In this document: positions 1 to 36,698 of the stretch, piece after piece
Position numbering within the stretch: the stretch's first letter is position 1
Layout of the letters: every line of letters begins with the position of its first letter
Source of the DNA: Xinfangfangia pollutisoli
GTDB lineage: Bacteria > Pseudomonadota > Alphaproteobacteria > Rhodobacterales > Rhodobacteraceae
Length of the DNA stretch: 36,698 bases
NCBI RefSeq assembly: GCF_020179405.1
Contig: NZ_JAICBZ010000040.1
Location: 1 to 36,698 of the forward strand
Direction of reading: 5' to 3'
Notes under the pieces: model-generated
Told to the model about the DNA's origin: nothing
Databases searched by the model: none
The model's input: the letters and a program-made list of their open reading frames with translations, nothing else
Program-made: the position numbers and the translations under genes

Positions 1-183
1 ATGCCCCGCCCCGAGGCGCAGGCGCGGATCAAGGCGCTGTGCGCCGAGGCGCAGCGCGGCGGCCCGGGTCTGCTGGCGCTGGTGGCGCGCGATTTCCCCG
101 ATCTGGACCTGTCCGTCGCAGGCGGTCTGGGCCAGGCGCCCGCCGAGGCGCGGGCCTTCGCGGCCAGCCTGAAGGGGCTTTAG
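1..183 (+). CDS. C-terminal end of an unidentified protein (partial at window edge)
   Basis: An open frame runs from the first base to a TAG at 181-183 and gives 60 residues with GC-rich codon use like the neighbouring genes. It is alanine/leucine-rich and looks helical. The first codon happens to be ATG, but the frame is cut by the window edge, so the true start is probably upstream. I recognise no domain and assign no function. It is convergent with recQ, whose stop lies 25 bases away, which supports a real gene end here. Confidence 0.5.
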   Translation: MPRPEAQARIKALCAEAQRGGPGLLALVARDFPDLDLSVAGGLGQAPAEARAFAASLKGL

Positions 184-208
184 CGCCCCGGTCGCGGCGG
201 CGTAGGGA

Positions 209-2257
209 TCAGGCCTCTTCGCCGCCCAGAATCGCCAGGAAGGCCGGGCCGAAACGCTCGGCCTTTTGCGCATCCATGCCCTGCAGCCGTTCCAGATCGG
301 CCAGCGAGCGCGGCCGGCGCTCGGCGATCTGGCGCAGGGTCGCATTGGTGCAGGACAGCGGCTTGCCTGTGCCATCGGCGCCGCGCTGCAGCCGCAGCTG
401 CGCCGCCGCCAGCCGGTCGAAGACCGCGCCCTCGGCGCGCCCCGCAAGCGCCCGCCGCGCCGGATGCTGCGCCGGCGCTTCGGCGCCCAGGATCACCTGC
501 AGGAAGGCGCTGCCATAGCTGTCCAGCTTCTTGGCGCCGATCCCGGTGATGCCGGCCATCTGGTCCAGCGTCGAGGGCCGCTTCTCGGCCATCTCGATCA
601 GCGTGCGGTCGGCGAAGATCACATAGGCCGGCACATTCGCCGCCTCGGCCAGCGCCCGCCGCTTGGCCTTCAGCGCCGACAGAAGCGGCGCGTCCTCTTC
701 GGACACCAGCATGCGCAGGGGCGTTTTCGGCGCGGCCTGCAGCGCATCCTTGCGCAGCACCACCTGCACCTCGCCGCGCAGCACCGGCCGGGCCGCTTCG
801 GTCATCCGCAGGGCGCCGTGGCGTTCGGGATCGGGGCGGATCAGGTCGCGCCCCATCATCTGGCGGAACACCGCATCCCATTGCGCCTTCGACAAATCCC
901 GCCCGACGCCGAAGGTCGGCAGCCCGTCATGGCCGCGCTCGCGCACCTTGTCGGTCATCTGCCCGGTCAGGATGTCGATCAGATGGCCCTTGCCATAGCT
1001 TTCCCCGGTGCGCAGCGCCGCCGACAGCGCCTTGCGCACCGCATCGGTGGCATCGAAGACCTCGGCCGGGCGGTCGCACAGGTCGCAATTGCCGCAGGGC
1101 TGCGAGGCCTCGCCGAAATAGCCCAGCAGCACCTGGCGCCGGCAGGCCGTGGCCTCGGCCAGGCCGAGAAGCGCGTTCAGCCGGCCATGATCGGCCTGCT
1201 TGCGGTCCATCGGCGCCACGCCTTCGTCGATCTGGCTGCGGCGATAGCGGATGTCGTCGGCGCCATACAGCGTCAGCGTCTCGGCCGGGGCGCCATCGCG
1301 GCCGGCACGGCCGATTTCCTGGTAATAGCTTTCGATCGACTTCGGCAGATCGGCATGGGCGACCCAGCGGATATCCGGCTTGTCGATCCCCATGCCGAAG
1401 GCCACCGTCGCCACGACGATCAGCCCGTCATCGCGCTGGAACCGGGTTTCGACCTGGCGGCGGTCGTCCGGGTCCATGCCGCCGTGATAATACAGCGCCG
1501 AATGCCCGGCCTCGCGCAGCGCCTGGGCCAGCGTCTCGGTCTTGGCCCGCGTGCCGCAATAGACAATGCCCGACTGGCCCTTGCGCGCCGCGGCAAAGCG
1601 CAGGATCTGCTCGCGCGGGGTGTGTTTGGCGGCGAAGGCCAGATGGATGTTCGGCCGGTCAAAGCCACGCAGGAAGGTTTCCGGCGTCCGGCCTTCAAAC
1701 AGCCGCGTGACGATTTCGGCGCGGGTTTCCTCATCCGCGGTGGCGGTGAAGGCCGCGACGGGCACATTCAGCGCCCGGCGCAGATCGCCGATCCGCAGGT
1801 AATCGGGGCGGAAATCATGGCCCCATTGCGAAACGCAATGCGCCTCGTCCACCGCGATCAGGCTGACGCCGGCGCGGCGAAGCAACGGAAGGGTCGCGCC
1901 CGAGGCCAGACGTTCGGGCGCCATGTACAGAAGCTTCAGCCGGCCCTCTTCCAGCGCGGCGAACACTTCTTCGGTTTCCTGGTCGGTATTGCCCGAGGTC
2001 AGCGCCCCCGCCTCGACCCCGGCTTCGCGCAGGCCCCGCACCTGATCGCGCATCAAGGCGATCAGCGGCGAGATCACCACCGTCACCCCGCTGCGGCACA
2101 AGGCGGGCAGCTGGAAGCACAGCGATTTGCCGCCGCCCGTGGGCATGATCGCCAAGGTGTCGCGCCCCGCGGTCACGGCGGCCACGATTTCCTCTTGCCC
2201 CGGCCGGAAGCCCGGGAATCCGAAGACCCGGGCCAGAAGGGATGCCGGATCGGGCAT
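209..2257 (-). CDS. recQ: ATP-dependent DNA helicase RecQ
   Basis: A 3'-5' DNA helicase of recombination and replication-fork repair, about 682 residues. The Walker A motif TGGGKS is at residues 40-45 and the DEAH box at 137-140 (VDEAHCVSQWGHDFRPDY region). Helicase motif VI (QEIGRAGRDG) is present, followed by a four-cysteine zinc module (C-RR...CGNCDLC) and the RecQ winged-helix region. The C-terminus carries two successive HRDC-like domains (about 515-595 and 600-682), whereas E. coli RecQ has one. The ATG at 2257 shares its A with the TGA of yggT (TGATG), so the two are probably translationally coupled. An in-frame GTG at 2260 is an alternative start. Confidence 0.95.
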   Translation of the reverse strand: MPDPASLLARVFGFPGFRPGQEEIVAAVTAGRDTLAIMPTGGGKSLCFQLPALCRSGVTVVISPLIALMRDQVRGLREAGVEAGALTSGNTDQETEEVFAALEEGRLKLLYMAPERLASGATLPLLRRAGVSLIAVDEAHCVSQWGHDFRPDYLRIGDLRRALNVPVAAFTATADEETRAEIVTRLFEGRTPETFLRGFDRPNIHLAFAAKHTPREQILRFAAARKGQSGIVYCGTRAKTETLAQALREAGHSALYYHGGMDPDDRRQVETRFQRDDGLIVVATVAFGMGIDKPDIRWVAHADLPKSIESYYQEIGRAGRDGAPAETLTLYGADDIRYRRSQIDEGVAPMDRKQADHGRLNALLGLAEATACRRQVLLGYFGEASQPCGNCDLCDRPAEVFDATDAVRKALSAALRTGESYGKGHLIDILTGQMTDKVRERGHDGLPTFGVGRDLSKAQWDAVFRQMMGRDLIRPDPERHGALRMTEAARPVLRGEVQVVLRKDALQAAPKTPLRMLVSEEDAPLLSALKAKRRALAEAANVPAYVIFADRTLIEMAEKRPSTLDQMAGITGIGAKKLDSYGSAFLQVILGAEAPAQHPARRALAGRAEGAVFDRLAAAQLRLQRGADGTGKPLSCTNATLRQIAERRPRSLADLERLQGMDAQKAERFGPAFLAILGGEEA

Positions 2258-2544
2258 CACATCAGATAGGCGGCGTTGTTCGTCAGGACGATGCGCAGGG
2301 CGATGACGCCGATCAGCACGATCAGCGGCGCGAAATCGATGCCCGAGGTCACCGGCACGATGCGGCGGACCTGGGAATACAGCGGCTCCAGCACGCGGTT
2401 CAGCCCGTCCCAGATCTGCGCGACCAGCGGCTGGCGCAGGTTCAGCACCTGGAAGTTGATCAGCCAGGACATGATCACATGCACCAGGATCACGTAATAG
2501 ATCAGGTCAAGGATCAGCATCAGGATCTGGAAAAGCGAAACCAT
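2257..2544 (-). CDS. YggT family integral membrane protein
   Basis: A 95-residue protein with two hydrophobic segments, one at the N-terminus (from VSLFQILMLILDLIYYVIL) and one near the C-terminus (FAPLIVLIGVIALRIVL). Between them is the YggT-family pattern of an N-x-x-x-P-stretch and a conserved P-L-Y/R-R-I-V-P segment (LEPLYSQVRRIVPV). YggT proteins are linked to envelope or osmotic functions but their molecular role is poorly defined. I use the ATG at 2544: the 18 codons upstream are proline-rich and would displace the membrane segment from the N-terminus. It is first in an overlapping pair with recQ. Confidence 0.85.
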   Translation of the reverse strand: MVSLFQILMLILDLIYYVILVHVIMSWLINFQVLNLRQPLVAQIWDGLNRVLEPLYSQVRRIVPVTSGIDFAPLIVLIGVIALRIVLTNNAAYLM

Positions 2545-2679
2545 CGGGCCCTCGATCGGTGATTGACCTGAGGTAGCGCGCGGGGGGGCAAAGGGCAATC
2601 CCTTGGCTTTGGCCTACGCAGGGTCACACTTGACCTTTGCAGCCGCAGCATGACAGTCGGGCCCGGATAGGAGGTGCCG

Positions 2680-3225
2680 ATGTATCCCTGGTTCCGCATG
2701 GCCAAGGAATTGTGGAAATTCCGCAAGGCCCCGAAACTCGCCCCGTTCGACACCCATGTCAGCACCCATCGCTGCTGGCCCTGGGACATCGACCCGTTTC
2801 TGGAACTGAACAACGGCCGCACCCTGACGCTGTACGATCTGGGCCGGCTGCCCTTTGGCAATCGCACCGGAATGAACCAGCTGGCGCGGCAGAAGGGCTG
2901 GGGCATGGCGGTGGCGGGCGTGTCGGTGCGCTATCGGCGGCGGATCACCACCTTTCAGCGCTTCACCATGAAGACGCGGCTGATCGGCTGGGATGCGCGC
3001 TTCACCTATCTTGAACAATCGATCTGGCGCGGCGGCGACTGCGCCTCGCATATCCTGCTGCGCATGGCGCTGACCCGTGGGCGCAATGGCATTCTGCCGC
3101 CGGCCGAGCTGGCGCAGGCGCTGGGCCTGCCGGGGGAAAGCCCGGCGCTGCCCGATTGGGTCATGGCCTGGATCGAGGCCGACGCCCAGCGGCCCTGGCC
3201 GCCGATGGCGGACGCGCCGAGCTGA
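2680..3225 (+). CDS. Acyl-CoA thioesterase-like protein, hot-dog fold (THEM6-like)
   Basis: A 181-residue protein resembling the single hot-dog thioesterases of the 4HBT/THEM6-like group. Seen in the sequence: an N-terminal FDTHVSTHRCWPWDIDPFLELNNGR segment, which is the usual hot-dog active-site region with D-x-N/L-N-N-G-R, and basic beta-strands later in the protein. The start is fixed by a strong AGGAGG at 2669-2674, five bases before the ATG at 2680; the GTG at 2674 lies inside that site. It is divergent from yggT across 135 bp. It probably hydrolyses acyl-CoA or acyl-ACP thioesters, but the substrate cannot be told. Confidence 0.75.
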   Translation: MYPWFRMAKELWKFRKAPKLAPFDTHVSTHRCWPWDIDPFLELNNGRTLTLYDLGRLPFGNRTGMNQLARQKGWGMAVAGVSVRYRRRITTFQRFTMKTRLIGWDARFTYLEQSIWRGGDCASHILLRMALTRGRNGILPPAELAQALGLPGESPALPDWVMAWIEADAQRPWPPMADAPS

Positions 3226-3327
3226 CGCCGGCAAACCCGGGATCTGACCACGGCGCCTTCTGACCGCGGCGCCTTGCGCCTGTGGCGGATTTCGGGCTCA
3301 CTCCGCGCCAGCAGCGGGGGGCGGGAT

Positions 3328-4689
3328 ATGGTCAGCGCAAAGAAACGGATCTGGGGCTGGTATTTCTTCGACTGGGCCAGCCAGCCCTACAATACCTTGT
3401 TGCTGACCTTCATCTTCGGCCCCTATTTCGCCGAGGTGGCGCGCGACTTCTTTACCACCCAGGGCGCCGATGCCGAAACCGCCGCCGCGCATTCCCAGGC
3501 CTATTGGACCACGGGCCAGACGATCACCGGCTTCTTGATCGCGCTCCTCTCGCCGGTTCTGGGCGCCATCGCCGATGGGGCGGGGCGGCGGATGCTGTGG
3601 ATCTGGATCTTCTCGGTGCTTTACGTGCTGGGCGCCTGGGCGCTGTGGTGGTGCATGCCGCAGATGCCGGGCCTGTTCTGGCCGGTGTTCTGGTTCAGCC
3701 TGGGCTTCATCGGCATGGAGATGGCGACCAACTTCACCAATGCGCTGATGCCCGACCTGACCGGACATGACGAGATGGGCAAGATCTCGGGCACGGGCTT
3801 TGCCTTCGGCTATGCCGGCGGCGTGATCGCGCTGTTCATCGTGCTGCTGTTCTTTGCCGAGGACGGCACGACCGGAAAGACCTTTATCGGGCTTGATCCG
3901 GCCTTCGGCCTGAATGCGGCGCTGCGCGAAGGCACGCGCTCGGTCGGACCCTTCACCGCGATCTGGTATGCGGTCTTCATGCTGCCCTTCTTTCTGTGGG
4001 TGCGCGAACCCGTGCTGCGGGGCGCACGCCAGAACGTGGCGCAGTCGCTGCGGGGCCTGTGGCAGTCAATCCGGGCGCTGGGCCAGCGGCGCAGCCTGGC
4101 GAATTTCCTTGTCAGCTCAATGTTGTACCGGGATTCGCTGAATGCGGTCTATGGGCTGGGCGGGGCCTATGCCAGCAACGTCATGGGCTGGAGCGTGGTT
4201 CAATCGGGGATCTTCGGCATTCTGGCCGCGATCACCGCGGCGCTGTTCAGCTGGATGGGCGGCTATTTCGATTCGCGCTACGGGCCCAAGGTGGTGATCG
4301 TCTGGTCGATCCTGGCGCTGACCGCGGTGATCGTGGTCATGGTGGGGCTGACGCCGGACAGCCTGTTCGGGCAGGCCTTCGCCGCGGGCTCGTCGATGCC
4401 AAATACGATCTTCTACATCTGCGGCGCGGTGATCGGCGCGGCGGGGGGCACGGTTCAGGCCGCCAGCCGGACGCTGATGGTCTATCACGTCACGCCGGAA
4501 ACCGCGGCCTCGGGCTTCGGGCTTTACGGCCTGTCGGGCAAGGCCACGGCCTTCCTGGCCCCGGCGCTGATCACGGCGGCCACGCTTGCCAGCGGGAATG
4601 CGCGCATCGGCATCTCGCCCCTGATCGGGCTGTTCCTTCTGGGACTTGTCCTGCTAGTCTGGGTCAACCCCAAAGGCGAGAAATCCTGA
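3328..4689 (+). CDS. MFS transporter, UMF1/Atg22-like family
   Basis: About 453 residues with around twelve hydrophobic segments. The N-terminal signature WGWYFFDWASQPYNTLLLTF-type motif and the ADGAGRRM loop after the second or third segment are typical of the UMF1 (Atg22-like) branch of the major facilitator superfamily. Fungal members export amino acids from the vacuole; bacterial substrates are mostly unknown. I start at the ATG at 3328, preceded by a G-rich Shine-Dalgarno (GGGGGGCGGGAT). The upstream TTG at 3274 would add an implausible basic tail. The TGA at 4687-4689 overlaps the ATG of mepA by one base. Confidence 0.88.
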   Translation: MVSAKKRIWGWYFFDWASQPYNTLLLTFIFGPYFAEVARDFFTTQGADAETAAAHSQAYWTTGQTITGFLIALLSPVLGAIADGAGRRMLWIWIFSVLYVLGAWALWWCMPQMPGLFWPVFWFSLGFIGMEMATNFTNALMPDLTGHDEMGKISGTGFAFGYAGGVIALFIVLLFFAEDGTTGKTFIGLDPAFGLNAALREGTRSVGPFTAIWYAVFMLPFFLWVREPVLRGARQNVAQSLRGLWQSIRALGQRRSLANFLVSSMLYRDSLNAVYGLGGAYASNVMGWSVVQSGIFGILAAITAALFSWMGGYFDSRYGPKVVIVWSILALTAVIVVMVGLTPDSLFGQAFAAGSSMPNTIFYICGAVIGAAGGTVQAASRTLMVYHVTPETAASGFGLYGLSGKATAFLAPALITAATLASGNARIGISPLIGLFLLGLVLLVWVNPKGEKS

Positions 4690-5585
4690 TGCTGCGTCGC
4701 GCCCTGCTGTTTTGCGCAATCCTTCTGATGCCCGCCCCGGCTATGGCCGAAACTCTGGCGAACAAGCTGTTCGGCGCGGCGCAGCTGCCCAGCCAGCAAA
4801 AGCCGATGCCGGTCGGGTCTTATTCGCGGGGCTGCGCGGCGGGGCTGATGGAATTGCCGGAAACCGGCCCGACCTGGCAGGCGATGCGCCTGTCGCGGCA
4901 CCGCAATTTCGGCCAGCCCGAGATGATCCAGTTCCTGGTCGACCTGTCGCAGGAAGCCAGGCAGCTGGGCTGGGGCAAGGGGCTTTACATCGGCGATATC
5001 AGCCAGCCGCGCGGCGGGCCGATGACCTCGGGCCATGCCAGCCATCAGATCGGGCTGGATGCCGATATCTGGTGGCTGGCGCCCAAGCGGTTGGACCTGT
5101 CGGCGAAAGAGCGCGAGAAGATCTCGTCCATCCCGATGCGCTCGGCCGATCAGCTGTCGGTGACCAAAAGCTTTGGCCCGAAGGCGCGGGCGTTGCTGAA
5201 GGCGGCCGCCAGCGATCCGCGCGTCGACCGCATCTTCGTGGCCGCCGCGATCAAGATCGAGATCTGCAAGACCGCCAAGAACAGCGACAGGAAATGGCTG
5301 CAGAAACTGCGCCCGGTGGCCGGCCATGACACGCATTTCCATGTGCGGCTGAAATGCCCGAAAGGCGCCAAACTGTGCGAGACGCAGACCCCGACCGTCA
5401 GCGAATTGTCCAAGGGCGGCAATGGCTGCGACGATACGCTGATGTGGTGGGTGACCGATTATCTGAACCCGCCCAAGGGCACGAAGAAACCGAAAGACCC
5501 CGATGCTCCGAAGAAGAAGGGGCCGCGCGACTACACGATGGCCGATCTGCCGGCGCAATGCCGCACCGTTCTCGCTTCGGACTGA
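4689..5585 (+). CDS. mepA: Penicillin-insensitive murein endopeptidase MepA
   Basis: A 298-residue periplasmic LAS-type zinc metallopeptidase that cleaves D-Ala-mDAP cross-links in peptidoglycan. The signal peptide covers residues 1-20, with a likely cut after AMA. The metal/active-site pattern has the spacing of E. coli MepA: H116 and H119, D126 (in SGHASHQIGLDAD), then H213, H216 and H218 (in GHDTHFH). Several cysteines (C49, C193, C226, C234, C245 region) fit the disulphide-bonded family. It overlaps the UMF1 transporter by one base (TGATG) and the next gene by 28 bases, so the three form one operon. Confidence 0.93.
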   Translation: MLRRALLFCAILLMPAPAMAETLANKLFGAAQLPSQQKPMPVGSYSRGCAAGLMELPETGPTWQAMRLSRHRNFGQPEMIQFLVDLSQEARQLGWGKGLYIGDISQPRGGPMTSGHASHQIGLDADIWWLAPKRLDLSAKEREKISSIPMRSADQLSVTKSFGPKARALLKAAASDPRVDRIFVAAAIKIEICKTAKNSDRKWLQKLRPVAGHDTHFHVRLKCPKGAKLCETQTPTVSELSKGGNGCDDTLMWWVTDYLNPPKGTKKPKDPDAPKKKGPRDYTMADLPAQCRTVLASD

Positions 5586-6490
5586 TCGCCGCCGGGGCGC
5601 TGCTGCTGATCGGGCTGCAATCGGCCGCGCCGCCCCAGGCGCCGCCGGGCTATCTGTCATCCTATCGCTGGCAGATCGACGATCCCCGCTTTGGCGGTTT
5701 CTCGGCGATCGACCTGTCCGGGGACGGGGCCCGCTTCACCGCCGTGTCGGACCGCGGCAGCTGGGTCAGCGGGCAGATCCTGCGCGATGCTTCGGGGCGG
5801 ATCACCGGCCTGCAGGCGGGGCCGGTTCTGCCCCTGCAGGATGCGGATGGCAAAGCGTTGCGCGGCAAGGCGGGCGATGCCGAAGGGCTGGCGATCGGGG
5901 CCGATGGCACGGCCTGGGTGTCGTTCGAGGGCGATACGCGGGTGATGCGCTATGACCGGCTGGACGGGCCCGCGGTGGAATTGCCCCGGGCCGAGGCCTT
6001 CGGCCGCATGCACCCGAATGGCGGGCCCGAGGCCTTGGCCATCGACGCGCTGGGCCGGCTGTACACCCTGCCCGAAGGCTATGAGGGCATGGGCTGGCCG
6101 GTGCCGATCTTTCGCTACGATGCCGGGGAATGGACCCTGGCCTTCCGCTTTCCGCGCGATCCGGCCTTCCTGCCGGCCGGCGCCGATTTCGGCCCCGATG
6201 GCCGGCTGTACGTGCTGGAGCGCAAGTTCCTGGGCCCCGGCGGTTTTGCCAGCCGGGTGATCGCGCTGGATCTGCCGGCAGGCGACGCGCCACCCGGCGA
6301 AGATCCCCCGATGCTGCAGCCGCAGACGGTGCTGGAAACCCCGCCCGGGCTGCATGACAATCTGGAAGGTCTGGCCGTCTGGCGCGACGCCGCCGGCCAG
6401 ATCCGGCTGACCCTGATCGCCGACGACAATTTCACCTTCTATCTGCGCACGGAAATCGTCGAATACCGCCTTCCGCCAGACCCGCCGTAA
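5558..6490 (+). CDS. Secreted esterase-like activity of phytase family protein
   Basis: A 310-residue exported protein with a signal segment at residues 5-25 (SRFGLIAAGALLLIG). The body reads as a beta-propeller of the family named 'esterase-like activity of phytase': GGFSAIDLSGDG, FTAVSDRGSW, AEGLAIGADGTAWVSFEGD, GPEALAIDALGRLYTLPEGYEG and LEGLAVW are repeated blade elements rich in D-G turns. Bacterial members are mostly uncharacterised, and esterase or phosphatase activity is family inference only. The ATG at 5558 lies inside the 3' end of mepA (28-base overlap); a start further upstream would remove the N-terminal signal. Confidence 0.82.
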   Translation: MPHRSRFGLIAAGALLLIGLQSAAPPQAPPGYLSSYRWQIDDPRFGGFSAIDLSGDGARFTAVSDRGSWVSGQILRDASGRITGLQAGPVLPLQDADGKALRGKAGDAEGLAIGADGTAWVSFEGDTRVMRYDRLDGPAVELPRAEAFGRMHPNGGPEALAIDALGRLYTLPEGYEGMGWPVPIFRYDAGEWTLAFRFPRDPAFLPAGADFGPDGRLYVLERKFLGPGGFASRVIALDLPAGDAPPGEDPPMLQPQTVLETPPGLHDNLEGLAVWRDAAGQIRLTLIADDNFTFYLRTEIVEYRLPPDPP

Positions 6491-6589
6491 CGGCAAAGTT
6501 GACGCATCCGCACAGGCCCGCTAAAGCGCGCCGTCCCCGGCAGAAGGCTGGGGCCAAGTCTCCGCTACCTTGTCAAAACGGAATCAGAC

Positions 6590-7210
6590 ATGCACCGAAT
6601 TCTGCCCGGCATCCTTGCCATGGCCGCCATCGTCGTGGCCTCGAACATCCTCGTCCAGTTCCCCATGGGTGGCTACCTGACCTGGGGCGCGATCACCTAT
6701 CCTTTCGCCTTCCTGGTCACCGACCTGACCAATCGCCTGCAGGGGCCGCAGGCCGCGCGCCGGGTGGTGCTGATCGGCTTTGTCACCGGCATTGCCTGCT
6801 CGCTGATCGGCACCCGGATCATCGGCGAGTTCGGCCCGCTGGTCACGCTGCGCATCGCGCTGGGCTCGGGCGCGGCCTTCCTGGCGGCGCAACTGCTGGA
6901 CATCACCCTGTTCAACCGCCTGCGCCGCGCGGCCTGGTGGAAGGCGCCTTTCGTGTCGACGCTGGCCTCGTCGACGCTGGACACCTGCATCTTCTTCACC
7001 ACCGCTTTCGCCGCCTTCCTGACCGTGCTGGAACCCTTGAACGATGTCAGCTGGGCCGCCACGCCGACGCCCCTGCTGGGCCAGGGGCCCGAACTGCCGT
7101 TCTGGGTTTCGCTGGCCGTCGCGGATTGGAGCGTGAAGATTGCCCTCGCAATCATCGCCCTGATCCCGTTCCGCATCATTGTCGGAAGACTGACCGCAAG
7201 GGTTGCGTAA
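6590..7210 (+). CDS. Queuosine precursor transporter (YhhQ/DUF165 family)
   Basis: A 206-residue polytopic membrane protein with about six hydrophobic segments. Family motifs are visible: ITYPFAFLVTDLTN near residues 35-48, the small-residue/G-rich middle helix, and ASSTLDTCIFF at about 125-135. YhhQ-type proteins take up 7-cyano-7-deazaguanine or 7-aminomethyl-7-deazaguanine, the precursors of queuosine at tRNA position 34. I looked for a preQ1 riboswitch in the 99 bp upstream and saw none. The next gene downstream serves ribosome rescue, and trhO (another tRNA U34 enzyme) is 4 kb away. Confidence 0.9.
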   Translation: MHRILPGILAMAAIVVASNILVQFPMGGYLTWGAITYPFAFLVTDLTNRLQGPQAARRVVLIGFVTGIACSLIGTRIIGEFGPLVTLRIALGSGAAFLAAQLLDITLFNRLRRAAWWKAPFVSTLASSTLDTCIFFTTAFAAFLTVLEPLNDVSWAATPTPLLGQGPELPFWVSLAVADWSVKIALAIIALIPFRIIVGRLTARVA

Positions 7211-7223
7211 TTTCTGTTGACGA

Positions 7224-7238
7224 ACACAAAATCTGTGT
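7224..7238. promoter_or_regulatory. Short inverted repeat next to a TTGACG -35-like element
   Basis: ACACA-aaatc-TGTGT forms a perfect five-base inverted repeat beginning two bases after TTGACG (7217-7222). A -10 at the usual spacing (about 7240) is not convincing. A transcript starting near 7250 would begin shortly before the strong Shine-Dalgarno at 7266. This may be an operator for the small leader/RNA gene; nothing in the sequence names a regulator. Confidence 0.3.
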
Positions 7239-7280
7239 CACGCTTTCCTTATCGGCAATCTTTTGAAAGGAGGTGATCCA

Positions 7281-7337
7281 GTGTCTAGAGGGATATTGGA
7301 GAGAGAGGTCGGAACAGTCAGGAGGCGTGTTTTCTAA
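7281..7337 (+). CDS. Candidate leader peptide of 18 residues
   Basis: GTG start seven bases after the core GGAGG of an exceptionally complete Shine-Dalgarno, ending in TAA. The peptide reads MSRGILEREVGTVRRRVF. It is rich in codons rare in such a GC-rich genome: AGA, ATA, TTG, AGA, then AGG-AGG-CGT near the end. Five of 18 residues are arginine. That is unlike the neighbouring genes and recalls leader peptides in which ribosome pausing controls a downstream structure; the stop codon sits inside hairpin 1. I know no named homologue. The alternative is that only the RNA matters. Confidence 0.45.
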   Translation: MSRGILEREVGTVRRRVF

Positions 7338-7407
7338 GGGCAGCCCCGAGAAAACAGACCACTGGTTGGGCCCAGATCCCTAACTGGCCCATCTCCTTGG
7401 AACTCGG

Positions 7408-7440
7408 AAAGGGTCGCCCCCGCGGGCGACCCTTTCTCTT
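7408..7440 (+). terminator. Intrinsic terminator upstream of arfB
   Basis: Perfect 12-bp stem: AAAGGGTCGCCC (7408-7419), loop CCGC, GGGCGACCCTTT (7424-7435), followed by CTCTT. It ends the leader/sRNA transcript 49 bases before the arfB start. Confidence 0.85.
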
Positions 7441-7488
7441 GTGGCTTCGCGGCTTGTGGACAGGCCGCCCGCCGCCTAATTTGCCGCC

Positions 7489-7911
7489 ATGCTGCATGTG
7501 ACCGACACGATCGCCCTTGCCGATTGGGAGCTGAGCGAAAGCTTCATGCGCGCCTCGGGGCCGGGGGGGCAGAATGTCAACAAGGTCTCGACCGCGGTCG
7601 AGTTGCGCTTCGAGGCCGAACGCTCGCCGCATCTGGCCCCGCCGGTGAAGGCGCGGCTTAAAAAACTGGCAGGCCGACGCTGGACATTGGACGGCGCGCT
7701 GGTGATTCAGGTCGATGAAACCCGCAGCCAAGCCCGCAACCGCGAGATCGCCCGCGAGCGTCTGGTCGATCTAATCCGCGCGGCGCTGGTGGCGCCCAAG
7801 CGGCGGATCGCCACCAAGCCCACGCTGGGCAGCCAGCGCCGCAGACTGGCGGCCAAGGGCCTGCGGGGCGAGGTCAAGGCGCTGCGCGGACGAATCGAAG
7901 ACGCGGAATAA
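7489..7911 (+). CDS. arfB: Alternative ribosome-rescue factor ArfB (ICT1/YaeJ-type peptidyl-tRNA hydrolase)
   Basis: A 140-residue one-domain release-factor relative that frees stalled ribosomes by hydrolysing peptidyl-tRNA. The catalytic GGQ is at residues 26-28 within RASGPGGQNVNKVST. The length is that of ArfB rather than of RF1/RF2, and no codon-recognition domain is present. A basic C-terminal tail (KRRIATKP...QRRRLAAKGLRGEVKALRGR) is the part that enters the empty mRNA channel in the E. coli protein. No Shine-Dalgarno precedes the ATG. TTGTGG (7454-7459), a 17-base gap and TAATTT (7477-7482) would put a transcript start at about the ATG. Upstream lies the terminator-bearing leader. Confidence 0.93.
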   Translation: MLHVTDTIALADWELSESFMRASGPGGQNVNKVSTAVELRFEAERSPHLAPPVKARLKKLAGRRWTLDGALVIQVDETRSQARNREIARERLVDLIRAALVAPKRRIATKPTLGSQRRRLAAKGLRGEVKALRGRIEDAE

Positions 7912-8006
7912 GCGTCGAATCCGTTGCGGCCCGGGCCGAGACAGGCTAGCCAGCGCCGGAATGCAACACCCGGATCACGATCCGGCGACAGCAAGGTGAC
8001 AGGCGC

Positions 8007-9497
8007 ATGACCGACCAAGGCAACGGCCAGCCCAGCGGCCCGATCAACCGCTGGAAAACGCTGGACAAGGACCTTGGCCGCGTGGCCCAGCTGGAACAGG
8101 CCTCGGCGGCGATCTCGCGGCCGATGGTGGCGATCGGAATTTCCATCGTTTTCGTGCTGGTCTGCGGCCTGGCGGCCCTGGGCCTGACCGGGCAGGGCAG
8201 CGGCACGGCGATCATCGTCGCCGCCGCGGTTTTCGGCGCCTATATGGCGCTGAACATCGGCGCCAATGACGTGGCCAACAACATGGGCCCGGCGGTGGGC
8301 GCAAATGCGCTGTCGATGGGCGGCGCGCTGATCATTGCCGCAGTGTTCGAAACCGCGGGCGCGCTGATCGCCGGCGGCGATGTGGTCAGCACGATTTCGG
8401 GCGGCATCGTCGCGCCCTCGGCCGTGGCCGATCCCGATACGTTCATCTGGGCGATGATGGCGGCGCTGATCGCCTCGGCCCTGTGGCTGAACCTGGCCAC
8501 CTGGTTCGGCGCGCCGGTTTCGACCACCCATTCCATCGTCGGCGGGGTGATGGGGGCGGGGATCGTCGCCGCCGGCTTTGGCGCGGTGCAATGGGCGACG
8601 ATGGGCCAGATCGCCGCGTCCTGGATCATCTCGCCCATTCTGGGCGGCGCCATCGCGGCACTGTTCCTGGCCTTCATCAAGGCCTTCATCAACGATGTGC
8701 CCGACAAGCTGGCGGCCGCGCGGCGCTGGGTGCCCTTGCTGATCGGCATCATGGCCGGGTCCTTCACCGCCTATCTGGCGATGAAGGGGCTGAAGAAGGT
8801 CGTCGATATCCGGCTGGATCAGGCGCTGCTCATGGGCCTGGCGGTCGGTATCGCGGTGACTTTCGTGATGCGCCCGCTGGTGCGGCGCCAGTCCGAGGGG
8901 ATGGAGAACCGCAAGCGGTCGCTGAAACAGCTGTTCGGCATGCCGCTGATCATCTCGGCCGCCTTGCTGTCTTTTGCCCATGGCGCGAATGATGTGGCCA
9001 ATGCCGTGGGCCCCCTGGCCGCCATTGTTCATGCCGTGCAGGATGCCGGCACTTCGGAACGGGTGACGATCCCGCTTTGGGTGATGATGATCGGGGCCGC
9101 CGGAATTTCCTTTGGCCTGATGCTGTTCGGGCCGAAGCTGATCCGCATGGTCGGTCAGGAAATCACCAAGCTGAACCAGCTGCGCGCCTTCTGCGTGGCG
9201 CTGTCGGCCTCGATCACGGTGATCGTCGCCTCGGCGCTGGGCCTGCCGGTCTCCTCGACCCATATCGCGGTGGGGGCGGTGTTCGGCGTGGGCTTCTACC
9301 GCGAATGGGAGGCCGAGCGGCGGGCGCGGATCCTGAACCTGCAGAAGGGCAAGCCGCTGACCGCCGAGGAACGCAAGCGGCGTAAGCTGGTGCGGCGCAG
9401 CCATGTTCTGGGCATCGGCGCGGCCTGGGTGATCACCGTGCCGGCCACGGCGGTTCTGTCGGCGCTGCTGTTCCTGGGGATGAACCGGCTGTTCTGA
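8007..9497 (+). CDS. Inorganic phosphate transporter, PiT family
   Basis: A 496-residue polytopic membrane protein. The two inverted family signatures are both present: GANDVANNMGPAVG in the N-terminal half (about residues 87-100) and GANDVANAVGPLAA in the C-terminal half. Each half also carries a PVS(S/T)TH motif (GAPVSTTHSIVGG and GLPVSSTHIAVGA). The halves are joined by a charged cytoplasmic stretch (RRQSEGMENRKRSLKQ). PiT proteins are low-affinity phosphate (metal-phosphate) symporters; some relatives carry sulfate, which I cannot exclude. A moderate AAGGTGA site precedes the ATG. It is convergent with pncB, with only 17 bases between the stops. Confidence 0.93.
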   Translation: MTDQGNGQPSGPINRWKTLDKDLGRVAQLEQASAAISRPMVAIGISIVFVLVCGLAALGLTGQGSGTAIIVAAAVFGAYMALNIGANDVANNMGPAVGANALSMGGALIIAAVFETAGALIAGGDVVSTISGGIVAPSAVADPDTFIWAMMAALIASALWLNLATWFGAPVSTTHSIVGGVMGAGIVAAGFGAVQWATMGQIAASWIISPILGGAIAALFLAFIKAFINDVPDKLAAARRWVPLLIGIMAGSFTAYLAMKGLKKVVDIRLDQALLMGLAVGIAVTFVMRPLVRRQSEGMENRKRSLKQLFGMPLIISAALLSFAHGANDVANAVGPLAAIVHAVQDAGTSERVTIPLWVMMIGAAGISFGLMLFGPKLIRMVGQEITKLNQLRAFCVALSASITVIVASALGLPVSSTHIAVGAVFGVGFYREWEAERRARILNLQKGKPLTAEERKRRKLVRRSHVLGIGAAWVITVPATAVLSALLFLGMNRLF

Positions 9498-9514
9498 CCG
9501 GCCCCCGGCCGGGC

Positions 9515-10807
9515 CTAGACCAGCACCTCTTCGGCGACCTGGGCGCCCACGCCGAAGACCCGCTTGTAGCGCGCCACTTCCTCGGCCGGGCCCATCGCCT
9601 TGTTGGGATTGTCCGACAGTTTCACCGTCGGCCGTCCATTGGCCGAAACCGCCTTGCACACCAGCGAGAAGGGCGCCAGCGCATCGCCCGGCACCAGCCC
9701 GCGGAAGTCATTGGTCAGCATCGTGCCCCAGCCGAAAGACACCCGCACCCGGCCGTGAAAGCGCCGCGACAGCTCTTCGATCTTTTCGACATCCAGCCCG
9801 TCCGAGAAGATCACCAGCTTGCGCGTCGGATCTTCGCCGCGGTCCTTCCACCAGCGGATGGCATTTTCGGTCGCCGCCGCCGGATCGCCCGAATCGATGC
9901 GGATCCCGGTCCAGCTGGCCAGCCAGTCGGGCGCGCGCTTCAGGAAACCCTCGGTCCCGTAAGTGTCGGGCAGGATGATGCGCAGATTGCCGTCATGTTC
10001 CTCGTGCCAATCGGCCAGAACCTGATAGGGCGCCTGGGCCAGCTGGGCATCGGTCTCGGCCAGGGCGGAATAGACCATGGGCAGTTCATGCGCATTGGTG
10101 CCCACCGCCTCAAGGTCGCGCCGCATGGCGATCAGACAGTTCGAGGTGCCGGTGAACTTGTCGCCCAACCCCTCGCCCAGCGCCTGCACGCACCAATCCT
10201 GCCACAGGAACCCATGCCGGCGGCGCGTGCCGAAATCGGCCAGCTTCAACCCGGGAACCTGCCGCAGCCGTTCCAGCTTTTCCCAGACCCGCGCCATGGC
10301 CCTTGCATACAGCACCTGCAGCTCGAAGCGCCGCATCTCCTTCAGCACCGCGCGCGAGCGCAGCTCCATCAGCACCGCCAGCGCGGGAATTTCCCACAGC
10401 ATGACCTCGGGCCATTTGCCTTCGAAGGTCAGCTCATACTGGCCGTCGCGCTTTTCCAGATGGTAGGGCGGCAGGCGCAGGTTTTCGAACCATTCCATGA
10501 AATCGGGGCGGAACATCTGCCGCTTGCCATAGAAGGTGTTGCCGCGCAGCCAGGTGCTTTCCCCGCGCCGCAGCGACAGCGAGCGCACATGATCCAGCTG
10601 CTCGCGCAATTCGCCTTCATCGACCAATTCGGCCAGACGCACCGATTTCGTGCGGTTGATCAGGCTGAAGACGACGGTCGTATCCGGCTTGTTGCGGAAA
10701 ATCGACTGGCACATCAGCAGCTTGTAAAAGTCGGTGTCCAGAAGAGACCGGACGATCGGATCAATCTTCCAATTGTGATTGTAGACGCGGCTGGCGATGT
10801 CGGCCAT
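9515..10807 (-). CDS. pncB: Nicotinate phosphoribosyltransferase PncB
   Basis: A 430-residue enzyme converting nicotinate and PRPP to nicotinate mononucleotide (Preiss-Handler NAD salvage). Seen: [11 protein letters not shown] near the N-terminus (family hallmark), GTSN for substrate binding, and [10 protein letters not shown] with the histidine that is phosphorylated in the family, followed by a PRPP/phosphate-binding segment (RIDSGDP, IFSDGLD). The ATG at 10807 lies three bases after the pncA stop, so nicotinamidase and this enzyme are made from one message and act in sequence. No separate Shine-Dalgarno is evident, which fits translational coupling. Confidence 0.95.
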
Positions 10808-10810
10808 GGC

Positions 10811-11416
10811 TTACCCCTCCAGCACGACGCCGGCGTCGATCATCGCCGCCTGCGCCTCGATCAGGCTGCCGTCCAGGTCGATTGCCCGGCAGGCCTCCAT
10901 CAGCACTTCGGCATCAAAGCCCAGCCGGGCCGCATCCATCGCCGAATAGGCCACGCAGAAATCGGTGGCCAGACCCACGAAGGTCAGACGTGAAATCCCG
11001 CGCGCGCGCAGATAGCCCTCCAGCCCGGTGGGCGTGGTGCGGTCATTCTCGAAGAAGGCGGAATAGCTGTCGATCCCGGGGCGAAAGCCCTTGCGGATCA
11101 CCGCCTGCGCCGCGGCGGCGCGCAGTTCCGGGTGGAAGGCGGCGCCTTCGGTGCCGATGATGCAGTGATCGGGCCACAGGACCTGCATGCCATAGGGCAT
11201 TTCCGTCACCGAAAAGGCGGCGGCGCCCTGGTTCGAGGCGAAAGAGGCGTGGTTGCGCGGGTGCCAGTCCTGGGTCAGCACGACGCAGGAATAGTCGTCG
11301 ATCAGCGCATTGATCTTCGGCACCACCTCATTCCCGCCGGCCACGGCCAGCGCGCCGCCGGGGCAGAAATCGTTCTGCACGTCGATCACGATCAGGGCGT
11401 CGGTCGCGGGGCGCAT
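10811..11416 (-). CDS. pncA: Nicotinamidase PncA
   Basis: A 201-residue cytosolic hydrolase of the isochorismatase-like fold that converts nicotinamide to nicotinate. The catalytic triad is visible as D12 (VIDVQNDF), K109 (IRKGF) and C154 (ATDFCV). The metal ligands are D50, H52 and H56 (TQDWHPRNHASF), followed by the oxyanion/cis-peptide region. The family motif LWPDHCIIGTEGA is complete. A GGAG lies nine bases before the ATG. It is first gene of a two-gene operon with pncB and divergent from trhO across 100 bp. Confidence 0.95.
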   Translation of the reverse strand: MRPATDALIVIDVQNDFCPGGALAVAGGNEVVPKINALIDDYSCVVLTQDWHPRNHASFASNQGAAAFSVTEMPYGMQVLWPDHCIIGTEGAAFHPELRAAAAQAVIRKGFRPGIDSYSAFFENDRTTPTGLEGYLRARGISRLTFVGLATDFCVAYSAMDAARLGFDAEVLMEACRAIDLDGSLIEAQAAMIDAGVVLEG

Positions 11417-11516
11417 CGGCGGTCTCCGGCTTGGGAATGTCCTTGCGTAAGTCCCGCCCCGGCCCCCGTCAAGCGAAGCGCTTGAATTTCCGGGGCGGCG
11501 GCGTCATTCAGCCCGC

Positions 11517-12422
11517 ATGCTGACCGTGGCCGCGCTGTATCATTTCGCCCGTCTTGCCGACCCGGCCGCCCTGCAGGCGCCGCTTCTGGACCTGTGCCAG
11601 GCAGGCGGCGTCAAGGGCTCGCTTCTGTTGGCGCCCGAGGGGGTGAATGGCACGATTGCCGGCCCGGCCGCGGGCGTGGCTTCGGTGATCGCGCATCTGC
11701 GCGCCCTGCCGGGCCTGGCCGATCTGGTCTGGAAGGAAAGCTTTGCCGAGACCATGCCCTTCGGTCGGATGAAGGTGAAACTGAAGCGCGAGATCGTGAC
11801 CCTGGGCGTGCCCGGCGTGGACCCGACCGCCGCCGTCGGCCGCTATGTGGCGCCCGTCGATTGGAACGCGCTGATCAGCGCCCCGGATGTGGCGGTGATC
11901 GACACGCGCAACGATTACGAAGTGGCGCTTGGCAGCTTCGAAGGTGCCGTCGACCCGGGCACGAAAACCTTCCGCGATTTCCCCGCCTGGTGGGCGGAAA
12001 ACGGCGCCCGCTTTGCCAACAAGCGCATCGCCATGTTCTGCACCGGCGGCATCCGCTGCGAGAAATCGACCAATTACCTCTTGTCGCAAGGCGTGGCCGA
12101 GGTGTTCCACCTGCAGGGCGGCATCCTGAAATACCTGGAAGAGGTGCCCGAAGACCAATCGCTCTGGCAGGGCGAATGCTATGTCTTCGACGGCCGCGTC
12201 TCGGTCGGCCACGGGCTGATCCCCGGCGAAAACACCAGCTGCGGCGCCTGCCGCCGCCCGGTCACGCCCGAAGGCCGCGCGCATCCCGATTACGAGGAAG
12301 GCGTCTGCTGCCCGGCCTGCGTCGGCGACTACAGCGCCGCCGACCGCGCCCGCTTTCGCGAAAGGCAACGCCAGATGGTCCTGGCCGCGGCGCGCGGCAC
12401 AAGCCATCTCGGCGCGTCCTAA
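11517..12422 (+). CDS. trhO: tRNA uridine(34) hydroxylase TrhO (rhodanese-like, YceA family)
   Basis: A 301-residue protein that makes 5-hydroxyuridine at tRNA position 34 using molecular oxygen. It has an N-terminal ferredoxin-like domain (about 1-95, with LLAPEGVNGTIAG), a rhodanese domain (about 115-215) with C175 in the loop MFCTGGIRCEK, and a C-terminal cysteine-rich part (SCGACRRP, CCPAC) that suggests a metal site. Length and motif order match TrhO. There is no clear Shine-Dalgarno before the ATG. Transcription probably ends in the hairpin at 12463-12483. Confidence 0.9.
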   Translation: MLTVAALYHFARLADPAALQAPLLDLCQAGGVKGSLLLAPEGVNGTIAGPAAGVASVIAHLRALPGLADLVWKESFAETMPFGRMKVKLKREIVTLGVPGVDPTAAVGRYVAPVDWNALISAPDVAVIDTRNDYEVALGSFEGAVDPGTKTFRDFPAWWAENGARFANKRIAMFCTGGIRCEKSTNYLLSQGVAEVFHLQGGILKYLEEVPEDQSLWQGECYVFDGRVSVGHGLIPGENTSCGACRRPVTPEGRAHPDYEEGVCCPACVGDYSAADRARFRERQRQMVLAAARGTSHLGAS

Positions 12423-12431
12423 TCTTCCGGC

Positions 12432-12453
12432 CTTCCTCTCTGCGCAAATATCC
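12432..12453 (-). repeat. Dispersed intergenic element, copy A
   Basis: Read on the minus strand it is GGATATTT, a short variable part, then CAGAGAGGAAG, as in copies at 13654, 34444 and 34492. It lies between the convergent trhO and LLM genes, next to a GC-rich hairpin. No ORF or terminal repeat of a transposon accompanies it. Confidence 0.6.
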
Positions 12454-12462
12454 TGCGGGGGT

Positions 12463-12483
12463 CCGGGGGTGCAAAACCCCCGG
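12463..12483 (+). terminator. GC-rich hairpin between convergent genes
   Basis: CCGGGGGT (12463-12470), loop GCAAA, ACCCCCGG (12476-12483): a perfect 8-bp stem just after trhO and touching the 3' end of the LLM oxidoreductase gene. There is no good T-tract, so it may act as a transcript-end stabiliser or weak two-way terminator. Confidence 0.45.
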
Positions 12484-12484
12484 C

Positions 12485-13516
12485 TTAGCCCAGCAGGTCC
12501 CGCACCCGCGGAATGACCTTCTCGCCGTAAAGCCGCACGCAATTCATCTGCGCCTCATGCGGCACCGGGCCGGTGACATATTTCAGGTCGAACCGCGCCA
12601 GGCCCAGATCGCGCATGGTGGCGGCGATCTTCTGCGCCACGGTTTCAGGGCTGCCGACATAAAGCGCGCCATGCTCGACCTCGTCGAGGAAGCGATCTTT
12701 CGTCACCGGCGGCCAGCCGCGTTCGCGGCCCAGACGGCCGAACATCTCGGCATGGGCGGGGAAGGCGATCTCGCGCGCTTCCGCATCGGTTTCGGCGATG
12801 AAGCCGGGGGAATGCACACCGATCGGACGCTCGGGCTTGCCCAGCTGGGCACAGGCGCGCTTGTACAGGTCGACATAGGGCAGGAAGCGCCGCGCATCGC
12901 CGCCGATGATCGCCAGCATCAGCTGCAGATCCTGCCGCACCACCCGCACCACCGATTCCGGGCTGCCGCCCACGCCGACCCAGACCGGCATGCCTTCCGG
13001 GCCCAGGGGCGGATAAACCTTCGCATCGGTCAGCCCGCTGCGGGTCTGGCCCGACCAGGTCACCCGATCCTCGCGCAGCAGCCGGGCCAGCAGATCCAGC
13101 TTTTCCTCGAACAGCTGCTCGTAATCGTCCAGCGCATAGCCGAACAGCGGATAGCTTTCGGTAAAGGAGCCGCGGCCCACGATCACCTCGGCCCGGCCGT
13201 TCGACACGGCGTTCAGGGTGGAAAAGCGCTGGAACACCCGCACCGGATCGTCGGTCGACAGCACCGTCACCGCGGTGCCCAGCCGGATGCGGCGGGTGCG
13301 TCCGGCAATGGCGGCCAGAACGATTTCCGGCGCCGAGATCGCGAAATCGGGGCGGTGATGTTCGCCGAGGCCGATGAAATCGACCCCGCTCTGGTCGGCC
13401 AGCACCGCCTGTTCCACCACGTCGCGCAGGACCTGGTCCTGCGGCTTGGGCTGCCCGTTGGCGCCGTGGGTCACATCGCCGAACGTGTCGAGGCCCAGGG
13501 AAATTTCTGTGGTCAT
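12485..13516 (-). CDS. LLM-class (luciferase-like) flavin-dependent oxidoreductase
   Basis: A 343-residue TIM-barrel flavoprotein of the bacterial luciferase-like superfamily. Seen: an N-terminal beta-strand ISLGLDTFGD, DFIGLGEHHRPDF (the D-x-x-G-x-x-EHH motif near residues 45-57), IRLGTAVTVLSTDDPVRVFQ, and GRAEVIVGRGSF near 110, all typical of the family. It uses reduced FMN; the substrate is unknown. The start at 13516 is preceded by AGGAG in a close window. The longer frame to 13627 begins with an unlikely Pro/Arg-rich stretch and overlaps the repeat area. It is flanked on both sides by copies of the dispersed element. Confidence 0.85.
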   Translation of the reverse strand: MTTEISLGLDTFGDVTHGANGQPKPQDQVLRDVVEQAVLADQSGVDFIGLGEHHRPDFAISAPEIVLAAIAGRTRRIRLGTAVTVLSTDDPVRVFQRFSTLNAVSNGRAEVIVGRGSFTESYPLFGYALDDYEQLFEEKLDLLARLLREDRVTWSGQTRSGLTDAKVYPPLGPEGMPVWVGVGGSPESVVRVVRQDLQLMLAIIGGDARRFLPYVDLYKRACAQLGKPERPIGVHSPGFIAETDAEAREIAFPAHAEMFGRLGRERGWPPVTKDRFLDEVEHGALYVGSPETVAQKIAATMRDLGLARFDLKYVTGPVPHEAQMNCVRLYGEKVIPRVRDLLG

Positions 13517-13630
13517 GGCATGGCTCCTGTTGCGGCCAAGATAGGCGTGCAGGCGCGCGCGGCAAGCTGCGGCGATGCAGGGCAAGGGGCGAATGCGCGC
13601 ACCGAAGCCGGGGGCGGGGGGCGGCAAGAC

Positions 13631-13677
13631 CCGGGGCGCTGCCCCGGACCCCGGGATATTTTTCCAGAGAGGAAGGC
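13631..13677 (+). repeat. Dispersed intergenic element, copy B (47-bp form)
   Basis: The 47 bases match 34421-34467 at 44 positions; the three differences are adjacent. The left part carries the self-complementary run CCGGGGCGCTGCCCCGG and the right part the conserved GGATATTT...CAGAGAGGAAGGC. It lies between the NYN-domain gene's stop and the upstream side of the LLM gene. Confidence 0.75.
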
Positions 13678-13690
13678 AGGCCCGGCCGGA

Positions 13691-14464
13691 TCAGGCCCGG
13701 TCCCGCACCAGAAGCTGGGTGCCGTCCTGCTTCACCTCGAAGCGCGGCAGCTTGCGGATCAGGTCCGACAGTTTGGCGCTGCCATAGGTGCGGGTGTCGA
13801 AATCCGGATTGCCCTGGGTGATGAACTGGCCGATCTGCCCCAGCGAGAACCATTCGCCTTCCGGGTCGATCGCCCGCATCGCGGCGGCGATCAGCGGAAT
13901 AGCGCGGGCGGGCGCTTCCTTGGTGGCGCGGCCGGGTTGGTCGGGCCCCGGCTCGGGGCTGGGATCGGCGGGGGTCGGGTCGGGCGTGCCGCGGGCGCTG
14001 CGCGGCTCTTCCACCGGGGCGGACAGGTTTTCCACATAGATGAAGCGCTTGCAGGCCATGCGGAAGGCTTCGGGCGTCTTCTTCTCGCCGATGCCATAGA
14101 CATCCAGCCCCTGTTCGCGGATCCGCGCCGCCAGGCGGGTGAAATCGCTGTCGGACGAGACCAGGACGAAGCCGTCGAACAGGCCGGAATGCAGGAAATC
14201 CATCGCCGCGATGACCAGCCCGATATCCGAGGCGTTCTTGCCCTTGGTATTGGCGAATTGCTGGTCGGCCACCAGCCCCAGGGCGGCCACCTTGCGGGCC
14301 CAGGCGTTCAGCCGCAGCGCCGACCAGTCGCCATAGATCCGGCGGACCGAGGCTTCGCCCAGGGCGGCGATTTCTTCGAAGATCGCTTCGGCATAGCCCG
14401 CAGGCACGTTGTCGGCGTCGATCAGCACGCAAAGCCGCGGCGCGCGGGTAGGGAGTTCGGGCAT
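13691..14464 (-). CDS. NYN-domain putative RNase with C-terminal OST-HTH/LOTUS domain
   Basis: A 257-residue protein with an N-terminal NYN (PIN-like) nuclease domain, residues about 8-145. Acidic metal-binding candidates are D16 and D18 (VLIDADNV), D80 (GKNASDIGL) and D105/D107 (VSSDSDFTRLA), the standard pattern of the LabA/DUF88 group. A proline-rich linker (about 150-183) leads to a winged-helix OST-HTH/LOTUS-like domain (about 185-255: LGQIGQFITQGNPDFDTRTYG...KLSDLIRKL). The family is expected to bind or cut RNA; the target is unknown. The ATG at 14464 has a nearby AAGGAGG. It stands alone, with 53 bases to ybaK upstream. Confidence 0.88.
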   Translation of the reverse strand: MPELPTRAPRLCVLIDADNVPAGYAEAIFEEIAALGEASVRRIYGDWSALRLNAWARKVAALGLVADQQFANTKGKNASDIGLVIAAMDFLHSGLFDGFVLVSSDSDFTRLAARIREQGLDVYGIGEKKTPEAFRMACKRFIYVENLSAPVEEPRSARGTPDPTPADPSPEPGPDQPGRATKEAPARAIPLIAAAMRAIDPEGEWFSLGQIGQFITQGNPDFDTRTYGSAKLSDLIRKLPRFEVKQDGTQLLVRDRA

Positions 14465-14517
14465 GGAAGCCTCCTTGTTGCGGCCAGTGTCGCAGGTTCG
14501 GGGCGGAACGGAAAGGC

Positions 14518-14988
14518 TTAGGCGGTCAGGGGCAGCGCCTGTGCGGCCAGAACCCGCAGCGCATCGTCTGGCGCGATGCCCAACAGAAGGCCGCGCTGGC
14601 CGGCATTGATCCAGACTTTCGGCGCGGTCATCGGGGCTGCATCGAACAGGACCGGCACGGCGCGTTTCTGCCCGAAGGGCGAGATGCCGCCCACGCGGTA
14701 GCCGGTCAGCTTTTCGGCCTTGGCCGGCGGCATCATCGCCGCGGCCTTGCCCCGGAACCCCGCCGCGACCTTCTTCATCGACAGATGCCGGTCCGAGGCC
14801 AGAACGCAGCAGGCGGGCTTGCCGTCCACCTCGACCATCAGGGTCTTCAGCGTCAGGCCAGGGTCCAGCCCCAGCGCCGCCGCCGCGGCCAATCCCACCG
14901 CATCGGCATCGGGATCGTAGTCATAGGGGTGCAGCGTGACCGCCACGCCCTGCGCTTCCAGGAACTTCAGGCCCTGTGTCGATGCCAT
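14518..14988 (-). CDS. ybaK: Cys-tRNA(Pro) deacylase YbaK
   Basis: A 156-residue trans-editing enzyme that removes cysteine from mischarged tRNA(Pro). The conserved lysine is K48 (LTLKTLMVEVDGK), and the family motifs VLASDRHLSMKKVA, GYRVGGISPFGQK and VWINAGQRGLLLGI are all present. I use the ATG at 14988 because the length then matches the family. The only strong Shine-Dalgarno-like run (AAAGGAGG) is 22 bases upstream of it, and the frame could extend to a TTG at 15045, so the start is not certain. It lies at the left edge of the catabolic island. Confidence 0.9.
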   Translation of the reverse strand: MASTQGLKFLEAQGVAVTLHPYDYDPDADAVGLAAAAALGLDPGLTLKTLMVEVDGKPACCVLASDRHLSMKKVAAGFRGKAAAMMPPAKAEKLTGYRVGGISPFGQKRAVPVLFDAAPMTAPKVWINAGQRGLLLGIAPDDALRVLAAQALPLTA

Positions 14989-15032
14989 GCGCCGCGCGGG
15001 GACCGTCCCGCCTCCTTTGGTCGTATCGTCAA

Positions 15033-15173
15033 ATGACGAAGCCAAGGTCTGATACAGGCGGCGTTGATGAAACCCAAGAACCGCTTTTCGATGTCGCCGC
15101 AGCGGGCAGCCTGAACCCGGTCGCGACCCTGCGACCGAGCGGAACCGTCTGCCCCCGTCTTCACCTGCTGGAC
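15033..15173 (+). pseudogene. Possible N-terminal gene remnant at the island border
   Basis: Starting at the ATG at 15033 a frame reads MTKPRSDTGGVDETQEPLFD..., continuing VAAAGSLNPVATLRP and LHLLDAQG up to about 15173. It looks more like natural protein than an antisense shadow, then runs into the 3' end of the opposite-strand permease. It may be the start of a gene cut off when the ABC/catabolic island arrived, or chance. I recognise no family and see no Shine-Dalgarno. Confidence 0.25.
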
Positions 15174-15928
15174 GCCCAGGGGAAAAGCCTGCGCTCGGCC
15201 CAGACCAGAATCTGGTTGATGCACAGGCCGATCACGCCGATCACGATCAATGCCGCGTAAAGATCGGCGCTGCGATAGGACCGTTGCGCGACGAAGATGT
15301 CATAGCCCAGGCCCGGCAAAGAGGCCTGCATCTCGGTCACCACCGTCATGATCAGCGCAAGCGCCAGCCCGGTGCGCAGCCCGGGGAAGATATCCCTGAA
15401 GGCCGATGGCAGATGAACGGTCAGAAAGGCCCGCAGCCTTCCCATTTCCAGCACACGCGCCAATTCGCGCAGCCCGACAGGCACATTCTGGAAGCCGTGT
15501 ACCGTCCCGAGCAAGACCGGCCACATCGAGCCGAAGGCGATCACGAAGACCGACATCGCCTCATTCAGGCCGAACATCAGGATCGCCACGGGAATGATGG
15601 CGGATGCCGGCAGGGGCCGGATCGCGTCGAGGGTGGGCATCAGCAGGCGCCGCACAAGGGCAGAGCTGCCAAGCGCCGCCCCCAGCAGGATGCCGATCCC
15701 CGAGGCCAGCGCGAAGCCCGTGACCATGCGATGCGTGGTGGCCAGCATGCTGGCCGCCAAGCTGCCGTTCAGCGTCTGACGCCACAGCACCGCAAAGGCG
15801 TCGACCGGGCCGACCAGAAAGCTGCGCTTCACAAGCCCCATCTGGGCAACCGCCTGCCACAGCGCCAGAAAGGCCAGGGCAGACAGCAGCATCAGGGTGA
15901 AGCGATGAAGAAGGATCGGCCGCATCAT
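15161..15928 (-). CDS. ABC transporter permease (SsuC/TauC-type), second permease
   Basis: A 255-residue inner-membrane subunit with about six hydrophobic segments. The BPD_transp_1 domain includes the cytoplasmic coupling ('EAA') loop LRELARVLEMGRLRAFLTVHLPSAFRDIFPGLRTG at about 150-185. It belongs with the SBP, ATPase and other permease as a SsuABC/TauABC-like importer, a family carrying sulfonates, nitrate, taurine, thiamine precursors or aromatic acids. The ATG at 15928 overlaps the stop of the upstream permease by four bases (ATGA), so the two permeases are co-translated and probably form a heterodimer. Confidence 0.9.
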   Translation of the reverse strand: MMRPILLHRFTLMLLSALAFLALWQAVAQMGLVKRSFLVGPVDAFAVLWRQTLNGSLAASMLATTHRMVTGFALASGIGILLGAALGSSALVRRLLMPTLDAIRPLPASAIIPVAILMFGLNEAMSVFVIAFGSMWPVLLGTVHGFQNVPVGLRELARVLEMGRLRAFLTVHLPSAFRDIFPGLRTGLALALIMTVVTEMQASLPGLGYDIFVAQRSYRSADLYAALIVIGVIGLCINQILVWAERRLFPWASSR

Positions 15929-16728
15929 CGCGCCATCTCGGTTGAAAATCGGTTCAGAAGATTGGACAGCGCGCCGGCAGCGGCGCCAAGTCCAGCAAGC
16001 CAGACGATACAGGCATACATCAGATCGGGCCGGAACGACTGCTGCGCCAAGATCAGCTGATAGCCCAGCCCGCGCGGATTGGCGAGGATCTCGACCGTGA
16101 CGGAAACGACCAGCGCAAAGCCCATGGCGGTGCGCAGACCCACGACGATACGGCCGAAGACCGCCGGCAGGATGATCACGCGCAACCGTCTTGCCAGCCC
16201 CATTTCCAGCACATCCGCCACTTCCAGCAGGCGCCGGTCGATGCCGCGCGTGGCGGCAAGGGCCGCAACCATCACCGGCCAGGCGGTGGCATAGGCGACG
16301 ATCACCATCTGAAGGGCCAGCCCGAAGCCGAAGACCAGCAGGGCCAGCGGTGTGAAGGCGATGGCGGGAATGGCGCGCAGCATTTCGACCGTCGGCCGGG
16401 TGGCGATCTCCGCCATCGGCTGCAGGCCAAGGAACACCCCCAGCACGGCGCCGGTCACGGCACCGACCAGCAGCCCCAATCCGGCCGCCTGCAGGGTTTG
16501 CAGGGTCGCCGTCAGCAGGCTTCCGTCAAGGATCGCCGCGATGCCGGCCCTTGCGATCGACGAGGGACGCGAGAAGGCGCCCTCGTCGATATAGCCGCCG
16601 GCCGCGGCCGCCTCCCATCCGATCAGCAGGGTCGCCGGAACGATCAGGGACAGGACGAGGTTGGTCATCCGCGCGGCAAGGCCGGCGGGCAACAGGTTCA
16701 CAGGGGGGCGGCGCATGGCTTGCGGCAT
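15925..16728 (-). CDS. ABC transporter permease (SsuC/TauC-type), first permease
   Basis: An inner-membrane subunit of about 267 residues with six hydrophobic segments. Its coupling loop reads DRRLLEVADVLEMGLARRLRVIILPAVFGRIVVGLRTAMGFALV. The frame is open to 16770, but that start would overlap the SBP gene by 35 bases; the ATG at 16728 lies seven bases after the SBP stop and is preferred, with the ATG at 16716 as a further option. None of these has a good Shine-Dalgarno. It resembles the second permease in layout, as expected from a duplication. Confidence 0.88.
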   Translation of the reverse strand: MPQAMRRPPVNLLPAGLAARMTNLVLSLIVPATLLIGWEAAAAGGYIDEGAFSRPSSIARAGIAAILDGSLLTATLQTLQAAGLGLLVGAVTGAVLGVFLGLQPMAEIATRPTVEMLRAIPAIAFTPLALLVFGFGLALQMVIVAYATAWPVMVAALAATRGIDRRLLEVADVLEMGLARRLRVIILPAVFGRIVVGLRTAMGFALVVSVTVEILANPRGLGYQLILAQQSFRPDLMYACIVWLAGLGAAAGALSNLLNRFSTEMAR

Positions 16729-16735
16729 GCTGGCG

Positions 16736-17650
16736 TCAATCGCCCGCGACGAGGGTCTTGGTATCGACATCCCCGGTCAGCAGGTCGAATTCGCGCCCGA
16801 CACCGACGAAGAAATCGAAATCGGCGGGGACGATCGCCGTGCGCCATGCGGGCGTATAGGGCGGGTTCACGTTCAGATGGGTTTTCGCGATCTCGCCCGC
16901 CGCGTCGCGATTGGCCCGGATCCAGTCGATGCTTTCGTCAAGGCAGGCTGTGAAGGCCTTCACCGCCTCGGGATTGCTGCGCGCCCATTCGCCGGTCGTG
17001 GCCCAGAGCGTGATCAGTGCATCATCGGCCACCGCGGAATAATACTCACCGGCGTTGCGCTCGGCCAGGCCGCCGCTGACCAACGCGCCCAACACCGGCT
17101 CGGCCGCGACCACCGCATCAATGCTTCCCGCCTTCATCATCTCGGCCATGCGGGGGAAGGGCACTTCGACAAAGGTGATCGTGGCGGGATCGACCCCCTC
17201 GGTCACCAGCCATTTGCGAAACACAAGATCGGCCACCGACAGCAAACCGGGCACGCCGACCTTACGGCCTTCCAGGTCCTTGGCCGTGGTGATGCCCAGG
17301 CCCGTGCGGGTGACCAGGCTTAGCCCTTCATTGCCCTTTTGCATGACCGAACTGCCCGCGATGGCGACCATGTCGATGCCATTTTCGACCGCGGGCAGGA
17401 TGACCGTCGGCGTGCTGATCCCGATCTGCAGCGAGCCGGACAGAAGCGCCGGCGGGATATTGGTCACAACCGGGGTCGGCACCAGGACACTGTCATAGCC
17501 CGCCCGCTTCAGGCAGCCATTCTCATGCGCGACAAGGCCGGGCAATGTGTCAATCGAGGGCGGAAAGCCGATATGGATCGTCTCATCCGCAAGGGCCGCT
17601 CCTGCTGCGCAGAAAGCTGCAAGCGTCAGCGGCAGAAATGCCTTAGTCAT
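16736..17650 (-). CDS. ABC transporter substrate-binding protein (NMT1/THI5/SsuA-like)
   Basis: A 304-residue periplasmic binding protein. The signal peptide is residues 1-21 (MTKAFLPLTLAAFCAAGAALA, with an ALA cut site). The mature protein has the NMT1/SsuA-like layout: IHIGFPPSIDTLPGLVAHENGCLKRAGYD, then GSLQIGISTPTVILPAVENGID, and the hinge/lobe region DLEGRKVGVPGLLSVADLVFRKWL and AGSIDAVVAAEPVLGALV. It determines the importer's substrate, which I cannot name. GGGAGG stands six bases before the ATG. A hairpin and a tandem repeat lie between it and the ATPase gene upstream. Confidence 0.9.
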   Translation of the reverse strand: MTKAFLPLTLAAFCAAGAALADETIHIGFPPSIDTLPGLVAHENGCLKRAGYDSVLVPTPVVTNIPPALLSGSLQIGISTPTVILPAVENGIDMVAIAGSSVMQKGNEGLSLVTRTGLGITTAKDLEGRKVGVPGLLSVADLVFRKWLVTEGVDPATITFVEVPFPRMAEMMKAGSIDAVVAAEPVLGALVSGGLAERNAGEYYSAVADDALITLWATTGEWARSNPEAVKAFTACLDESIDWIRANRDAAGEIAKTHLNVNPPYTPAWRTAIVPADFDFFVGVGREFDLLTGDVDTKTLVAGD

Positions 17651-17677
17651 GTGTTTCCTCCCATGGAATATGGCCCG

Positions 17678-17702
17678 GCCTTCTGTGCCAGCCTTCTGTG
17701 CC
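17678..17702. repeat. Tandem 12-bp direct repeat in the ABC operon
   Basis: GCCTTCTGTGCC occurs at 17678-17689 and again at 17691-17702 (period 13), in the 77-bp gap between ATPase and SBP genes. It may reflect local slippage. Confidence 0.6.
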
Positions 17703-17719
17703 CGGCCTTTCTGGCCGGG
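17701..17719 (-). terminator. Intercistronic hairpin between ATPase and binding-protein genes
   Basis: CCCGGCC-tttct-GGCCGGG is a perfect 7-bp stem with a five-base loop directly after the ATPase stop in the direction of transcription. It has no T-tract, so partial termination or mRNA-end protection is more likely than full termination; such hairpins often set the excess of binding protein over ATPase. Confidence 0.45.
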
Positions 17720-17727
17720 TTCTGCGT

Positions 17728-18555
17728 TCAGTGTCCGACGATCAACTGGTGCAGCTGGTGCCTGCGCGCGATGAATTCGGCCGCTTCGCGGGTGGTCAGC
17801 TGGTGGCGCGGCCGGGCCAGCGCGATGTCAAGCGTGGTCAGGATCCGGCCGGGATTGGCCCCCAGCCCCATCACCCGGTCGCCCAGATAGATCGCCTCTT
17901 CCAGGTCATGGGTGATGAAGATCACGGTAATGCCTTCGCGGGCGACCAGATCCAGCAACTCGTCCTGCAGCGATTGCCGCGTCATCGCGTCCAGCGCGCC
18001 GAAGGGTTCATCCATCAGCAGAAGACGCGGCCGTTGCGCCAGGCAGCGGGCGATCTGCACGCGTTGCTGCATTCCGCCCGACAGTTCGGACGGGTATTTC
18101 TCGGCCGCGGCAGCAAGCCCTGTCATCGCAAGCAGCCGTGTCACCTCGGCTTCGGCGTCCTGGCGGCTTACCGATCCGGGGCTGATGCCCAGCCGGACAT
18201 TGGCGCGCACGGTGCGCCAGGGCAGCAGCGCGCGGCCATAATCCTGAAACACGATCGCCCGCTCGCGCGACGGGGCGGTGACCGGAGCGCCCTCGAACAG
18301 GATTTCCCCCGAGGTCGGGCGCTGCAGGCCGGCGATCTGACGCAAGAGCGTGGTCTTGCCGCAGCCTGACCCCCCGACGATGCAGAACACCTCGCCAGAG
18401 CGGACGTCGAAGCTGATCCCCTCAAAGACGCAATGGCGCTGCGGCCCGGTTCCGAAGACCATGGATGCGCCCCTGACACGGATGGCAACGCCGTCCTGCG
18501 CCCGTCGGGGCACCGCTGTCGCATCGGTCTGGCCTGTCTGGCCTGTCATCTGCAT
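17728..18555 (-). CDS. ABC transporter ATP-binding protein (SsuB/TauB-type)
   Basis: A 275-residue cytoplasmic ATPase. Walker A is GGSGCGKTT, the Q-loop lies in [15 protein letters not shown], the signature is [16 protein letters not shown], Walker B is [12 protein letters not shown], and the switch histidine is in ITHDLEEA. These are the patterns of the nitrate/sulfonate/taurine subgroup. The start at 18555 is preceded by GGAGGAG; the frame to 18654 would add a Cys/Arg-rich tail with no site. It is the first gene of the minus-strand importer operon and divergent from the degradation operon. Confidence 0.92.
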
Positions 18556-18932
18556 GGCCGCATCTCCTCCGCTTCGGGGTGCAAGCCGCTGGCAGGGCAA
18601 CCGGCAGGTTGCGCCTTTCAGTGCGTGCAGTGTTCCGACGTCCCTCCGGTTCACCGCAGCGGCCCCCTCCTCGGGTCACAAACGATGAATTCAGGAAATC
18701 GTATTCGGGTGGATCTGCAGGGTCTTGTTCCAGAGCGCGGCCTTCATGGACCCGGAGTGCGGTGCCGTTTTCGGAGCCGAAAATTAAAAAATGTTTGTTA
18801 TCAGACTATTGGCGCGATTTCGCTTCGGCGGTCGCCTGCAGGGCGCACAATCAGGCAATGCCGGCTTCCCTTTCAGACCAGACAGCCGCCTTCCCGACAT
18901 GACAGCTTTCCTCAGGGCAGGAGGAGTTGGAC
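18556..18932. promoter_or_regulatory. Divergent control region of the catabolic island
   Basis: The 377 bp separate the minus-strand ABC operon from the plus-strand degradation operon. No convincing gene is present. It contains an AT-rich patch (18780-18810) unlike the GC-rich surroundings, a 16-bp palindrome, and the AGGAGGAG Shine-Dalgarno of the first plus-strand gene (18919-18926). I could not place -35/-10 boxes with confidence. Both operons are likely controlled from here. Confidence 0.55.
18768..18783. promoter_or_regulatory. Palindromic operator candidate TTTTCGG-ag-CCGAAAA
   Basis: Perfect 7-bp arms with a two-base centre, next to the AT-rich patch in the middle of the divergent region. 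The position suits a dimeric regulator acting on both operons. The AraC-type gene at 27336 would more usually bind direct repeats, so a different regulator may be responsible. Confidence 0.4.
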
Positions 18933-20057
18933 ATGGCAGAATTGTCGGGTCCGCGTTCGCTCTCGAACGCGAAGGAATGGATGCTGGACAAGCTGAAGGC
19001 CGCGGTTCATCCGATGGGCCTGACCGACCCGGATGCCACCCGCGAGGTGATTGCCGGGCTGAAGGGGCTGGACGGTGCGCAATGGGCGGCGGCCTGGATG
19101 GCCAAGGGTGATGCCTTTGCCGCCGTCGCCGAGAAAGCCGAGGCTGCGGGTGACGCCGATGCGGCGCGCGCGGCCTGGTATCAGGCCTATGGCTTCTACT
19201 TCCTGGGTCGCTTTCCCTGCCCGAACCACCCGGACAAGGAAGACAGCTATCGCCGCGAAGTCGCCGCCTATCAGCGGTTTGGCCGTCTGGCACGGCCCGC
19301 GATCGAGGTGGTGACCGTTCCCTTCGACGGGCGCGCGGGCGAAGGCCGCGAGATCACCTTCTATGTGCGGATGCCCGAAGGCGTGGCAAATCCGCCGGTC
19401 ATCGCCATGTGGGGCGGGGTCGACGCCTGGAAAGAGGAAATGACCATCCTGACCGAAGGTCTGGCGAAAGAGGGCTTCGCGACCATCGCGCTGGACAATG
19501 TCGGCACCGGGCAATCGCCGATCAAGGCCGGCCCCGATGGCGAGCGGCAGTTCCTGCCGGTTTTCGACTGGATCGAGACCTGCGGCCGGTTCGCGCCGGG
19601 GCGGCTGGCGATTGTCGGGCGCTCGTTCGGGGGGCATTGGGCGACCAAGCTGGCGCATCTTTTCCCGCAGCGGTTCCGGGCGGCGGTGAACTGGGGGGGC
19701 GGCGTGCATTTCATGTTCCAGCCCGACTGGATCGAGGCCTCGCGCCATCCCGACAGCTATCTGATGGAGCTGGTCGAGACCCGCTCGCGGATGCTGGGGG
19801 CTGCGAATGACGCCGAATACATCGCCGGGTTCAAGCGGCTTTCCCTGCTGGATCAGGGGCTGCTGGATCAGCCCTGCGCGCCGCTGCTGCTGATCAACGG
19901 CAAGAACGACACGCAATGCCCGGTCACCGATATCGAGCTGCTGACAGAACATGGCGACCCGAAAGCGGTGCGCCTTTTCCCGGGGCGCGGCCATATGGGC
20001 TTTGGCCCCGGCACCGTGCCCGCGATCATCGGCTGGCTGAAAAGCCACCTTGCCTGA
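18933..20057 (+). CDS. Alpha/beta hydrolase, DUF1100 / 2,6-dihydroxypseudooxynicotine hydrolase-like
   Basis: A 374-residue alpha/beta hydrolase with a long helical N-terminal cap (about 1-125, including GFYFLGRFPCPNHPDKEDSYRREV), as in the C-C hydrolase that splits 2,6-dihydroxypseudooxynicotine in nicotine-degrading Arthrobacter. Candidate triad: S231 in GRSFGGH, D326 in NGKNDTQCP, H354 in GRGHMGF. The length is close to the 367 residues I recall for that enzyme. A strong AGGAGGAG precedes the ATG at 18933. As the first gene of the degradation operon it probably removes an acyl side chain by C-C cleavage. A general esterase is the alternative. Confidence 0.8.
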   Translation: MAELSGPRSLSNAKEWMLDKLKAAVHPMGLTDPDATREVIAGLKGLDGAQWAAAWMAKGDAFAAVAEKAEAAGDADAARAAWYQAYGFYFLGRFPCPNHPDKEDSYRREVAAYQRFGRLARPAIEVVTVPFDGRAGEGREITFYVRMPEGVANPPVIAMWGGVDAWKEEMTILTEGLAKEGFATIALDNVGTGQSPIKAGPDGERQFLPVFDWIETCGRFAPGRLAIVGRSFGGHWATKLAHLFPQRFRAAVNWGGGVHFMFQPDWIEASRHPDSYLMELVETRSRMLGAANDAEYIAGFKRLSLLDQGLLDQPCAPLLLINGKNDTQCPVTDIELLTEHGDPKAVRLFPGRGHMGFGPGTVPAIIGWLKSHLA

Positions 20058-20071
20058 CACCCGGAGGAAAC

Positions 20072-20380
20072 ATGGCGAACTGGCAGGAAATGATGCCCAG
20101 CACACGGGCATATCTGATGAACAAGGTGCTGTATGAGCTGCACCACAAGCCCGATGACCTTGCAGCCTACAAGGCCGATGCCGAGGCCTATCTGGCGCGC
20201 TTCGGCCTGCCGCAGGATCTGGCCGACTGCATCCGCAACAATGATGTCGCGAACATGTATCTGACCGGCGTCAATCCCTATCTGCTGCGCGCCCATTGCA
20301 TCGGGGTCCGCATCCCCGAGGATGTAAGCCTTGCCGCGCTGCGCAGCCTGCTGACCCATGAGGATTACAACAATGGCTGA
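20072..20380 (+). CDS. Extradiol dioxygenase small subunit, LigA-like
   Basis: A 102-residue helical protein of the protocatechuate 4,5-dioxygenase alpha-subunit (LigA) family. Typical elements: RAYLMNKVLYELHHKPDDLAAYKAD, an N-terminal helix pair, then GLPQDLADCIRNNDVANMYLTGVNPYLLRAH, which covers the active site of the partner subunit. A GGAGGAAA site precedes the ATG. It overlaps the LigB-like gene by eight bases, consistent with equal production of an alpha2-beta2 enzyme. Confidence 0.88.
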   Translation: MANWQEMMPSTRAYLMNKVLYELHHKPDDLAAYKADAEAYLARFGLPQDLADCIRNNDVANMYLTGVNPYLLRAHCIGVRIPEDVSLAALRSLLTHEDYNNG

Positions 20381-21194
20381 GATCACCGGCATCTACACCG
20401 CCTCGCATACCCCGGTCATGCTGAACTTCCCCGACCGGATTCCGGCCGAGCTGAAGGATGAGATCTTCGGGGCCTACAAGGCGATGGGCGACGACTTCAT
20501 GTCGGGCAAGCCCGATGCGCTGATCGTGCTGTCGAACGACCACCTGCACAACTTCTTCCTCGACAATTTCCCGGCCTATTGCATCGGTTGCGCCGAAAGC
20601 TACGAAAGCCCGATCGAGCATTGGCTGCATGCCAAGCGCCGGGTCTTTGCCGGCGACCAGGCCTTTGGCGCCTATCTGCTGCAGGAAGCCTATCAGGCCG
20701 ATTTCGACCCGTCCTTCTCGATGGAGATGGTGCTGGATCACGGCTCGCTTACGCCGCTGGAACTGGCGGGGGTGGATCCGGATCTGCCGATCGTGCCGGT
20801 GCTGATCAACTGCGTGCAGCCGCCCATGCCGACGATGCGGCGCAGCTATGCGCTTGGCCAGTTCCTCGGGCGGGCGATCCGCGCCTATGAAGGCGTGGAC
20901 CGTGTGGCGATCCTGGCCACGGGCGGCATCAGCCATGACATCGCCACCCCGCGCATGGGCATGGTGAATGAGGAATTCGACCAGACCTTCCTCACTCTGA
21001 TGGAGAAGGGCGATATCGAAGGCACGCTGCGCTATGCCACCGATTTCGTCCACACCGCGGGCAATGGCTGCGAAGAGATCCGCATGTGGATGGCCGCGAT
21101 GGGCGCGGCGGACGGGGCGCCGTTCCGGCGGGCCTATTACCGGGCGGTGAACGATTGGTATACCGGCATCGGCATCGGTCGGTTCGAGGTTTGA
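20373..21194 (+). CDS. Extradiol ring-cleavage dioxygenase catalytic subunit, LigB-like
   Basis: A 273-residue type II (LigB superfamily) extradiol dioxygenase that opens a dihydroxylated ring next to the diol with Fe(II) and oxygen. Iron-ligand candidates are H12 (TASHTPVM; the same number as in Sphingobium LigB), H57/H59 (SNDHLHNFF) and E234/E235 (GNGCEEIRMW). H188 (GGISHDI) is the acid/base histidine. The ATG at 20373 has a GAGG site nine bases upstream; 20358 is an alternative start. Only part of the protein resembles classical protocatechuate enzymes, so the substrate may be a different catechol- or pyridinediol-type ring. Confidence 0.88.
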   Translation: MAEITGIYTASHTPVMLNFPDRIPAELKDEIFGAYKAMGDDFMSGKPDALIVLSNDHLHNFFLDNFPAYCIGCAESYESPIEHWLHAKRRVFAGDQAFGAYLLQEAYQADFDPSFSMEMVLDHGSLTPLELAGVDPDLPIVPVLINCVQPPMPTMRRSYALGQFLGRAIRAYEGVDRVAILATGGISHDIATPRMGMVNEEFDQTFLTLMEKGDIEGTLRYATDFVHTAGNGCEEIRMWMAAMGAADGAPFRRAYYRAVNDWYTGIGIGRFEV

Positions 21195-21198
21195 TGCC

Positions 21199-22335
21199 AT
21201 GATCCGCCAAAGAAAGCCGGCAGCGCGAAGCGCGCTTGTCATCGGCGGGGGCATTGCCGGCATGTCGGCGGCGCTGGCGCTTGCCGAGGTCGGGGTCGCC
21301 GTGCGGCTGATCGACAGCGATCCCGACTGGAAGGTCTACGGCGCCGGAATCACCATCACCGGGCCGACGCTGCGGGTGATGAAACGTCTGGGCATTCTCG
21401 ACCGCGTGATGGCCGAGGGCTGGACGGCGGATGGCCTGCTGGCCTGCGATGCGCAGGGGGCCGAGCTGGCCCGGATCGACACTTCGGACGCGGCATTGGG
21501 CGAGGTGCCGGGTGCGGGCGGCATTCTGCGGCCCGCGCTGCATCAGATGCTGTCCGAGCGGGTGCGCGCCAGCGGGATCGCCGTCGATCTTGGCCTGTCG
21601 GTCCGCGCGCTTGCACAGGGGCAGCCGCGCCAGGTGACCTTCTCGGATGGCAGCAGCGCGGCCTATGATCTGGTCGTGGGCGCCGATGGCATCTTTTCGG
21701 CGACCCGCGACATGCTGTTCCCCGGCCTGCCTGCGCCGAAATATGTGGGCCAGGTCTGCTGGCGGCTGATGACAGAACGCCATCCGCAGATCGACCGGCG
21801 CACCTATTTCCTGGGCGGGCCGTTGAAGGTGGGGATGAACCCGGTCTCGCCCGAGGGCATGTACATGTTCCTGCTGGAACCGGTGCCGCAGTTCCAGCGC
21901 CTGCCGGATGAGGCCCTGCCCGGACGGCTGGCCGAGTTGATGGCGCCCTATGGCGGCATCGTTGCCGATGTGCGCGACGCGATTACCGCCGGCTCCACCA
22001 TCGTGGCCCGGCCGCTGGAAACCATTTTCCTGCCGGAACCCTGGTATCGTGACGGTGTCGTGCTGATCGGCGATGCCGCGCATGCCACGACACCGCAGCT
22101 TGCCTCGGGCGCCGGAATGGCGATGGAGGATGGCCTGGTTCTGGGCGAGGAAATCGCCCGCGCCGACAGCGTGGAGGCGGCGCTTGCCGCCTTCCAGGGC
22201 CGACGCTACGCCCGCTGCGCGACGGTGGTTGAAAATTCCCTGCAACTGGGGCGCCTGGAGCGGGCCTGCTCGACACCCGTCGAACAGATCCGCGTGGTCG
22301 AGGATGCCCTCAAGAAACTGAACGAGCCCTACTGA
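21199..22335 (+). CDS. FAD-dependent aromatic-ring monooxygenase (class A)
   Basis: A 378-residue single-component flavin hydroxylase. Residues 14-21 hold the dinucleotide fold GGGIAG followed by acidic D39. The DG motif is LVVGADGIFSATR and the second FAD motif is VVLIGDAAHATTPQLASGAGMAMEDG near residue 290. It belongs with salicylate hydroxylase, 3-hydroxybenzoate 6-hydroxylase, 6-hydroxynicotinate and 2,6-dihydroxypyridine hydroxylases; I cannot assign one. NAD(P)H-dependent ortho- or para-hydroxylation before LigAB cleavage is the likely role. It starts four bases after the LigB stop and its TGA overlaps the next ATG by one base. Confidence 0.88.
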   Translation: MIRQRKPAARSALVIGGGIAGMSAALALAEVGVAVRLIDSDPDWKVYGAGITITGPTLRVMKRLGILDRVMAEGWTADGLLACDAQGAELARIDTSDAALGEVPGAGGILRPALHQMLSERVRASGIAVDLGLSVRALAQGQPRQVTFSDGSSAAYDLVVGADGIFSATRDMLFPGLPAPKYVGQVCWRLMTERHPQIDRRTYFLGGPLKVGMNPVSPEGMYMFLLEPVPQFQRLPDEALPGRLAELMAPYGGIVADVRDAITAGSTIVARPLETIFLPEPWYRDGVVLIGDAAHATTPQLASGAGMAMEDGLVLGEEIARADSVEAALAAFQGRRYARCATVVENSLQLGRLERACSTPVEQIRVVEDALKKLNEPY

Positions 22336-23102
22336 TGTTCCTGACCGTCAACGACCATCTTCAGCACGTCATGATCGCTGGCCCCGAAGACGGGCCGGTG
22401 CTGGTGCTGCTGCATTCGCTGGGCACTTCGGGGCTGTTGTGGCAGGCGCAGGTGGCGCATTTCGCCCGCAGCCATCGGGTGATCTGCCCCGATTTCCGCG
22501 GCCATGGGCTCAGCGCCGAAAGCCGCGTTCCCCTGACCTGCGCGGATCTGGCCGGGGATGTCCTGGCCATCCTCGACCGGTTCGGGGTGAACAGCTTCGC
22601 GCTGGCGGGCTGTTCATTGGGCGGCGTGGTGGCGCAGATCGTGGCCGCCCGCGCGGGCCAGCGGGTCACGGGACTGGTGATCTTCGACAGCTATATCGCC
22701 AGCCTGAACCCGCCGATGTGGCGCGATCGGGCGGCCAAGGTTCGGGCCGACGGGCTGGCCTCGATTGCGGAAGGGGTGCTGAAGCTTTGGATCAGCCCCG
22801 CCGAGGCCGAGACGCCGGAAGGCGCCGGTTTGCGCCAGATCCTCGCCCGGGCCAGCAGCGAGGGCTATGCCGCCGCCTGCGACGCCCTGGCCGAGGTGGA
22901 CAACCGCGCCATCGCCGGCAGCATCCTTTGCCCAACCATCGTTGCCTCGGGGTCCGAAGACCGTGCCGTGCCGCTGGCCGCCAGCCAGGCGCTGGCCGAG
23001 GCCATCTCTGGCGCATCGGTCGAAGTCATCGCGGGGGCGGGGCACATCCCGCTGCTGCATCACGCGGAAACCTGCTGCAGCCTGATCGGGCGCATCACCT
23101 GA
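22335..23102 (+). CDS. Alpha/beta hydrolase, PcaD/NicD-like
   Basis: A 255-residue cytosolic hydrolase of the fold used by 3-oxoadipate enol-lactonase (PcaD) and N-formylmaleamate deformylase (NicD). Seen: the oxyanion region VLLHSLGTSG (25-33), CPDFRGHGLS (51-60), nucleophile S94 in GCSLGG, D209 in GSEDRAVP and H237 in AGHIPLLH. It is coupled to the monooxygenase by a TGATG overlap. A role in hydrolysing the ring-cleavage product (lactone, amide or formyl group) is inferred from position only. Confidence 0.82.
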   Translation: MFLTVNDHLQHVMIAGPEDGPVLVLLHSLGTSGLLWQAQVAHFARSHRVICPDFRGHGLSAESRVPLTCADLAGDVLAILDRFGVNSFALAGCSLGGVVAQIVAARAGQRVTGLVIFDSYIASLNPPMWRDRAAKVRADGLASIAEGVLKLWISPAEAETPEGAGLRQILARASSEGYAAACDALAEVDNRAIAGSILCPTIVASGSEDRAVPLAASQALAEAISGASVEVIAGAGHIPLLHHAETCCSLIGRIT

Positions 23103-23162
23103 ACCAGACCGGATGGCGCGGCTTTCGGAGGGGCGGCCGCGTCAGAGCAAAGGGAGGAAACC

Positions 23163-23249
23163 TTGCACCACATTATCCCAGTCCTGTCGTCTGGTCCGAC
23201 CGGACCGCACGGCAGCACCAGGCAGAAACCGGGGGAGGAAGGTCAATGA
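23163..23249 (+). CDS. Possible short ORF coupled to the molybdenum hydroxylase gene
   Basis: In the 143-bp gap before the large subunit a GGGAGG (23152-23157) is followed at suitable distance by TTG at 23163. The frame gives about 28 residues (MHHIIPVLSSGPTGPHG...) and its TGA overlaps the next ATG (ATGA). The codons also form a GGTCCG-ac-CGGACC hairpin. It may be a leader for coupling, a remnant, or chance. Confidence 0.25.
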   Translation: MHHIIPVLSSGPTGPHGSTRQKPGEEGQ

Positions 23250-25579
23250 ACGATCTGCGCGACCGTTTCACCGGCCGTTTGGAGGACCGCCGTTTCCTGA
23301 CCGGCACAGGCCGCTATGTCGATGACATCACCTTGCCGCATCAGGCCCATATGGCGCTGGTGCTGTCGCCTTACGCCCATGCGGTGCTGCGCGGCATTGA
23401 TACCGCCGAGGCCGAGGCGATGCCCGGCGTTCTGGCGGTGCTGACCGGCGCCGATGTGCTGGCAGACGGGCTTGGTCCGGTGCCGCCCTTCTTCATGCCG
23501 AAGATGTGGGGCGGGCCTGAAGGCTATGCCACGCTGCGCCCGATCCTGTGTACGGACAGGGTGCGCTGCGTCGGCGACCGTGTGGCCATCGTCATCGCGG
23601 AAACCCGCGATCAGGCCCGGCTTGCGGCGGAAATGGTGGCGGTGGACTATGACCCGCTGCCCGTCGTCACCAGCGCGCGCGCGGCGCTTGAAGGCGATGG
23701 CGTGCCGCTTTGGGAGGACAATCCGACCGGAAATCTGTCGTGCAGCCTGGAAATGGGCGACAAGGCCGCCACGGCCGCCGCCTTTGCCGCGGCCGATGTG
23801 ACGCTGCACCGTCATTTCCTGACCCCGCGTCTGGCGCCCGCGTCGCTGGAGCCGCGGGGCTGTATCGGCCATTATGACGCCGGCGAGGATCGCTATACGC
23901 TGCATACCTCGTCGCAGGATCCGCATGGCTTCCGCGCGGTGATCGCCCGCAATGTGCTGAAATGCGCCGAAAGCCGCATTCGGGTGATCTCGCCCGATGT
24001 CGGCGGCGGTTTTGGTCTGAAAGCGCATATGCATCCCGAGGATGCGCTGGTGCTTTGGGCCTCGCGCCGCACCGGGCGGCCGGTGAAATGGATCGCGACC
24101 CGGTCCGAGGCGATGATGACCGACACCCAGGGCCGCGGCCAGGAGATCGAGGCCGAAATCGCGCTGAACCGCGATGGCAAGGTGCTGGCGGTGCGGGCGA
24201 CCGCCTGGACGAATATGGGCGCCTATTTCTGGGGAACGGCGACACCGCCCTTCTATTTCGCGATGCAGCTGATCCCCAATGTCTATGATCTTGGGGCGGT
24301 TGATCTGACCAATCATGCCGTCTTCACCAATATCGCCCCGATGAGCGTCTATCGCGGCGCGGGCCGGCCCGAGGCGACGTTCGTGATGGAGCGGCTGATG
24401 GACGAGGCCGCCGCCGCCATCGGCATGGATCCGGTGGAGTTGCGCCTGAAGAACGTGATCGCCCCCGAGGCGATGCCGTTCAAGACCGCAACCGGCATGG
24501 TGTATGACAGCGGCGAATTCGCCAACATGATCCGCAAGGCGCGTGCCGCGGCGGATTGGGCGGGATTTCCCGCCCGCGCCGAGGCAAGCCGGGCGAAGGG
24601 GTTGCTTCGGGGCCGCTCGTTGATCTCGTATATCGAGGTTGCGGGGGTGATGAACGAAAGGATGGAACTGCGGTTCGAACCCGACGGAACCTTGACCATT
24701 CTGGCTGGCACCCATTCGCATGGGCAGGGGCATGCCACCGTCTTTACCGAACTGGTGGCGGACTGGTTGTCGATCCCGGCCGAAAGCATCCGCTATGTGC
24801 AGGGCGATACCGACAGGATCCTGGTCGGGCGCGGCACCTTCGCCGCCCGCTCGTCGATGCTGGGCGGCTCGGCGCTTTTGCGGGCGAAGGATGCGCTGAT
24901 CGAGCGGGCAAAGGAAATGGCGGCCGTGGTGCTGCAGGCCGAGATCGCGGATATCGACTTCGAGCAGGGCATGCTGAAGGTCAGGGGCAGCAACAAGGCG
25001 CTGTCTCTCATCGAGGCGGCAAAGCTGTTCTATCTGCCCGCGGGCCCCGCGAACCTGCTGGGCATCGGGCTGACCGGCGCGGGCACGGCGGCGGGCAAGC
25101 CGGGCGCTGCGCCGAACTACCCCAATGGCTGCATGGTCTGCGAGGTCGAGGTGAACCCGAAAACCGGGGCGCTGACGATCGAGCGCTTTGTCGCCTTTGA
25201 CGATGTGGGCCGGATCCTGAACGCCACGCTTTGCGAAGGGCAGATCCATGGCGGCATCGCGCAGGGGCTGGGTCAGGCCCTGCTGGAAGCGATGACCTAT
25301 GACGAGGATGGCCAGCTCACCTCGGGCTCGTTCATGGATTACTGCATGCCCCGGGCCGAGCATATGCCCGCCGTCGATTCGTATCTGCTGGAGGTGCCCT
25401 GCGCCACCAATCCGCTGCAGGTGAAGGGCGTCGGCGAATCCGGCGCCATCGGGACGCCTGCCGCTTTGGTCAATGCGGTGATGGACGCCATCCGCCCGCT
25501 TGGCGTGACGTCCATCGACATGCCGGTCACTCAGGCCCGGCTGTGGCAAACGCTTCGGGATGCCGAGGCAGGAGTATAA
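23246..25579 (+). CDS. Molybdenum hydroxylase large subunit (xanthine dehydrogenase family, CoxL-like but not a CO dehydrogenase)
   Basis: A 777-residue Mo-cytosine-dinucleotide-type subunit. It begins GRLEDRRFLTGTGRYVDD, the usual N-terminus. The Mo-site loop at 368-374 is VYRGAGR, the 'form II'/general hydroxylase type, not the C-S-F-R loop of true CO dehydrogenase. G253-G256 (VGGGFG) and the catalytic glutamate E731 (GVGESGAIG) are present. Such enzymes insert water-derived oxygen beside a ring nitrogen or into aldehydes/ketones (nicotine, ketone, quinoline dehydrogenases). GGGGGAGGAAGG precedes the ATG at 23246. It is followed at once by CoxG-, CoxS- and CoxM-like genes. Confidence 0.9.
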   Translation: MNDLRDRFTGRLEDRRFLTGTGRYVDDITLPHQAHMALVLSPYAHAVLRGIDTAEAEAMPGVLAVLTGADVLADGLGPVPPFFMPKMWGGPEGYATLRPILCTDRVRCVGDRVAIVIAETRDQARLAAEMVAVDYDPLPVVTSARAALEGDGVPLWEDNPTGNLSCSLEMGDKAATAAAFAAADVTLHRHFLTPRLAPASLEPRGCIGHYDAGEDRYTLHTSSQDPHGFRAVIARNVLKCAESRIRVISPDVGGGFGLKAHMHPEDALVLWASRRTGRPVKWIATRSEAMMTDTQGRGQEIEAEIALNRDGKVLAVRATAWTNMGAYFWGTATPPFYFAMQLIPNVYDLGAVDLTNHAVFTNIAPMSVYRGAGRPEATFVMERLMDEAAAAIGMDPVELRLKNVIAPEAMPFKTATGMVYDSGEFANMIRKARAAADWAGFPARAEASRAKGLLRGRSLISYIEVAGVMNERMELRFEPDGTLTILAGTHSHGQGHATVFTELVADWLSIPAESIRYVQGDTDRILVGRGTFAARSSMLGGSALLRAKDALIERAKEMAAVVLQAEIADIDFEQGMLKVRGSNKALSLIEAAKLFYLPAGPANLLGIGLTGAGTAAGKPGAAPNYPNGCMVCEVEVNPKTGALTIERFVAFDDVGRILNATLCEGQIHGGIAQGLGQALLEAMTYDEDGQLTSGSFMDYCMPRAEHMPAVDSYLLEVPCATNPLQVKGVGESGAIGTPAALVNAVMDAIRPLGVTSIDMPVTQARLWQTLRDAEAGV

Positions 25580-25580
25580 C

Positions 25581-26036
25581 ATGGAACTGAGCGGAAACTT
25601 CACCGTGAACCGCCCCCGCGCCGAAGTCTGGGCTGCGCTGAACGATGCCGAAGTCCTGCGTGATGCCATCCCCGGCTGCGAAAGCCTTGATGTCTCGGAA
25701 GGCGGCTATGACGGCAAGATCGTGCTGAAGATCGGGCCGATCAAGGCCTCGTTTTCGGGCCGGGTCAACATCGCCGAAGCGGTCGAGAATGAACGCCTGA
25801 CCCTGACGGGCGAAGGCAATGGCGGGATTGCCGGCTTCGCCAAGGGTGGCGCGACCGTCACGTTGACGGACACGCCCGAGGGCACCGAAGTGGTCTATTC
25901 CGCCGATGTGTCGATCGGCGGCAAGTTGGCCCAGCTGGGCAACCGGCTGATCGGTTCGACCGCACGGCAATTGGCCGGAAAGTTCTTTGACCGGCTGAAC
26001 GAAACGCTTGCCCAGCCGCAGGAGCCGGTCAGATGA
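25581..26036 (+). CDS. CoxG-like SRPBCC-family protein
   Basis: A 151-residue lipid/membrane-binding-type fold of the CoxG family (SRPBCC). Seen: MELSGNFTVNRPRAEVWAALNDAEVLRDAIPGC at the N-terminus, the Lys-Gly-rich strand GKIVLKIGPIKASFSGRV, and SADVSIGGKLAQLGNRLIGSTARQLAGKFFD. In CO dehydrogenase systems CoxG recruits the enzyme to the membrane. Here it stands between large and small subunits. The ATG at 25581 is one base after the large-subunit stop, with AGGAG nine bases away, and it overlaps the next gene by four bases. Confidence 0.88.
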   Translation: MELSGNFTVNRPRAEVWAALNDAEVLRDAIPGCESLDVSEGGYDGKIVLKIGPIKASFSGRVNIAEAVENERLTLTGEGNGGIAGFAKGGATVTLTDTPEGTEVVYSADVSIGGKLAQLGNRLIGSTARQLAGKFFDRLNETLAQPQEPVR

Positions 26037-26536
26037 GGGATATTGTCCTGAACGTGAACGGCAAGACGCGCCATGCGCGGATCGAAGAGCGGACGCTTCT
26101 GGTCAGCCTGTTGCGCGACACGCTGGGTCTGACGGGCACGCATGTCGGCTGCGATACCTCGCAATGCGGGGCCTGTGTCGTCAGCATCGAGGGCGAGACG
26201 GTGAAATCCTGCAGCGTCCTTGCCGCGACCCTGCCCGATGGCACCGCGATTTCCACGATCGAAAGCCTTGCAACCTCCGATGCGCTGCATCCGATGCAGC
26301 AGGCCTTTTCCGAATGCCATGCCCTGCAATGCGGCTACTGCACGCCGGGTCTGGTGATCACGGCCATCGACATCGTGCGGAAGAACCCCGAAGGCCTGAC
26401 CCCCGATCTGATCCGCAAAGAGCTGAAGGGCAATATCTGTCGCTGCACCGGCTATCTGAACATCATCCAGGCCATCATGCGGGGCGCGGCGGCGATGGGC
26501 GTGCCCACCCTGGCCGCCGAGGGAGAGGCGCAATGA
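26033..26536 (+). CDS. (2Fe-2S)-binding small subunit, CoxS-like
   Basis: A 167-residue small subunit carrying two [2Fe-2S] clusters that pass electrons from the molybdenum centre to FAD. The plant-ferredoxin cluster uses C40, C45, C48 and C60 (GCDTSQCGACVV...KSC) and the alpha-helical cluster C100, C103, C136 and C138 (QCGYCTPG...NICRCTGY). All eight cysteines are in place. ATGA overlaps on both sides (CoxG before, CoxM after) show strict translational coupling. Confidence 0.95.
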   Translation: MRDIVLNVNGKTRHARIEERTLLVSLLRDTLGLTGTHVGCDTSQCGACVVSIEGETVKSCSVLAATLPDGTAISTIESLATSDALHPMQQAFSECHALQCGYCTPGLVITAIDIVRKNPEGLTPDLIRKELKGNICRCTGYLNIIQAIMRGAAAMGVPTLAAEGEAQ

Positions 26537-27333
26537 ACGAGTTCCAGATCATCCGCCCCGCCGCGCTTTCCGATGCCGTGGCGGCGTTCAACGACGCCGA
26601 GGAGGCGATGTATCTTTCGGGCGGCATGACGCTGATCCCGTCGATGAAGGCGCGCCTCGCGGCACCGCAACTGCTGATCGACCTGTCGGGCCTGCCCGAA
26701 ATGCAGGGGATCAGCGATTCCGGCCTCAGCCTGCGCATCGGCGCCATGACCCGCTGGGCCGAGATCCTGCGCTCGGATGTGGTGGCCGGGGCCATTCCCG
26801 AGCTGGCGCGACTGGTCGGCCAGATCGCGGATCGGCATGTGCGCAACCGCGGCACCATCGGCGGCTCGATTGCCAATAATGACCCGGCGGCAGATTGCCC
26901 GGCTGCGGTTCTTGGCCTGGGCGCGACGCTGATCACCGACCGGCGCGAAATTGCGGCAGACGATTTCTATCTGGGTCTGTTCACAACCGCGCTGGAGGAA
27001 GACGAGATCCTGGTCGCCATTGATTTTCCGAAACCCCAGGCCGCAGCCTATGCCAAGCATCCGCATCCGGCTTCGGGCTATGCAGTGGCGGGGGTGATGG
27101 TGGCGCGCATGGCGCAGGGCTGGCGGGTGGCGGTGACTGGCGCGGGGGCGGATGGCGCGTTTCGCCTGACCGAGCTTGAAGCCGCATTGCAAAGCGGGCC
27201 GGTGGAAGCCGCCTTGGAAAAGATCGACGTCTCGGCAATTCAGGTTCTGAACGAACCGGCATTTCCTGCCGATTTCCGGCGCCAGCTGATCCTGTGGCTG
27301 GCGCGTGAAAGTCTGGGCCGACTGGCGGTGTGA
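26533..27333 (+). CDS. FAD-binding medium subunit, CoxM-like
   Basis: A 266-residue flavoprotein subunit of the molybdenum hydroxylase. The two FAD loops are SGGMTLIP at 29-36 (the AGGTDL-type motif, here GGMTL) and RGTIGGSIANNDPAADCPAA at 106-125. The N-terminal half binds FAD and the C-terminal part is the CO-dehydrogenase flavoprotein domain. It closes the L-G-S-M block with an ATGA overlap. The Cox maturation genes coxD, coxE and coxF are not present here. Confidence 0.93.
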   Translation: MNEFQIIRPAALSDAVAAFNDAEEAMYLSGGMTLIPSMKARLAAPQLLIDLSGLPEMQGISDSGLSLRIGAMTRWAEILRSDVVAGAIPELARLVGQIADRHVRNRGTIGGSIANNDPAADCPAAVLGLGATLITDRREIAADDFYLGLFTTALEEDEILVAIDFPKPQAAAYAKHPHPASGYAVAGVMVARMAQGWRVAVTGAGADGAFRLTELEAALQSGPVEAALEKIDVSAIQVLNEPAFPADFRRQLILWLARESLGRLAV

Positions 27334-27335
27334 TG

Positions 27336-28301
27336 TCAGTTCTGCCGCGGCTGCGGCTGGGCGCGGCCGCGTTTTGCTTCTCGGTAGCGTTGCGGCGTGG
27401 TGCCGAAGCGCGCCTTGAACTGCCGGCCGAAATGCGCGGCGTCATTGAAGCCCCAGTCAAAGGCGATTGCCGAGACGGGCTTTTCCGCAAGCGCGGCGTT
27501 TTCCAGCTCTGCCCGCACGCGACCGAGCCGCTGGTCCCAGATCCAGCGCATCAGGGTCGTGCCGGTGCGCCCGAAAACCGAATGCACCTGCCGCACCGAC
27601 AGGCCGACATCGGCGGCAATGCGCGAGCAGTCCAGATCGGGATCCGACAGGTTGCGCAGCGCGGCTTCCTGCACCCGGTTGAGCGTGCGGTCGCGCGACC
27701 AGCCCGCGTTGGACGCAAGCGGACGGTCGGTGACCATCGACACGGCAAGCAGGTTGGCCAGGCACCCGGCCATCCGGTGCATGATCTGCTCGGGCTGTTC
27801 CCAGGACATCGCGAAAATGCTGCCGATCATCTCGGCACAAAGCCGCCCCAGCCCCTGGTCGCAATCCAGCGCCGTGGCCGTATAAAGATCGCGCTCGGGA
27901 AAGATCGCCTGCCAGAAATGCGAGTCGAGATAGACCGAGCGGGTGCGGATCTCTTCGGTCATGATCTCGAAGGGCTGGGTCGTGTCGATAAAGAAGATCT
28001 GGTTCGGGCCGACATCGGTCAGGCGGGAATCCTGCCGGACCGTCGCGTAGCCCTCCATCTGGTAGGAAACCAGATAATTGTGCCCCGCCCGCCGCGACGG
28101 ACGACCCGCCTGCAGCCGGGTATGATGCGCGGAAAAGCGGATGTCGGCCAGGCGCAGCCGCGACGAGACATAGCTCTTCTGGATCTCGCCGGCATAGGGT
28201 TGCGAGCCTTTGGGGCTAAGCTCGAAGCGGGTCTGAAGAAGGTCGTTCATCCCACGCTGAAAATCCATGCCCGAAGCCCGCAGCACCGGCGCGCCAGTCA
28301 T
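27336..28301 (-). CDS. AraC-family transcriptional regulator
   Basis: A 321-residue regulator with an N-terminal AraC-binding-like/cupin domain (about 20-190, RLQAGRPSRRAGHNYLVSYQMEG, DTTQPFEI) and a C-terminal double helix-turn-helix (about 215-315: SRIAADVGLSVRQVHSVFGRTG...RIRAEL-type, then PVSAIAFDWGFNDAAHFGRQFKARFGTTPQRYR). The second HTH carries the AraC consensus GF-N-x-A-H-F-x-x-x-F-x-x-x-x-G-x-x-P. I start at 28301, where GGAGACA precedes the ATG; 28331 and 28373 are alternatives. It stops two bases from coxM (convergent) and is divergent from the BKACE gene. It probably activates the island in response to substrate. Confidence 0.9.
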   Translation of the reverse strand: MTGAPVLRASGMDFQRGMNDLLQTRFELSPKGSQPYAGEIQKSYVSSRLRLADIRFSAHHTRLQAGRPSRRAGHNYLVSYQMEGYATVRQDSRLTDVGPNQIFFIDTTQPFEIMTEEIRTRSVYLDSHFWQAIFPERDLYTATALDCDQGLGRLCAEMIGSIFAMSWEQPEQIMHRMAGCLANLLAVSMVTDRPLASNAGWSRDRTLNRVQEAALRNLSDPDLDCSRIAADVGLSVRQVHSVFGRTGTTLMRWIWDQRLGRVRAELENAALAEKPVSAIAFDWGFNDAAHFGRQFKARFGTTPQRYREAKRGRAQPQPRQN

Positions 28302-28331
28302 TGTCTCCACCCCATCTCCCCCCGTCGCCAT

Positions 28332-28356
28332 GGGGCTGCGCAGGCACCGCAGCCCC
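28332..28356. promoter_or_regulatory. Inverted repeat between AraC gene and BKACE gene
   Basis: GGGGCTGCG, seven bases, CGCAGCCCC: perfect 9-bp arms in the divergent intergenic region. It lies 31-55 bases upstream of the AraC start at 28301 and 64 bases before the BKACE ATG. It is an operator candidate, or an mRNA hairpin in the regulator's leader. Confidence 0.4.
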
Positions 28357-28419
28357 CTCACTTTAAAGAACACGGATCAGTGCGTCCAGTTGCCGCACCG
28401 GCACGAGAAGGAAAGTCAC

Positions 28420-29274
28420 ATGTCTTTGACCTGCATCATGGTGGCCCCGAATGGTGCCCGTCGCACCAAGGCGGATCATCCCGCCCTTCCCCTGACCCCC
28501 GAGGATCTGGCGCAAACGGCCAAGGCCTGTTTTCAGGCCGGGGCGGGCGCGATTCATCTTCATGTGCGCGACGCCGACGGGCGGCATTCTCTGGATCCGG
28601 TGGCCTATCGTGCGGCCATGGTGGCGGTGCGGCAGGCCTGTCCCGATATCGCGCGGCAGGTTACGACCGAGGCGGCGGGACTGTTCGACCTTGAGACCCA
28701 GATCGCCGCGGTTCGCGAGCTGAGGCCCGCGGCCATTTCTTTCTCGATCGCCGAACTGATGCGCGAGGGCACCGCCAAGGGCGAAGCCTTCCTGGCCTGG
28801 GCGGCAGGCGAACGGATCTCGACGCAGTTCATCCTGTACGACGCGGAACAGATCTCGCTGTTCGCGGGGCTGTGGCGGTCGGGGCGGCTGCATCTGTCTG
28901 CCGCGCCGCGGCTGATCCTTGTGGCGGGGCGCTATGCCGCGGATCAGAATTCCGACTTTGCCGATTTCGAGGCGCTTTATGCCGCGCTGCGGGCCGAGGG
29001 GCTGCATGAGCAATCGGTCTGGATGACCTGCGCCTTCGGTCGGGGCGAAATGGCCTGCCTTGCGCGCACCATCGAACTTGGGGGGCATGTGCGGGTCGGG
29101 TTCGAGAATGCCATTGTCGATGCCGAAGGGCGGCCCGCGCGCGACAATGCCGAACGGGTGGCGCTTGCCGCCGATCTGGTGCGCCGTCATGGTCGCCGCG
29201 TGGCCACTGGCGCCGAGGCCGCCGATATTCTGGGGATCCTGCGGCCGGACCCGGCCTTGGCCCCAAAGGCGTGA
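28420..29274 (+). CDS. Beta-keto acid cleavage enzyme (BKACE, Kce-like)
   Basis: A 284-residue TIM-barrel enzyme of the BKACE family (DUF849), which joins a beta-keto acid to acetyl-CoA and releases an acyl-CoA or amine-type product. Zinc ligand candidates are H46 and H48 in AIHLHVRDADGRHSLDP, with later family motifs CAFGRGEMACLARTIELGGHVRVGFEN. The ATG at 28420 has an AAGGAAA site. Family members serve lysine and carnitine breakdown among others; the substrate here is not readable. It lies downstream of the degradation operon and divergent from the AraC gene, as expected for a late step. Confidence 0.85.
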   Translation: MSLTCIMVAPNGARRTKADHPALPLTPEDLAQTAKACFQAGAGAIHLHVRDADGRHSLDPVAYRAAMVAVRQACPDIARQVTTEAAGLFDLETQIAAVRELRPAAISFSIAELMREGTAKGEAFLAWAAGERISTQFILYDAEQISLFAGLWRSGRLHLSAAPRLILVAGRYAADQNSDFADFEALYAALRAEGLHEQSVWMTCAFGRGEMACLARTIELGGHVRVGFENAIVDAEGRPARDNAERVALAADLVRRHGRRVATGAEAADILGILRPDPALAPKA

Positions 29275-29433
29275 TGCCGTGACCTTTTGTGGATTGCCGC
29301 GCCTTGGGGCGGAACGCCGCTGGGTGACGTCCTGCGCAGGTCAACGCGCGGTGGCCCGGCCGTCCTTCCGTCTACCGTTTCGCGCCAAGCTGTGCAAAAG
29401 ATCGCAGGACATCAACGCAGGAAACAACGTGCA

Positions 29434-29784
29434 ATGCTGCAATTCTCCTGTTCTGCCCGCGCTTTGGCGCTGATCCTTCCCTTGGCCGCCGCCGGTTGTG
29501 GCACAGCGCCGCCGCCCGAGCCGCCCATGCCGGCCGCGCCGGTCTTTGACCCGAATGTCGATGTGACGCCGGGCTTCAACGAACGCGAGCCCGACACCTG
29601 CAAGGCATCGGGGCTGCAATATCTGCTTGGCCAGCCCTCGACCGTCTTTGACACGATGACGCTGCCCGGGCCGCTGCGGGTGATCGCGCCGCATGAGGTC
29701 TACGATCAGGAAGAATATCGCTCGAACCGGATCGACGTGCGCATCAACGCGGCCGGGGCAATCACCTCGATCGGCTGCGGCTAA
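29434..29784 (+). CDS. I78-family peptidase inhibitor-like lipoprotein, copy 1
   Basis: A 116-residue protein with a hydrophobic N-terminus and lipobox-like LAAAGC ending at C22, then a proline/alanine-rich spacer. The C-terminal domain (about 53-115) fits the I78 family of small elastase-type inhibitors: DTCKASGLQYLLGQ, LPGPLRVIAPHEVYDQEEYRSNRIDVRINAAGAITSIGCG. The start and the end cysteines could form a disulphide. Target proteases are unknown. AGGAAAC lies upstream of the ATG. It is paralogous to the next gene. Confidence 0.75.
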   Translation: MLQFSCSARALALILPLAAAGCGTAPPPEPPMPAAPVFDPNVDVTPGFNEREPDTCKASGLQYLLGQPSTVFDTMTLPGPLRVIAPHEVYDQEEYRSNRIDVRINAAGAITSIGCG

Positions 29785-29935
29785 GCGCGGCAGCCAGACG
29801 CGGCGGCCAAACGCGGGGGGCGCGACCGGCGGCTTTCCGCGCCGGGGCAAGGGGGCGGGATGCATCCGGCCCGGGTTTCATGCGTTTATGCCGGATGGGG
29901 GCCGCGCAAGGGCCCCGCCTGCACAGGAGCGGACC

Positions 29936-30220
29936 ATGACCCAGAAACTCATCCTCGCGGCCGGCATGGCGCTGGGCCTGTCGGCCTGCGTCGACCCCTC
30001 GCTGCCGCAACCCGAACCCGAACCCGATCCGAACGCCTGTGGCGCGGCGGATCTGCAATTCCTGGTCGGCCAGAAGCGCAGCGTGCTGGCGATGATGTCC
30101 CTGCCCGCCCCGGTGCGGGTGATCGAGCCGGGCATGGCGGTGACGATGGATTACAATGCCGATCGGCTGAACATCGAGCTGGACGAACAGAACCGGATCT
30201 CGCGCGTCTATTGCAGCTAG
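29936..30220 (+). CDS. I78-family peptidase inhibitor-like lipoprotein, copy 2
   Basis: A 94-residue lipoprotein with a good lipobox LSAC at C18, a short PEPEPDP spacer, then the I78 domain: NACGAADLQFLVGQ, LPAPVRVIEPGMAVTMDYNADRLNIELDEQNRISRVYC. It matches the I78 pattern (RVI-x-PG-x-x-VTMDY...RLNI) more closely than copy 1. AGGAG lies seven bases before the ATG. The pair with copy 1 suggests a local duplication; both would sit on the periplasmic face of a membrane. Confidence 0.85.
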   Translation: MTQKLILAAGMALGLSACVDPSLPQPEPEPDPNACGAADLQFLVGQKRSVLAMMSLPAPVRVIEPGMAVTMDYNADRLNIELDEQNRISRVYCS

Positions 30221-30235
30221 GGCCTGCGCGGAGCG

Positions 30236-30264
30236 AAAAAAACCCCGGCCGTCGCAGGCCGGGG
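30236..30264 (-). terminator. Intrinsic terminator for the cytochrome c' gene
   Basis: On the minus strand: CCCCGGCC (30264-30257), loop TGCGAC, GGCCGGGG (30250-30243), followed by seven T residues (30242-30236). A strong, canonical terminator. Confidence 0.9.
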
Positions 30265-30276
30265 GCAGGGGCATGA

Positions 30277-30308
30277 CCCCTGGGGCGCCGCGCGGGCGCA
30301 CCCAGGGG
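30277..30308. terminator. Second GC-rich hairpin upstream of the terminator
   Basis: CCCCTGGG (30277-30284) pairs with CCCAGGGG (30301-30308) over 8 bp with a 16-base GC-rich loop. It may assist termination or protect the 3' end of the transcript. Confidence 0.5.
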
Positions 30309-30318
30309 AATCAGCGGC

Positions 30319-30771
30319 TTACTTCATCACGCGATATTCGGTGTGGCAGTCCTTGCAGGCCGCGCCGATCGCACCCATGCTGGCCTTGATCGTGTCGGCC
30401 GAGCTGACATCGGCGGCCGCCGCGGCGGTTTTCAGCGTTTCGGCATCCTTCAGGAAATCGTCCCAGCTGGTCCAGATTTCGGGCTTGGCTTCCGAGGCCG
30501 GATCGGCCGCGCCTTCGGTGGCAAAGCTGGTGGGGATCTGCCCCGCCGCCTCGATCAGCTTCGCCTTGGCCGCTTGGGCGGCGGGGGCGTCATAGGCGGC
30601 CTTGCCGCCGGCCATGTCGCCCAGCACCTTCATCGCGCCGCCGATCTCTTTCATCGTGGTCTGGCGCATCACGGCATTCGGATCGGTGGCTTCGGCTTGG
30701 GCAAAGGCGGCGCCGGCGGCAAGCAGGGTTCCAAGCAGGATGGTACGGGCAAAGGCGGGAGAGAAAGTCAT
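30319..30771 (-). CDS. Cytochrome c' / class II cytochrome c
   Basis: A 150-residue periplasmic four-helix-bundle haem protein. The signal peptide is residues 1-25 (LLGTLLAAGAAFAQA). The haem motif CKDCH (C139, C142, H143) sits at the extreme C-terminus, as in class II cytochromes c'. The N-terminal helix begins VMRQTTMKEIGGAMKVLGDM. AAGGAG precedes the ATG. Cytochromes c' bind NO and are common in denitrifying Rhodobacterales; an electron-transfer role is also possible. It ends in a strong terminator and may be its own transcription unit. Confidence 0.9.
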   Translation of the reverse strand: MTFSPAFARTILLGTLLAAGAAFAQAEATDPNAVMRQTTMKEIGGAMKVLGDMAGGKAAYDAPAAQAAKAKLIEAAGQIPTSFATEGAADPASEAKPEIWTSWDDFLKDAETLKTAAAAADVSSADTIKASMGAIGAACKDCHTEYRVMK

Positions 30772-30885
30772 CAGTCTGGCTCCTTGGCTGGCGCTGAATG
30801 GGGCAATCGCGCGAAAGCTGGCAGAAAGGCGGCGGCAAGTCCTTTCACAGTCGCGTGAAACCCGCCGCCCGGGGCAGGCGCCCGC

Positions 30886-32127
30886 CTAGCGCAGCGCCTG
30901 CAGCACATCGGGGCTGGGATAGCCATCGGGCACCAGACCCTGGGCCTTCTGCCAGGCTTTCACGGCGGCGATGGTCTTGGGGCCGATCCGCCCATCGACG
31001 CCGCCCGTGTCATGGCCCAGCGCCACCAGCAGCGCCTGCAATTCGCGCCGTTCCTCGGCCGTCAGCGCGCGCCAGTGCCGCGGCCAGGGCGCGGCGATCG
31101 GCGCGCCGCCCTGCAGCCGGTCGGCCAGATGCCCGACCGCGATCACATAGGCATCGGCCAAGTTGTAATGCTCGATCACCTGGAAATTCGGAAAGATCAG
31201 GAAGGCGGGGCCGGTATGGCCGGCGGGCAGCAGGATGCTGGCCTCGGGCCCGTCGGGCAGGGCGCCGCCGGCCATGGGCCGCACGCCCAGATCGCGCCAA
31301 CTGGCCACGGGCTTTTTCACCCGCTCGGTGGTCTGGTCATAGTCGAAGCCTTCGGGCAGCCGTACTTCCAGCCCCCAGGGCAGGCCCTTCTGCCAGCCCC
31401 ATTTCGCCAGGTAATTCGCGGTCGAAGCCAGTGCATCGGCCGGGTCGTCGCCCCAGATGTCGCGCCGCCCGTCGCCGTCGAAATCCACCGCATAATCGGC
31501 CCAGCTGGAGGGCATGAACTGCGTATGCCCCATGGCCCCGGCCCAGGAGCCCAGCATGGCTTCGGGGGCCACATGCGCCGCATCCAGGATCTGCAGCGCC
31601 TGCAGAAGCTGGCCTTCGAAAAACGCCGCGCGCCGCCCGTCATAGGCCAGCGTCGCCAGCGCCGAGACGGTGGGCGTGTCGCCTCGCCAGGTGCCATAGG
31701 CGCTTTCCAGCCCCCAGATCGCGACGACGATTTCCTTCTCGACCCCGTATTGCGCCTCGATCCGGTCCAGCAGATCGGCGTTTTTGGCCAAGGCCTTGCG
31801 GCCCAAGGCCACCCGGTCGTCGGACACCGCCACATCCAGATAATCCCAGATCGTCTTGGTGAATTCGCTTTGCCGCCGGTCGCGCGCCACCACATCGGGC
31901 AGGTAATGCGCGCCGCGCATCGCCCCGTCATAGGTGGCGGCGGGGATGCCCTGGTCCAGCGCCTTGGCCCGGAACGCGATCACCCAGTCGCGGAACCCCG
32001 ACTCGGACCCGTCTTCGCGCCCCTGTCCCAAGATCGTGCCCTCCGGGTCTTCCAAGGTCTGCGCCGCGACCGGGGCGGCGACCGGGGCGGCAAAGGCCAG
32101 GAACAGCCCCAGCGCCAAAGCCCTCAC
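30886..32127 (-). CDS. Lytic murein transglycosylase (MltB-type) with peptidoglycan-binding domain
   Basis: A 413-residue exported enzyme that cleaves the glycan strand with 1,6-anhydro ring formation. The signal peptide is residues 1-22. The SLT-type domain has the catalytic glutamate E141 in AIWGLESAYGTWRGD, then GAMGHTQFMPSSWADYAVDFDGDGRRDIW and LASTANYLAKWGWQ, as in MltB. The C-terminus (about 350-413) is a PG_binding_1 module ending DGRIGPKTIAAVKAWQKAQGL-VPDGYPSPDVL. It overlaps the stop of rnr by four bases, so it is co-translated with RNase R. Confidence 0.92.
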   Translation of the reverse strand: MRALALGLFLAFAAPVAAPVAAQTLEDPEGTILGQGREDGSESGFRDWVIAFRAKALDQGIPAATYDGAMRGAHYLPDVVARDRRQSEFTKTIWDYLDVAVSDDRVALGRKALAKNADLLDRIEAQYGVEKEIVVAIWGLESAYGTWRGDTPTVSALATLAYDGRRAAFFEGQLLQALQILDAAHVAPEAMLGSWAGAMGHTQFMPSSWADYAVDFDGDGRRDIWGDDPADALASTANYLAKWGWQKGLPWGLEVRLPEGFDYDQTTERVKKPVASWRDLGVRPMAGGALPDGPEASILLPAGHTGPAFLIFPNFQVIEHYNLADAYVIAVGHLADRLQGGAPIAAPWPRHWRALTAEERRELQALLVALGHDTGGVDGRIGPKTIAAVKAWQKAQGLVPDGYPSPDVLQALR

Positions 32128-34364
32128 TTGCGCCTCCGCACCACCCGCCGTTTCGGCGCGCCGCCCGCTCCGCCGCGCCCCGGCACCTTGCCGCGGCTGC
32201 GCGCCGCGCGCCCCGAGGGCAGGGGGCGGGCGTCGATTTCCAGCAGCTCCAGCCGCAGCCCGCCGGTGACCGGCACCGCCTCGGCCAGGCGCACCGTCAC
32301 CTTGGCGCCAATGCCGATCGTCAGCCCGGTATCGGCGCCCATGATCGTCTGGCTGGCCGCATCGAAATGAAAGAATTCGCGCCCCACATCGCGGATCGGA
32401 ATCAGCCCGTCTGCCCCGCTGTCGTCCAGCTTCACGAACAGCCCGAACCGCTGCACGCCCGAGACGCGGCCGGTAAACGTTGCCCCCACCCGATCCGACA
32501 GATAGGCGGCCAGATAGCGGTCGACCGTATCGCGTTCGGCCGCCATGCTTCGGCGTTCGGCATCAGAAATCAGCTTGGCGGTTTCGTCCAGGTTCTCGAT
32601 GTCGAAAGCCGACAACCCGTCCTCGCCCCAGCCATGGCCGCGGATCAGCGCGCGATGCACGATCAGGTCGGAATAGCGCCGGATGGGCGAGGTGAAATGC
32701 GCGTAATTCCGCAGCGCCAGGCCGAAATGGCCCAGATTCTGCGGCGCGTAATAGGCCTGGGTCATCGATCGCAGGGTCGAGATATTGATCAATTCGTCCT
32801 GGTCCGAGCCTTCGGCCTGCGCCAGAAGCCGGTTCAGATGCGCGGTCTTCAACACCTGCCCCTTGGCCAGCGTAAAGCCCGAGGCCTCGGCCACCTCGCG
32901 CAGCGCATCCAGCTTGTCGGGGCTGGGTTCTTCATGCACCCGGAACAGCAAAGGCTGTTTCAGGCGCTGCAATTCCTCGGCCGCGGCGACATTGGCCAGG
33001 ACCATGAATTCCTCGATCAGCTTATGCGCATCGACCCGGTCCTTGAAGGCGACCGAGGTCACCTTGCCCTCGTCCGACAGCACGATCTGGCGTTCGGGCA
33101 GGTCCAGCTCCAAAGGCTGGCGCAGGGTGCGGGCACGTTTCAGCGCGGCATAGGCGCCGTAAAGTGGCCGGATGACCTGTTCCAGCAGCGGTTCGGTCTT
33201 GGCATCGGGGCTGCCATCCTGCGCGGTCTGGACCTGCACATATTCCAGCGACGCGCGCGACCGCATCACGCCCCTATGGAAGCGATGCGACAGCTTGGCG
33301 CCCGTGGCGTCGATCTGCATCCGCACTGCCAGACAGGGCCGGTCGACATGTTCGTGCAAGCTGCAAAGATCGCCCGACAGGACATCGGGCAGCATGGGCA
33401 CGACCCGGTCGGGGAAATAGGTGGAATTGCCGCGCCGCCGCGCCTCGCGGTCCAAGGCGCCGCCGGGGCGCACATAGGCCGCCACATCGGCAATGGCGAC
33501 CCAAAGGACATAGCCGCCCGGATTGCCGGCTTCGGTGTCGGGCTGGGCCAGCACCGCATCGTCGCGGTCGCGCGCATCGGCGGGGTCGATGGTGACCAGC
33601 GGCAGATCGCGCAGGTCTTCGCGATGGGCCATGGAAAAGGGCGGGGCGTTTTCCGCCTCGGCCATGGCGGCATCGGGGAAACGGTCGGGGATGCCGTGCT
33701 GGTGGATGGCGATCAGCGACACGGCGCGCGGGCCCGCCGGATCGCCCAGCCGCGCCACGATCCGCGCCTGCGGCAGGCCCAGACGGCGGGGCCCGGCCAG
33801 TTCGGCCTCGACCAACTCGCCGTCGCGGGCGCCCATGTCATCTGCGGATTTCACCCGCCATTCCTTGTCGACGCCCTTGTCGATCGACACGATCCGCCCG
33901 CCTTCGCTGCCCTTGCGGAAGACGCCCAAAAGTTTCAGCGGGTTCGAGCCGATCTGACGGATCAGCCGCGCCTCATAGACATAGTCGTCCAGATCGACCT
34001 TGGTCAGGCGGGCCAGGATGCGGTCGCCCTCGGCCAGGGCCGGATCGCCCTGTTTCGGCAGGATCAGGATCCGGCCGGCGTCCTTGTCGACGCCTTCTTC
34101 CATCGGCTCGGCGAACAGATCGCCGGCATCGTCGGGCTTCAGCACTTTCAGCAGCGCCACCGGCGGCAATTCGCCCTTCGGCCGGAAGCGGCGGGCCGAT
34201 TTGGTGACGGTGCCCTCCTCCTCCAATTCGCGCAACAGCCGGCGCAGATCGGCGCGCTGGTCGCCTTTCAGGCCAAAGGCCTTGGCGATATCGCGTTTCG
34301 AAGACAGCCCCGGATTGTCCGAGAGCCATTGGCGGATCTGGTCTTTGGAAGGAAGCGGCACCAT
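32124..34364 (-). CDS. rnr: Ribonuclease R
   Basis: A 746-residue 3'-5' exoribonuclease. In order: N-terminal winged helix (about 1-60), cold-shock-type OB folds (about 60-230), the RNB domain (about 240-570) with the aspartate cluster TIDPADARDRDDAV at 254-267 and ADVAAYVRPGGALDREARRRGNSTYFPDRVVPMLP, an S1 domain (about 640-715: GATFTGRVSGVQRFGLFVKLDDSGADGLI), and a short basic tail ending KRRVVRRRK. No clear Shine-Dalgarno is before the ATG at 34364. It is first gene of the rnr-mltB pair, with a pair of dispersed elements upstream. Confidence 0.96.
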   Translation of the reverse strand: MVPLPSKDQIRQWLSDNPGLSSKRDIAKAFGLKGDQRADLRRLLRELEEEGTVTKSARRFRPKGELPPVALLKVLKPDDAGDLFAEPMEEGVDKDAGRILILPKQGDPALAEGDRILARLTKVDLDDYVYEARLIRQIGSNPLKLLGVFRKGSEGGRIVSIDKGVDKEWRVKSADDMGARDGELVEAELAGPRRLGLPQARIVARLGDPAGPRAVSLIAIHQHGIPDRFPDAAMAEAENAPPFSMAHREDLRDLPLVTIDPADARDRDDAVLAQPDTEAGNPGGYVLWVAIADVAAYVRPGGALDREARRRGNSTYFPDRVVPMLPDVLSGDLCSLHEHVDRPCLAVRMQIDATGAKLSHRFHRGVMRSRASLEYVQVQTAQDGSPDAKTEPLLEQVIRPLYGAYAALKRARTLRQPLELDLPERQIVLSDEGKVTSVAFKDRVDAHKLIEEFMVLANVAAAEELQRLKQPLLFRVHEEPSPDKLDALREVAEASGFTLAKGQVLKTAHLNRLLAQAEGSDQDELINISTLRSMTQAYYAPQNLGHFGLALRNYAHFTSPIRRYSDLIVHRALIRGHGWGEDGLSAFDIENLDETAKLISDAERRSMAAERDTVDRYLAAYLSDRVGATFTGRVSGVQRFGLFVKLDDSGADGLIPIRDVGREFFHFDAASQTIMGADTGLTIGIGAKVTVRLAEAVPVTGGLRLELLEIDARPLPSGRAARSRGKVPGRGGAGGAPKRRVVRRRK

Positions 34365-34420
34365 GGCGAAGCCGTAGCATGGCGCGCCCGGTACGGGAAC
34401 CGGCGATTATGCGGCGCGCC

Positions 34421-34513
34421 CCGGGGCGCTGCCCCGGACCCCGGGATATTTGGACAGAGAGGAAGGCCATATCCCTTCGCATCGCTGCGGCCTTCCTCTC
34501 TGCAAAAATATCC
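34421..34513. repeat. Inverted pair of the dispersed element (copies C and D)
   Basis: Copy C (34421-34467, plus) matches copy B at 13631-13677 at 44 of 47 positions. Copy D (34492-34513, minus) has the GGATATTT...CAGAGAGGAAG core in the opposite sense. Together AGAGAGGAAGGCC (34456-34468) and GGCCTTCCTCTCT (34489-34501) form a 13-bp hairpin with a 20-base loop between the acetyltransferase stop and the rnr start. It may terminate the dapE-GNAT transcript. Confidence 0.75.
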
Positions 34514-34552
34514 CCGCCGGAGGCAGCCGACGGCGCCGGCCTCGCGCCTGCG

Positions 34553-34972
34553 TCAGAGGGGAAGCACCATGTCGCGATGCGGGATGCCGGCATCGTCATA
34601 GACCGGGCCATAGGCTTCGAAGCCCAGCGCCTGATAAAAGCCCAAAGCATGGGTCTGGGCGCCGAGCTTCACCTTCTCGATCCCCGGCATGCTGCGAAAT
34701 TCGGCGATGGCGGCGCGGATCAGCGCGGCGCCGATGCCCTGGCCGCGATGGCTGGCCAGCACGCAGACCCGGCCGATCTTGCCCGTGCTGCCTTCAACCA
34801 GCAGCCGGGCCGAGCCGATGGGCCGGCCCGCTTCGCTGGCCAGAAGATGGATCGCGGCTTCGTCGCGATCGTCCAGCTCGTCGGCTTCCGAGACGCCCTG
34901 TTCCTCGATGAACACCGCCCGGCGCAGGGCGCGGCAGGCGGCGATGTCGCGGCTGGGGGCGATGGCGATCAT
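34553..34972 (-). CDS. GNAT-family N-acetyltransferase
   Basis: A 139-residue acetyl-CoA-dependent acetyltransferase. The acetyl-CoA loop is RGQGIGAAL (about 76-84), preceded by the strand [12 protein letters not shown] and followed by [20 protein letters not shown], the usual GNAT C-terminal pattern. An N-terminal [18 protein letters not shown] matches the ElaA/YjcF-like subgroup. The substrate is unknown. Its ATG overlaps the dapE stop by four bases (ATGA), so it is the downstream partner of dapE. Confidence 0.9.
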
Positions 34973-36117
34973 GCGAAATAGTCGCGCAGGATGCGGCTGT
35001 AGACTGCCTTCAGCTGATGGATCTGCGCCACTTCCACCCGTTCGTCGACCTGATGCATGGTCTTGCCGACCAGGCCGAATTCGACGACCGGGCAGTGATC
35101 CTTGACGAAGCGCGCATCCGAAGTGCCGCCCGAGGTCGAATATTCCGGCGTCACCCCGGTTTCGGCGGCAACGGCAGCCCGCACCAGCGCCGAGAATTCG
35201 CCCGGCGGGGTCAGGAAGCTTTCGCCGGAAATCGACACTTTCACCGCGATCTGCACCCCGGTTTCCGCCTGCACCGCCGCGGCCTGATCGGTCAGCCACT
35301 GGGTCAGCGTGGCGCCGGAATGGGCATCGTTGAAGCGGATGTTCACCACGGCCGTGCCCTTGGCCGGGATCACATTGGTCGCGGGATTGCCGCAGTCGAT
35401 GGTGGTGATCGCCAGCGTCGAGGCATCGAAATGCGCGGTGCCTTCGTCCAGCGGCTTTTCCTCCAGCCGCGCCATCAGCTTGACCAGCGCCGACATCGGG
35501 TTCTTGGCGCGATGGGGATAGGCGGAATGGCCCTGCACGCCCGTGGCCTGGAACCAGGCCGTCAGGCTGCCGCGGCGGCCGATCTTGATCATCTCGCCCA
35601 TGGTGGCGGGGCAGGTCGGCTCGCCCACCAGGCAATGCGTCATCCGCTCGCCATTGGCGGCCATCCAGTCCAGCAGCGCCACGGTGCCGTCTTCGGCATC
35701 GGCCTCTTCATCGCCGGTGATGGTCAGCACCACCGCGCCATCGGGCGGGGTGGTGCGGACGAAATCCACCGCGGCCGCGACAAAGGCCGCGACGCCGGAT
35801 TTCATGTCGGTCGCGCCGCGGCCATACATCCAGCCGTCGATCACCGCCGCCCCGAACGGGTCTTGCGTCCAGGCGGCGCGGTCGCCCACCGGGACCACAT
35901 CGGTATGGCCGTTGAAGCCGAAGCTGCGGTTCGCGCCGCGCGCGCCCCAGCGGGCAAACAGGTTGGCGATGCCCCCCCGGTCCACCCGGGTGCAGGCAAA
36001 GCCCGCCGCGGAAAGTTCGCGCTCCAGAAGCTGCAGCGCCCCGCCCTCATCGGGGGTGACCGAGGGGCAGCGGATCAGCGCGGCGGTCAGGGCGACGGGA
36101 TCGGTCTTCTGGGTCAT
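34969..36117 (-). CDS. dapE: Succinyl-diaminopimelate desuccinylase DapE
   Basis: A 382-residue M20-family di-zinc hydrolase that releases succinate from N-succinyl-LL-diaminopimelate in lysine and meso-diaminopimelate synthesis. Metal and catalytic residues: H71 and D73 ([10 protein letters not shown]), D104 ([10 protein letters not shown]), E137/E138 ([11 protein letters not shown]), then CLVGEPT, GTSDARF and a C-terminal [12 protein letters not shown] histidine. The start is set by AAGGAG eight bases before the ATG at 36117; the frame to 36201 would add a Pro/Arg-rich stretch. First gene of the dapE-GNAT pair. Confidence 0.95.
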
Positions 36118-36371
36118 CACGGGCTCCTTCTTGGGGCAAGTCGTAGCGGCCGGGCGGGGCCGGTGCAACCGCTGCGGCAGGACAGGTGACAGGCCGGGCA
36201 TTTCGGCCTAGAATCACGGGCAAGACCCGTCTCAAGGCGGGCGAACCGCGGCTGAGGCGCCGCATCGGGCAAGCAAGGCGGATCGGGCGGGCGGGCATGT
36301 CGCCGGGCCGGTGCCGGAACAGGCGGATGAGACATGACCGGAAGGCGCAAGCAGGCCCGGGGGCAGGCGGC

Positions 36372-36698
36372 ATGAGCGGCGGCTGGCTGATCCTGTCGGA
36401 TCACGACATGTCGCGGGCCCCCCAGATGCCTGGGCCGCTGAGCCGCGGGGCGCTGGTCATGGAACTGGCCTGGCCCCTGCCCAGCGGCGTTCTGTTCGAC
36501 TGGCAGGGCCGCGACCTGGGCCTGGCCTTCTCGCTGTTTCATCACCCCGAGGCGGGCCTGGGCCTGTGCTGGCGTGACGGCGCGGGGCTGAGCCGGCTGG
36601 TTCTGGCCGGCGCCCTGCGCTCGGACGCGGCGCGGGTGGCGCGGCTGACCTGGCGCTGGGACGGGCCGGGCAATGCCTGGCATCTGCGGCTGGATGGC
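36372..36698 (+). CDS. N-terminal part of a probable Hint-domain protein (partial at window edge)
   Basis: From the ATG at 36372 a frame stays open to the last base (109 codons). It reads MSGGWLILSDHDMSRAPQMPG... with later GALVMELAWPLPSG, SLFHHPEAGLGLCWR and ARLTWRWDGPGNAWHLRLDG. This resembles the beta-rich N-terminal part of Hint-domain proteins common in Rhodobacterales; the Hint domain itself would lie beyond the window, so the call is tentative. An in-frame ATG at 36297 is an alternative start. It is divergent from dapE across about 254 bp. Confidence 0.5.
   Translation, partial: MSGGWLILSDHDMSRAPQMPGPLSRGALVMELAWPLPSGVLFDWQGRDLGLAFSLFHHPEAGLGLCWRDGAGLSRLVLAGALRSDAARVARLTWRWDGPGNAWHLRLDG

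Follow-up and report, generated by a model that had tools for sequence, protein, structure and literature searches.

Genes for a CHMS dehydrogenase, a PDC hydrolase, a hydratase and an aldolase lie beside ligAB in the 4,5-cleavage of protocatechuate and gallate. The gene island described here shares the LigA and LigB subunits with protocatechuate 4,5-dioxygenase and gallate dioxygenase, and the catalytic residues can be aligned, but Pfam identifies no LigC-, LigI- or LigJ-type gene in it. None of the four accompanying genes is found among the island genes by Pfam, and the island does not fit this pathway in that respect. Ayg1, Ayg1-like proteins and 2,6-dihydroxypseudooxynicotine hydrolase (DHPONH) are capped alpha/beta hydrolases like the first hydrolase of the island, which is instead linked to a ring-cleavage dioxygenase.

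The hcdABC genes of Pseudomonas mandelii 7HK4 follow a like logic, pairing a flavin monooxygenase with an extradiol dioxygenase and a hydrolase in three steps (PMC6222606). The asd cluster of P. rhizophila AS1 is described with a flavin monooxygenase, a VOC protein where the island has LigAB, two alpha/beta hydrolases and a putative transporter, and only AsdA is reported as active (PMC12911418). The excerpts of these two papers used here mention no Mo hydroxylase, BKACE or FrsA/Ayg1-type hydrolase, and the likeness is one of description, not of sequence. Among the naringenin (fde), sorgoleone and acetosyringone routes, as far as they were described in the literature consulted, only asd resembles the island in its logic. 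The riboflavin (lum) operon of Nocardioides simplex combines a xanthine-oxidase-type enzyme, a P450, a Rieske protein and an extradiol dioxygenase; in the excerpted account, ring cleavage there yields a pyrone, which a cobalt hydrolase opens, and the route further requires a thiamin enzyme and hydrolases for the pyrimidine ring (PMC12746152). All of these additional enzymes are missing from the island genes, which excludes the riboflavin pathway. The mimosine or 3,4-dihydroxypyridine (pyd) pathway was rejected because LigB reads NDHLHNF and CEEIRMWM in place of the PydA peptides DDHFENH and EWICGM. Among the matches listed from the open-access literature, we did not find exactly this gene set described.

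Gene content of the island

The window, meaning the whole stretch of DNA analysed, comprises 36,698 nucleotides from Xinfangfangia pollutisoli. All 15 named genes of the island were found by Pfam in a block of about 14 kb (15161-29274), open and closely packed. The first-pass annotation had proposed an ABC importer, an operon of hydrolases, LigAB, monooxygenase and Mo hydroxylase, an AraC regulator and a BKACE enzyme, and each of these genes is borne out by Pfam. The minus strand carries permease 1 of the importer (15161..15928; PF00528, 76.6 bits), permease 2 (15925..16770; PF00528, 58.4 bits), an NMT1/SsuA-like periplasmic binding protein (16736..17650; PF09084, 72.6 bits; TIGR01728, 82.5 bits, below the cut-off of 163.5) and an ATPase whose start codon is uncertain (17728..18654; PF00005, 115 bits). 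Facing them on the plus strand are the FrsA/Ayg1-like capped hydrolase, a proposed C-C hydrolase of the ring-cleavage product (18933..20057; PF06500, 60.9 bits), LigA (20072..20380; PF07746, 35 bits), LigB, the catalytic subunit of a class III extradiol dioxygenase (20373..21194; PF02900, 141 bits), a class A flavin monooxygenase (21199..22335; PF01494, 84.7 bits) and a second, PcaD-like alpha/beta hydrolase (22335..23102; PF00561, 95.2 bits; TIGR02427, 209.7 bits, below the cut-off of 255.85). The monooxygenase exceeds the cut-off of 372 for NF005313 with 421.8 bits, a model named hypothetical protein. The Mo hydroxylase genes follow on the same strand in the order CoxL (large subunit, 23243..25579; PF02738, PF20256, PF01315), CoxG (25584..26036, in a frame from 25560; PF06240, 118.7 bits), CoxS ([2Fe-2S] subunit, 26033..26536; PF01799, PF00111) and CoxM (FAD subunit, 26533..27333; PF00941, 153 bits). 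A FeaR-like AraC-family regulator lies on the minus strand (27336..28373, its true start perhaps further inside; PF12833, PF14525; FeaR model, 136.1 bits against a cut-off of 199), and BKACE, a beta-keto acid cleavage enzyme, on the plus strand (28420..29274, in a frame from 28267; PF05853, 210 bits). The description of most genes as overlapping or a few bases apart holds within three groups, where neighbouring genes either overlap or leave no more than 14 bases between them: the permeases with the binding protein, the capped hydrolase through to the PcaD-like hydrolase, and the four Cox genes. It does not hold elsewhere, with 77 bp between binding protein and ATPase, 140 bp between PcaD-like hydrolase and CoxL, and some 280 bp separating the divergent operons from each other.

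The Mo hydroxylase belongs to the xanthine oxidase family: Pfam finds the domains of all three subunits (large, FAD and [2Fe-2S]), and VKGVGESG aligns at the region of the catalytic Glu. The L, S and M subunits are as first annotated, but G is a CoxG protein and not a catalytic subunit. The cysteine of the AYxCSFR loop is the copper ligand of CO dehydrogenase. The active-site loop of CoxL reads VYRGAGRPE, whereas CO dehydrogenase chains read AYRCSFR or AYACSFR; an aerobic CO dehydrogenase (form I) is ruled out by the missing cysteine (YRGAGR instead).

In an alignment to 1b4u, LigB keeps all five metal and catalytic residues of the extradiol dioxygenase, namely four His and one Glu at 12, 61, 127, 195 and 242 in the reference LigB. 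It matched 11 NCBIfam models, each below the cut-off (best 178.8 bits against 290), and BKACE is above the cut-off of no NCBIfam specificity model. Solved structures that score well against the monooxygenase include 3rp6, presumably the urate hydroxylase HpxO (97.4 bits, against 44.7 for 2vou, a 2,6-dihydroxypyridine hydroxylase), as well as 6-hydroxynicotinate 3-monooxygenase and a 3-hydroxypyridine-carboxylate oxygenase. Its relatives also include enzymes for 4-hydroxybenzoate and salicylate. The Ser/Asp/His triad of the capped hydrolase aligns with the Ayg1 pair, and its scores against Ayg1 and Ayg1-like structures are 133-165 bits (8qd7, 165), compared with 51 bits for DHPONH. By these scores, neither the hydrolase nor the monooxygenase is closest to its counterpart in the nicotine pyridine pathway, DHPONH and 2,6-dihydroxypyridine hydroxylase. 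By Pfam, the island genes include no amidase, deaminase, dienoate hydratase or aldolase.

Conservation, spread and a shared upstream repeat

We compared 33 loci, the window included, every one of them retrieved through LigB. LigA is present in all 33, the capped hydrolase in 32, the monooxygenase, a candidate for supplying the diol, in 31 and the PcaD-like hydrolase in 27. By contrast, the Mo hydroxylase is found in 10 of the 33 loci, the core being kept in the 23 without it in the retrieved DNA, and importer orthologues in 3 including the window. BKACE was unseen in 14 loci, some of which end before it could appear, and the PcaD-like hydrolase in 6. The core of the unit is thus the monooxygenase, LigAB and the capped hydrolase, and the Mo hydroxylase and ABC importer are add-ons. 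When named genomes were scanned with LigB as the sole query, 29 loci came back, and in 28 of them the capped-hydrolase gene immediately precedes LigA, both on one strand. The distance matrices of seven genes correlate with that of LigB at r 0.73 to 0.93, compared with 0.37 for CoxM (CoxG was left out). These observations support the block as a conserved unit and a coherent aromatic-catabolic island, as the first-pass annotation had it; the proposed neighbourhood search recovered a linked set, so the objection that homologues might be mostly unlinked fails. What is not supported is its fixed set of genes for a complete pathway that begins with uptake and ends in keto-acid cleavage, because Mo hydroxylase, importer and BKACE are each unseen in many core-bearing loci.

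The surroundings of the core vary. Ten rhizobial loci read BKACE, capped hydrolase, LigA, LigB, monooxygenase, PcaD-like hydrolase, with no Mo hydroxylase seen in the retrieved DNA, and in Herbaspirillum the monooxygenase lies on the opposite strand. P450, VanA-type Rieske oxygenase, GMC oxidoreductase, MFS or TRAP genes accompany the core in other loci, in place of or alongside the Mo hydroxylase or importer, and in two loci we read the adjoining importer as sugar-type. The redox add-ons sit at different places and are not simple replacements for one another, since a P450 and a Mo hydroxylase occur together in locus L034. Locus L059 has LigAB and monooxygenase and lacks both hydrolases, and L060 lacks the monooxygenase. 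One might ask whether the genes are chance neighbours or decaying remnants, as could be suggested by L051, which lacks the monooxygenase and in which two frames share the capped hydrolase between them. This is highly improbable and already contradicted by the conserved neighbourhood: across several orders, 32 of 33 loci have the capped hydrolase next to LigAB, and in the window the frames are open and the catalytic residues aligned.

The loci come from Rhodobacteraceae, Hyphomicrobiales, Roseomonas relatives, Novosphingobium and Herbaspirillum, a patchy spread among distantly related bacteria. With the capped hydrolase as marker, the island is present in one of 13 genomes of the genus; the hydrolase was not found in the 12 others (E limit 1e-60), in one of which the island flanks lie one gene apart. 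The island has apparently spread by horizontal transfer. Its G+C is close to that of the flanks (lowest in LigA, 0.59), no tRNA was found in the window or in L068, and a plasmid search at the DNA level gave four records covering at most 14% of the island.

Nine loci have an AraC relative of at least 45%, and eight of them carry a direct repeat at 50-60 nt from the capped hydrolase, on its upstream side; L060 has an AraC relative and no such repeat. In L048 a copy also precedes the ABC operon. In the window this candidate regulator site is GCAATGC-N15-ACCAGAC (18855..18883, plus strand, spacing 22 bp), and its end is 50 nt from the start of the hydrolase. Half-site matrices were built with 22 bp spacing from sites first chosen by eye, and scores are leave-one-out. 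The window's copy scores lowest of the eight and falls outside the best seven places by the half-site matrix; it ranks first by the 34-column matrix and also stands out by position. In L035 the site chosen by eye ranks 591 by the 34-column matrix, and the half-site matrix finds a different one. A search for repeats within the window's own intergenic regions gave nothing convincing.

Proposed pathway and rival readings

It is very likely, judging from the gene content, that the block lets the bacterium import and open an aromatic ring compound. We infer each reaction, the reaction order, the regulation and the substrate as follows, and give the explanation as a whole a probability of about 0.57. 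The FeaR-like protein would turn the island on and the binding-protein importer would take up the compound. The Mo hydroxylase may then prepare it, by ring hydroxylation beside a nitrogen or by oxidation of an aldehyde group, and the monooxygenase would supply the ring hydroxyl that yields a vicinal diol for extradiol cleavage by LigAB. The capped hydrolase, in the place of the usual BphD-type enzyme, would split the ring-cleavage product hydrolytically at a C-C bond, the PcaD-like hydrolase would act on another fragment or on a lactone, and BKACE would convert the resulting beta-keto acid and acetyl-CoA to an acyl-CoA and acetoacetate.

Against this role of the capped hydrolase, its nearest solved relatives presumably have polyketides or a pyridine ketone as substrates and not ring-cleavage products. 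Relatives of 44% in Rhodococcus USK13 and 36% in Polymorphobacter megasporae adjoin two-domain VOC proteins with the His, His and Glu expected of class I extradiol enzymes, although a strict extradiol signature gave no match on them. The Rhodococcus pair lies behind a ring-hydroxylating dioxygenase and an SDR, and the Polymorphobacter pair is accompanied by a flavin monooxygenase. Two of the four distant relatives followed (G508 and G672; 44% and 41%) have a different ABC importer adjacent and no LigAB within the 14 kb taken. Since the extradiol dioxygenase that probably adjoins these Rhodococcus and Polymorphobacter relatives belongs to a different class, the capped hydrolase probably acts on the ring-cleavage product, though it lies outside the usual family for that step. 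The opposite order, in which it would remove an acyl side chain before ring opening, like dihydroxypseudooxynicotine hydrolase, and leave the cleavage product to the PcaD-like enzyme, seems unlikely to us. Family membership fits such an order, and Mo hydroxylase, capped hydrolase and monooxygenase together recall the nicotine pyridine pathway. However, five loci (L039, L048, L052, L053 and L060) keep the capped hydrolase with no PcaD-like match, L059 has neither, and the family pairs with both LigAB and the probable VOC-type enzymes.

A nitrogen heterocycle is a possible substrate. The Mo hydroxylase would act beside the ring nitrogen, the monooxygenase would complete the diol, LigAB would open it, and one of the alpha/beta hydrolases would hydrolyse a C-N bond. 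We hold this tentatively, short of an even chance. It agrees with the non-CO-dehydrogenase loop of the Mo hydroxylase and with the pyridine enzymes among the relatives of the monooxygenase. A LigB-family gene, pydA, is moreover implicated in the opening of 3,4-dihydroxypyridine, by an enzyme that had not been purified according to the excerpt used (PMC3637104). The first-pass proposal of an (N-hetero)aromatic is not supported as stated: its main hint is the Mo hydroxylase, and this hint is weakened by the 23 loci that show none in the retrieved DNA, by the P450, Rieske or GMC genes at the core elsewhere and by the sugar-type importers; LigB lacks the PydA signature peptides, Pfam shows no amidase or deaminase in the island, and the monooxygenase is also related to 4-hydroxybenzoate and salicylate enzymes.

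Alternatively, the substrate might be a nitrogen-free phenol such as a substituted resorcinol, for which the orcinol route is the comparison; among the open-access papers listed for the orcinol genes, none was relevant. The monooxygenase would make a triol and LigAB a 2,4,6-trioxo acid, and C-C hydrolysis would give pyruvate and a beta-keto acid for BKACE, while Mo hydroxylase, P450, Rieske or GMC enzymes, differing by strain, would oxidise a methyl, alcohol or aldehyde substituent or carry out a demethylation. This too we regard as a candidate at somewhat less than even odds. It would account for the core without Mo hydroxylase, for several unrelated redox partners, for BKACE and for the lack of a dienoate hydratase or aldolase in the island, and with hcdABC both a trihydroxyphenyl intermediate and a 2,4-dihydroxy-6-oxo dienoate arise, as far as the excerpt describes it (PMC6222606). 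On the other hand, no specific sequence mark of such a substrate was found, BKACE fits no NCBIfam specificity model above its cut-off, and the redox add-ons do not replace one another.

The capped hydrolase could represent a separate line of C-C hydrolases for ring-cleavage products, joined to at least two unrelated kinds of extradiol enzyme (LigAB, and VOC in Rhodococcus and Polymorphobacter). With LigAB and the monooxygenase, it might form a plug-in core for a natural aromatic outside the assigned pathways, fed by varying oxidases and importers; we put this, for hydrolase line and plug-in core together, at not quite an even chance. As it stands, the island is a good catabolic lead and no surprise of principle. 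If the proposal is true, the NF005313/PRK06847 monooxygenases, this LigAB clade and the FrsA-like hydrolases, so far named only in general terms, would each gain a function, and rhizobia, Devosia, Maritimibacter and Herbaspirillum would share one aromatic growth substrate.

Gene content and genomic setting

The window, contig 124 of a 4.41-Mb genome, carries in 15161-29274 an island of 15 genes, all with open reading frames: four for transport, nine for enzymes, CoxG and one regulator. According to the Pfam annotation, the minus strand encodes an importer made up of two ABC permeases, an NMT1/SsuA-like binding protein and an ATPase. The plus strand encodes a capped, FrsA-like alpha/beta hydrolase, the class III extradiol dioxygenase LigAB (LigA and LigB), a class A flavin monooxygenase, a PcaD-like hydrolase and the Mo hydroxylase genes CoxL-CoxG-CoxS-CoxM, in which CoxG is non-catalytic. 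The Cox genes are followed by an AraC-family gene (minus strand) and, back on the plus strand, a gene for a beta-keto acid cleavage enzyme (BKACE). The tight packing reported in the first-pass annotation is borne out, as neighbouring genes touch or overlap apart from two gaps, 77 and 140 bp long, and a divergent region of about 280 bp.

The island is flanked by ordinary genes, namely a YbaK-type editing protein and an NYN gene on the left, and two I78 inhibitor-like proteins and a cytochrome c' on the right. Its base composition is not set apart from the surroundings. In the congeneric genome G1023 the distance from the YbaK to the I78 genes is about 1.2 kb, compared to 14.2 kb in the window, and a single glutathione-dependent formaldehyde dehydrogenase-type alcohol dehydrogenase (L068:3210-4385, translation read by eye) occupies the island's place. 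This clean YbaK-I78 junction was found in one of the three congeneric regions taken; the other two (L069 and L070) have a different arrangement, with YbaK and cytochrome c' about 7 kb apart. The NYN gene adjoining the island (13691-14464, minus strand) is a fusion of an NYN domain with an OST-HTH/LOTUS domain and is 85% identical in G1023. About 4 kb from the island, a nicotinate phosphoribosyltransferase gene lies beside an isochorismatase-family, possibly nicotinamidase, gene (9515-11416, minus strand). This pair probably serves NAD salvage and is unrelated to the island.

A conserved and patchily distributed cluster

We compared 33 loci: 29 from a LigB-only scan of named genomes, three of the five best plasmid matches, and the window. 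The scan loci come from Maritimibacter, Pararhodobacter, Devosia, Mesorhizobium, Rhizobium, Allorhizobium, Ensifer, Roseomonas relatives, Novosphingobium, Herbaspirillum and others. The first-pass annotation had proposed a search for the same gene neighbourhood, and the linkage of the capped hydrolase, LigAB and the flavin monooxygenase is indeed kept in most of these LigB-retrieved loci. In tblastn counts using fixed identity floors, the capped hydrolase is present in 32 loci, LigA in 33, LigB in 33 (by construction) and the flavin monooxygenase in 31. The PcaD-like hydrolase follows with 27, BKACE with 19, CoxL, CoxS and CoxM with ten each, CoxG and AraC with nine each and every one of the four ABC genes with three, the counts of outer genes being lower bounds because the named loci extend at most 10 kb per side.

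Distances for the capped hydrolase, flavin monooxygenase, CoxL, PcaD-like hydrolase, BKACE and AraC correlate with those of LigB (r 0.78 to 0.93; CoxM 0.37), values which still include species relatedness; for each gene, none of 2000 permutations over the loci holding it was as good. Within the ten Mo hydroxylase loci r is 0.73 to 0.85 for CoxL, CoxS, the capped hydrolase and the flavin monooxygenase, and 0.37 for CoxM, again with species relatedness included. The cluster CoxL of the relatives is 56-76% identical to that of the window, while the nearest paralogue in the window's own genome reaches 45%. The CoxL-like gene at G000:C35:37465-39810 of this genome, 45% identical, has one TAA within the matched stretch. 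In Aquabacter sp. P-9 (L051:8547-11821) the capped hydrolase is split over two frames and a flavin monooxygenase match is absent beside LigAB, reflecting either decay of this copy or an error in sequencing.

With the E-value limit set to 1e-60, the capped hydrolase was detected in one of 13 genomes of the genus and one of 398 in the phylum sample, in both cases the window's own, and in three of 385 in the class sample, the own genome and two at 41-44% identity. LigB matches at 1e-20 occur in 31 of the 295 family-sample genomes, and identities above 36-38% are confined to the own genome and a single further one (88%).

Core genes, add-ons and a putative regulatory repeat

Ten rhizobial loci (L038, L040, L041, L044-L047, L050, L054 and L063) combine BKACE, the capped hydrolase, LigA, LigB, the flavin monooxygenase and the PcaD-like hydrolase, without a Mo hydroxylase within the locus stretch. 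Protein clustering places TetR (c20) and MFS (c11) families in eight of them, the exceptions being L038 and L046, and in L050 the closest relatives of the MFS protein are lactate and oxalate/formate carriers. R. rosettiformans carries these six genes together with a complete CoxL-G-S-M, an MFS gene and a nearby 3-oxoacid CoA-transferase pair. In Maritimibacter HTCC2654 (L034) a P450 and a ferredoxin (read by eye) are found upstream of the capped hydrolase, and Cox genes, AraC and BKACE downstream; L055 has a P450 too. TRAP importer genes (read by eye) lie downstream of the PcaD-like gene in L033, L036, L037 and L055. Devosia enhydra and Rhizobium RU36D possess a sugar-type importer (read by eye), a xylose-isomerase-like protein and, directly upstream of the capped hydrolase, a GMC oxidoreductase; three Herbaspirillum loci have a VanA-type Rieske oxygenase (Pfam on one) with a reductase. 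A complete ABC importer is found in the window and, beyond it, only in two MAGs, one from Devosia (L035) and one from Rhizobiales (L048). As the add-ons differ between loci, the exact gene set read in the first-pass annotation as one full pathway from importer to BKACE is present in the window, but is one of several arrangements among the 33 loci.

In five of 32 clustered loci, a member of a TRZ/ATZ-type amidohydrolase family lies a few kb away from the cluster (L062 at 9141-10601, L038, L044, L047 and L064). Its N-terminus resembles a Tat signal (read by eye; one member was searched against family models), and its role may be to free the substrate from a conjugate. R. rhizoryzae (L063:2484-8079) has, just upstream of its main cluster, a second flavin monooxygenase (42%) and a 27% relative of the capped hydrolase, along with genes that by eye read as a Rieske ferredoxin-like protein, a cupin and an MFS transporter.

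Eight loci (the window, L033-L037, L048 and L055) share a direct repeat with a half-site of about NC(A/C)AGNC, 22 bp apart, which ends 50-60 nt before the capped hydrolase match. The sites were initially spotted by eye and several loci are closely related; the L035 site was found by a matrix built without L035. In leave-one-out scoring, no more than 2.2% of stretches of equal length within a locus score as well as its repeat. Information per column is 1.2 and 1.6 bits in the half-sites, 0.6 in the spacer and 1.1 in the ten bases leftward. The repeat is present in eight of the nine loci with an AraC relative of at least 45%; it was not found in the ninth, L060, whose AraC relative is about 7 kb away, nor in Herbaspirillum, where AraC relatives are weaker (33-36%). 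Outside the eight, one of 21 tested loci (L041, at 96 nt) gave a comparable score, L059 and L062-L064 being left out. L048 has a second copy upstream of the ABC operon. The window copies are weak, scoring 8.5 before the capped hydrolase and 5.7 before the ABC genes.

Chemistry of the encoded enzymes

The best solved relatives of the capped hydrolase are Ayg1-like (165 bits) and Ayg1 (133 bits) hydrolases, which we take to be fungal enzymes acting on polyketides, and its Ser, Asp and His triad aligns with both; dihydroxypseudooxynicotine hydrolase is far behind (51 bits). A plasmid search with this protein gave 90 records, of which the two best after the five orthologues were examined further. 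On the Rhodococcus USK13 plasmid, a 44% relative lies between SDR and VOC genes, behind a complete ring-hydroxylating dioxygenase, and on that of Polymorphobacter megasporae the relative (36%) comes after genes for VOC and flavin-monooxygenase proteins. Class I extradiol dioxygenases are expected to have His, His and Glu at set places, and both VOC proteins, with two-part glyoxalase domains, have these residues there; a strict extradiol signature gave no match in either. The position of these more distant relatives beside VOC genes is an independent clue, suggesting that the family hydrolyses a ring-cleavage product. Counted against this role are two alphaproteobacteria (G508 and G672) in which LigAB was not found near the relative within the stretch taken. 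In both, the relative adjoins an ABC importer of another kind, and in G672 genes for [2Fe-2S] and Mo-enzyme proteins lie 3 kb beyond it.

The alignment of LigB shows that the catalytic residues of LigAB are kept. The flavin monooxygenase falls in an NCBIfam subfamily titled only 'hypothetical protein', and its nearest solved relatives include enzymes for pyridines, nicotinate and probably urate, but also 4-hydroxybenzoate and salicylate enzymes. Comparison of the CoxL sequence ruled out a CO dehydrogenase. By Pfam there is no dienoate hydratase or aldolase among the island genes; judged from its genes, a set with two hydrolases and BKACE would fit a trioxo ring-cleavage product or a hydrolysed nitrogen ring.

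Among the open-access literature matches listed, none describes this gene set, most subscription journals being outside that scope. The island is a genuine catabolic unit, conserved and patchy in its distribution. The logic of its pathway follows a known type, and the hydrolase partner and the scheme of add-ons are new to us.
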